Source of the DNA: Brassica napus
Lineage: Eukaryota; Streptophyta; Magnoliopsida; Brassicales; Brassicaceae
Assembly (NCBI RefSeq): GCF_020379485.1
Contig: NC_063438.1
Coordinates: 4,856,024 to 4,920,023 of the forward strand
Reading direction: 5' to 3'
Length of the DNA stretch: 64,000 nt
Shown here: positions 1 through 64,000 of the stretch, piece by piece
How the letters are laid out: each line of letters begins with the position of its first letter
Numbering within the stretch: the first letter of the stretch is position 1
Program-made: the position numbers and the translations under genes
The notes under the pieces: model-generated
Databases searched by the model: none
Told to the model about the DNA's origin: nothing
What the model saw: the letters and a program-made list of their open reading frames with translations, nothing else

Positions 1-787
1 TTGCTTATTTCCTTATTTTAGAAATATTAGTAAAAAGTGTTCCAAAAACAAAATATATTTAGCAATTTCATTTTTGAACTTTTATATATTTTCAGTAATG
101 ACTAAATAAATCCACTGCCAAATAATTCATACTAGCCATAAATTATCATACAGTAAAAAAGATAGTAAAAAACATTCTATGGAAAAACATCTGATTAGAG
201 CAGTGACACATGACCGGCTGAAAATTGCCCGTCTGATATTGACTGAATTATGTAAGTTCTTCAGGAGTACGGTTAAATATGTTTTTAGTGTAGAATGACG
301 GATATGCCCCTACCCTAGACTGAACATATGTCGTAGTGCCTCGGTTTGGTGAGGGTGTTAATGTCATTTACATTTCCCCACTATGCCGATTATTGCATCT
401 CACTAGATATTCAATTTCAAAGATTTCAAACCAAAAGACATTTTCTACCTTTTAATTCAGTAGGTCAAAGTCTTAAATTTAATGTAAACCAAATCTTGTG
501 GTAGACTTAGAAAATGTCGGTATCAAGGTTTTGTCAAAAAAGTGAAATCTTTTTAGGGAAAGAAAAATTATATGTAAAATTTACCCTACATGTGAGTGTA
601 CTCTAAAAAAAATCCACAGTAAAAAGTTATATAAGTGATAGAAGAATAATGAATGTAAATAGATAGCTTAAAAACCGACCTTCATGGATATAAATTTGAA
701 TAGCTAAAATTAGTTGTGGATCCAAGGCTAAAAATAGTAAAAGACAAAAAATGGTGAAACCAAAAGTGTATTAAATGAGGTGTAACA
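1..787. other. gene-free stretch or intron before the TRM-like gene
   Basis: No convincing exon is visible on either strand. The stretch is AT-rich and ends in a good 3-prime splice site (taacag at 782-787) that opens the first recognisable exon of the plus-strand TRM-like gene. It may therefore be an intron whose upstream exons lie before the window, or degenerate upstream sequence. Confidence 0.5.
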
Positions 788-1553
788 GGACGAAGATAGC
801 AATGAGACAGAGAGCTTAGAGAAAGTGAGAGGACAAGGAGAAGAAGATAAAGAAGAGGAAGACAAGGAACAATGTAGCCCTGTTTCTGTACTTGACCCTC
901 TTGAGGAAGAGGAGGACGACGAGGACCACCACCAACGTGAGCCTGACCATATAAATCTCCCCCCGTGCAGCTTTGAAGTTGTACAACGTGAGTAACCAAT
1001 CTCCCCCATCACATGTCATGGCCCCAAAGGACTTGGAAACATAACTTAAGATTGGTCCCAAAAATGTTTTAAAAGGTTTTAAACTTGTGTGTTGGACTAA
1101 ACAGGGGCGAAAAGGCGGCTACTCAAGAAGCTTCGTAGATTCGAGAAGTTAGCAGGGCTGGATCCGGTAGACCTCGAAGGGAAGATGTCAGAAGAAGATG
1201 AAGAAGAGGATGAGGAGAGCGAGGAAGACGATAACGTAAGGGTTTATGATTCGGATGAAGAGTATGAGGATGTAGATGATGCAATGGCAAGAGAGACTGG
1301 AAGCGCTGAAGAGGAGAGGATGAAGAAGAATGATGAGAGGCAGAAAAAGTGGAGGATGATGAATGCATGGAGAGTAGGAATGGGTGCGGAGGAAGATGTG
1401 GACGTGGTGGTGCAGAAAGATATGAGAGGAGAGGCCGGAGAATGGACAAAACACGGTGGAGAAGTGGAGGAGGCCGTGTCTGATCTTGAGCTCTCTATAT
1501 TCTTCTTCTTGATTGATGAACTTTCCCATGAACTTGCATCTTCTCCTCCATGA
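788..1553 (+). CDS. TRM (TON1-recruiting-motif) family protein, 3-prime part
   Basis: Two exons are supported: 788-987, then 1105-1553, joined in frame across a gtgagt donor and an acag acceptor. The first exon encodes a short acidic stretch with SPVSVLD, the motif typical of plant TRM/DUF4378 proteins, which recruit TON1 and protein phosphatase 2A to cortical microtubules. The second starts with a basic KRRLLKKLRRFEKLAGLDP segment, continues through a long Glu/Asp-rich tract, and ends in the LELSIFFFLIDELSHEL helix characteristic of the family C-terminus. No start codon is visible, so the protein is N-terminally incomplete here. Position next to the DUF247 gene matches At2g36420 (TRM27-like by memory). 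The family call rests on the two short motifs; exact identity is inferred from synteny. Confidence 0.6.
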
Positions 1554-2781
1554 ACAACTAATGAATTTTATTAGAGTAGCTAGGTTTCTAAATATCTTTG
1601 ACTTGATAAGCCAAACTAACCTCATTAACGTTAATACTAGAATTACATAATTTCTTACTGCGTAGAAAATTTCACAAACGTTAACATTCAATCGGATAAC
1701 CCTCGGACCGTCCTATTTAGGCCCATATGCATGTTCGTTTTATCTGATGTTGTAATTCATGTCTTGTAAATACATAAAGGGTTGGACTGACTTGAAATCC
1801 ATGTGTCACTGAACAATAATTTGTAATCTATTTCTCTATTAATATTGTCAACATGTTAGTATATGGGTTCAACGGATGATCCTGTTTGTTTTGTGTACAT
1901 GAGTTGTTGGAAAAACACTCTAAGTTCCACCAAGTTTGAACGTAAAATATTGTTTAACCCAAACAAACCGGATCATGCCTATTCAACTTTCATGCCTTAG
2001 TAAAATACTCACATTGACGGATCAAGAAATGGATCCACGTCTAAATAGCGTGTTCCTCACGAACGAATCAAGTTTTAACTTGAGACAATACACACATCTT
2101 ATTTCAATAAGCCATATGAATATGATCGCAACATAGTACATCAATATATATTAATTACAACATAAATACTTTTCTAATAACCTGTGTTTCCAGTACTAAA
2201 ATGGCCATTTGCTTTACTCAAAACCAATTAGCAAATAAATTAGTAAGTTGACTGATCTACGCTTTTTGTATATACACGGTTGTAGTTATTTATCTTTTCA
2301 GATGTGAGATTCATAATCGGATAGAACCATACTTGACGATATCTTTTGAAGCTTTTTTCGGACTTGGACATGAATGACTCGATTGACACCTGTGACACCA
2401 ACCAATACTTTTTTGCATATTTGTAAATCTTCTAGATTGATCACTTGAATATAATATGCATGTAAAACCTTTTTTTCTTTGGAGCTATATAACTCGAAAG
2501 TAAAATAATTAGAATCACTGCTAGTTTCTTCAAAGAAACTTCCGAGCAGCGAAAAGACCATATGATTGGACCAAGTCATTAAACATAACTACTAATTAAT
2601 CTTTCATTGAAAAATACACATCTAATTTTAAAATCTGAAATAATGATGGACCAGCTTCCATTATGTGACGATCAACTGGGCCACAAAAATAAAAATACCA
2701 ATTACAAAGACTTCTAGTTCCAAAACTATCCCTTCAACACCTTTTTAATACATCATTTTCATTAATTCCACAACAACAATT
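1554..2781. other. intergenic spacer
   Basis: AT-rich spacer between the TRM-like stop and the DUF247 start. A 93-codon minus-strand frame at 2298-2579 has no recognisable domain and no promoter context, so it is not called as a gene. The last 60 bases are presumably the 5-prime leader of the DUF247 gene. Confidence 0.6.
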
Positions 2782-4149
2782 ATGGTGGACACGGCGGAGG
2801 AGCAACCGCCTAATGTCTCCGCACACGACGGAGGAGAAAGCCTCCTCAAGATCCGCATTGACAGTATGCATAAGAAGCTAAAGGAGCCACCAAGATTGCT
2901 CAGCTCAGCCGCTGGAAAACCATCTTGCTCCATCTTCCGAGTACCTCAGAGCATGATTGATTGCAACGGTAGATGCTACGAGCCGCGAGTGGTCTCCATA
3001 GGACCGTACCACCGAGGCCACACACACCTCCAAATGATGGAAGAACATAAATGGCATTACCTAGATGCTCTTCTCACTCGAACCCACCAAACAAAATCCT
3101 TAACCCTAGAGGATTACATGAAGACCGTGAAAAGCGTTGAGGACGAGGCACGAGAGTGTTACTCCGAGAGAATACACATGAAGTCAGATGAGTTCAACGA
3201 GATGATGGTTCTTGACGGTTGTTTCATTCTTGAGCTGTTTCGTAAAGTTAGTCAACTTGTTCCTTTCCAACCTAACGATCCAATCGTGGCCATGGCTTGG
3301 GTGCTTCCTTTCTTCTACAGAGACTTTCTACGTATCGAGAATCAAATCCCTTTCTTCGTTCTTGAAACTTTGTTCCATCTCACGAGAGGAGACGACGAGA
3401 AAGAGACCAACGCTTCTTTACCGTCTCTAGCGTTTGCGTTTTTCAACAACACCATGCACAGGACAAAACAAGATCTCGCGAGGTTCAAAGACCTAAAAGC
3501 AAAACACCTCCTTGACCTAGTCCGGTCAAGCCTCCTCCCGGAGAGTGAGCTTCACGCGAGGTCACTAACCAATCCAGGGAAGAAGAAGGTACCGTCCAAC
3601 ATCATCCACAGCATCTCGAAGCTCCGACGAGCTGGGATCAAGATCCGCGAGCTTAAAGACGCGGAGAGCTTCATCGTTGTGAGGTTCAGACACGGAGCGA
3701 TCGAGATGCCTTGCATCACCGTCGACGACTTCATGAGCAGTTTCTTACAGAACTGCGTGGCGTACGAGCAATGCCACGTGGCGTGCTCGAAGCATTTCAC
3801 GACGTACGCTACGTTACTAGACTGTTTGATGAATACCTACAAAGACGTTGAGTATCTATGCGACCAAAACATAATAGAGAATTATTTCGGAACAGAAGCT
3901 GAGGTTGCTGGATTCGTGAACAGTCTAGGCAGAGATGTTGCGTTCGACATGGCGGAGTGTTATCTTAACGACTTGTTTAAAGACGTGAATGAGTATTACA
4001 AGAGTAGTTGGCACGTGGAATGGGCTAGTTTCAAGTACACTTACTTTAGTTCTCCTTGGTCTTTTGTCTCTGCTCTTGCTGCTTTTGTTCTTTTGATCTT
4101 GTCTATTGTTCAGACTATCTTCACCATCTTCCAGGCTTATCAAAGATAA
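2782..4149 (+). CDS. DUF247 membrane-anchored protein, intact
   Basis: Single-exon gene of 455 residues, the usual length for the plant-specific DUF247 family. Family hallmarks appear in order: SCSIFRVPQSM near residue 50, EPRVVSIGPYHRG near 68-80, KWHYLDALL, then MMVLDGCFILELF near 140, the FLRIENQIPFFVLETLF block near 190, and a hydrophobic C-terminal segment (about residues 427-450, FVSALAAFVLLILSIVQTIF) predicted to anchor the protein in a membrane. No frameshift or stop interrupts it. The molecular function of most DUF247 proteins is unknown; members have been linked to grass self-incompatibility and sex determination, which does not transfer to this copy. Neighbours match At2g36430. The ATG at 2782 gives the full N-terminus and lies in a plausible context (acaattATGG). 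Confidence 0.93.
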   Translation: MVDTAEEQPPNVSAHDGGESLLKIRIDSMHKKLKEPPRLLSSAAGKPSCSIFRVPQSMIDCNGRCYEPRVVSIGPYHRGHTHLQMMEEHKWHYLDALLTRTHQTKSLTLEDYMKTVKSVEDEARECYSERIHMKSDEFNEMMVLDGCFILELFRKVSQLVPFQPNDPIVAMAWVLPFFYRDFLRIENQIPFFVLETLFHLTRGDDEKETNASLPSLAFAFFNNTMHRTKQDLARFKDLKAKHLLDLVRSSLLPESELHARSLTNPGKKKVPSNIIHSISKLRRAGIKIRELKDAESFIVVRFRHGAIEMPCITVDDFMSSFLQNCVAYEQCHVACSKHFTTYATLLDCLMNTYKDVEYLCDQNIIENYFGTEAEVAGFVNSLGRDVAFDMAECYLNDLFKDVNEYYKSSWHVEWASFKYTYFSSPWSFVSALAAFVLLILSIVQTIFTIFQAYQR

Positions 4150-4394
4150 ATTTCGTTTCATTTATTGCAATTAATCTAATTTGTTGGTCTATGATTGAAT
4201 GGCACATGATATACTTTATGATAATGTTTTTGTAGTATTATATTAGTGGAACTAGTTACTAGTGTATTATTAAGCACAATAATTTGTTTGGATTTTTTTT
4301 GTCCAGACGTATCATGCATCGATAATGTTCGAGTCATTGCCTGGAGATAGATGATATTATATATTTTCCCTAGAACATCTAGATATATTGTTAA

Positions 4395-4426
4395 CTAGAT
4401 GTTTGGTCCGCATATACGGGTATAAA
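4395..4426 (-). mobile_element. possible Helitron 3-prime terminus
   Basis: On the minus strand the order is a short GC-containing hairpin (CCCGTATATGCGG), a spacer, then CTAG followed by T (CTAG at 4395-4398), which is the layout of crucifer Helitron 3-prime ends. The body would extend rightward into the AT-rich repeat. The hairpin is weak and no TC 5-prime end was located. Confidence 0.35.
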
Positions 4427-4429
4427 TTA

Positions 4430-4462
<33 letters not shown>

Positions 4463-4465
4463 TAA

Positions 4466-5580
4466 CAATTTATATTATGATAAATTATTGTTTATGTTCT
4501 TAAAATATTTAAATAAAAAATGTATTATTTATTTATGACAAAAATTTCATCAAAAATATTTATAAATAATTTATGCCCACATATAATTATATATATTCAT
4601 TATTGCGTTTATATTCTTGGAAACTCTTCAGTATCATTTTTTTTTTTGAAAAATCTCTTTATACATTACATTCATTAATAATAAAAAATTGAATCCACTG
4701 AATAAAAGTTTATGTTTCAACGAATCACACACAGAGATATTGATAAACACACATAAAGTTAATTGTATTTCATAACTTATCATTTGGGCAATATATGAAT
4801 TCTTTTTAAAAATAATTTTCTTTATACTACATTTAATAATAATTATTATTTAAGATATCATATATACAATTATTAATTGGTCAAGCGTCACTTTGTACAT
4901 GTGTTAACAAATCGCCCATGAATTAAAGTACCAGATATACAATTATAAACTTTTTAAAAAATGTTATTTTAAAATAATCATTATGAAGTTTAATAATGGA
5001 AACGCTAACATATTATGTGTGAACAAAGTATTATTCTACAAATTATATAAGCAAATCTACTAACTAAAATTATCGAGAACCTAACAAATATGTAAAATTT
5101 TCTAAAATCATGGAGATATTAAAAATAAGCAAAATCACTATGACATCATAAATTATTTGTTAATAGATGCATTAGTCATTACCAATTTATATTATGATAA
5201 ATTATTGTTTATGCTCTCAAAATTTTTAAATCAAGTATCAAATTATTTATATATGATAAAAAAATCATCAAAAAAATATATTCGTTATTGTGTTTAAATT
5301 TTTGGAAACTCTCACGTATTGTAAATATTTTTGAAAATATTTATATACATTATATTCAGTTTATTAGATTAATATTTAATATTTATCTTTTGTTTTTTAA
5401 TATTAAAAAAGAAGATTAAAATAATATAAGAATTTATTAAAAAAAATAGTTTATATTGAATTAAAATATTTATTATTATTAAAGATATCATATATACAAT
5501 TATTTATTGGTCAAGTGTTACTTTGTACATGTGTTAACAAATCCTCCATGAATTAAAATACCATTTATACAATCATAAAC
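4466..5580. repeat. two diverged copies of an AT-rich segment
   Basis: Copy 1 (about 4466-4950) and copy 2 (about 5183-5580) share several blocks in the same order, including ttatattatgataaattatt, gatatcatatatacaatta and ctttgtacatgtgttaacaa. Copy 2 is shorter through internal deletions. The copies are direct repeats; no coding potential is seen. Confidence 0.7.
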
Positions 5581-6240
5581 TTTTAGATAAATGTAGTTTT
5601 TATTTAAAACATTACAAATAAACAAAATTATCTAAAATTATGGAGAATAGAACAATTAAACAAGACTAACTAAAATTATGGAGAATATGACAAATCAACA
5701 AATTCACTTCTCAAATAATATTATAGATATTATAAGAGCAAGTTAATGAAAACTATTCTGAAGTTAATTAAATAGAAGGGTTTAATTTTAAAAAAATACG
5801 AGATTGTTTGATAGCATGACTAGGAAATGGTCAATTGAATAGAAAATGTCAACGATCTCTTTGCTCTGTGGATCAACTCATTCCACGTGACAGCTCATGC
5901 TTCATAATCAAAGTCTATAGTAAAACCCAATGAATTTTGGTAAATTACCTATGATAAACATACCACCCTAAAATAGTAGATTAAATTTATCATCCATAAT
6001 TAAGATACTCTAAGCAGATATATATGTATGGCATATGACATGTTTTGTGTGTTTCTTTCAATAGTTATATAAACACTTTTAAGTGGTGTTCGTAAAAAGG
6101 AACGTTTGAAGGAGGGAAAACAAAAATCTAGAAAACGAGTAGTGAAGGACTTTTACAATTTCAACGTCTCTAGTACCGATGCTTGATATTTCTTGTTGGC
6201 CAAGTCTCTCGAAGAAGACTCGGTCGTCGTTTTATTCTTC

Positions 6241-6247
6241 TATAAAT
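6241..6247 (+). promoter_or_regulatory. candidate TATA box of the 82-residue gene
   Basis: TATAAAT lies about 157 bases before the ATG at 6404, leaving a plausible A/C-rich 5-prime leader of about 130 bases. Inferred from position only. Confidence 0.4.
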
Positions 6248-6403
6248 CATGCCTTAAGCCCCAACTGCATATATAATCACATAAACACACAATCCAACAT
6301 ACATTTTAGACATCAATTACCAAACAAAACACTGATAATTTTTCTATCTATTTATTTCAAGATCGTTATTTGTGAATCATTCTCAATTTACACGAACGCA
6401 ATA

Positions 6404-6652
6404 ATGAACGACAAAACATTGGTCTCTAAACCTAGCAGACCAGACAACATCCCCAAGCTACTGGATCGTAAGGAGAATCAAGGCATGATTCAAGATGACG
6501 AGCGTTCTAAGCTTGATAGCCGCATTAATATCCACACGACACGCTCTCGAGGGGGCAGTCTAATCGAGGAGGTCATCGACAAGCTTGAGAGATTCAAAGT
6601 ACGTACGGTTAACATCTTGGTGGGAGTAGAAGATGACGAACAGAAAAAATAA
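6404..6652 (+). CDS. small orphan protein, 82 residues
   Basis: The open frame extends upstream to 6179, but the upstream part lies over a TATA box and an A/C-rich leader, so the internal ATG at 6404 (aataATGAAC) is preferred. It gives an 82-residue charged soluble protein, rich in Asp, Arg, Lys and Ser, with no signal peptide or membrane segment. The C-terminal part (GGSLIEEVIDKLERFKVRTV) looks like a short amphipathic helix. No family is recognised. It sits between the DUF247 gene and the HARDY-like remnant, where Arabidopsis carries a small unknown gene (At2g36440 from memory), so it may be a conserved crucifer protein. The alternative is a chance frame. Confidence 0.5.
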   Translation: MNDKTLVSKPSRPDNIPKLLDRKENQGMIQDDERSKLDSRINIHTTRSRGGSLIEEVIDKLERFKVRTVNILVGVEDDEQKK

Positions 6653-7122
6653 AGAAGTACCAAATTTTGAATTCATTCGTTCAATTCTAACCAACAAGAC
6701 CTCACCTGTCCATTGCTCTTCATGTGCAATGATTTTTTTTATTAATCTCCAAGCCTATGTATGGGCCTATAAGGGCCGGGTCACCAAAATTGTGGGCTAC
6801 ATGGGTCGTTAAAGTTTAAAAGCTCATATAGGTCACATATGTTCCAATTTTTTTTTTTAATTAATATCTTCCATACATATCAAAGGGTTCTAATTTGTCA
6901 ATTGTTATTGTTAAATAAACTGTTTCTTTGGAAACATATGTTGTTTTAAACTATTTTATGTATAGATTCGGATGCATTGTGTAGTTGACAAGCGTCTCTA
7001 GTGCTTGAAAACAAATTCAAAACGTTACCAGTATGAGAAAATAATCTATATTAAAACATCAAAGTTGGTCAGTTAAAAAAAACATCGGTGGGATTTACTC
7101 AGTTTCTTAATATTAAAATAAA
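6653..7122. other. spacer downstream of the HARDY-like remnant
   Basis: No gene seen. In an intact HARDY gene, read on the minus strand, the rest of the coding sequence would lie here. No AP2-flank or acidic C-terminal sequence could be found. Confidence 0.6.
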
Positions 7123-7365
7123 TTAAAACAATTGTGAAATACTCAATTTTAAAATAATATATACTATTATTTGCGAAGTGACTTTTCGAGCTCTCACGTT
7201 ATAGGCTACTGCCGCCATCTCCGGGATCAAGAATGTTCCTAACCAAATACGTTTAGGTCTTCTCAGCTCATGGATTTCATAAACCCACTTGTCTGAGTTC
7301 TTTCGTTGTCTCAATCCCTTATACAAAGGGTGGTGACAGCTATTTTCTTTGGAGGTTCCTTGCAT
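7123..7365 (-). pseudogene. HARDY-like AP2/ERF factor, truncated in the AP2 domain
   Basis: The minus-strand frame starts with [20 protein letters not shown] and runs through most of an AP2 DNA-binding domain: [33 protein letters not shown]. This N-terminus matches the DREB-type factor HARDY (At2g36450) and the position agrees with synteny. After AYNV the similarity stops: the expected helix and following residues (AALAL..) and the whole acidic activation region are replaced by an unrelated low-complexity tail. Conserved residues in the beta-sheet are also altered (family WVSEIREP versus WVYEIHEL here). The product could not carry a complete AP2 fold, so this is called a pseudogene created by a 3-prime deletion. 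HARDY itself promotes drought tolerance and leaf density in Arabidopsis. Confidence 0.8.
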
Positions 7366-7624
7366 ATTGATGATGATAATTAGGGTTTTGAGGAGAGATG
7401 GGTGATGAGTTTGATGAAGGAGAAGAGAAGTTGTAAGCCATTTTATGGCAAGAGGAGTTTGTGCTAAGTTAGTTGAAGAGTGAAGATGAGTGATGATCTA
7501 CTTCAAATATCATGAAAAAAATTAAATCAGAACAAAGAGTTATGTCAAAGTTAAAGCATGCATGGGAAACAAAAATGTTAAAGTAAGTGCATCAGTAATA
7601 AGAAAGTTTTTTCGGGTTAACTTT

Positions 7625-8735
7625 TTACTTTTTAGAGACACAAATGACAAGAGAGAACGATTTGGCTTCTCTTACTCCAATCTTCTTGTTCTCTTCTTCG
7701 TCTTCCTCGAGCCACAATCTACTATCCAATCCACTCCTCCTCCTGAACATAAACACAGCACATGGAGGAGAAGACGATGAGGAAGAAGAAGATGATGAAG
7801 TGGAAGATAACGATGCCGTTTCTCTGAAGAACCAGTCGTGTAAGAGCATCTGTATTGGAAGGCCCTTAAGGCATCCCTTAGGGGAAGGGGGTGGGAACCG
7901 AGGAAGAAAGAAAAGGGAAAAGCCCTTAATTAAGGGCTGTCCCTTACCTTTCTATGACCAAAAAAAAAAAAAAAAAGCAGAATAAGGGACTTTCTCTCCC
8001 TCTCTCCTCATCCCACCAATACAGATGCTCTAAGTCCCACATCATGTCAATAAGCATCCCATCGAAGAACATCGTTTGGTTCCCTCTAAAATTCCATTTC
8101 AGCTTCTTCACCTCAAACACTTTCTTCTTATCCACCCAAACCGACATCGTTTCAGGACTTTTCAATTTCCATAAATACCCTCCTTCTCCTCCACCACCAC
8201 CTCCTCCTCCGCCGCATTGGATCTGAATCTCGTGTTTAGCTCCAGCGTCTGAGAACCGAGCCTTCGTGGAGAGCCAGCAAGTTCCAGAGAATCTCTCCGT
8301 TCGAGAGACCCGCCAGGAAGACGTGTCTCGCACGTCGCCGACTCTAAGAATGATCTCGGAGTTAACCACGACGGTGACGGAGAATCTTCTTGTTGGTTCC
8401 GGTCCGTTGTTATCGTACTCTGCCTCCGTTAGATCCCAGAGGATCTCAGCGTTGAGTGATCCCGAGGAAGAAGTCGAGTTTCTTGACCCTTTTGGTTTCT
8501 TGAGGGAGACAGAGTAAGACTTAGTTTGCGTGGAGATCACGACGGTGAGATTATCCGACCAGGTGAGCGAAACAGAGACGGGTTTGTCGGAAGAAGGGAG
8601 ATTGGTTTTATAAGTGGTAGTTACTGTGTCGGGGTGTAATGTCGGAGAGATGTAGGAATGATTTGAAGGACCTGAACAGTACGCATCTGATACGTTAATG
8701 GCGTTTTCGCTGTAACAAGCCACGAGACCTCTCAT
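7625..8735 (-). pseudogene. DUF868 gene interrupted by a MITE
   Basis: The minus-strand frame from the ATG at 8735-8733 encodes an N-terminal DUF868 protein (MRGLVACYSENAINVSDAYC, SVSLTWSDNL, ILWDLTEAEY, KLKWNFRGNQTMFFDGMLID). At codon MMWDL the reading frame runs into a 187-bp MITE and continues to a chance stop at 7944 (263 residues, ending in a Phe run). The true C-terminus is still present on the far side of the insertion in a different frame (7625-7840, HDWFF.., [17 protein letters not shown]). Removing the element and one TAA target copy brings the two parts into one frame across WDL-HDWF, the conserved DUF868 junction. The family is plant-specific and of unknown function. Position matches At2g36470. 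Inference: recent loss of function, or expression of a truncated protein. Confidence 0.88.
7844..8030. mobile_element. Tourist-like (PIF/Harbinger) MITE, 187 bp
   Basis: Perfect 15-bp terminal inverted repeats (GAGCATCTGTATTGG and its complement) bound a non-coding 187-bp element rich in (T/A)-runs and GGGAA/CCCTTA. It is flanked by TAA on both sides (7841-7843 and 8031-8033), the 3-bp target duplication of PIF/Harbinger elements. It is inserted in the coding sequence of the DUF868 gene. Confidence 0.9.
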
Positions 8736-9977
8736 GATTCAAGAATGTGAGAAAGATAGAGAGGAGGAATCTTTGAAAGAGATTATGTCTTGGGAGAATA
8801 AGAAATGATGTTGAGGAACAAAGACTTGACCTACAAGAAATAGTTTTAGGGTTTTAAAGATTTTGGTATGGAAGTTGCGGAGAAGCTATATGAAGAAGAA
8901 AGAGATGACTTCTTCTTCTTCTTGTCTTGGATGTGAACATGTCTCTCTTCTGACCATTTTTTTTTTTGAGTTTCGTCAGGTTTGTAAAATATTTATTTAT
9001 TTGATACTTCATTAATTGAAATAAAAAGTTTTAAGAAATTCAACCATTAAATGTAAATTAGATATGGAAAAAATAAGCCGATGACAAGAGATCGAGATAC
9101 ATTTAATTTTAGATATTTTGTAAACCATGTTCCTTGCAGTATCAACTTGTAATAATTTAATACATACTCCTTTCTTCGCTTGATAGTTTTTTCTTTGAGA
9201 TGCTTTGATTAACTTTGTTTCCATTTTATCAATCATGTATATAGCTTGTTGCAAGAAAAGAAAGTAATTCAATAATAGTTTGACCTGGATTTATACAGGT
9301 TATGTTCTCGTAATAAGATGTGTGTGTTTGGTATTTTATATTCGTTAATTTCTAAGAAAATTACAAATGCCAATGACGTCTTCAAAAGTATGATGCGATC
9401 GTCAGGCAGGGAACGACTTGAGTCACACTAGACCTTTGATTGATAAAGTCTTAAAACTCATCGACTTTATCTAGACATCTCTCTGATAGCAACGTAAAAC
9501 TATGGTCTAAAAACTAGATTGGCTGGTTAAAAAATTATTAACAAGTGCTTAGAAGAAGATAGAAGAAAAAAGTCTACCTAAAGAAACTACATAAAGACAC
9601 GAAATGAAACATGATGAATGAAGAAGAAACGAAACATGATAGACTGGACTTGCATTTCTCTCAGACCATTTCTAATGCTACACTATAATTTCTCTATATT
9701 TCACTTTAAAATAGAATAACTCTATTATAGAGTTGAATTTGCTCCAATAGTTCATTCTATAATAGACTTGGAGATGCTCTCAGCCTTCTTGATATTATTT
9801 GTTTAAATGGCATCATGAGTCATCAAAGACGTTACGAAAACGAATCGAGTCTATATATATATAAAAAAGAAACAGTTGGTTGGATAAGCTCATTAAAGCT
9901 TACTTGTCAACTAATCATCATCTTACCTACACAACTACATCAACAACAATAATTAAAATCTCCGTTTCCACTCTTAA
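8736..9977. other. promoter side of DUF868 and spacer
   Basis: No gene supported; an 86-codon minus-strand frame at 9012-9272 has no domain. The stretch at about 9664-9776 resembles a MITE: one end reads ctcagaccatttctaatgct and the other ends in ttggagatgctct. Its inverted repeats are degenerate, so it is not listed separately. Confidence 0.55.
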
Positions 9978-10162
9978 GAGCAGGTTTAAGCTTAAGGCTG
10001 TTGCTTAAGGTTAATTAGAATTAAAAAAAAAGAAAAAAGGAAAAAAAGCAAACAGACGTTGCTTAATTAAGCTAGGGAAGCGTCGTCCCTAAACGTGCAC
10101 CGTGCACGTGTCCCGAAGGAATTGGCTTGAGGAGAGGTGTCGTTGGCTCCGATCGCGTTTCT

Positions 10163-10203
<41 letters not shown>

Positions 10204-10839
10204 GCGAAAGGCGACATCTCTTGCGATCGGTGGCTTTGTTCGTCGAAACGAACGAAATGACTACACTCAATACGATGAATCATACTCCATAATATGATAG
10301 TGAAAAACAAACGAGATAACTACATTCAATATAATGTTTCTGATTTTCAACAAGGAGAAGAAAGCGGAAGTTCACATGTCGATCTCACATATTCAACAAA
10401 TGTCCCTATAAATATCGCCAATCAGATGGGTGTTCGTACAAGAATTCGTGATAGACAAACACATCAACAACTAAAACGTGATTTGGTTGAGCATATATGA
10501 CGTAAATTTGGAAGTGATCAAGATACCAACTGAGTTTCGATGTCTCGTTCCAATTATTATCGTTTGTTTTAGTAATCTTTTTTTCCATGCTTTTATGTTT
10601 GTATTTTAAAAATTATGTTTCAAATGTTATGTTTAACTATGTTTTATTTAAATAATAAATTTTATCTTTTTAAAACATTTTATGTTTAAAAATAAATTTA
10701 ATATTTTTTTATTGTTAATTAAGCACCTTAAGTTAAGCAACTACCAATAAACCCCTACAATTAAGTGTTTCTTAAGATTATCTCTTAGCTAAATTTTTAT
10801 ACTTAAAAATTCATTAACAATCACTTAAGCAACATGCTC
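9978..10839 (+). mobile_element. non-autonomous PIF/Harbinger element with transposase remnant
   Basis: The ends GAGCAGGTTTAAGC and (complement) GAGCATGTTGCTTAAG are imperfect inverted repeats, and TAA flanks both (9975-9977 and 10840-10842). The 862-bp body includes a (CT)n microsatellite (about 10161-10201) and the C-terminal coding tail of a Harbinger transposase. It lacks the DDE core, so it could only move with help from an autonomous relative. Confidence 0.8.
10294..10533 (+). pseudogene. C-terminal fragment of Harbinger transposase
   Basis: The frame reads MIVKNKRD, IQYNVSDFQQGEESGSSHVD, RTRIRDRQTHQQLKRDLVEH, and aligns residue for residue with the end of the intact transposase at 26449-27726 (MIVENERGG.., RNHVRDRRTHEALKNDLIEN). 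A stop codon at 10498-10500 replaces the Trp of the IWxKFG end, after which RKFGSDQD continues in frame. Only the last about 80 residues remain. Confidence 0.85.
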
Positions 10840-11808
10840 TAATATTGTTTAATGTGGTTCTTAAGATAAACACGTTTTTAAAAGACTCCTATCGTTTAAA
10901 CTCTCGTCTCTTGGTAAGGTTCGGTTGCTCAAGTGATTTTGTTGTAGTTTATTTCTTCGAGCAACTACACCATTAACTGTAAACCACATTGACGTTCTCA
11001 AACATCTGCGTTTGTAAGCAATAACTAGTTGTGCATTTATGAATTAATCAATGAAATTGAAGAAACAGAGATCTTTTTTTTTTTTTTTTTTTTTTGAACA
11101 CCGAAGAAACAGAGATCAGCCTATCTGATTCGACATTAATATTGACCAGCTCTTGCTCACGTGAAAATTGGGGTTTCCCAAAAGGAAGGACAGTCGCTCT
11201 GCTTATCTAGACAGCCTATAATAACACTACTGCACATCCAATTTAACTCATAAAATCTTTTGCCCCTCTCTCTCACTCCCCAATTAATGTTAGCTGAATC
11301 TGCTTCTTTCCCAGATATGCAAAACGAGTAAAGGGAACTTTGATTCTATGAGAGTTAACATATGATAACGATAACTACACTCGAAATGAGTTAATGTATG
11401 ATAAAACAATCATTCAACAGAAGTAAACAAATAGTCATTGCTAAGGTAGCATATATGGTAGTAGTTGTTGCTTTGGATGTTCATGATACGTAACCTGACA
11501 AATCTTTGCTCATAAGAAACCGTAGTGCTTTTGTTTTCTGTGACGCATGAAAGAAAGGCATAGAATCTGGAATGTGCAATATTGGGAAGGCCTCTTTGCT
11601 CTTTTGTATTTTGTATAGAATGAAAAGTAGAGAGACAAAAGCATATATTTCTTTCTCATTTTTAAATACTGCACATCTTTCTTTTTTCCTCAACTCGAAG
11701 CATGACACTTTTCTACAAAACTAGCATCACGTGAAATCGACCAAACCTGTTTCCCCTGTGATGCCACCGCTTCCTCCAGCACATGTTCCTTTGACCTTCA
11801 TATGGAGG
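10840..11808. other. spacer downstream of the Pcf11-like gene
   Basis: No gene supported. It contains a poly-T micro-insertion (11059-11117, listed separately). The part near 11730-11808 is probably the 3-prime untranslated region of the minus-strand Pcf11-like gene. Confidence 0.6.
11059..11117. repeat. micro-insertion T(n)GAACACC with 15-bp flanking repeats
   Basis: GAAGAAACAGAGATC occurs at 11059-11073 and 11103-11117 and brackets a 29-bp insert made of a T run followed by GAACACC. On the minus strand this is GGTGTTC plus a poly-A tail between target-site duplications, the signature of an extremely 5-prime-truncated retroposon. Confidence 0.75.
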
Positions 11809-14800
11809 CTACTCGATCATTTCCTAGCAGAATGGAACAACACGTAAATGTGGATTCATGCTGGATTAAAGAATGGAGTTTTAGAACAGCGAGCCTTTAA
11901 AGATAAGTTACCTGTTTGATTGCATTCCCAACTCCCAAGCCCGGTAGAGAACTCTTGGTCAAACAACCTGCATGGACGATCGGTCCATTGGCCTCACTCT
12001 CGTCCGGAGGAATGGCAAGGTAAGAAGCTCCTTTGAACATCCATTGATCCATTTCTTGACTGAAATATTCCTCAAACATCTCTCCACATAATATACATGC
12101 GCTCTGGTTCTCATCAGCAGCTATGGCTGGACCATCCTCAGCTGCACTCTCGGGTTCACTCAGATCTTCCTCACATTCAGGTTCAAGCTCTCCAGATTTC
12201 GCTGCTATCCAGTCATCAGCCTTTGGAAACCAAACCCTACATTTACTGTTCGTGCCATTTAACTCGAGCTTCTTCTTATCGTGCAGCTCCTCCATGTGCC
12301 TGTCAAGTTCTTCTTTTTGCTTAAGGCGAACGCCACAGGAGGTGCAGAGGTGTGGAAGGTCATCAAAAAGACTACTGATCACCGAGGGGTGAAGTTCACG
12401 GATTTTATCTGCTCTGAACTTCAATCCTATGAGGTTTTCGGGTTCCGTTTTTGCTGTTTCTGCTGGTGCTACCTTCGGGGAAGTGGAAGGACCCTTCTTC
12501 ACCAAAACCACTGGCTGAGCATCTGATGGAACCACAGACATAGAACTACTGGTAGAGTGATCAGGACTATGGTCCTGTGAAACGGAAGGAGCCGCACATT
12601 GAGCGCGAGATGGCAGCTCCGTCTTTGAAGCTGGCGGCTCCGGCTTTGAAGCAGATATCAAGCCCTTTGAAACTAAGGAGCTCAAGAGGGACGAAATAGG
12701 ATCTGAGGCCTTACTATTCTCTTTTGATGCCTGTGCTGATGTGACACCAGTAAGAGACACTGCGCCAGCAACTGAAGTTGGCAAAGTCTTATCCTTAGAT
12801 ACTGCTGACAGGGTTAGTGCCCTTGGGTCAGCCCCGTTTTGAGACATCTCCTCCTTGCTTCCACCACAAGTTGCATTATTAGAAAGGATTCCACTCTTCA
12901 TGACAGCTGCCAACAAATCATTCATGTTGGCTTGTCCTCGAGCATTTTCAGCTGTTGACTTAGAGTCAAACTTTTCAACTTGAGATGAATCGGGTAGTTC
13001 AAGCGTATTCGTGTTCTTAAACTGGCTACTTGAAGATAAGGGCCGCACGGAGTCACTTTGAGATTTTGCTGGAAACCGGGAAGCCCTAGGATCACGTTGA
13101 GTGAGGGAGTGAGCTCTTCCAGAATCTTGCTTACTCACATTCTGTTTCGATTGTTTATCTGACACAGGTCCTGAGATTGGCAAGATTCCAGAGCTAGCAA
13201 TCCTAGATTGAGGCTGAATTCCCTTTCTAGCTGCATTTGAGGCTGCACTAATAGAAGGAAAAACTTCTGAATCATGCAAAGATCTAGGAGAAGACGTCCA
13301 GGGGCCAAGAATACTTGAATCTTTTTGCTCTCTGGAATAAGAATTCACCGGATCAAGCCTTGGATCGACAGCTGAATACCTTGGCCGTTTTAAGAGGTGA
13401 TTTTTAGATTCCTACAAGATGGGAAAAGGTTAAAAGACAAGAAACTAAATGAGTTACATCATTATAAAAAGTAATGCAAATTAACTATCATAGCTAACCA
13501 GTCTCTCTGATTCATCTGAAGCCTGAAACTCAATCTTCGGGTTGATAGTCGCCACATCTGTTTCGGATACCCTTGAATGCATGTCCCACATAAACTCTTC
13601 TTCCTCAGAGTTTTTCCAACTATCATAAGGCACGCCTATATTTCTACTGGGACCACTTGATTCCGAATTTTCAAGTCTCGCAGTAGCGTAGTTGGAAACT
13701 CTGCTTTTGGTGTGTAACCCTTCCCTCTGGTCGGAAATCAAATCAGGACCCCTGCTCATAGCTTCGTACCATTGTTTTCCACTCCCATCATCAGTAATCC
13801 TAGGACCAACTTTCTTAACCACTGATCTAGAATTATGCGGTAGATCAGAAGCATATTCATATTCCTCTGATACTGACTCCATATCCTTCTCGTAGAGCGG
13901 TTCACTGAGCGAGTCTTTTTGAGGTCGTCGAATGGTCTGAATTCAACATACAATGTCACAATCAGAAGACAGAGCACATGTTAAGACTGTAACTAAGCCA
14001 AGGAAAAATCATCTTACATTCACTTTCGCTGGACCTGCCCACAAGCCTCCAGATGCTGTGCTCGAAACTCTATCCAGTCTATCTGGATCCCGAGTCAAAT
14101 TGGATGCGATCTCAGGGACATCCGTAACCATTACTTTTGTCTGCAAAATAAAAAACCAAAAAGATACTCAGAAAGCTGTAATGAAGTTATACATTTAGTG
14201 ACCGCAAGTTTACTTTGCTTACCCGTCCTGACTGTTGGAGGCGTTGCCTTTCTAGATATTTGGGATTCACATGGATGCTATTTTGTGGTCGCTGAGATTG
14301 CAGATCAGTTCTGCCAGTGGTAACAGCAGCTGCTGGGCCATCACTTTTAGCATTAAAGCCTAGTTCTTTCTCAATTTGCTGAAGTATTTGCGGATGAAAG
14401 ACTCCTTTCCAGGTTCCAAAAAGATGCCGCATGTTAGAGCGCATAGGAGGGTCAACTTGTCTGTAAGCCTTAACAAAAACCTGCACAGAAGTGAAAAGAG
14501 AGATATCAGATGAAGTTTCTAGGCAAAAGAAACTATATAACTATGACTACCAACAAAACACCAACCTCAGGCAGCCTGGCAGCAAAATACTTAATGTAAT
14601 CTCTTCCAATGTTCTTCACAATGCTGTCCAACAGGTACAACGTTGGCAGCTTCTGATCACTTGGTACCTGCATAATATTCTTCAAATCAGATACCCAGAA
14701 AATGGCAAATTTGATCTCATAGAGAGTAACATCAAGGATTTCCACAATAGAGGGGACACTAAAGGTTAAGAACCAAAAGTCACTAACTTATCTTTAGCTA

Positions 14801-15999
14801 GAACTCAAAGCACAAAATATGATGACATTCAAGCTACTACTAACACATTTCCTGACAAACAAGGAATCTAAAAATGGGACACATGAAGCCATCAAACAGC
14901 ATGCCCCAAAATGGCAGAGTAACACTATTACAAGTGTCAAAGTCTAAGCTGAAGTGACAAACATCGAAATAGCAATCCTTGTCTTTCCACCGACTTGACT
15001 GAACAGGCTCCAATGATTCTCCGCTACCCAAATATGACTAAAAAATGGTTTCGCTTCCCATAGAGAGCTTTCGGTAAGCAGAAGCCACTAAAAGAAAATA
15101 CAACCTCACTTGACACATAGCTTACAGAGCTCTTGTCAAATGGCAAAGTGAAAAGGAAAAAAAAAACAATTGAACAACTCCAGCGTTTTAAAAGGGACTA
15201 CACACTCCTCTAAACAAAACTCAGCACAATGACACGAGGAGTTGATATATGCATTCTTACAAAATGAATATGGACCAAACCGTTGCATGGGTAACAGCTA
15301 ATTTGAGATAGTTAATAACATATTGTCGGGAAACAAACATCTTACAGAATGTGATCACAATAGATGGCATAAACTAAAAACTTTGATTCACAAGAATGAT
15401 CTGCGACTTGATGAATACGAATAAAAAGTAAATAATCTCCAGAAAAGACAGTGGGGTTGTTTCAAAACTCGATTTTTCTCATTAAAACTTGTATACAGAT
15501 CACAATCTCAACCACCACCTTCACCTTATTTCCCTTATATAGCAACTATACAATGACACAAACATGGTATTATAACAAGTGGGCATGAAAACTAGGTGTT
15601 CACCTCTATGATGTTATTGCAAATGGTGGACACGACGGCCTTTGCAGCATGCACATTCTCCCCAGCGATTATCGTCAGGTTCGTTATTATCGGCTTCGAG
15701 TTAAACGTGAGCTCGGATAACGCCGACTTATACTGATTCACAAGCTCGTAATGTGGATGAACCAGTTGCGGCTCATACGCCTCGCTACTACTCTCCGCTT
15801 CTCTCCCACCACCACCACCACCGCCAGCTCGAAACCTTGACGACGCCGGTAGAGCTCCCACCGCCGTAGCGACTGGTCTCTGCGACGGAAACTGCCGCGC
15901 GTTGGGATTCACCGGACGGATTGGTTCATCGCTGAGCCTCGGTTTCTTAATCGGCCCCGGATCTCTCGATCTATCAAACGGTCTACGCGAATTCTCCAT
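11809..15999 (-). CDS. Pcf11-like CID/zinc-finger protein (At2g36480-like)
   Basis: Seven coding exons on the minus strand: 15999-15604, 14667-14566, 14480-14223, 14140-14018, 13936-13499, 13411-11912 and a tiny last exon 11823-11809. All junctions keep phase 0; the product is about 943 residues. The N-terminus has a Gly run, then an ENTH/VHS-type CTD-interacting domain at about residues 65-200 ([59 protein letters not shown]), followed by a long Ser-rich region. Two zinc-binding motifs lie near the C-terminus: C795, C798, H811, H816 and C878, C881, H919, C922. This is the layout of the Pcf11-like cleavage-factor family, which binds the RNA polymerase II CTD during mRNA 3-prime processing. 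The role of this gene is inferred from family. The last exon (EMIE then stop) is the least certain; read-through from 11911 would give VTYL. Confidence 0.85.
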
Positions 16000-16558
16000 C
16001 TTGAGGACTATAATCAATACACGAATCGAAAAAAAGCTACGAGGAATGGCCCTAATTCAAAAATCGATTAATAGAACAGAGCATTACAGCAATCGATAGA
16101 TTGAATTACACATCGATAAGTTACAATCTACAGCTGAGACGTGAGTCTCCGAGAAAGAAGGAGAAGAAGAAGAAGATAAGAAAGCTTCGGATTCGGCAAC
16201 AATGGCAGAGATGTGGACAAGCTCCGATCAATTAGGGTTTGTCAATTGGGGATTTTAAAGAGACGAGTGCAATGAGCTAGTAGGCCCATTTAGTGGCCCA
16301 TTATCCACAAAAATTATTTGGTCCGGTTAAACCATCTGAACCGATTAATTTGGTTCGGGTAAACCAGTAATCAAAAGCTATAACACATTGGTATGGAAAC
16401 GAAACAAGTTAAAGTTGGCATCTACTTGGTTTGGTTCTTGTGACTTCGTATTTGATTACAAACAAAGACACACTAACATGGGAGTTCAAAGACCTGTTAC
16501 AACTCTAATATATTACATTGGCTTGTTGTTGGGTGGTAGGCCGAGTTTGTTTCCTTAC

Positions 16559-19500
16559 CTATGCATCATCCGGATTAACCTGTGACTTCATTTTGCTTTT
16601 AGGGAAGTGCAACCTCGCGATCAAAGGCCTTGGTGCTCTTGTCTGCCTATCAAATCCTCTCACACATACATACCCTACAAGTTTCAACGATAAGTTAATG
16701 TTTTGGACTAAGTGAGAACTGATAGCGTAAGCAAAATTGTATTATACCTCTCCAGAAACATTGTTGAATTGTTTCAGTAGATAAACCTGAAATAAAATTA
16801 GCTTAAAAAGTTTAGAATATCGTTACATTAGAATCTAATCATGGTTGAAGATCAATATACCTTTAAAGATTGATGGGATAGATGTGCCGAAGTAGACAGT
16901 TCTTCTAGCTAGGTCCCATAACCAGTCTCTTGGAACATCAATTGGCGTTAGACTAGACTCATGATCCGCAAACACCTATATTGATAGATTTCATCAGGAA
17001 ACATTTCGGTACATATAAACATACGAAAGATTGGAGATATTGAGTTGAAGTTTGTAACCTCGTTGACTTGGAAGTATGTACCGTTGAGTGGGAAGCTACC
17101 TCTCATTGCTGTTCTACAAGGTACCTACATGAAATTTACACCATATCATTTGCAATCATTCGTTAAAAATATGTTGTAGTTAATTAGGCAAAAGAGGTTG
17201 GATGCAAATTACTTACCAAGATGGTTCCTCTAACGGTTTGTGATTGCGTCTCCCTTATGTTGTTGCATGAGAAACAAGTTTTCTCATTACACATTTTGCC
17301 TGCTTCTTGCCAAATGCATTTGCTTCTAGTTGGTTGAATGGAATCAACCGTCTCACCTAGTGTTTAAAATCACAGTGAGTAATGAAACAACTCTGTTTAA
17401 TTGAGATCCAACTAAGTGATTTAGAGGTTACCTGGTGTCCATATAGCAAGCAAGTACGAACATGGATCATCAGTTTCTCGCTTCTCAAACTGCCAAAGCA
17501 AACACAACCCAGCTAGTTAGATTTTCAATATTGACATCACTAGAGACTATGTAACTGCCAATTATGAGTTTGTATTATCAACTAATAACATATGTGACAT
17601 ACCTGAGCTAGAAGAGGATGGTCGTCTTTAAGTTCATAGCTGCAAATATATGAAACAAAAACAGACTCAACTGTTAGAAAAGTGAAGTTTAACCAGACTT
17701 TAAAATCTTAGCATTTTAAGTCCGCCACTTCATGATGAGAGATGTGTTTCCTGTTTCATTTCAACCTTAAAGACACAGTGAATAACAGAGAAAAATGACG
17801 CTTACACTTGGTGTTCAGTCCTCAGCTGGCTAATGTTCTTGAGCTTAGGCATTGGAAGAGACGCAGCCTCAGCGGTAAGTGCAACCAGAGCCCCAGACAT
17901 GTTTCCATCTTGCAGTTCCTTGCTGTGCTCAAAAATTTTCTTCAGGTTGTTTGTGAATGCATCCATGTTCAGCCTTATTGTTGGAATCTCTTCAGGATCC
18001 TCAAAGAAAGCGTCCTCTATATCAGCCATTGAAACTTCTGCGCACTCTGGCTCTGGTGATGCTGGCACTTCAATTATCGGTTCACAGCTTGTGACTCTAT
18101 TTGCTGCTTCTGAGTGGTTGACTACTTCTAACCCTTGCTGTCTCCGCAATGGCTCTGGTAGGCTCTGTAGAGGAACATCAGGTCTCTCCATTCCTTTCTC
18201 TGGACCAGGTAATGCAAACCTCGCACTATAAAACAAGTAACGGTTATTAAACTCTCTGTATCAGTTAGAGACTGACCACAAACATTTACTGAATGATATA
18301 TAACAAAGGGTTCTCGTTTAAGGAATTAAGAGGAGAAGTTGTATCAGTATCACCTTGCAAAGGCACTAGCAAAGTGTCTACATTCCCCTCTCATAGGACA
18401 AGCATTGCAGTTGGGTTTGCTTTTCGTACAGAACACCTAAGAGTCAAGTAGATCAAAAACTTAATCACGTGTATTGCCTGTTTTCTTCACACTTACATAT
18501 GTGTATATATTATACATACCTTTCCGAAAGTAATCATTTGGTAATGCAATTCATACCTGAAAGATAACACAGTAAGAGTAATGAATAAGTTACTAAAATG
18601 AGGAATAAAAAAATATAAGATAATGATAAACATGATGAGAGATCTTACAATGTTTTTTGGTCGAATTTGCACAAGCGTGGCCAAAGATACTTCTGTATAG
18701 ACTCAAGCACGGGATACCTGCATAAACCAAAGATGTATCAGGGAAGAATAAGAAAACAATTTCTATTTCGAACCATATTGTAGAGTGCTTACATTTCTAG
18801 AAGATGCAGTTGAAGAGACTCTGGTAGCGGTTGAAGGGGTACCCATCCGAGTCTAACCGCTATGCGCCCAACATTGGTATCAACCTGTCAATAAGTTTTA
18901 CCGTAAGTCCATACATCAAATAACTCACTTGACAGGGGCAAAAGCAACAAAAAGAGATGATTCAAGCTTACTGGAAAGGCAAGATGGTGCAGCGTTAGCA
19001 GCCTAACACACTCCACGCTTTTTAGTCCCAGTCCATTGAAGCTCAGAAGATACTCTCTGTATGTTTGTATAATTTATGAGAAACTAGCTATGCAATATCA
19101 AATCATTTATGAGAAACTAGCTATGCAATATCAAATCATTGACGCTTAACTGCCTATGGTTAAATACATAAGAGACAAAACAATTTTCTTTAAACTCACT
19201 TTGCTTTGTCAGGTGGAACATCTCTCAACCATTCCAGATCAAGACTCCCATGGTCTGTTAGCAGTCGGTTAAGGAAGCCCTGCATTGTTTTCATGCTCAG
19301 CCTCAAACAGTTACAATGGAGATTCTCAATAAAGTTGGCTATATAGTGATAAAATGTACCTGTATACGTTCAGCAAGTTTATGGTTCATCCCACGGCTCT
19401 TAATGGTTTCAGCAACTTCATTGACATCAGCAGTTCTTATGGCTTCCCAGTCAACAGAGTCCAATGACCTTGCTGTTTTCTCTCTTTTGCCTTCTCTGCC

Positions 19501-22500
19501 TTCCGCTTCTCTTCTTAAACTGTCCCAATCAAACTCCTCTTCCACCTCCTTCAAAATCTTTTTCCCATCCGCATTGAAAGTAGCCTTATCCATAGGACTG
19601 ATCTTTTTGGATGATGAGTCAGGTCCTGGTTGTTGTTTCTCTGTGCCTTCTTGGACATCAAGACAGTTTGTGCTTTCATTAATATCTGGAATTGGAGTTT
19701 CTATCACGAGCTTTGTTGAAGGAACGCTGCTGGAGCTTTCAGGTATCTCTGGTTTCTGAACACTCAAGACATCCCCAAAGAAACAACATGGTGCATCATC
19801 AGAATACTTTGCTTTCCCTTTCAATGACTCGAAGTCCTTAACCTCTGAGCTACAATCACCAGGAGACGTGTTTGAGGATACTTGTAAACTTCCAGGACTG
19901 CTTGAACACTGAGTCTTTTGATTGGCCTCTTCTACTAAGACAGTATCAGCTGTGATGACGTCACTTTCTTTCTCTTGAAGCTGAGCAGACCCCTGGGACT
20001 CTAGGAGCTTCACAAAGTGTGTACAATTCTCCGCTTCTGAGTTGATCTCAGAGCTTGATCCTGCTCTCTCTGTCTTCTTAGGAGTTTCAGAAACCAACGA
20101 GTTCTGACATGTGAGTACAGAATCTTCAGATGGAAACAGCTCTTGGACAATAAGAACTGTCTTGCTAACTTCCACGCTTGAGCCAGTTCTGTCTGAATCC
20201 ACCTGCGCCTTTGAATCTGTAGTTTTGACAGTTGACTCATTCCCTGAGCTGGCGATCTCACTGCTGCTCCTTGAGGTGTCATTGCTGTTCACATACTCCT
20301 TCTCCTCATCAGGCTGTGTGATGTTTAAAGCAGCAGAAACCTCACTGGGAACTGGTGGGTTTGAGATCGGTTCATCCGAGTCCAAGTAGGTTATCCTGAT
20401 AGAAGGCATGGAGCTTTCTCCTACTTCAAAATCACTGCTGGGTACAAAAGGTACAGGATACTCCGCAGCCAGTGACATAAACGCAGAGCTAGAGACAAAG
20501 AAAAGAAGTTAGTTGTCTTAGACTAAGTAAAGACATAGAACCATGTAAGAGCTTATACCTTGAGAGATGATCAGAAACGTTTTGAGTGAGAAACACTCCA
20601 ACCACAGAATCAACAACTGATCCTTTCCATGGTGTAAAACGTCTATCACCTGTTAGCAACCAAAGACCATAACAACAAGTTATAACTAAGAGATCAAACA
20701 CTTGTAAGAAAAACATGTGGTGTGTAGTTACCTTGAACAAGATGCATTCGTGCTATGAATGAGTCAGCTCTTCCTCTAAACACATTACGTTCTTCCTCCC
20801 ACCATTTGGCCTTCTTCTCATCTGATCCATCAACACCTTCGCTATCAATACTCTCCATCAAAAGCTTCCACACTCTATCCGTCTCATTATCTATATGAAC
20901 CTTTGCACGTTCGCGCCGCGGCTTCTTAACGCGAGTCGAAGGCACTATAGCTCCAGCGCCACCGTTGAAGATCACAATCTGGTTTCCTACGCTGTAACTG
21001 CTGTTCATTCCGTAAGGAACAAGAGCAGTTTCTGAGTACTCTCTGTTGATGTCTAGTAGACGCATTAGCTCGCTGATTGCTTCAATAGAGTGGCGTTGCT
21101 GCCAAATAGCTTCTGGAGCTAGTCCTGCTGCAAAGAACATTAGCAACAAAATAGTCTGCATTTATTAAGTTCAAGATTTAAGAAAGAGTGAGTAAAATAT
21201 CATTACCAGCAAATGAAGGTGGAAAGTGGCAGTGATTAGGGAGAAGTGTGAGCTGTTTGGTCTGAGACTTAGTGGTTCGTTTCTTTCTGCTTGAGGCCAC
21301 TTGCGTCTGTCTGCTATACCATCCTACTTGTGACTGCTCAGAAGCTTTATTTGTGGAAGACAAACACCGGAACCGAGCGTGGCCTGTAGTTCTCTTCTTT
21401 GTTGGAGTTTCTATCTTATCCAAGTGAGCATTAGACTCAAAACTCTGCCTACCCTGAAAGGTTAGGACTCTACAGTCTGAGTCAAAGGCAGCAACATTCT
21501 CTTGTGTAACAAGTTGTTGTCCAGTTGTGGAACGAGATCTCATCCCTTTCTGAAGCCATTCTGTAGAAAACAACCACTGTGCTTCATTGTCCGCAAACAC
21601 CTGCTCGTATTGTTGCCCTGAAAAATATATGTTACTTCTAGTTGGTTCTTTGCCTTGTCTCCTCTTTGTGGCTTGTGCCTCATTATTCTTCATTTCCTTT
21701 CCCATTCTTCTACTTTGGCTGCTGCGCTTTCTCTTAGGCGTGCTTGGCACTGCTGCCATGTGACTCTCTTGCAAGTCTTGATCCTGCTTTGTCTCATCTC
21801 TGTGCTGTGCTTCTCCGTTTTGAGGTTTGAGACTCTGATCGTCAAACTCCAAGGCTCTTCTACAAGGCTTCTTGCCATCATGATCTGAAGCTTCTCCATC
21901 TTCTGCTGCTGCTCCTGATGATTCTTCAACCGGCGTGTATTCTTCTTGATCCTCATTAGCTTCTTTTTTCTTCCTCACATACTTCCTCTTGGGTGTTTTG
22001 CTTTCTTCACCCTCAACAGCAGCAGCAGGCTTCTTCGGAGTTTTCGGTTTAATATCTCTCTTTGGTTTCGCTTCTCTAACAACCTTTGGCCTATGCTTCT
22101 TCCTCTTGGGCTTCTCAGGAGTCTTGATGACACTTTCTGTAAAAATAACAATCATCAAGATGACAATCTTTTCAATCTCTAATCAAAACCCCTCTCTCTC
22201 TTTACCTTTATCAATCCCACTCTGACGAGATAAAAACACTGAGGAAGCATTGTTGGCTAGAGCCAGCAAATCTCCAAAAGACAAATGGTCAAGACCGCTC
22301 TTGTCTTTGTTCCCAGCGAATCTCCTGCATGCATCGCTTCCCTAAGCAAATTACCCAACACTAATCTTTTGAAAAGTTTCTAAATTTAGGACAAAAGACT
22401 TTACCTTTCCTCTGTCTGAATCTTATCTGGGTAGATCGGAGCAATTGGCTTGATGGGTGTCTGAGGAACCCATGTAGTTTCTTCTCTCGCCTGTTTATCC

Positions 22501-22502
22501 AT
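16559..22502 (-). CDS. ROS1: ROS1-type 5-methylcytosine DNA glycosylase/lyase
   Basis: Twenty exons: 22502-22405, 22336-22206, 22136-21207, 21124-20732, 20649-20559, 20488-19360, 19279-19200, 19056-18972, 18884-18793, 18717-18649, 18556-18520, 18436-18354, 18225-17806, 17639-17603, 17489-17432, 17356-17217, 17124-17059, 16975-16861, 16786-16748, 16674-16559. All keep frame, giving 1402 residues (Arabidopsis ROS1 has 1393 from memory). Domains: basic Lys-rich N-terminus (about 75-250); first half of the glycosylase fold (about 530-650); a long acidic insert; HhH-GPD with catalytic Lys963 (GLGLKSVE) and Asp981 (PVDTNVGR); an Fe-S cluster, Cys1048-X6-Cys1055-X2-Cys1058-X5-Cys1064; a permuted CXXC unit (Cys1258, 1267, 1272, 1275); and a C-terminal RRM-like domain. 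It removes 5-methylcytosine by base excision and opposes RNA-directed DNA methylation in the nucleus. Nothing is missing. The Pcf11-like gene lies 560 bp downstream on the same strand. Confidence 0.96.
19072..19137. repeat. 33-bp tandem duplication in a ROS1 intron
   Basis: The unit beginning atttatgagaaactagctat is repeated twice in exact tandem (19072-19104 and 19105-19137) inside the intron between exons 7 and 8 of the ROS1-type gene. It does not touch the splice sites. Confidence 0.85.
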
Positions 22503-22585
22503 TTATCTACTTCAGTTCTTGTCTCTTTTTACACAACTTGTTCCATCATCAAAAGCTTAAAACTTGCAAAGTTTCTATTTTTAAC

Positions 22586-22911
22586 TGCAAAAAAGGGATT
22601 AAAAAGGTTGAAAATTTCTTCAAAGAGTCTGAAAATGTTTAGATCCAATTTTTTCTGTTGGGGGGTTAGAGAGATCTCCGGGAGTCATTGATTTTAGGTG
22701 AGTTCGGTTGAAGAAGACTTTTCATTACACAACAAATTGATGAAAATGTAAAAAAGAAAAACACAAATACATAAATAGGAAGATTTACCTGTGGAGGTAG
22801 ATCAAAGTGATGAGAGTTGGTTCGGTCCGGAGGGTAGCCTTGAAGAGGATAAGAACACACCGTTTCTCTTGGTAATGACGAAGCTGAGTGATCTAGATAC
22901 GAGTTATATAG
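22586..22911 (-). promoter_or_regulatory. ROS1 core promoter and 5-prime leader
   Basis: A minus-strand TATA-like box (TATATAA near 22905-22911) precedes a leader with a likely 5-prime-UTR intron. The donor is CACAG/GTAAATC near 22792-22787 and the acceptor is TTTTTTGCAG near 22586, with the ATG at 22502. Inferred from sequence only. Confidence 0.4.
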
Positions 22912-24883
22912 AAAAAAGGTTAAAAGCATTTTTGGCCTTTAACTTGTGAAGGAGCAGAGGAGATTGTGATCGTGATTTATGTCTTTGTATTTTCGTAAGG
23001 CCGTTGGTTCAAGCGCGTAAAACCGTTTGATTAGCGGGAAAAGTTTTTAAAATTATGTACGAAACACGTCTTCCTTAATCTCTTGGACTATTGGAAAGAT
23101 GAGTTGAAAATATAATAATATATTCATCAACTTGTTATTTTATTCTCGGTGTTTTTTCTCTCTCGTTTCTTTTTCTTCTTCTTTGTATACATATTAACAT
23201 ATAATCTTTTCACCAACAAAAAAAATGTGTGTGTTTTTATGAAACATTTTATTTTTCCTAAACTTTTATACGTCGGTGGATTTTTAGTAGGATTCAAAGT
23301 TTTGACCATACTTTAATTTATCAACTATTTCATAGGTGGAGATATAATAATTTCTAAATATGTTATGTCCTGCCGTATTTGAAAATTATTATAAATAGTT
23401 CAATGTACCTATGATAATTTAGAGATAAACTTAATAAAATAGATTTGTATGTGAAGATGATAAACATATGTTTATTGTTTATTCCTGAAGTTGGGTTTTC
23501 AACTATTGCAAAAAATAAAAATTTGTATTTTGTTTTAAAAGAGAAAACAAATAATTATTTTCAACTAATATGGGAGTGTGTTATAAGTTGATTATTAGAC
23601 TATTATTTGTACATCCACTTAGGCGTATTTAATTCGGGTTTCATTTCGATTTCGATTCATTTTTTGATCTTTTTAGTGGGGTAGGCAAAAAACAAATCCA
23701 AAAAACTGAACCAATCAAATCTGATAAAATGTAAATCCGAACCAAAGTGAACATGACATAATATCTGAATCGATCTTATTCTACAATATTTTAAATTTTG
23801 GATTTTACTTGAACTGAATCCAAACCCAAACAAATATCCAAAAAAATCCAAAAAAACAAAAAACCTTGTACCAAACAAAAAAAGTCAATCCCAATAAATA
23901 CTTTAATAAATATCTATAACAGGAAAAAAGTAAATACAATATTTAGTTTAGTGTATATTTTTGATAATTAGTCAAATATTGAAAATTGTATGTTTTGACA
24001 TTTTCATTTAAAGTCTGATTTTAATTAAGTTTTCTTCAAAAGTTTCAAAATTATGTTTTTAATATTTTAATGATGTTTCATACATTTATAGAGTTCTTAG
24101 TTGTTAGTTTTAACTTATATATGTTTCTTCTTAACAAACACCTTTTAATCATGCCACCAAACCTTTGTTAGTTTTTAAAAAAAAAAAATTATCAAGCTTG
24201 TGAACTTAAATATGTATTTTCGAGTCAAGTATCTGGATACTGAAACCCGAATTAGAACTGAAGCTGAATTTAAACGGGTTCAACCGGTTTCCAATGTGTT
24301 ACTATATTTGAATCGAATCCGAATAAATCCAAACCAACACCAAACTGGAGTTTTATATAAATCAAAACCAAAACCAATTGGACACCCGAACACCCATGCC
24401 ATAATAAAAATATATCTATTTTGGTTTGGTTCGGTTTGTATACTTACAGTTTTTGGCTTATTTGGTTTTATACCAAAAACCGTTACTATATATATATACA
24501 CAAATTATAATATTTTGTGAATTTTGGTTTATATGATTAGAAATTAAATTTCTTAAAACATAAAATATACTTTCAAAATTCTAACTTTTAAATATAATGT
24601 TTTCTGTTTTACTTAACTGTTAAAAATTTAGTAAGAACAAAAAGTTAATATTTATGATAGTTTTTATAATATAAATTAGAAAAGTTAGTGATATCATAAT
24701 AACTATAATTTAACACAAATATCTGTCAAATAAAATATATTTTATTTAATTTCATGAAAGAAAAAAATTAACTTAAATAAAATAACAAACTATAAAAAAA
24801 TGTTTTAAATATCAAGAGCATATCTATAAAATAAAAATGTATACATATGATCAATTGTATTATGTAATTTATATATAACTATA
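22912..24883. other. AT-rich spacer upstream of ROS1
   Basis: No gene seen. About 23640-23880 and 24200-24520 are degenerate, enriched in ccgaaccaaa-like words on opposite strands; frames there are low-complexity and are not called. Confidence 0.6.
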
Positions 24884-26448
24884 AATATTTTAGTTCTTTT
24901 TGATTTTTTGTTTTATTAGTTTATATATCAAAATATATTCATATTTTGTAAACAACATTAATTTGGTTTATTCGATATTACTAAATTCAACCTACTTTTT
25001 CTATTTTATTCAGTTTGATTTTAGTTGGTTCAGTTTTACCGATTGAACACTCATACGTTCACTAGTCTAACCTTAGTTTGGCATTATCTTGATAATATTC
25101 TATTTGATTATATTGTGATTATTAGATTATAATTTTCCAACGATATGGGAGCAGGTTCCAGGGTAATAAGCATGTTCTAGACCCTGAACTATTACACGAA
25201 CAAAATTTGAAACCATCAAACTTTTATATAAATTTTGGCGCCTAAAACTATTACGTGAACTTTAAGTCATAACTAAGCAATCAGTCTTGTCATAGGCTCT
25301 GAAATATTGACTATTAGACTTGTGACCATCTCTAATGTATTTTACTAATATATACAAGTTTATGTTTAAATCTTTATGTAATACTACTCTCTGTTCCAAA
25401 ATACTTGAAGTTTTAGGTTAATGCACAATTATTAAAAAAAAAATCTTGTTTAAAAAGTATGATTAAAATATGAGTTAAAAACTTTTTAACCAATTTCAAA
25501 ATAGACTATAAAGTATCATTGGTTACCCAGTTTTTAATAAAATGAAAACTTACATTGAAATATGAAAGCATCATCTATTTTGAAACATAAAAAACTCTTA
25601 TAAACATTATATATTTTGAAACAAATGGTATACATTTAAGTTTATGTTTCCGAACATAGGTTTAAGCAAGTCATTTTGGTATCTTTGAATGATTTTAGTA
25701 TATTTTGGTTCCTTTTTTTCTTTTTGTATATTTTGATTTTAGTATAAATATTTTAGTTACTTTTTGTATTTTTGGTTTTATTAGTTTATATATCAAACTA
25801 TATTCATATACTATAAATAACATTCATTCAGTTTATTCGATATTACTAAATTCAACCTACTTTTCTATTTTATTTCAGTTTGATTATAATTGGTTCAGTT
25901 TTACCGATTGAACATACCTACGTCCACTAGTCTAACCTTAGTTGGGTATCATATTGATAATATTCTTTTTGATGATATTGTGATGATTAGGTTATAATTT
26001 CACAATGATATGGGAGCAGGTTCCAGGGTAATAAGCATATGCTCTAGACCTTGAACTATTAGACGAACAAAATTTAAAACCATTAAACTATTATATAAAT
26101 TTTGGCGCCTAAAACCAATACATAAACTTTAAGTCATAACCAGACAATCAGTCTTGTCATAGGAACTGAAATATTGACTATTAGACTTTTGACCATTTTC
26201 AATGTATTTTACTAATATATATAAGTTTAGGTTTAAAGTCTTAGAGCAACTCCAATGGTGTTACCCACCATTGGAGTCCTTAGTATTATAATAGTATATT
26301 TTTTGCTTTTTGAATAGTTAAGGATTTGAGTCTAAAATATATGTCCAATGGTGTTACTCAAAATGGAGTCCTTAGGAATTAAAAATTATTAATTTTTTTA
26401 AAAAATTTAATTTTTTTTATTCAATGATTAAAAGCAAACATACAATAA

Positions 26449-27726
26449 TTAAACATCTTCATCATTACCAAACTTGTTCCAAATATTTTCGATTAAATCA
26501 TTTTTCAATGCTTCGTGTGTACGCCTATCTCGAACATGATTCCGTAGACCAAGCATATTACCGAAATGTGAAGGCATGTTGTTAGTATGCTCTACATGTG
26601 AACTTCTGCTCGACTCTCCTTCTTCAAATTCCGATGTATCGTACTGAGTGTAACCACCTCTTTCGTTTTCGACGATCATATTGTGTAGTATGATACACGC
26701 TCTCATAATATTCCCTATTTTTTCCTTGTCCAATGATAGAGCTGGGTTTTTCACTATCGCAAATCGAGCTTGCAATACACCAAAAGCACGTTCCACATCT
26801 TTCCGGGTAGCTTCTTGAACTTTAGCAAATAACGCTGCTTTAGGACCTTGAGGGAGTGTGATGGACTGGATAAATGTTGACCATTTTGGATATATACCGT
26901 CAGTGAGGTAGTAAGCCAAATCATACTGGTGTCCGTTGACCATGTATGTTACCCTTGGAGCGCGGCCTTGGTAAATGTCATCAAAAACAGGTGACCGATC
27001 AAGGACGTTAATATCGTTTAATGTACCTGGAGGACCAAAAAAGGCGTGCCATATCCAAAGATCTTGTGAAGCTACAGCCTCCAAGACAATTGTCGGCTTT
27101 CCCGATCCACGTGTGTACTGTCCTTTCCAAGCTGTTGGGCAATTCTTCCATTCCCAATGCATACAATCGATGCTTCCTATCATCCCCGGAAAGCCGCGTA
27201 TCTCTCCAATATCGAGTAGTCGCTGAAGATCCTCTGGAGTGGGTCTTCGTAGATACTCATTTCCAAATAGTTGTATTATACATTCTGTGAAATTTGTTAA
27301 ACATGAAAGTGATGTGCTTTCACCTAGTCGGAGATATTCGTCGACGGCGTCAGCCGCAGAGCCGTACGCAAGCATACGGATAGCTGCAGTACACTTTTGT
27401 AATGTTGATAGACCTAACCTTCCGACTGCATCTCTTCTTTGTTGAAAAAATGGAGCATTTGCTGAGAGGGTGTCGACAATCCGCATGAATACTTCCTTGC
27501 TCATGCGGAAACGGCGTCTGAATAAATGAGGCGGAAATGTCGGAGCTTCACTAAAATAGTCATTCCATAGACGGCTGTGGCCCGCTTCTCGGTTTCTTTC
27601 GACGTACGCACGTTTCTTTTTTTTTGTAGTTCGATTCTCCAGAATACTGTTGTATGTTTCTTCAAAATATTCATCAAAAGCCTCATTGACAGCCGCATCG
27701 AGTCTTCGGTCGGTTTCATCTGCCAT
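26449..27726 (-). CDS. PIF/Harbinger transposase, DDE intact
   Basis: Uninterrupted frame of 425 residues, the normal length for plant Harbinger transposases. The DDE/RNase H-like nuclease core is complete: Asp187 in GSIDCMHW, Asp238 in GTLNDINVL and Glu312 in RKDVERAFGVLQARF. The family block YYLTDGIYPKW lies between the second and third. The N-terminal part (about 60-130) carries the helix-turn-helix-like region, and the C-terminus has ACIILHNMIVENERGGY. It would cut and paste the element between TTA/TAA duplications, together with the Myb/SANT-like partner encoded just upstream. The start at 27726 gives MADETDRR. No frameshift is seen. Confidence 0.95.
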   Translation of the reverse strand: MADETDRRLDAAVNEAFDEYFEETYNSILENRTTKKKKRAYVERNREAGHSRLWNDYFSEAPTFPPHLFRRRFRMSKEVFMRIVDTLSANAPFFQQRRDAVGRLGLSTLQKCTAAIRMLAYGSAADAVDEYLRLGESTSLSCLTNFTECIIQLFGNEYLRRPTPEDLQRLLDIGEIRGFPGMIGSIDCMHWEWKNCPTAWKGQYTRGSGKPTIVLEAVASQDLWIWHAFFGPPGTLNDINVLDRSPVFDDIYQGRAPRVTYMVNGHQYDLAYYLTDGIYPKWSTFIQSITLPQGPKAALFAKVQEATRKDVERAFGVLQARFAIVKNPALSLDKEKIGNIMRACIILHNMIVENERGGYTQYDTSEFEEGESSRSSHVEHTNNMPSHFGNMLGLRNHVRDRRTHEALKNDLIENIWNKFGNDEDV

Positions 27727-28517
27727 ATTAGGCTATCCTTCCTTCAAACATTATAACAAATAAACGTTTTTATAATTTTTTCTGGGTATATATATTGTTG
27801 TGATCTTGTCGACATAATCAGAACTTATTTTGAAAAACAGCATTATATTAAACAATCTTGTCGACATCCTAACTTCATTTTTTTTTAAAACAGCATTATA
27901 TTAAACAATTGATGGTTCATATTAAACAATTGATGTCACGTTTGTCGACATATATAAATGAAATAATCCTAACTTAATTTTTTTTTAAAACAGCATTATA
28001 TTAAACAATTGATGGTTCATATAATTACCTAACTAATTTGAACTAAACTACTACAATTAACTCATACCTATCGGTGATGAAGATGAAGGTGGGAAGGTTT
28101 CTTCTTTAAAGCTGGGATCGTTGTTGTTGAAACAATTGCAAACGAGATAGCATAAGAGCAAAGGAAATAGATTCCACTAAATCACCATTACATCCGTTTT
28201 TAGAGAGTACAAAGGAAGCAGAAGAGCAAAGGAAATAGCATAACATTTGAGTCTACAAGCAGATTTATAAAGGCAACATACAAACAACCCGTGACATGGT
28301 CTAGTGACATGAAAATACAAACAGAGCATACAAACCCGTGACTTGATACCAGCTTTTGTCTTCAACCCGTGACATCGTCTTGTACTTCACCTGAAACAGA
28401 AGAAATTCACGTGTGTAAGCAAACTCTCAAGCAAACTCTAATGGAAACAGAAGACAAGTTTTTGTTTTAACTAGTCTAATGGAAACAGCTGAAACTTAGG
28501 TTAGAGCTAAACAAACC

Positions 28518-29303
28518 CTACAGCAATTCAGACAGAAGTTTGTTTTTCAGAGCTGATTCCATCTCAGAGAGAGGATCGGGCTTTGTAAGCAAACTCTCAA
28601 GCAAACTCTGCTGGGATATTTTCTTTTTTAACTCCATCAAATTTTCCAGCTTCGCCAACTCCTCCTCTTTTCCAGTTTTCTTCCTCTTGCTACCAGCCTT
28701 TGCAGCCTTAACCCCTATTGGTCGCTCTTCTGGCTCTGGCTCAGGCACTGCCCCTTCACCGTCGGGTTGGGAATCCGCTGGTTTGCGTTTGTCCTTCTCC
28801 AGATATGTTGAGCACCACTTCACATCATGCCGAAGTTCCCTCCACGCATGTTCGAAGTTGAACTTCGATCCCTGGTCATTGGCAAATATATCCAACGCAG
28901 ACTTCATCACATCGTTCTCATTTTGCCCGCTTCTCTGCTCCCTCAGTGCCATGTCGTAACAACCAGCAAACTTGCAAACTCCCTCGTTGATCCTAGCCCA
29001 TCTTTGCTTGCATGGCCCAAGTTCTCGTGGGGCGGTCCCAACCAGTTGAGGACTGGAGTTGTAGTACTCTACAATCCTGTTCCAGAAGGCACCTACCTTT
29101 TGTTCATTACTCACAATGGGGTCTTTGCTGGTGTTGAGCCACGCACCGATGAGGATTAAATCATCTTTCACTGTCCATTTTCTTCTCTCTTTGACACTAG
29201 ACACACCAGAACTTTGGCCGGTAAAGAGAGGAGGGTCGCAGGGGTCCAGATTAACTGGCCCTTGACTCATTACGAGGTTTACATAACCACCGGATCTCGC
29301 CAT
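28518..29303 (-). CDS. Harbinger Myb/SANT-like DNA-binding partner
   Basis: Single-exon frame of 261 residues. A trihelix/SANT-like DNA-binding domain occupies about residues 39-165: RKWTVKDDLILIGAWLNTS, GAFWNRIVEYYN, CKQRWARINEGVCKFAGCYD. It is followed by a Lys/Arg-rich nuclear-localisation-like patch (GSKRKKTGKEEE) and a C-terminal coiled coil (ELAKLENLMELKKKISQQSL). This is the second protein required for PIF/Harbinger transposition; it helps bring the transposase into the nucleus and binds the element ends. Related proteins are often misnamed glutathione S-transferase T3-like in databases. It lies between the transposase and the GRF-like gene, all on the minus strand. Intact. Confidence 0.9.
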   Translation of the reverse strand: MARSGGYVNLVMSQGPVNLDPCDPPLFTGQSSGVSSVKERRKWTVKDDLILIGAWLNTSKDPIVSNEQKVGAFWNRIVEYYNSSPQLVGTAPRELGPCKQRWARINEGVCKFAGCYDMALREQRSGQNENDVMKSALDIFANDQGSKFNFEHAWRELRHDVKWCSTYLEKDKRKPADSQPDGEGAVPEPEPEERPIGVKAAKAGSKRKKTGKEEELAKLENLMELKKKISQQSLLESLLTKPDPLSEMESALKNKLLSELL

Positions 29304-29648
29304 TTAGGAAGAAAACTGTGTTTCTCTAGTAGAAACACAGGTGATTAAATAATGACTCTATTGAATCCTAGTAGAAAACAGTCCTATCAGAACAGCTCAC
29401 CACAATTAAATGGGTTTTAGGCTTAAAGGAAACAATGCAGTTACGCATAATTAAATGGGTTTGGTGTGCATTAATAATCCTAGTTGTTTCCTATCTACAA
29501 ACTTGCAAGTTATTTGCTCAGAAACATTAACTATTCTAGCTTGTTTTCAACTATTCTCAACTACTAAAGTTACACGGTTACACAATCCTAGTTTCTTTTC
29601 TAACTACAAACTAATTTCCATTTGAATTTTAACTGGTAAGTTCAAACA

Positions 29649-30829
29649 CTAACCTGAGTTTGAAACCGGTAAGTTTCTTTTTTCGAGTTCAGCCACCCGC
29701 TTAAGCAGCATCCGCACCTGCCCCTGAAAAGACATCAGATAAACTACATTTAATTTCTTAGAAATATGATTAAAAAGAGAGTGAACAAGCAGACAGAACT
29801 CACCTTAAGTGATTCGCACTCTCGCAGAAGCTTCTCCTGCTCGTGAAAACGTACTTTCAGTCTCTCAACCTCTTGTTGCATCCCCATAACCCATGGTTGT
29901 CTGAAATGCAACCCGTCATTCTGCGAAAACAGAAAACAATTTATCCAACAACAAATAAATATGGAAGGACGAGCTCGATAAATATGGACAGAAGAATGCA
30001 AACCTCGTAATCTTTGCATATGAAATATCTTTTGCCGGGGAGGTAGTCATATGTATCCTCTTCATCGACTACCTCCTTCGTGATAGATCCACAGGGGCAC
30101 AGCTGGGGAATCCCCTGTTGCGCATCTGCAACGAAATGAAGCATGTTGTAGTATGCTTTGTGTGCTTTCATATCCCTCAATTCGTCCTCCATTTCAGAAC
30201 CTATAAGACCAATAACGTTTAAGCGGATCAAAATCCCTACTAAACCTCTGGGTAAACAACCAAGAAACTAATAAGAACAGACGAAAACCCTAATTCGTAT
30301 TTTAACCCTAAATCTATTTCATCCCCAGAATCGAATCCATAAACAAACCTCAAATCTATTCGTATTTTAACCCGAAATGAATTTTGTAAGACAAAAAATT
30401 CACAGACGAAAACCCTTATTCGATATTAATCCCAATTCGAATTTAAACCCCAAATCTATTTGATCCCCACAAACGATTCGATTAACAAAGAATCGAATGT
30501 ACAAAAAAAACATAGACACGAAAACCCTAATTTGAATTTTATCCCCAAATCGATTTTAAACCAAAACTCTAATAGATCCCAACAATCGAACCCATAAACA
30601 CGGCTAAATTGACATGCAGTAACTTCAAATGCAAAAAAATACACTTAAAATGGTGCGATTTACCTTGAACAAACCGGATCGCAGTGTCGCCTTTGTTATC
30701 GCCGGGAGAGGAGGAAAGGTTTTTTTTTTCGGCTACACTCGAGAAATGAACGCGTTTTTTTCCTCTCACCAAACACATTCCTTCGACGCTCCAATCACAC
30801 GCTGACAGCGCATCAAGGATCAACCGCAA
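29649..30829 (-). CDS. GRF-type zinc-finger-like cargo gene in Harbinger
   Basis: Four exons join in frame on the minus strand: 30829-30664, 30200-30004, 29920-29804 and 29723-29649, giving about 184 residues. The middle carries a GRF-like zinc finger: CPCGSITKEVV, then PGKRYFICKDYE, then DGLHFRQPWV. The C-terminus is a coiled coil (EVERLKVRFHEQEKLLRECE). Small plant GRF proteins of this kind (At4g04775-like) bind nucleic acid by analogy with the GRF motif, but their role is not established. The start is uncertain: the ATG at 30829 (MRLILDALSACDW) or the later ATG at 30192 (MEDELRDM), in which case the first exon is leader. Presence inside the element suggests it moves with it, either as a captured host gene or as a third element-specific gene. 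Confidence 0.75.
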
Positions 30830-31564
30830 ATAAATCCTTCGTTAAGGATTCAACCTCAGCGTAACGTCGGCTTTTATTATTTTTTTAATCTAAAAGCATA
30901 AGGATTAGCGCTAAGAAATGAGTAATATCCCGCGTTGCAGCTGGTCTTATGTAATATTACTCTAAGTTCCAAAATACTTGTAGTTTTAGGTTAATGCAAA
31001 ATTATTTTTAAAAAATTCTTGTTTAAAAAGTATGATTAAAATATGAATTAAAAACTCTTTAACCAATTATAAAATAGACTATGAAATATAATTGGTTACT
31101 CAGTTTTTAATAAAATGAAAACTTACACTGAAATATGAAAACATCATTTATTTTAAAACATAAAAAAACTCTCGTAAATATCATATATTTTGAAATGGAG
31201 GGAGTATATGTAAGTTTTCGTGTAACATAGGTTTAAGCAGAGTCACCTTTTGGTGTCTTTGAATGATTTTAGTATATTTGGAGTATGTTTCATATACTAC
31301 TTTCTAATAGCTAAACCATGTAATTGTAAGTATAGCTCACTTAACGTCTTCCCTTCTGTTTCCAGCACTTTTTCATCTTTAGAATAGTTATAGCTCACCC
31401 TTAAAATATATACTTTGCTTTGATTCTTCAAAACCTTTTTGAATCCAATCTAGTTACTTACCATAAGTCTTACGCCATCAACGCAACATTGTATTTTAAC
31501 CAATCGGGTGGTGGTGATTTGTGTTTTGGTAATAATAAAATTCTGAAACCTTATTTGAGTGAGT

Positions 31565-31745
31565 GCCGGCTCTTACCCTGTGCACAAGGCACATTTGCAC
31601 AGGGTCCCCAAAAAATAAATAAAATTTAGTTAGAATTTAAGTCCAATTTTGTAGAATTTAGGGCCCTTTTTTGGAAATTACTTTTATTGCTTCTGAAAAA
31701 TTAGAACTTGCACAAGGTCCACTCAAAAATTAAGCCGGGCCGAGT
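31565..31745. mobile_element. possible hAT-like MITE
   Basis: The ends carry tgccggctctta and (complement) cggcccggcttaa, resembling the GCCGGC-type ends of many plant hAT MITEs. The motif GCACA-GG appears near both ends. Target duplications are unclear. Confidence 0.35.
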
Positions 31746-32190
31746 GGGACAAAATCCTAATTGTTTTCTCATGAGTCACCAATACTTACTTATTCTATGT
31801 GGCTGTCTAATATGTTATGTTCACATGTAACAAATGAAAATGACAAATTCGTAGATTGAGAGAAAAACGAAAGCATATGTAAAATATGTTTACACCACCT
31901 ATGACCCATTGCTTTCAATCCGTACATTGAAAACGATCAGAGACAAGAGAAAAATATCATCAATAAACTAGAAGATGCATCCACAAAGAGTCAGTAGAAA
32001 ATAATGCGAATATTCTGACTAAAATCATTTAACTTCATATTTATGGATCCAATCTAATATCCAAATCCTAAGTAAAACTTTACAAATACAACTCCCTCTT
32101 TAGCAATAGAGGGGCTTTTTTCTACTCATTTAACTAGTGTTAGCAATTGGAATAAGCCACGTAAGAGCAACATTATCGGTTAGTCTTTTA

Positions 32191-32590
32191 GAGCATGATT
32201 AATGAGAAATTTTTAGTGGACTATGAGATCATGATTAATCCGAAGTTTTTAGAATGAGATTCTTAGCGGAAGTTAAGAAATTGTTTATTAACTTTTAACT
32301 AAAAAAACTAAGAACCGGTTCTTAAAGTCCTATTTAAGAACCAGGTTTTAACTTTTTTAGTTAAAAGTTAAGAAATATTTTTTAACTTCTGCTAAAAACC
32401 TCATTCTAAGAACCCTGGATTAATCATGTTCTAAGAAACTGTCGCTTAATTTTTAACTAAAAAAAGTTAAAAACTGACTCTTAATAAGATATAAAAGAGT
32501 CGGTTCTTAACTTTTTTCGCTAAAAGTTATGAGACGGTTCTTATATTCCGTTAATAACTCTATCCTAAAAACCTCTCATTAATCATGTTC
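32191..32590. mobile_element. Tourist-like MITE with a same-family MITE nested inside
   Basis: The outer ends GAGCATGATTAATGAG and complement GAACATGATTAATGAG are flanked by TTA on both sides (32188-32190 and 32591-32593). A second pair of almost identical ends lies inside at about 32227 (GATCATGATTAATCCG) and 32431 (complement GAACATGATTAATCCAG). Outer remainder and inner unit are each about 200 bp, and the interior shows several inverted AACTTTTAACT / AGTTAAAAGTT arms. Confidence 0.8.
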
Positions 32591-32816
32591 TTACGTAGAG
32601 TTTCTAAGCTATTTAATACTAATATTTTTATATTGTGATTAATTTTTAATGTAAAAATAATAAATTCATCAAGGCATGCATGGTAGTTTAATACTCCCTC
32701 AAAAGTTTCTAAACAAACAACCGCTTCTTACTTTTTACTTCTTCTTTCACCTACTGTTTCATTTTTTTTATTGTAATTTTAGTTTAGAACTTTTTGTTAG
32801 AAACGCACGTTAAAGG

Positions 32817-32987
32817 CAGTGGCGGAACTGGCGTGTAATCAGGGTAGTCACTTGACCCATATGAAAAAAAATTATAGTTTCCTTCTAAAATTTTGATGAA
32901 ATACTGAGAAATTAACTTATTGACCTTTGTGTACTGTAATTGTTATTAAATTGATCTTGGTAAACATAAATCTTGCCTCCGCCACTG
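32817..32987. mobile_element. hAT-type MITE, 171 bp
   Basis: Perfect 10-bp terminal inverted repeats CAGTGGCGGA and TCCGCCACTG bound the element. The flanks gttaaagg and attaaaat could be a decayed 8-bp target duplication. No coding capacity. Confidence 0.7.
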
Positions 32988-34688
32988 ATTAAAATGTGCT
33001 CTAAGCGGCTAATTAGGACATATGGACTGTATATTTATTTTCAACATTCTTTTTTATCCTTTATGGTTTAGGGTCATAAAAACTTCACTATGTTTGGCCC
33101 CGTACTGAATGGAATAAGCAAAGGCTGAACCGCTCACTTGCAACTTCATCAAAACCAACAGTCTACATAATCCACGAAATATTTTCACATTCAAATTGTT
33201 TTGGGTAAATTTCTAAAGTTCGGTCTCTAGTCTGGACCACTTCGGTGGGGCTAGGATACTCGGTTAGCAAAAACTTCTAAAGTTCGTCCTAAAATAAATA
33301 ATAAAACAAAATATATAAACTGTTGCGAAAGAAAAATAAACTAAAAATCCTTTAATTTCTCACAAGGTCCCCTCTTCATGTGGTAACCGTCGGTGGCAGG
33401 CATCACTTTTTACGCACTGTGTGAGACGTGGACCCAAATGCTCCTCAAAGGCCTCATCTCCTAAGATTCTTTGTTAATATTTACATTTTGTATCAGATTC
33501 GTTTAACTCGCTTATTAAATTATTCAGAATGAAAAAAAAAAGTACTCAGAACTCCAAAGGACAATAAATAATACATTAAATTTTAGGGGATTCGGGACTT
33601 CAATTCTCACCCTACTCTTATCCTCTTGGGCGGCACTGTTAATGGATCTTCTCAGCCACAAAAATATGCAGTAGGTTTCTTTAGAAAAATGTAACGCTAG
33701 TTATTAAATATTGTGATGTCATTAATTTTGTTTTGTTGTCAATATGATATGATCCATATCAACATGGGGAAACTTAATCAATGAGAGAAAGACCATAGTG
33801 ATGTTCTTACCTCTCTCATGCAAACTGAGACAATGCCAAGTGGGAGCCAAATGCCATCTTCCTCTTCTTAGAGAAGGTCACAGGGAACAACACTACACAA
33901 AGTATATACAATGCTTAATTTACTAGTGCATGCCTTTTCCAAACGTACTTTTCCCCATGTCTTTTGAATCATGTATTCATATATAACCACTGTTCTCTTT
34001 CATCCTAATAGATCATTTACTGCATAATGATGTGCAAGAAAGTGTTTCAAGTAAACCACTCAAAAACCGCAAAAGGTCAACCTACCAACTAGAATTTTAA
34101 TTAGTATCTATATATGTATTTGAATAATTTTTAGATAAATGTAATTGTACTAATTAAATTTCAGGTGGATGTTGAATTTTCTAGCATTACGCGCGTATAT
34201 ACAAACTGTAATCAATTTTGTTAGCAACATACAATGTACTAAGGTTTGCATACTCTAACTATTTAGTCAAGTGAAACATGCTTTGGCCTGGACAACCCTG
34301 ATCAAGGATTTATATTGCTAAAAATTTAATAAGTTAAACCGCTTACTTCATACTTGTTAGAACATCTACTTTTTCTTTTCGTTCTTTCATAATTAGTTTC
34401 GTTTCCGTTCACGAGGCATATTAAGGCCATCATCTACCAAACTCATCTTTGAAAGATAAAACAAGATAAAGTGTGCACCTACTATAACATGTATATAATA
34501 CACAACACACGTCGGCTACTGTATTAACATCATGCCTCTTTACATTTTCGTTTCTTTCATTCCTTTAACTTTCTCGTACACTCAAATCTAGAGATGAAGG
34601 ATACTGAAAGAGTTTTGGACTTTTATAAAGAGTAAATCAGGAGTTTTGAGCCCTAGAAACTTGTACTTCTTTACGTCGAGAAAAATAT

Positions 34689-34738
34689 ATATACTCTATT
34701 CTCTTTTTTTTTTTTTGAACACATATACTCTATTCTCT
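34689..34738. repeat. micro-insertion T(12)GAACAC with 16-bp flanking repeats
   Basis: ATATACTCTATTCTCT occurs at 34689-34704 and 34723-34738 around an 18-bp insert of twelve T followed by GAACAC. It has the same layout and end sequence as the site at 11059. Confidence 0.75.
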
Positions 34739-35519
34739 ATACTAGTCCGAAACGCACTCTGATTTACGTAAACTTAAAAAACGCTCCGACGTATATACTT
34801 GAAATTCAAGTTCGGTATGATATTCACAAGTACATTTTACAACTAGCAAGCACGTGCACGACCCACACGTGGTTGGACATAACTTTTATGTATTCTGGCA
34901 TAAAAGTATCATACACGTAACGCTATCAGTATACGTACATTGACATTGCAACGTCTAGACGTTAATCATCTAACTAACAAAAATCATTCGTAAACCAACC
35001 TTAGTACGTAAGTTTTTGGATTCAATTTACTAATCGGAAGAAGATACAAATATACGTTTGATTTTCTACACACTAGCACAAATGACTAAAAGATGAAAGC
35101 AGGTGAATTTTTTTACATCCTAAAATAAAAGTGTTTAAATTTCTATAACGTAATCTTTATATAGTATATAGTATTATAAAATCTCAACTAAATTGATTAT
35201 AGCTAAGATGAAATGTCAAAAACAAAAGTCATAAGATGTTGGGTTAAAAAAAGTGACATAACGACTGTGTGTTGGTGTTTCATAGAATATTAATAGGGGT
35301 TATTTGTGAAATAACCAAGAAAATAAACAAAATTAGTTTTTTGGAAATAGAGTAGAAAGAGATAGGAAGATAAAAGGGGAGAGAGAGTGTATTTTTGGTT
35401 GTTTAGTTAATTTTGTTTTTTTTCTTAGTTACTGAATGCAATTTCCCATATTAATATGTTGGTGTTCTAAATGACTACACATATCCTTTTAACTAAGCTT
35501 TTTTTGTCATTTCTTTTAA

Positions 35520-37036
35520 TCCCACTATATAAAATTTAATAATTTTGAGGCTTCTTAGGAGTACCACATGGGCAAAAAAATTAAGAACCAACCAATCTGC
35601 CATGTTATCCCGGACTGGGCTTGAAAGACCAACCTTCGCAACCCATTATTACTAAATTTCGAGCCCATTTACACAATTCTCAACATTCCATTTTAACAGC
35701 TCATTTTTACTCAGATACTAAAGGTCCTAAGGGCATCTTCATCCCTACTCTATTTTTTTTCTCTAAAATGGAGTAAAAGTGAATATGGAGTAAGAAATGC
35801 TCCAACCAAAGTCCATATCTCACTCCATAATGAAATTTACTCCATAAATGGAGTAATCTATTTTTTTGTTTGTTCATCACTCCATTATGGAGTGAAAAAT
35901 GAAGTAGGGTTAAAGCAATTTTACTCCATTTTCACTTTTACTCCATTTTAGAAGACAAAATGGAGTTATACATTGGAGATGCTCTAACCCATTATTACTC
36001 ATATACTAAAGACCCTAAAACATAATCCCTAACCCATTAATACTAAAAGTCCTAAAACATATAATTCTCTAAAAACTAAAAATCACTCATCCTCACCCTA
36101 ACCCTAATCACCGGCTCCATCTCATCGTGATTCTCTTCCTCTTCATCTCATCTTCAACTTAAATATTATCATTTTTGAATGAAAACATTATTATTATTGA
36201 AATATTAATTATTTATCCAAAACTCTAATAAACAAAATATACAAGTTGTTAATGCACTCTATTGTTTGCAAAGAAGCTTTTCATATTATTTTCCTTTTTC
36301 ATTTAATGCACAAATACAAATGTAGATTTTCCTTTTATCTAGAAGATATTTTTTAATTTAACATACCAATTATGAACAGTTTGATCATGTTTATCATAAA
36401 TTTGGTTTTATATATATATATTTAGTTTTAATATATTCTACATTATTTACATCTTATTAGTTTTAAACTATACAAAAAACATATATTAATTGCATATTTT
36501 AAAACTTACTTTATATTTTAAAACGATTAAAGTCACAATGACCAATTATTCTCCAACACCACCAAAAACTCGAAAAACTCTATACAACCAAAATTTTATT
36601 TTCATATATTATTAAATTTTATTTGTTTATAATATGTTTTAATTTTCAGGAAAACTATCACTCACAACCACACCAGGTTCGCACTTTTACTTTGGCAACG
36701 ACATAGATATCATACAACGCTTTCAAAAGAGGAATAAACTGCTATCCTAAGCCTGATGGCATACCTCCACATGGGATCAAACCACAAGACGGAAACCGAC
36801 ACCAGTCAACTGTTTTAAAATTTACACTTCAATGCAAACAACCATATATTTTTCAAACTTACTATTGTTTAGAAAACATAAACTGATCATCGCATCGCAT
36901 TCAAACAAAAACTCTATGGTTAATTCTATAACGAACAAAATTTAACTTCCAATATCTGATATTTAAAACTACAAAAATATAAAAAATTACTTTAATAAAA
37001 CATATTATCCGCGCGAAGCGCGGACCCCGGCTCTAG
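35520..37036 (+). mobile_element. non-autonomous Helitron, 1.5 kb
   Basis: The 5-prime end is A/TCCCACTATATAAAATTT at 35520 and shares its opening with the Helitron at 56032 (including the CCACATGGGCAAAA block). The 3-prime end has the hairpin CCGCGCGAAGCGCGG (about 37009-37023), then CTAG at 37033-37036 followed by T. There is no transposase; a 254-bp MITE is nested inside. Confidence 0.85.
35731..35984. mobile_element. Tourist-like MITE nested in the Helitron
   Basis: The ends GGGCATCTTCATCC and complement GAGCATCTCCAATG are flanked by TAA on both sides (35728-35730 and 35985-35987). The interior has repeated ACTCCATTTT / AAAATGGAGT arms, so it can fold back over most of its length. Confidence 0.8.
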
Positions 37037-37639
37037 TTCATCTAACTACACCAAATAGAACGTTCTTATTAGCATAACCTATTTAGCAATAACAAGAGAA
37101 TGATTGCATGTATTCATCTTCTTATTTTTTTGGTGGTGAGTGGCAACACCACCACCACGCATCACCTGACACGTTGTTAAAGAAAATAGAAAACCGCTAA
37201 AAAGGAGAAAAAAAAACAGATATCAAAGATCAATTCTTATTTCTGGAAAGCAAACCTTTATGGATTTTTTTCTTAAGATCCGACATATAACTTCAACCTT
37301 TTCAAGATCTTCACCATCATTCTTGATCGCAGGTCAGTATTTTCTTCTTGGTTTTCGATTGCATCTCATAGGTCAGATTCTTACATTCATGTTAATCTGC
37401 ATCAATTTGTCAGAATGTCCAAAATCTAACACATTGTATAAGGACGTATATATCCTTAATGTCCTTTCTTGTATTATCTTTCTCATTAAAAACGTATTAC
37501 AAATGGTTTGATTATTGTATCTAGATTATGATTCATGTGTATGTTATACATCTCTTCTTGTGGTTACATGTCAAGTATTTGTAATTATTGTCTTGTTTTG
37601 TAGATTAATGGCTGATTAAAAGGATCATTACACCTAAAC
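37037..37639 (+). other. upstream region and 5-prime leader of the CBS-PB1 gene
   Basis: No coding sequence supported. A likely 5-prime-UTR intron runs from the donor at about 37332 (cag/gtcagt) to the acceptor near 37603 (ttttgtag), leaving a short second leader exon before the ATG at 37640. Confidence 0.5.
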
Positions 37640-39220
37640 ATGACTTCATCTGGGAGGAGAAGCATAAGACGAGGCTCATCAGCCTCCAAGAAACCGGTTC
37701 TCCACACCCAAGAAAGCGGAAACAGTAGCTTTAACGAAACCACCTCCCCTAAACCCGGTTCACCTCTCCCTGAACCGGTCTCCGACATCGAAAGAACCGT
37801 CAAGAAGCTACGCCTATCCAAAGCCCTCACCATCCCCGAGGGAACAACCGTCTTCGACGCATGTCGAAGAATGGCCTCCCGCCGCGTCGACGCTGTCCTC
37901 CTTACCGACACAAGCGCTCTCCTCTCGGGCATCGTCACCGACAAGGACATAGCAACAAGAGTGATTGCAGAAGGGCTAAGACCAGAACACACTCTAGTCT
38001 CCAAAGTCATGACAAGAAACCCTATCTTCGTAACGTCAGACTCCCTCGCCATCCAAGCTCTCGAGAAAATGGTCCAAGGCAAGTTCAGACACTTACCAGT
38101 AGTAGAAAACGGCGAAGTCATAGCTATTCTAGACATAACAAAATGTCTCTACGACGCAATCTCACGCATGGAGAAATCAGCAGATCAAGGAAGCGCTTTA
38201 GCTGCTGCTTATCCATTCATCGAAACGTTGAGAGACCACATGTTCAAGCCAGCCTTATCCACAATCATCACAGAACACTCAAAAGTAGCACTCGCCTCCC
38301 CCTCGGATCCCGTCTTCGTAGCTTCGAAAAAAATGCGTGACCTAAAAGTTAACTCAGTGATCATTGCCGTGGGGAACAAGATACTCGGCATACTAACGTC
38401 AAAAGACATTTTAATGAGAGTCGTGGCGCAGAATCTCTCCCCTGAGCTAACGCTCGTAGAGAAAGTCATGACGCCAAACCCCGAATGCGCATCCATGGAG
38501 ACAACGATCGTCGACGCGTTGCACATCATGCACGACGGTAAGTTTCTACACCTTCCGGTTCTAGACAAAGAGGGATACGCAGCGGCTTGCGTCGACGTGT
38601 TGCAGATAACCCACGCGGCTATCTCCACCGTTGAGAATAGTTCGGGAGCTGTTAACGATATGATGCAAAAGTTTTGGGACTCGGCTCTCACGTTGGAGCA
38701 GCATCCACCTGAGGATTACGAGACGCATAGCGATGTGTCGGCGACGTTGTTGAACTCGGAGGGAGGAGGAGGAGGGAAGTTACAGTCTCAAGGGAGTAGC
38801 GTGATGAGTTTGTTTGCGTTTAAGTTTGAAGATCGTAAAGGGAGAGTGCATAGGTTTAACGCGACGGGGGAGAGCTTTGAGGAGGTGGTGAGTGGTGTGA
38901 TGGAAGGGTGTGATGAGGTTGTTGGTTCAGTGGGGGTTCAGATAATGTATGAAGATGATGAAGGTGATAGGGTTTTGATAAGTGGGGATAGTGATGTTGT
39001 TGCTGCTGTTGGTTTTGCTAGGTCTTTGGGGAGAAAGGTTTTGAGGTTGCATTTGGATTTTGCTGAGACGGTGTGTGTTGAGATGGTTAGAGATTTGTCT
39101 GAGGGGAGTTGTGGTGGTGTAGGTAGGGGTTTGGTTTGTTGGAGGAGTGGTGTTGTGGCTGGGGTTATTGTCTTGACGAGTATAGGTTTTTTTGTTTTCT
39201 TGAAACGTTCCAAGAAGTGA
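37640..39220 (+). CDS. CBS-PB1 membrane-anchored protein (At2g36500-like)
   Basis: Single-exon coding region of 526 residues. Four CBS modules fall in two pairs: about 55-112 and 121-180 (VMTRNPIFVTSD.., KFRHLPVVENGEVIAILDIT), then about 218-280 and 287-348 (VMTPNPECASMETT.., KFLHLPVLDKEGY). A PB1 domain follows at about 392-478 (FAFKFEDRKGRVHRF, VQIMYEDDEGDRVLISGDSD), and a C-terminal hydrophobic anchor lies at about 501-520 (GVVAGVIVLTSIGFFVFL) with basic residues after it. CBS pairs bind adenosine-type ligands and PB1 domains mediate protein pairing; the plant CBS-PB1 group has no firmly assigned reaction. Length and domain order are normal for the family. It lies between the TE gap above ROS1 and a tRNA gene. 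Confidence 0.93.
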   Translation: MTSSGRRSIRRGSSASKKPVLHTQESGNSSFNETTSPKPGSPLPEPVSDIERTVKKLRLSKALTIPEGTTVFDACRRMASRRVDAVLLTDTSALLSGIVTDKDIATRVIAEGLRPEHTLVSKVMTRNPIFVTSDSLAIQALEKMVQGKFRHLPVVENGEVIAILDITKCLYDAISRMEKSADQGSALAAAYPFIETLRDHMFKPALSTIITEHSKVALASPSDPVFVASKKMRDLKVNSVIIAVGNKILGILTSKDILMRVVAQNLSPELTLVEKVMTPNPECASMETTIVDALHIMHDGKFLHLPVLDKEGYAAACVDVLQITHAAISTVENSSGAVNDMMQKFWDSALTLEQHPPEDYETHSDVSATLLNSEGGGGGKLQSQGSSVMSLFAFKFEDRKGRVHRFNATGESFEEVVSGVMEGCDEVVGSVGVQIMYEDDEGDRVLISGDSDVVAAVGFARSLGRKVLRLHLDFAETVCVEMVRDLSEGSCGGVGRGLVCWRSGVVAGVIVLTSIGFFVFLKRSKK

Positions 39221-39424
39221 TATGTTACAGCTAATTATTCTTTTTGAATTTATAAAACTTGTTCCTTGATAAAAAGTTAAAAACACATGATAGGTTTTCA
39301 ATTACAAAACTTGTTTTTTTTATCAACTACCTCCATATATTAAATTAAGTTTGGACCATAGGCTCTAATTCTGTAGAATGGTGTTCAATGCTTACATGAA
39401 AAATAAAATGAAGGAGTTAAACAA

Positions 39425-39507
39425 TGCAGGCTGTGGGGTTCGAACCCACGCGCACTTATGTGCAGAAGAACTTAAGTCTTCCCCCTTAACCACTCGGGTA
39501 AACCTGC
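39425..39507 (-). tRNA. tRNA-Leu (UAA)
   Basis: Read on the minus strand, the 83-base gene has acceptor GCAGGTT pairing with AGCCTGC, a D-loop CCGAGTGGTTAAGG, anticodon arm GAAGACTTAAGTTCTTC with TAA in the loop, a long variable arm (type II), and the T-arm GTGGGTTCGAACCCCAC. The discriminator is A. These features fit leucine. CCA is not encoded, as expected in a nuclear gene. No intron. Confidence 0.93.
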
Positions 39508-39605
39508 AATTGCTAACAGATCATTTATGTTATTTATAAAGGTAGTACATGATACAATCTCACATTCAAGTTCAAGAATCTGTTGATAAGGTTTACTTCA
39601 GCTCT

Positions 39606-39646
39606 CTCTCTGTCTCTGTCTCTGTCTCTGTCTCTGTCTCTGTCTC
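39606..39646 (+). repeat. (TCTCTG)n microsatellite
   Basis: About six to seven copies of the hexamer TCTCTG form a pyrimidine-rich run just before the first exon of the PTPMT-like fragment. Confidence 0.9.
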
Positions 39647-39668
39647 TAATTATATCTTTGCAATGCAG

Positions 39669-40077
39669 GTGCAACACAAACACCTGACACCTCAAGAAGC
39701 ATATGCCTACGTGAAGTCAATCAGGCCTAGAGTGAAATTAGCCACCGCTCAATGGAAGGTAATCAACAGGTCATTTTCTTTGTTCTTCTTCATCCTCTGA
39801 TTCTTAAATGTGTCTGCAGGCCGTTCTTGAGTACTACTATTTAATGGTGCTAAAGACTCAGAGTTCCTTAACTGATGCAACTTCAGCTTTGATCCCAAGA
39901 AATTTAGAGAGCTATGATGATGACTCAAAGAGGTCAATGAATGTTGCTGGTAACGAGTTATGGGTGAAAGGGGTGGGGCAAGCTGCATTGGCGAGGATCT
40001 CGTGCTTGTGGCTTGGCTTGCGTGAGAACCACAAACTTTCCATGAGTGGTATAAGAGTCGACATTTCTCTCTACTAA
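39669..40077 (+). pseudogene. 3-prime fragment of a PTPMT-type dual-specificity phosphatase
   Basis: Two in-frame exons, 39669-39758 (after an atgcag acceptor) and 39820-40077, encode VQHKHLTPQEAYAYVKSIRP and AVLEYYYLMVL, then a C-terminal tail ending SMSGIRVDISLY. The wording matches the C-terminal end of plant PTPMT-like (phosphatidylglycerophosphate phosphatase) proteins such as At2g35680. The catalytic HCxxGxxRS loop and everything N-terminal to it are absent; upstream there is only a microsatellite and a tRNA. The fragment would be enzymatically dead. Its convergent neighbour is the FIS2-like gene, whose Arabidopsis counterpart At2g35670 is, from memory, next to At2g35680. Confidence 0.7.
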
Positions 40078-40447
40078 TGATGATAAATAAATAATGATGC
40101 AGGTGAGGCTGCTGGTGAATATTCCTTTCTCCCCAGTGTGACAAAAGTCAATAAATAAATAAAACTGATCAGATTTGGTATAGAAGAAAGCTAGGGTTTG
40201 TAAATTCTGGAAACATAAACAAAAGACTTTGTTTTGTAATTAAAAACTAACTTGTCCCTCATTAACCTTTGATAAGGAAAAAAACATGAATTAATTCTCC
40301 TTTTCAAGTATCATAATCAGTCTTTGTAGTTTGTAACCCCTTGAGAATAATAAAAAGATTAAACCAAAAGTTTACTTCAACATAATTTGAAAGGAAGGAA
40401 ATGGTATCTGAGTACGGGAATTTTAAAACAGTTTTTGATCTCTCACT
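40078..40447. other. convergent spacer
   Basis: Short AT-rich gap between the 3-prime ends of the phosphatase fragment and the FIS2-like gene; no gene seen. Confidence 0.6.
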
Positions 40448-43119
40448 TCAGAAATGAAGATCTCTGACACACACCATGGCTAATGCTCTCTCTGCTTCTT
40501 GCATCTTCTTCTTTTGTATTCTGGCGCTTTTTCTTGTGCCTTTAGCGGCGGATGCTTTTGCTGCCGCTTTTGCCGCTGCTTCTGCTGCTGCCTCCGCTTC
40601 TTCCAATGCCTCCATTTCTGCTGCTGCCGCCGCTTCTTCTGGGAATTCTTCTTCTAGCTGTGCCTTCTGCAGGATGATACTGCACTTGTCCATGGTCTTG
40701 GGAGATATCAGACCGTATTTTATACACAGCGTATCAATTGCGAACATTCTCCATTGCCTGCTCCGAGGCATCAACAAATATAATAAAAAATTTGGATACT
40801 CCATTTGGGATATCATATGATGAGTTGATAAAAAAAATTATTACCAGGAAAGTTCAGGAGTGATCAGCTCTTTCGCATGATGTTTTACGAACTGTTCACA
40901 TGCCCAAGGAACATGTTTATCCGCGTACACACTGCCCAAAAAGTAATCATGGCATAACAAAAGTGAGTTTAGTGGTGGATCACTCTTTATCTCAAATATT
41001 TATTTAAACATAAGATGAAAGTAGAATCATATTGCCACCTTTGATCATCCATGAATGTGTTCCAAAGCACCATAAATCTCTTCTCATCATCGCTCGCATC
41101 CACCAACCGATCAATCTTCTGTGAAATTTCGAAAAAAGAAGAACACAAAAATGCCTCTGGTGTAAGCTATGCTCTTTCATAACAATTCAATGAAAATTAA
41201 AAAAAAAATACAAAACCAATGAAATACCATGCGTTCTTGAAAATCTTTAAATTCTTTATCATTTTCATTATCGCTGTCCGCAGCAGACAGTACTTCTTCC
41301 AGGGTCATTGGCTTCAAAGTGCAACTTATTTAGTTAGTATAATAAAACAATTAGACAGCATGGTTTCAAGAAAATCAAGAATTTGTAGGAAACTGAACCA
41401 CCTGCAATGTTTTAGAGTGATAGAACTGCCGACTCCTCAGAAGATCGGTTCTGGAAATTAACAATTTATAATAATATTGGTTAGTAAAATCATAAGGATG
41501 AAGATTCTGTAGAAACAAAGTAGCACAAAGAACATTATAACCTTTCGGCCTCGAGCCGCCGTGGATTTAACCTTTTTCTCCCAGTAGCACGAGGCCTCTT
41601 AGCTTTAGAAGACTGACCTATCTCTAGTTGAGTTACTGTCTGAATGTCGCTAGTCTGTCCCGACAAACGAGTTCTTGCTAGGGAGGATGGGATATTATCA
41701 CCGTTCACATGAGGAATTTCATTTGCTTTGTCACGAGGGACATCTTCTGAATACTTCTCGAAAATCTTACAACATTTACGTCCCTTAGGAACACCTCTTT
41801 GGCCTCGCATACGGGATTTCGAGCTGCACGAATTATGGTTTGACTAGCTCTAAGAAGATGATGATGAATCATAGCTAAGAAGTGGAGTAAATAGTTTGAG
41901 ATCTTACCGATAAAAGTAGGTATTAACGCGATTTTGCTCCTCTAAATCATCATTTTGTACCTGTTATATATTTAAAAGAATTCATTATGGTAGAGTTCAT
42001 AATCACGACAAAAATAAATTATTTTCTGAACCCACTTAAAATGTTGCGTAAGTATCAAGTTTCACATATACTAACCCCATTTTTGAATGCATCAGGTTTC
42101 ACGGAGACATCAAACATCGGATGACCATTCTCCGACAGCTAAAACATGCAAAAGTACTTATGATATATCACAAGAAAACTTGAAAAGACTTGAGTGTATG
42201 ATATATCACAATAAGAGCATGAGTGTATCCTAAAATATAACGTACCCGAAAGTTAAAGTCAAATAAGGCATGCGATGACGTCAAATGATGTTTCACGCCC
42301 TGCAGATAGCATGAAATTTTCAGATCCTTATTGTTTAAAATGAAAGATATGATTAGAAAGTTTGGTTCTAGGACCTACCTTGAGGCTTCCACATTTCATT
42401 CGGCAAAATGGGCAAGAAGTCCTTTTCACAACTACATTTTCAAATGTGTGTAGATAATTAATACAATTGTTAGAAAAAAAAAACAGATTCTGAAGCGAAA
42501 CCAAGTAAAGACTCACCTTGGGATCTCAGTATGATGTTGTTACAATTCATGTAGTTGAAAATTGTGATTCCACTTAGATTTGCCCTAAGAAAAATAAAAG
42601 TGTGCCATGAGAAGAGAAGAAGCCATTCATTTTATATAGGAAATAGAAGGGAAAAAGATCTAAAATGCAACAACATAAATTAAGTTTTTTTGCTTGAAAA
42701 TCGATACTTAAAATTTATTCCAAAAAGTTTAGGAAGAGTTCATAAATTCTATGATTGTAATGATAATTTTGGAAAAGAAAACACACATGTGTAACGTTTT
42801 AGAATAGTTTTAAATTAGAACAGTGATAATTAACTAATAACGAAGAAGAGATTCATACATCTTATTTTTCCTCGCCTGTATTTTGTAACTCAAACACCTA
42901 GGAAGGAAACGTGGCTGCATGAAAATAATAAAAGCTTGTAGATGCAATAAAATGGTTCTGACTTCTGAGTTAGAATAAAATTTTAAAGGAAAAATAGAGA
43001 AAGATAATGCACACCTTGTCTTGTGTAAAAGCTTGAAGAATGCCGTACAAGGTAATTGGTTTGCCATATAATGAGATAACTTCCTTATCCTCCTCCGTTA
43101 AGGGCCTAACGCCAGCCAT
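40448..43119 (-). CDS. VEF-family Polycomb (PRC2) subunit, FIS2-like
   Basis: Thirteen coding exons: 43119-43015, 42914-42859, 42584-42517, 42431-42379, 42299-42246, 42138-42076, 41960-41908, 41823-41542, 41450-41402, 41311-41228, 41118-41039, 40931-40845, 40757-40448, all in frame, 447 residues. Domains: an EMF2/VRN2-like N-terminus (RFLPRCLSYKIQARK); a C2H2 finger at Cys83, Cys86, His99, His104; a Ser/Lys-rich spacer with one unit resembling the FIS2 repeat (PHVNGDNIPSS, TSDIQTVTQ); and a VEFS box at about 253-378 (QFYHSKTLQPMTLEEVLS, VPWACEQFV). An Ala/Glu-rich helix and basic tail follow (about 385-425, then KSARIQKKK). VEF proteins are Su(z)12 homologues needed for H3K27 methylation. FIS2 is favoured over VRN2/EMF2 because of the repeat-like unit and the phosphatase neighbour; length alone would fit VRN2. 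Confidence 0.85.
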
Positions 43120-45395
43120 CTGCTTGATTAGTTTGAAACTGTCACGCAAGCTGTTTACCAGCAACAAAGAATCATTAATAAACATAAATAGAGTAAAGAA
43201 TAGTGCTGTGACTGATTTCTATGTTCCCAATTTTTAAACACCTTAGAATTTGTTAAGATAGACGAACCGAGATCTTAAAATCTGATAAACAAACAAGCTA
43301 TTGGTAAACCAAAAAAACAATACGAAATTTTTTATACAAATAATAAAATATATCTATTCTATTAAAATAGAAATCAGGACTTTTTTAAAGGCGGGTCAGA
43401 ATTTTGCTTAAATTAAATACAAAATAATTTTTAAATATTTTGTTTCATACATATATTAATTTGTTTAATAACTAAGTGCAAATACAATAAGATAAATATA
43501 ATAAGAAGCAATAAATATATATATAATGTTTTTAAACAATTGACTAAATACAACATATAAATTATTAAATATTGTATTTGAGATAGTTATATAAATATTT
43601 AAATATATGATTAACTTTAAAAAATGTATACTACTAACAATCTAAAATAAATATCTACGTATATAAAACTGAAAATAAACACCACTCACTTCTCGAGTCG
43701 AGATCTAGTATATTATTAAAACAAAAATACTTTTTATCCACTTACAAATAGTCTATATGTTGGACAACTACATTTATTTAATTTTCTATTATTTCTCCTA
43801 TAATAAACTTATTTATTATTAAATATATACCATATTTAACCTATTATTTTAAAATTTTGAAAATAATATATCTCAAAAATATAATCATAAGTATCTTTTT
43901 GTAAGATTGCATTTTAATAATATCTTTTAATACCATTTTATAAAAAAAAATTAAATATACATTTATTTTAATATTTAATTTCAATAATTAAATTAATAAT
44001 TAATAATATCTATAATTATCAATGAATATTAAATATATTTTTATTTACAGAATAAGAAATAACATTTCTATGATATTTATATGTACATAATTTATATTCG
44101 TAATTAAATTACTACCCCAATTAATAAATATAAAGTAACTTAATCCATCTATTAACTATTTTATAAATTATAAAATTAAAGAATAACATATATTCATGAA
44201 TTTTACAACAACTTTAACTTATTAAAACAAAATATTAGAGTAATATATATAAACCAATAAATAATTTCATACTTTAATATACATATTTAAATTAGAATAT
44301 GAAAAATAATTCAATATATTTATCAAGTATGAGACGAATTGAATGACATATAATTAATTGATATAATAATAAAACAAATTTTGACCAATATAAAAGCTAA
44401 AAATAAATTTGTACTATAATTAAAGATTTAAAATATAAATAAAATTAATACGGGGTGGGTTATGTAGATGAATTATCTTATTTTTATAAAATTATATTAA
44501 TGTAAATTTTAGTTTAATTATCTATACTTTAAAAATAATGTTTTTATAAAATTACATATGTATTCTTATATTCATTAAATAAATTTTTGAATAAAACTTT
44601 ATCTTGCGCTTTTAAAGTGTGTATCAAAATCTATTTTATCGACTGTTTTTTGAACTATCAAAAAGTTATAACGGTCTAACTTAAATTGACCCCACTAATT
44701 ATTATTTTTAATATAACTGTTTTGGTTTAATTAAAATCTATTACTTGCATTTTGATTTAAATTAAACACTAACAGATTTTAGCCATAATCAGTAAAATCT
44801 ATTACCTATTATAAGAAAATGAGCCTAACAATACATATATGCAAATATCGTATGCATTTAGACCGTGATAAAATTTAAATAGAATTGAGATTAATCTTAT
44901 AAATTTATAACTATATGTAAAAACAAAAAACTCTTGTGCATAATATCATATCAATATTTAGATGCATAAATTTGTTTCATGGATTATTCGTTATCAATGA
45001 AAACAGAACAAAAATTATAACACTAAAATTATCTTTAAAATCTGATGTCGTCAACAATTATATGTGGACACGAAGATCATACTATCATCACATAAGATCC
45101 CAATAACCCAAAATATTAAATGGTAATAGTATTTTTGTTGTGTTTTGTAAAACAAAAACAAAAACATAACATGTTTAACGAGGTTATAACCAAGTATAAC
45201 TTTAAATGACATGAAGTACTTGCAAAGTGAGATAATGGAAAAAGAGACATTGTTAAAATTCATACATGTTTATAAATCATTTACTAAACCTAAACATGCA
45301 ATCTGTAATAGATTTTTTCTTTAAATTGACAATTGACAGTAGAATAAAAAATTGTTCATACGGATTTAATCTATGTAGAGATTTGATTTACTTAC
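43120..45395 (-). other. first intron of the FIS2-like gene, 2.2 kb
   Basis: Bounded by a donor at 45395 (CG/GTAAG on the minus strand) and an acceptor at 43151-43153 (AAACAG), with a noncoding exon start at 43150. It is extremely AT-rich, holds a Helitron at 43353-43708 and has no supportable frame of its own. All other introns of this gene are short. Confidence 0.6.
43353..43708 (+). mobile_element. small Helitron in the FIS2-like intron
   Basis: The 5-prime end A/TCTATTCTATTAAAATAG starts at 43353. The 3-prime end has a perfect hairpin TCTCGAGTCGAGA (43691-43703) followed by CTAG at 43705-43708 and then T. It is 356 bp long and non-autonomous. A second TC-type start (TCTAGTATATTATTAAAAC) overlaps its end, suggesting a nested or adjacent element. 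Confidence 0.65.
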
Positions 45396-45518
45396 CGATC
45401 TTGCTACACAGTTAAGAGCAGTTTGTGTTGCACACGAGCGAAAAACTTTGAGATATTCTATTCTCTTCTAAAAAGATTTGGTGCGGCGGATTGTGCATAT
45501 CAATAGATGATATTTATA
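45396..45518 (-). promoter_or_regulatory. FIS2-like promoter TATA box and first noncoding exon
   Basis: TATAAATA on the minus strand (45511-45518) precedes a leader exon that ends at 45396 with a clean GTAAGT donor. Inferred from spacing and splice signals. Confidence 0.5.
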
Positions 45519-46176
45519 AGACATAATAACATTCCTAAACCCTAATCACTAAGTGTTTGGACCATAATTTTATTTTGGCCCAATATAAACCCAATAGAAT
45601 CACAAAGAACAAAGAGTGGCTATGAACTTAAGTTTCCCGAGTTTAGATTTAATTCTAATATATTACAGTTAACTATATTATGATATAAAAAATAAAAATA
45701 TTAGAAAAAATAATTTACATTTAAAAATAACTACAATTTCAACTAAGTAACATGTTCTTAAAAACCAAATAGTCCAAAAACATTGCTTGTGAAAAAGTAA
45801 AAATTAAAATATAAGATATTATCTAAAAAGATATTAATTGAATTGAATATTTGTTATTTTGTTCTGATCTTTGCTTTTGAACTACCAAAAATTGGTCGAA
45901 TATATTAAGAACTAGGATATACAGCTTCAACTTTCGCTATTTTAAGTTTTGTTAGACGACTATCAAATAATATACCTGCACATGTGCTGCATAAAATAGT
46001 CCATGGTGTTTTTTTTCTCACCAATTGTATTTATCTTCCCAACTGGTTAACCCCAATTTTGTATTGCTCAAGTTAAATAAAATTATAATTTTTTTCTGAT
46101 CAACTGTTTTAAAATTTTGCTTTAATACATAAACACTAAAAATCTTCAACGTTAAAGTGAACAATGTAACAAAGAA
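45519..46176. other. spacer upstream of the FIS2-like gene
   Basis: No gene. AT-rich DNA that ends at a Helitron 3-prime terminus. Confidence 0.6.
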
Positions 46177-46748
46177 CTAGGTGAAGATCCGCGCTTTGCG
46201 CGGGATGAAGGCGCGAAATAAATATTATATATATACAAATTAATTTTACATATTATTATTTATTGTGTTTATTACGTATTATGAAATAATAATATTAAAT
46301 AATTGAGAAGCGAATAACTATTATGTATATAATTAAATTTGAATAATCACATAAATAAAAATAATTTCTCTCGTTCATTTACAATATTTTTTATTGGTAA
46401 ATAATAAAAAAACAATCATTTTATTTATTTTATATGTTATATAATTAAATTTAAATGATATTGACATAGATATATTTTATATTTTAATATGGATATTTAT
46501 TAATTGAAGCTTCCAACTCATATAATTTTATTAACATTTGTATATTTATTATACCAAAAAAGATTAAACCATAAATCACAAACCTTTCCATGTGAGATTT
46601 TAATAATTTTTAGTAATTTATAATCATGTTTAAAAATTCAATATAAATTTCAAAATTAAAATATTATGGTCTCAATACTTTTGCATTGAAAATTTTCAAA
46701 TTAACATATTTATGTATTTTTATATGGTATATAGTTTAATTTTAATAA

Positions 46749-46779
<31 letters not shown>

Positions 46780-47292
46780 TTAATCTGAATATCTATTAAA
46801 TGAAACTTATTATTCATATAATTTTATAATGATTTGTATCTTGTTATAACAAAAAGTTAAATCATTGATCACAAATTTTTTAATATGAAACTTTTAGCAT
46901 TATTACTAATTTATAGTTGTTTTAAAAAATTCAAAATGTAAGAAAAAAAATTTAAGCTTTTTATTATATAATTAATGTGATTGTTTAGTTTCTTTTAAGA
47001 ATATAAAATATAAAAAATTATGAAGGATACAAAATATTGTTATCAAATCTTTTATTATTCAAAATCATTAATTGTTATTTATATGTTAATCATATTAGAT
47101 AATTTCGTAGTTTTTATTTAAGAAAATATAATATTTTTTGTACACTACTAATAAATTTTATATTTGGTTTAATAAAAAATATAATATATATTTAGATAGA
47201 CTAACTAATTTTTCTAAAGATTTTAAAAATCATTCTAGTGATTATACGTAACTAAAAAATAGTGTAATGTTTATCGATTAATATATAAAGGA
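46177..47292 (-). mobile_element. non-autonomous Helitron, 1.1 kb
   Basis: Read on the minus strand, the 3-prime end has hairpin CCCGCGCAAAGCGCGG, a short spacer, then CTAG (46177-46180) followed by T. The 5-prime end is A/TCCTTTATATATTAATCG at 47292. The body is AT-rich with a (TA)n run (about 46756-46780) and no frames. Confidence 0.8.
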
Positions 47293-47742
47293 TACCAACG
47301 ATTCTGGTTACAACTCCACAATCTTATATGCAATTTGGTTTGAGTGTCTCACTAGTCTTCTTCACACAGTGTCACAAATCTGACCTTTGGTTTGCATTCG
47401 AACCAATCAAGCCCATCGAACAGGTTTACCGACAAAACCCAACGTCTGTCATTGGAGATAATAAGAATAAAGCCGAAATAATAAGAATAAAGCCGAAATC
47501 AGAATATAAAAAAAAAGGCTGCTCTCTCTCATAGAGGCAGAGAGAGCTATCTCAGGTCTCTTACAAAAAGTAAAGCAACTTTCTCCCCAAAAAGGGTTCA
47601 AACCATAAACATAAGGAAAAAAAAACAGAGAAAACAGAACCAAACGTAAAATGTTTTATTTAAGCAAAATGAGCAAACACAACTCTCATCTTCTTCTCGT
47701 CACAAAGAGAGACCACTTTGCTACTAAAAAGGTGGCACTTGT
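47293..47742. other. 3-prime flank of enolase
   Basis: No gene supported. It includes a perfect 20-bp tandem repeat (aataataagaataaagccga, about 47458-47500). The part beyond about 47640 is probably enolase 3-prime UTR. Confidence 0.55.
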
Positions 47743-50575
<2,833 letters not shown>

Positions 50576-50675
50576 GGTTCGAGAGTAGATCTAGCGAAGA
50601 CGATAGGAGGCGATGAGTACGAGAGGGTTCAGTGAAACGGTTACAGTAGATGATGAATCGGGTGGTCTGGTTTGA

Positions 50676-50683
50676 TATATAAA
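50676..50683 (-). promoter_or_regulatory. enolase TATA box
   Basis: TTTATATATC on the minus strand lies about 100 bases before the ATG at 50575, a normal spacing for a highly expressed housekeeping gene with a short leader. Confidence 0.55.
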
Positions 50684-51048
50684 GAGGAATCGAGTAAGGG
50701 AGAGCCGTTGGATTGTTTTAATATGAACCGTTGGATGATGAGTTAGGTTCCAAAGAAGATGACAAAACGATGTGCTGCACGTCTTTTGCAAACCAGGAAA
50801 GGTTTTTCTTTTTTTCCTTTGCTCCTTGTCCAAGTAATCGAATATTCGACTAGCTTTTTTCTTTCCACTGAAATTTCATGCGTCGAATATTCGGCTAGTT
50901 TTACAACTCTAGAAACAAATTAAAGGCAAATCAATATTTGGGTCTTGATTTTATTCCATTTTTGATTTATGTGTAGTTTCCTCTCTCTCTTTTTTGTTAG
51001 CATGTTTCATATCGTTTTTATAGCTAAGAAATATATTTTTCAACATCG

Positions 51049-51338
51049 TTTTTTTTTTTTTGGTAAAATGTTAATATTATACCATTTTCAGTTTTTCACA
51101 ATGTTGAAACAACTTATTACACAGAAAGAAAACAACAACAACACAACTCAAAAAGAAAACACAAGAGCCAACAATAGTAGAACACCTCAAGGTGGTCGGT
51201 AGGAGGTGAAATAAAGAAGCAGGAGCGATGGGCCGTCTGAAGGAGTAGCTGGAAATGATAACAGCCGGTCACGGAGAAGCCTGTCCACAGCCAGATGGGT
51301 TTGTCTTCAGCTAGTTGACACAGAAGTGAAGATTCCAT
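51049..51338 (-). mobile_element. 5-prime-truncated LINE (L1-like) fragment
   Basis: A 290-bp insert is bracketed by TTTTTCAACATCG at 51036-51048 and 51339-51351. On the minus strand it ends in CATTTTACC followed by a poly-A run, and it contains a short open frame (MESSLLCQLAEDKPIWLWTG and onward) resembling LINE 3-prime sequence. This is the pattern of target-primed reverse transcription. Confidence 0.75.
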
Positions 51339-51660
51339 TTTTTCAACATCGTTTTTATAGCTAAGGTGATTTTATTCCATTTTCAATTATGTGTGTGTTT
51401 CCTCTCTCTTTTTTTTTTTAGCATGTTTCATATCGTTTCCATAGCTAAGAAATATATTTTTCAATATCGTTTTTTATAGCTAAGAAATAAGTATATTTTT
51501 CAACATCGTTTTATGTTAAAACTTCACAAGTCTTCTGCTGTATTTTTCGTATTGGGCTTTTTGTGCTCGCTCATAAACCTCTGTAATCAAACACAACAAT
51601 TCAATATTTTAGCCCAAAATTACAGGCCATTTAGTATAACTGTTAAAAGGCGGACATCAC

Positions 51661-51704
51661 AACAATAGTAAAAGGTTACCTACCAAAAACAATAGTAAAA
51701 GGTT
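51661..51704. repeat. micro-insertion ACCTACCAAA with 17-bp flanking repeats
   Basis: AACAATAGTAAAAGGTT occurs at 51661-51677 and 51688-51704 around only ten bases, which end in ACCAAA like the tail junction of the LINE fragment nearby. Confidence 0.7.
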
Positions 51705-51887
51705 TCGAGTCTTTTTGACTAACACACCATTGGATGCCCTTGGAATAATAGAATCTACAACTCAGTATCCAATGAGCCGCAAAAGGTTAATTTAATAGGA
51801 TTTGATTTGACCTCGTGAAAGTAAACTTGACATGACTTTGACTCTATAAAAATACATCATAGTTTGTTGATCATAATCAGAATAACA

Positions 51888-53113
51888 ATGGCTGATGAAC
51901 AGAACAAGAAGAGCATCGTTGTTGCACCCGAAGATGAGTCCACATGTGACAAAGAAGAAGCAGAACAGGAGACAGAACTGAGTTCTATTCTGGATAAACT
52001 TAGTTTAGAACCTAAGAAAGAGAAGCAGAAGAAGAAACTATTGGTCTTAAGTCTGAGTGGTCTACTTCTTCATAGAGTTCATCGAAGAACTTACCGCAAA
52101 ACTCCCAAGAACAGATCTCCTGATGCTTCTTGTGGCCCAAACCTAGGTAATATATGTTTTTTAATTTCCAATTTTATTATTTTTAATCTACTAATTATAT
52201 TTGTTTTGTTTAGTGTATAAGAGGCCATTTGCTGAAGAGTTCATGAAGTTTATTCTCGAGAGATTTGAAGTTGGGATTTGGTCCTCTGCTTGCGAGTTAG
52301 TCTCTCTTCATTTTTCCATCTCTTAAAATTCAAATTAATTTTCATTTTAATATGTTTGATTCCTTATGGTTTTTGTCTTATAGGAAAAATGTTGATATAG
52401 TTCTAAACATTGTTCTTGAAAATCTTCAAGATAATCTTCTTTTTGTGTGGGTAAGACTTTTATGATATTTGTCTTTTGAACAAAAAAAAGACTTATGATA
52501 TATATGTGAGTATGTGTTCATATTTAAGCATTTGTTGATATACTCTTTTGCTATAGGACCAAGAAGAGTGTACTGACAGTGGAAGTACGACATTACATAA
52601 CAGTGATAAACCTATGTTTTTCAAGGATCTCTCTAAAGTGTTTAAGTACTTCAAAGGCTTCTCTGCTTCAAACACTATCTTCATCGATGATGAACCATAC
52701 AAAGCTCTTCTTAATCCTGTAAAATTACTTTCGATGTAATGTTATTTACTAGTTTAGTTTTTGCTCCTTGCTTGATCTTTATGTGAATGCATGCAGGACA
52801 ATACAGGTGTGTTCCCAGTGAGTTACGATCCTACAGACAAGAACGATGACTTTCTTGGTATATGATCGTTTTATCTTAACTTTTGACGTTTCCATGTCTT
52901 GTCTTTTTTGGTTATGATTGGTTTGGTTTTTTGATCCTGTTAGATCCAGAAGGAGAGTTCTGTTCTTACTTGGATGATATCGCAAGTTCACCGGATGTTC
53001 AAGATTACGTTAAGGAGCATTCTTTTGGCCAGCCCATGATTGATTCTTCTCATCCGGACTGGTCTTTCTACAGCAAAGTCATAAAGGATTATTACCTTGC
53101 ATATGTCTGTTAG
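51888..53113 (+). CDS. HAD/FCP1-like (SCP-type) protein with altered motif I
   Basis: Six exons: 51888-52146, 52214-52295, 52384-52450, 52557-52718, 52797-52857, 52944-53113; 266 residues, all junctions in frame. The order fits the FCP1/SCP-like HAD family: a Lys-rich N-terminus, a motif I region KKKLLVLSLSGLLLHR near residues 50-65, YKRPFAEEFMKFILERFEVG, the motif II-like IWSSACEKNVD, KDLSKVFKYF, and IFIDDEPYKALLNP. In active members motif I reads DxDxT/DxN; here both aspartates are serine (LSLSG), so nucleophile and general acid/base are missing. The protein is probably a non-catalytic or pseudo-phosphatase. Position next to enolase matches At2g36540. It is divergent from the enolase gene, and the third intron carries a micro-insertion. 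Confidence 0.85.
52454..52500. repeat. micro-insertion in a HAD-like intron
   Basis: AGACTTTTATGATA (52454-52467) and AGACTTATGATA (52489-52500) bracket about 21 bases with tcttttgaac and an A run. The flanks differ by a small indel. Confidence 0.55.
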
Positions 53114-53591
53114 TCTAGTTTTATTAATATTTACTCTGTTCTTTAGCTTACTATTGAGTATTGAACACATTTCTAGTAAGAATGTTGAACATGAACACAT
53201 TCTGTTTTCCTTTTCAATTATTTAATCATCTCAAATGTTTTGTTTAAGTTTTAGTAGAGTTAATGATTTTCTGAGATCAAGCGAAAATGAGTTTTAGTCC
53301 ACTGGATTATAACAAAGTGATGATGAAGGCTAAAAAAAAAATATTTTTACCATAAAAATGTTCAAAAGATAAAGGATTATAGTAACACTGAAAATATAAC
53401 TAAAACCACATAATGTCTTGTTTTGCATTTTGCTAGCATCAATGGAGTCTTGTACTCTCCAAATAAACGTTTGTAAGGATCTAATTGACTTAAATTCGGA
53501 TGAGAGTACACGTTAAGTTCAGATCTTAACTTTTCATCAAAAGACAAACGGGATATATGTGTAATACCTATACCCAAACTAAAGAACAAGT
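53114..53591. other. spacer
   Basis: No gene seen between the HAD-like stop and tRNA-Arg; the start is presumably 3-prime UTR. Confidence 0.6.
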
Positions 53592-53664
53592 GCGCCCGTG
53601 GCCTAATGGATAAGGCGTTTGACTTCTAATCAAACGATTGTGGGTTCGAGTCCCACCGGGCGTG
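53592..53664 (+). tRNA. tRNA-Arg (UCU)
   Basis: The 73-base gene shows acceptor GCGCCCG pairing with CGGGCGT, D-arm GGCCTAATGGATAAGGC, anticodon arm TTTGACTTCTAATCAAA with TCT in the loop, and T-arm GTGGGTTCGAGTCCCAC, with discriminator G. No intron and no encoded CCA. Confidence 0.95.
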
Positions 53665-53931
53665 TTATTATTTTCATTTTGTTTTCTCCTTCTCACCATC
53701 CAGCACACATGCACACTTTCTCTCAATCGCTATGGCTCTTCAGCATCACGGTAAAGATTTTAGCAACATTTTGTCGTGTTGGTTCTTGATTATCAGATTT
53801 TGCCAGCTTCTTGAATCTTTGAGGAATGCTGTTTGAGAACAATTCTTGAAAGCTTGCATGAGTAGTGTTATTAGTTTAATTAGTGGTCCCTCTCAGCTTT
53901 GATTGATGGTTAGCGTAATGTTTTGAACTTG

Positions 53932-53976
53932 AAAACATAAAAGAACCAAAGTTAAAAAAAAAAACATAAAAGAACC
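53932..53976. repeat. micro-insertion AAAGTTA(n) with 16-bp flanking repeats
   Basis: AAAACATAAAAGAACC occurs at 53932-53947 and 53961-53976 around a 13-base insert of aaagtt plus an A run. Confidence 0.7.
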
Positions 53977-55512
53977 GGTGTTTGCTTTTGCATCTGTCAA
54001 AGTTTCGATGCTGTTTTTTTTATTCTTCTCGGCTTTGGCAGGTTCCATGTTGTAGCAAACCACAGCAGATTTGGTGTATAGTAGACGGGATGGTGGAAGA
54101 AGGAGATGTACATCAACACTTTTTGCATATACGATATATACTTGGAAGGTAGAAACTGTTTGTCATCTTGATTTGGTTCGTGAATTAGGTTATAGTAAAT
54201 AGCATTGTAAATTAGATCGAGTTTGTTGTTTTTACTTCATACTCCGTTTGGTTCAAGATTCAAGGTGTTTCTAATCCAAGAAAGTGATGTGAAATAAATC
54301 ATTATTCAACACACTCATTTGTCCCACATAACATGATACTGAAAGGACACAACTAAGGAGATACAAGTGGGTACAATACTAATAGGCCTAAATACTAGTA
54401 GTACAAGTTGTGAGAAGCTTGAAAACTGAAATAGATTGGGTTTGACTTATCTAACCTGAAAGACTACAAGGGTCTTGTACTCTTGTTCAATGGCCAGGAC
54501 CATTTCTTTTCTCTGAAAGGGACCATTAGTATTAATTGTTACACAACGTGTATTCTTGTTACTCGAATGTTCATTATCCTATTGAATGCTTGTTTTGATT
54601 ATTTTTCACCATGGATATTGGCAGGCCCTAGCAAGTAAAGCATTAGCTTTAGGCCACAAGATATATAGCCAATTTTAGGGCCACAGTTCATGGAATAGTA
54701 GTTTGGTCCATAGGTTAATTAGTTTGATTAGTCTTCCACATTACCACTCTTCGATCCTCTTCTTGACACGAACATATTTTCAGTTTTGTCATACTCAATG
54801 ATTTTATGCATTTGTATTATTGGTATTAATGATTATGTGTCACTATATATTATTGGTATTTGTATAAAAGGCCACAAAGTTTTAATAATGCTTTAGGCCA
54901 CCTTAAGTTATGGGACGGCACTGGATATTGGAGACAATGACAATTTCGACTTAAATTACCAAAAAGCTAATAATGGCAAAAGGAAGGAAAGTCAGACTAT
55001 GTCTTCACCGGTTTGGCACTTGGCAGTCTCAAGTACATGTTAAAAGAAACTTACAGATTTCACAGTGTTCTCTTCTATTTAGCAAGTATATATATATTTC
55101 AAAAACCATTGACCGTTGGTTTTGGTTTTTAACGAACATGGAGTTTTATCGGTGTAACTAGCAGAGAAAGTCGAGCTAGAAAGAAATGAAATGTGCTTCT
55201 GCTTTATACTAAAATCTTCACCTATGACACAGAGACACACACGCGCATTACTCTTTCTCTCTCTATTGAGCTTCCGTTCTATATAGCTATAGGGTTTACA
55301 TTTATCATTATGGTTTTTAGTTTTTACCATTTACTCACTCTATTTATTACCTTTTTCTAGCTCAATTAATTAGATCGTGACCATCTCCAATCCCAAAGGA
55401 ACTGCAACATATTGAAATGAATCCAATAGATTTTTTTTTTGGAAAAATCTTTTTACATTAATAATTCAATAGGTTAACTCGCCTCATCTATGTAATCAGC
55501 CGTGTTACTCCT

Positions 55513-55553
55513 TTGTTCAATATAATCTTTTTGGTAAAATTGTTCAATATAAT
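55513..55553. repeat. micro-insertion CTTTTTGGTAAAA with 14-bp flanking repeats
   Basis: TTGTTCAATATAAT occurs at 55513-55526 and 55540-55553 around a 13-base insert. On the minus strand the insert is TTTTACC plus an A run, the same end as the LINE fragment at 51049-51338. Confidence 0.75.
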
Positions 55554-56031
55554 ATATAAGCTACTTGTGTAAAAAAAGATTAACAATTCAATAGGGTTTA
55601 CCATTTCATGAATCTACATTTGTTTTTATTTAAGCCTTTATACACCCCAAATCCATATGGAACTCAATGTTGGATTGACATTATAGTTTCATGTCTTTAA
55701 ATTCTGATTTTGTCCGGATAAGCTAATAAAGAATTAAGTTTTCACATTTGAAATGCCATATAGTGTTAGTGGTTTGTTTTAGTGCTTTAATTTCTAGCTT
55801 GATCCAACAATATAAACTCTCGTAACGATCATGATAACTGTTAATATAGTGGTAAGAGCATCTCTTCCTCTATTTTCCTTTTCTCTCATAGAAGAACTCT
55901 AAAACAGAAATATGTTTCTCACCGATGTATAAATACATTTTTATTTTAAAATCTATTTTTTTTTATATATTTTTTTACAACTACGTACCTTTCAGTTGTG
56001 AAATTTGAAAATTATCCCTACTTACTTAACA

Positions 56032-57950
56032 TCCTACTATATAAAAGGGACTAAATCCCTACTTTCTAAGCCTTGCCACATGGGCAAAATATTGTGAACC
56101 AATCAAGATGCCATGTCATCCGGACTTGAGTTTGAGTTTAAAAAAAAATAAGCTATTTTCGGAGCCCATTCGACCCATTTCGAAGCCTATTCCCGAGCCA
56201 CTCTCTCATAAGCATAATCCCTTGTTCTAAACATCCTGTGTTAAATTTTTTTAAAACACTCATATCTTAGAAATAGTTTAGAAAATATCTTTATATAAAT
56301 GTTTTTTTCTTGAATAATATTTAACTATAATTTTTTGTATCTTCTTAACTTTTATAATAAAAATATTGTTTTCAGATAGCAACAAAATATATATGAAAAT
56401 TATCTTGTTTTTCAATTTTTGATAATTTTATTATATTATTTTAGAATCAATTATTTAATATTAATATAACATATAAATTTTATATGATTAAAATAAAATT
56501 CTTTTTAATTATATATAAAATTCATTAAGGGTATTGTTTTAATTAACACATTAGCGAATCAGTTAGAAATTAATAATAAATCAATAACCTATCTAAAAGT
56601 CTAAAACCTAATAAAATATGACAAATAAGAAAAACTAACTAAATTTTAATATAAAATAGAAATTTAATATTACTAAAATAAAATTTATTTTTTTAATATA
56701 TATATAATATTAATTAAGGGTATTTTTTTAATTAATAAATTAGTGACTTAGCTAAAAATAAATAATAAATCAATGATTTAGCTAAAACCTAATAAAAACA
56801 TGACAAATAAGCAAATTTACTAAAATTATGGATAATATGAAATATGATTGATTCTTTAATACAAAATTAAAATAAGAGTTTTGTTAAATCAAACATAAGT
56901 TTGTTGTATCGGTGTTACAAAAAAAAAACAATAATTAATAGTGTCGTAGGAATTATGTATTTTCCATTAGCGAATAAAATTGAAGCAGATTGTTGGAGGA
57001 TATCTCAACGTATAGACGAGATTATGGAGATTGATATGGGAGTTGAAGTAACGGACACAACTGTTCCTCCGCAAAGAAACGCTCTTGCTAGACATCCTGG
57101 ATAAAATGAAAGAGATATATATGAACTTGGCTTTGTGTTAATGGATGGTGACTTTCCAATGCTGTTTGGAGCAAGAGCCAATATACACGCACCAAATCAC
57201 CACTGCAAGCGGAAGCTGAAGGTTTGCTATGGGCAATGCAAGTGATACTGAAGTTTGGACACAAAGAGATAGTCTTTCAATCAACTGTGAACAACTGGTT
57301 ATACTCATTCAAAAGGAGGAAGATTGGCCTGCTTTGGACTCGGAGCTAGACGAAATACATGCTGTATCTAAATAATTTTCTGAACTTTCTATTGCTTATA
57401 TTCTTAGATCTTTAAAATTCTGTACGAATAGCCTAGCAAAAGGTGTCCGATCACGCGCATCTCGATCAGCTTTTGTAAACCCTTTTGCACCAAGTTGGCT
57501 AGCCCCACAAGTTAGCATGAGGGTGCCAAAAAAGAGAATAAAGTTGAAAGTGAAACTAAATATTCCAATGAACAAATTTATCAGAAGTTCATATTTATGT
57601 GGATGTCTATATGGGACAAACAATTTTTTTTAGACAATTATAGAATGTAGTCACGAAAAATCAATCTTAAAATATATAATTAAAAAAAAACCATTTAAAC
57701 AAATCATCAAAATTTTCAATATTACAGCAAATAAGAATATAAAGACCAACTATATTCTCTTCATGTATAATGTGTTGTGGTAAGATTCAAAAAAATTAAC
57801 TTACTTTACAGTAAGGAAAATTTAGATTTTTAATTCCAAATTTACAGTAAAAACATAACATTTTATAAAACTAAACAATTGACATAATAGTATAAAAATA
57901 TAAAAAAAAAATTAAAATACTATCCGCGCGTAGCGCGGACAAGGACCTAG
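56032..57950 (+). mobile_element. Helitron, 1.9 kb, with captured RNase H-like sequence
   Basis: The 5-prime end A/TCCTACTATATAAAAGGG at 56032 shares its opening with the Helitron at 35520. The 3-prime end has hairpin CCGCGCGTAGCGCGG (about 57924-57938) and CTAG at 57947-57950 followed by T. Part of the interior is protein-derived debris (listed separately); no RepHel helicase is present. Confidence 0.85.
57140..57520 (+). pseudogene. RNase H-like (RVT_3) fragment inside a Helitron
   Basis: Across shifting frames the sequence reads AEAEGLLWAMQVILKFGHKE, then CEQLVILIQKEEDWPALDSE, then SLAKGVRSRASRSAFVNPFA and PSWLAPQV. This is the plant RNase H-like domain found in non-LTR reverse-transcriptase genes and their domesticated relatives. 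Frameshifts and stops (for example a TAA after HAVSK) show that it is non-functional. It lies wholly within the Helitron, so capture or an earlier insertion into the element is inferred. Confidence 0.75.
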
Positions 57951-60551
57951 TATTCATAAAAGTATAATATTATTTAAACTATATTTATTATATAAAGGGT
58001 ACATTATACAAAAATAATGAAACAAAGTAGACATTATATATTATGTAAACAAAAAATTATGTCTCTATTTTGTATAAAGCATTTATATTTATCAACTAAG
58101 TATTTATTTTAGTTATAGTTATAAAAAGCTAAAAGCTTAAAGACTATTATAAAATAAAATAAAAAACTATGAATCTATAATAGATGTATAATATTTGCTG
58201 TTACATACATAAAAATATCAATTTATATTTTAGGAGAGAAAAATATACATGAATTCATATACATTCTTTTATTGTAGCATTTAGAATCAAAAATATCAAT
58301 GGGTCGAAGATGCTATAAGAAAATTGTTTGCTTTCGGCTTTTGGCGATTTAACCACAAACCTACGAGTTTGGATCTAGTTTGTCACCGTATAATTCGTTC
58401 AAAGAACGTTAAACTGCTGAAATTATTTCTCTGATCTAGTAAAAACTCTTTTCAGCATGAATATCGATGAGCTCCCTAATAATACTGCAACGGCTGGGAA
58501 AATAAGTCATGACCTTTTCTATCAAAAACATCTTAGTCTTCTGATCTAGTCTTTCAAGAGGTGCGCATAGGTTCAGATAAGCTACATTTATCTATAGGAA
58601 TACGGGAAATAGAGAGCGAGAGAGTATTAAAATGCCATCTACTTCCTCTAGCTTTGAAAAAAAAAAAGATATCAATATTGAGTCTACAGAACAATAATCT
58701 CATGAGTCATGAGCATAATTTAGTTACATATATTGCATGTTCAAAAGTTCTCGGCCTGTTTTCAAATCAAGCGCCTAAGTAGTTATCAAAGGGCCATGTA
58801 TACCAATCAACAACTTGAGTTTTTCAAGCTGGACCAGCTCGACAACATTCCAGTCGCTCACAAAGATTAATTAGTTTGATAAAGACATTTGAAAATAAAA
58901 ACACGTTGCATCAGTCTCTAATTTAACACCGGATCAGATATTTCAACATTACACAAAACTCGTAGATCGATGATACTATTTTCACAACCTAGTGAACTGT
59001 GCTCCGAATTTCTGTCAGTAATAGAATTGGACCTTTCTCAGCTCTGATCTTTCTGTTTTGAGTAGTAGCACTCCTGCAGCTTCACAGTGTTAAATAAAAG
59101 ACTATAGGGGGCCACTTACACAAATACATATAAAGAGATGAAACTGGGAGGCTATGTATATTGATTGAGAGTAGGAGTTTGAATTGGTATTTGTCAGGTC
59201 CGATTTAGAGATTGATTAAGGTAGAGAGAGTGATAGACATGTGTACAAAAGTAGAATCTGGACCATTCTCTTTTCATCTATTTTCCCTCTATATGAAACT
59301 GTTCCTTTTCTCAACTCACTGACTTCTTTAATTTTTCATATACTAATATTCACATTAACTATTTTGTCGACATTATATCGACACTAACTATTGATCACCA
59401 ATTACTTACTTTTTTCTACTTTTTTAAAAGGCTTTGAATACTCATTTTTCTATGTGATTTACCATACACGTATATGAAACACAAGTGTTAGTTTTTGTTT
59501 GTAATCCAAACACATTCTTATAAACGTCGCCAAAACTGAAGGTTATAAAATATAGAGTTTTAACTTAATTAAAGTCATCGATTCAATCCAATAATACCCC
59601 TTTAGCTTTTTTTTTTCTGAACACCAATACCCCTTTAGCTTTTTTTTTTCTGAACACCAATACCCCTTTAGCTATTATCTTAAAATCTGCAGTTGTTTCA
59701 GTACGATTCAGTTGGCATATTTTTTTTCTCATGTTTTGTTAGGGAGGAGACATGCACACGCAGAGAAACACATTTTTAGCATCTTTTGTGACAGATATCA
59801 TGTGAAAATTCTAACAACATGTAAATTCTAACTACATGTAGTTTAGCAAAAAAAAAAACTTTTATATCATTATTGAAATAATTAATAAATATTAACACAT
59901 ATTTTAACCTTTTGATTTTAGGCATAACTTTTAGTTTTTTTTTACCGTCTACTAACCAATGTAATATACATGCGATTTTATCACCCAAAATGTCCATCAA
60001 ATATTGCGATTTTGGTTTCTTAATTTTTCATTAAATTTAAAATATTTAGAATTACTCGTTGGCCCATAAAATATATCCAATAAACTATTTTATCACCCAA
60101 AATGTCAATCAAATATTGATAACTATATATGTTGTACGGCTCTGTCATCTACACTAACACTAACCACACTTTTGTTTCCTAACATGTACTTACTGCCATT
60201 AGTTGAATCCTATGTTTTTTTTTGTGTGTTAAAGCCTAAATGGAGAAAGTAGGAAACCATTCATTACTTAGCATATTTGATCTATCTCTTTACTTAACAT
60301 TCAACAGTCAACAGTCAACACTCAACAGTGACTCAATTAATTACAAGAGGTTAAAATCAGAAGACCTAGGGGGCTTTTCAACAATATTTACTTACGCAAA
60401 TACATGTAGTAACATGTCCATAAATATACACAACCTACACTCCAAGTTCCAGATCAAACCATAAGTTACTCATTTCTTTGCTTGGCTAAAACGTTGTCTC
60501 TTGGAACACATTGTTGTATGCAGAAATAGGCAAAAGAAAAAAAAAAGGAAA
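57951..60551. other. gene-poor spacer and HB22 upstream region
   Basis: No gene supported; frames at 58561-58782 and 60240-60464 have no domain. It includes the 33-bp repeat at 59593. The last several hundred bases are presumably the HB22 promoter; a tandem tcaacagtcaacagtcaaca run lies at about 60299-60325. Confidence 0.55.
59593..59673. repeat. doubled micro-insertion, 33-bp period
   Basis: AATACCCCTTTAGCT occurs three times (59593-59607, 59626-59640, 59659-59673), separated by two identical 18-base inserts of a T run plus CTGAACACC. The insert matches the T(n)GAACAC type at 11059 and 34689. A later tandem duplication of one insertion plus one flank explains the third copy. Confidence 0.8.
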
Positions 60552-61321
60552 ATGGAAGAAGACAATATGGAATGCTGGACCAGCCCCTTCATCAATGGCC
60601 AATCTTCTTCCAACTTCATCTATCCTTTCCATAGCTTTAACAATGTTTCAGGTAAAGAAACTAATGTGTGTGCTTGGTACTTAATTCATGAACTCAATGT
60701 GCAATAGTTATCACTATCTTAACCATATAGAAAACTATAGTACACTCCGGAATCAAATCCAAGAAAACAAATATTTTGTTTTCTTCAGGTACAATTTTGG
60801 AGACACAAGGAGGTCGACCTCTTCATGAACATTACTATGCAGCCCCTCCAGCAATGGTGGAGAGCAGTTATGGAGAAGCAAGCAACACCAACAATGGATA
60901 TGAAACGAAGAAGAAGAAGATGACTAACGAGCAGCTGAAGTTACTAGAGATAAGTTTCCAAGAGGAGATGAAGCTAGACCCGGAGAGGAAGATGAAGCTG
61001 TCCAAAGAACTCGGGCTGCAACCTAGACAGATAGCGGTTTGGTTCCAGAACAGGAAAGCCAGGTGGAAGAACAAACAACTCGAGCATCTCTACGAATCAT
61101 TAAGGCAAGAGTTTGATGTTATCTGTCAAGAAAAGAAGTTGCTACAAGAAGAGGTACGTTATTAATTTATCTTGTTATCTCAAGTGGCATTTACTTGACT
61201 TACTATCACTTTGTTTTAACAGCTTATACAACTGAAGGCAATGATAAGAGAGAATGGTGCAAGCAACAACAAGCAGCAAACGTGGGAAAATGCTTTATCA
61301 GCTCAGTTCCAACTCAACTAG
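60552..61321 (+). CDS. HB22: HD-Zip class I transcription factor, HB22-like
   Basis: Three exons, 60552-60651, 60789-61153 and 61223-61321, give 187 residues; the family member HB22 (At2g36610) is about this size. The homeodomain lies at about residues 73-128 ([40 protein letters not shown]), followed immediately by a leucine zipper (about 130-168: [32 protein letters not shown]) that continues across the last intron. HD-Zip I proteins dimerise and bind the CAATNATTG site in the nucleus. All junctions are in frame and the WFQNRKA recognition helix is unaltered. The start codon follows an A-rich leader. The next gene is convergent RPL24, as in At2g36610-At2g36620. Identity rests on domain, size and synteny. 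Confidence 0.92.
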
Positions 61322-61676
61322 ATCTCAATAGAATCCATAATTGTTGCTTTGGTACGATGTCAGATCCTGTTTTAATTAAAGTTGCTTTCAAGAAAATAGT
61401 GTTTTATGTTCGTTCACACGCAAGACATTGCTATTGAAGAACATTAAAGCAATAGACAAGCCATGGACTGATCAGCAATGTCTTCCACATAGTTAAGATT
61501 CAAATAAAATGGGATAAGTAAACAAACAAAAAAATTCATAATCTGCATAAAAAACTTTTTTGAGTACAATATATCAGATAGGGGTGCAAGACTATAATAA
61601 AAACTTGTAACAAAACAAAAGTCAGAAACAATTAAAAAAAAGATAAGAGCAGAGAGATGAATGAGGGCTAATCTAT
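61322..61676. other. convergent 3-prime spacer
   Basis: About 355 bases between the HB22 and RPL24 stop codons, with no gene; presumably the two 3-prime UTRs. Confidence 0.6.
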
Positions 61677-62790
<1,114 letters not shown>

Positions 62791-62826
62791 GGCTCCGCCG
62801 CCGGCTGAAACTTTTTTTTACACTGG

Positions 62827-62963
62827 AAGCCCTAAAAGTCTAGGTTTTAAGATAAACGATTTGTATTTAAGCAGATGAGTTTGTCTGAACCCTAGTTTTT
62901 TTAATGGGCCTCTTAGACCAATTTTAGCCCATATTATAAGGTCTTTAGTACGGTCAAGCCCAC
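62827..62963 (-). promoter_or_regulatory. ribosomal-gene promoter: telo-box and site II elements
   Basis: Upstream of RPL24 there are AACCCTAG (62889-62896, a telo-box) and three TGGGCY motifs in either orientation (62906-62911, 62927-62932, 62958-62963). This pairing is the known signature of plant ribosomal-protein and growth-linked promoters. Confidence 0.75.
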
Positions 62964-64000
62964 TTAAGAACATTTGCTGGCCTCCTGGATCCAAAATTCG
63001 ATTTAAAAAAGATTAAGAACCCCTAAATGAGTATGTGGGATAATGATACAATGTGAATGTGATATGCAAGTGAGACTAAACCAAAATACAATAACCAAAG
63101 TAAACCACAATTAACCAGAGATTTATATGGTATCTATTTTCTAAATTCTAATACACGATATTTCAAAAGAAGTGGATAAGAAGATAACAACATATCTCAA
63201 GTTTGTGTTCAAACTTGATCCCATCAACTAGATTTTGACCGGCGCTTTTTTTTTTCAATTGACAAATATTAAATAAATATTATATTTTAATATATTTATG
63301 TTTTATTTTATAAAAGACTTAAAGATTTTATCTTTATTTATCGTATTTCATTTTAAATGGCTATTTATATTTTAAAAATTTTATTTTATTTTTTTAATGA
63401 ATTAAGTTGATATAACTCTGATAAATTAATTTCATTATGTGGTTAATATTTTAAAAAAAAACTTATATACTTTTAATAAAGATTTATACTTTTCAATGAA
63501 AAAAATTAATTTTTTTATGAATGCTTAAATTATATTAAGAAAAGAAAAAAATAATAATTAAGAATAGTTGAAAAAAAATATTTGAATTTGGACTCAATGG
63601 CCTAAAGAAAAAAAAAAGTGAGAATTGGATATGATTTCTTAATCGGTCCAAATGGCCCAAGAGAAATCTGATGTGGGCTGGATAAAAAAAACGACCCAAT
63701 ATAGATGTGTTATTAATATTACTTGATTGCTCTTAATAAAACATACAATATTAGTAAAGAAAAGAGTAGACTAAGGTAAAAAGGACAATAAGATCCGGCT
63801 TTAATAGTATAGATGTTTTTATATCAACTTTAAAACTATCCCAGCTATAATAGATACTGAACAACTAGCAACTCAATTATTTCTCCAGTACTAATCGGTA
63901 GTATTAATTAGGTTTTAACAAGAAGAAAAAAGTAGGCATCCTACATTTTGTCTAATAGAATCAAATTCTTAAGAGGGTTGGTTGGGCCAGGGATGAGGGA
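62964..64000. other. spacer with a terminal Helitron
   Basis: No gene. Apart from the Helitron at 63228-63813 the DNA is AT-rich and unclassified. Confidence 0.6.
63228..63813 (-). mobile_element. small non-autonomous Helitron, 586 bp
   Basis: Read on the minus strand, the 5-prime end is A/TCTATACTATTAAAGCCGG at 63813, the classic crucifer Helitron start. The 3-prime end reads GCGCCGGTCAAAATCTAG/T at 63228, with CTAG followed by T and a decayed hairpin. No coding sequence. Confidence 0.8.

Follow-up and report, generated by a model that had tools for sequence, protein, structure and literature searches.

Poly(A) stubs inside exact target duplications in Brassica napus: a probable few-nucleotide product of LINE machinery

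What process leaves an A or T run and a handful of other bases between two exact copies of a short target? The question is raised by a window of 64,000 nt (the whole stretch of DNA that was analysed), plant DNA with 34.7% GC by base counts. An earlier note had described seven sites of one layout and read their flanks as target duplications made by a LINE endonuclease. Six of the seven have exact flanking repeats of 14-17 bp, lengths that agree with this reading. The seventh, at 52454, has an imperfect repeat (AGACTTTTATGATA versus AGACTTATGATA) and was dropped as being at chance level, because by chance 0.32 such one-gap repeats would occur in a window, where one is seen. At the six sites, the insert takes the form X-A(n), on either strand:

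11059..11117, minus strand: stub, T22GAACACC (GGTGTTC-A22 in sense), between 15-bp target copies at 11059-11073 and 11103-11117

34689..34738, minus strand: stub, T12GAACAC (GTGTTC-A12/13 in sense), between 16-bp target copies at 34689-34704 and 34723-34738

51661..51704, plus strand: stub; 17-bp target duplication (51661-51677, 51688-51704) around ACCTACCAAA, with a tail of A5 counting shared A's

53932..53976, plus strand: stub; 16-bp target duplication (53932-53947, 53961-53976) around AAAGTTAAAAAAA, with an A-run of 11 including shared A's

55513..55553, minus strand: stub, CTTTTTGGTAAAA (TTTTACC-A5-G in sense), between 14-bp target copies at 55513-55526 and 55540-55553

59593..59673, minus strand: stub turned 33-bp tandem repeat; 15-bp target three times, inserts twice (in sense GGTGTTCAG-A9/10)

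The last site holds 2.5 copies of its 33-bp unit, and its target is present three times because this unit is in tandem. Excision footprints of DNA transposons were rejected as a source of the stubs, as duplications of 14-17 bp are too long for the families familiar to us.

Two end words recur. The word T(n)GAACAC, claimed for three sites, is confirmed on reading them. A second proposed junction, TTTTACC-A(n) or ACC-A(n), stands only in part: the stub at 55513 ends in TTTTACC-A(n), which is also the 3' end of a longer insert, and 51661 shares no more than TACC-A5. The longer insert is as follows:

51036..51356, minus strand: longer retro-insert of ~300 bp, with ~285 nt plus A-tail, ending ...TTAACATTTTACC-A(n)

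It is flanked by AAAAACGATGTTGAAAAA, 18 bp that lie within a locally repeated stretch. A protein search with its open frame (a 49-aa reading) found no homologue; this reading may resemble a LINE C-terminus, and as far as proteins go the insert is a putative LINE copy. Three further inserts were seen in the window. At 33211-33286 (plus strand), 46 nt ending in GGTTAGC-A5 lie inside an exact 12-bp duplication, possibly as a longer truncation product, with no Rfam match at the gathering score. Candidate retro-inserts with one-mismatch duplications are found at 50838-50898 (minus strand, 16 bp) and at 55457-55595 (plus strand, 17 bp), the latter enclosing the 55513 stub.

The window has other contents. 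Direct repeats of ~520 bp at 24860-25374 and 25722-26242, 88% identical and ~350 bp apart, possibly belong to an LTR-type element; an 87% copy of the stretch between them lies at 30947-31279. A 427-codon frame at 26449-27732 (minus strand) matches the plant transposase families Plant_tran and DDE_Tnp_4, and a frame at 28518-29303 (minus strand) weakly matches NAM-associated, below the cut-off; we take the two for a PIF/Harbinger pair. Two tRNA genes, at 53592-53664 (plus strand) and 39425-39507 (minus strand), score above the Rfam gathering score, and the window also encodes a CBS-PB1 protein.

Can chance account for the stubs? When the count takes exact repeats of at least 12 bp whose insert holds an A/T run of at least 5, five stubs in retroposon polarity are observed against 0.08 expected from order-3 Markov sequence. 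In the wrong polarity there are two against 0.05 expected, at 51441 and 27834, each of them in a tandem array. Looser limits (10 bp, run of 4) give 8 versus 0.88 in retroposon polarity and 4 versus 0.80 in the wrong one. A tolerant scan of the window finds 13 matches against 0.16 expected and 7 in a reversed-sequence control; tandem arrays hold, by reading, six of these 13 and six of the seven control matches, which leaves 7 versus 1. The window is also rich in short direct repeats whatever their kind, 16 being observed against 0.3-0.8 expected, and 11 of the 16 are not poly(A) stubs. Since direct repeats of all kinds exceed chance, shuffles alone are no proof of a mechanism and point only to something local.

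Such a local process could work without reverse transcription, by slippage, by filler DNA or by patch repair at staggered breaks, and the 11 repeats that are not stubs speak for it. Vaughn and Bennetzen reportedly described patch-repair tandem duplications in plant genomes in 2014; these resemble the stubs in having short duplicated flanks and in being common in plants. We know of neither a shared spacer word nor a poly(A) polarity in that class. Tandem duplications are also the commonest insertions in a rice comparison (PMC7971508).

The end words recur beyond the window. In the assembly of 997,428,009 bases, T13GAACAC occurs 464 times, against 34 for the pattern read backwards. Of the 464 places listed, the first 100 were used, 98 of them fetched and two lying in the window; after eight were removed as duplicates by their 30 nt upstream, 92 distinct loci remain. 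Stubs make up 66 of the 92 and thus outnumber longer copies among these young GTGTTC-ended inserts, a share valid for this sample only, in which all A-tails are at least 13 long and the contigs are the first listed. The rule that defines a stub passes three of 368 mismatched flank pairs. Target duplications of the 66 measure 10-19 bp, and their unique part is 6 nt in 23, 7 nt in 20, 8 nt in 16 and 9-14 nt in seven. The sharply placed stop, with 6-8 unique nt in 59 of 66, and the stub majority had not been predicted by the earlier note.

In 13 of the 92 loci, the duplication lies further upstream. Two of these, both outside the 66, are L021, which has an interrupted tail and is a stub by eye, and L083, a tandem copy. 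The other 11 have inserts of ~67 nt (one), 164-186 nt (three) and 1036-1389 nt (seven), where the duplications of the kilobase elements are putative, being matches of 12-16 bp that lie beyond the 700 bases upstream covered by the mismatched-pair control. The last 13 loci have no duplication within 1.4 kb by the score used; they include L022, a 24-nt insert with a 10-bp duplication that is likewise kept outside the 66, as is L092, a possible stub with a 7-bp match. Simple inserts of 15-60 nt are nearly missing from this sample.

The targets of the 66 stubs begin in a characteristic way. T precedes the target in 73%, and its first base is A in 73% and its second in 61%. An A before the target is nearly excluded by the way in which the repeat was extended; the usable signal is the share of T among non-A bases, 75% against 48% by composition. 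The first nicks in stubs thus read T|AA.

Patch repair is extremely improbable in the face of these features. The words in the spacers are found again at hundreds of distant loci, in a single polarity, and have no especially close copy nearby, which rejects local templating; target copies are not adjacent and spacers are not templated from the neighbourhood, and the targets start T|AA. At 59593, the tandem duplication that came later is accounted for by slippage.

Retro-insertion calls for donors with the same 3' end. Five long GTGTTC-ended loci, picked by eye from 22 long loci, were scanned with profiles and all five have frames with LINE-type domains: zf-RVT plus RVT_3 in L012 and L067, and RVT_3 in L030, L031 and L045. 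The pair of zf-RVT and RVT_3 is typical of plant L1-type LINEs. All GTGTTC donors were selected by their end word. Eight other loci (L001, L002, L015, L020, L026, L044, L057 and L088) are related retroposons ending in GTGTTC-A(n); six of them have 12-16 bp duplications 1.2-1.4 kb apart, and open frames of 357-456 codons from five matched no Pfam family.

The second end word, unrelated to the first, behaves similarly in its stubs and differently in its proportions. TTTTACC-A13 is found 567 times genome-wide against 15 in the control. Among 19 loci, taken from 24 places listed on contig C1, there are six clean stubs of 7-8 nt, two ambiguous cases in simple repeats and 11 longer loci, nine of which have a GGTA...TTTTACC end like that of the 51036-51356 insert. 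Long copies are here commoner than stubs (11 versus 6 of 19), opposite to GTGTTC. L108 and L116 pass the numerical rule for stubs, yet are classed as long since their upstream sequence is the shared end. L109 and L112 end in TTAACATTTTACC-A(n) with upstream sequence that differs from the LINE-like loci, and they are perhaps other elements using the same tail. The suspicion of a tail shared between a SINE and a LINE at these two loci was set aside as a weak lead, with neither a target duplication nor a tRNA-like body shown. Scans of viral contigs for the two end words gave no match for either.

Stubs with other words emerge when the end is not selected. A scan of 294 kb of fetched loci and the 64-kb window (about 358 kb) with a tail cut of A6, which excludes the A5 tails of 51661 and 55513, gave 58 rows, from which three GTGTTC stubs with over-long target calls were dropped. 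In the remaining 55 simple inserts (L034 and L064 are near-identical, and W56000 is part of the 59593 repeat), the unique part measures 0-4 nt in two, 5-9 nt in 22, 10-19 nt in 11, 20-99 nt in 10 and 100-400 nt in 10; the last two classes, which may include chance or tandem matches, make the gap between short and long products less clean here. The window's own 53932 is one of the 22. The short words vary (i.e. GTTGAC(C), TTGATC(C), TTTCTC, TACC and others). Among 36 inserts of up to 20 nt, the target starts with A in 27, its second base is A in 27, T precedes it in 15, and C stands just before the tail in 21. Three Markov copies of the 294 kb contain 0, 0 and 1 match. As to polarity, simple inserts of 5-14 nt number 75 forward against one in reversed sequence; simple matches of all sizes number 108 and 15, with tandem rows set aside (6 forward, 9 reversed). 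Varied-word stubs of 5-9 nt amount to ~1 per 16 kb of sampled sequence, where the loci are no random sample and scaling to the genome is a guess.

Whether each stub came by insertion can be read in homoeologous stretches, found in contigs C1223 and C348 of the same assembly. At all four sites tested (11059, 34689, 51661 and 59593), the stub is absent from at least one homoeolog, as expected of single insertions, and at two of the four (11059 and 59593) the empty site is letter-exact, the other two having further small differences. At 11059, both contigs have exactly joined flanks with one target copy; the same holds at 59593, with no insert. Because the empty site has one target copy there and the window has three, the simplest path at 59593 would begin with one insertion, after which the 33-bp unit was duplicated in tandem. 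At 34689, C348 lacks the stub and has another small indel, hence is not letter-exact, and C1223 carries the stub, with 100% identity to the window over 551 bases. At 51661, C348 lacks the stub and its target has diverged; C1223 probably carries it, as its match there is only 4 bases shorter. C1223 is thus identical to the window at 34689, stub included, and yet lacks the stubs at 11059 and 59593, like C348. It may be a mosaic of two subgenomes, through homoeologous exchange or assembly.

Long elements might also have been inserted and then have lost their bodies, leaving duplications, tail and a few bases. A high loss of SINEs in the Brassicaceae is reported, to judge by a title cited in PMC3747384, and 59593 makes plain that such loci change by tandem duplication. 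In 59 of 66 cases, the deletion would have to run from exactly the first target copy to a point 6-8 nt short of the tail, and for another end to one at 7-8 nt; moreover, homoeologs without the element exist at four sites. Later loss of bodies is therefore very improbable.

Collectively, insertion into targets that become duplicated, the polarity of the inserts, the preferred nick, 3' ends common to LINE-type elements and a narrow product size point to one process. The stubs are very probably single retro-insertions by LINE machinery, formed by target-primed reverse transcription that probably switched to the top strand ~7 nt past the tail. In such a process, the endonuclease would nick the target at T|AA, and an RNA, from a LINE or from a retroposon that uses LINE machinery, would prime on the nick with its poly(A) tail. 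The enzyme would then copy this tail and ~6-9 nt of the 3' end; extension would cease there, and the cDNA would be joined to the top strand, which has been cut by then, giving target duplication, 6-9 nt, A(n) and target duplication. The stop may be a switch to second-strand synthesis that comes too early, or a jump to another template, possibly with the RNA just upstream still in the grip of the enzyme or of a bound protein. A recognisable element body, as expected of a LINE copy, is lacking, with only 6-9 nt left in most stubs; the stubs are products of LINE machinery and not LINE copies in the usual sense.

The narrow size has a second possible origin. With no abort at all, the enzyme may have copied to its end an RNA already trimmed to poly(A) and ~7 nt, such as a decay remnant that poly(A)-binding protein or the enzyme itself had shielded. 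A size that is narrow near the tail and similar across end words would fit a protein footprint. Against it, the two commonest ends are retroelement ends and not a spread of host mRNA ends, even if a trimmed LINE RNA would look alike. A trimmed template is hence a minority possibility, unlikely and still to be reckoned with. Given LINE machinery, an abort or early switch is the favoured account, held with reasonable confidence. That reverse transcription ended within about ten bases of the tail, as the earlier note had proposed, is supported by the duplications, the polarity, T|AA, the stub-free homoeologs at four of four sites and the donors with LINE domains.

What sets the boundary of the early stop? 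An RNA hairpin at the TTTTACC end was rejected as its cause (z -0.77; 43 of 200 shuffles fold as well). Because the stop distance is similar across ends and the TTTTACC end folds like its shuffles, a boundary set by a protein seems likelier than one set by sequence. A discrete decision point ~7 nt past the poly(A) tail has, in our estimate, an even chance of being right: the enzyme would copy the tail and the last bases that it does not itself hold, then either release the 3' end, leading to a long copy, or jump to the nicked top strand, leading to a stub.

Truncation of LINEs is standard knowledge, and it usually gives a broad spread of lengths. BrLINE1-RUP, a 130-bp 5'-truncated piece of an L1-clade LINE in BrCER2 of Brassica rapa, comes from machinery of the same kind and has kept the 3' end and poly(A) while losing its 5' part; it differs (PMC10368883) by its 130 bp, a 40-bp deletion and the lack of a target duplication, where the stubs have 6-9 nt and a clean duplication. 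In human NF1 exon 25, a poly(T) of ~120 bp may, in the view of its authors, be what is left of a severely truncated Alu or L1 or of a processed pseudogene (PMC3219598). It is like the stubs in being endonuclease-dependent and almost tail only, and unlike them in being a single case with a long tail, in contrast to the stubs, whose tails are short, whose piece of 3' end is fixed at 6-9 nt and whose loci number in the hundreds. Partial copies of the Sadhu retroposon in Arabidopsis are described as consistent with abortive retrotransposition (PMC2848041). They share with the stubs a poly(A), target duplications of 7-16 bp, a T before the target and A's at its start, and a similar nick preference is given there for SINEs from a study that it cites. 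Sadhu partial copies were found via similarity to the element, by which a few-nucleotide class is unfindable. Truncation and tail-only inserts are thus known, and the novelty would be an abundant product of fixed few-nucleotide size, which was not found in literature searches: on the tail-only class, none of the titles listed described inserts of a few nucleotides as a discrete and abundant group, which is no proof of absence, and a text search for GTGTTC-A8 gave nothing related.

The stubs would serve as clean insertion markers, as at 11059 where both homoeologous contigs lack the stub, and they would seed tandem repeats, as at 59593. A sharp product of 6-9 nt that stands largely clear of the long copies indicates a specific early step of target-primed reverse transcription, one that is testable in vitro. 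Stubs would count the attempts of LINEs, and not only their successes, and would show where the endonuclease cuts. Since almost no element remains, similarity-based masking should miss them, and if the decision-point reading is true, LINE attempts that failed may have left an unmasked record throughout the genome.
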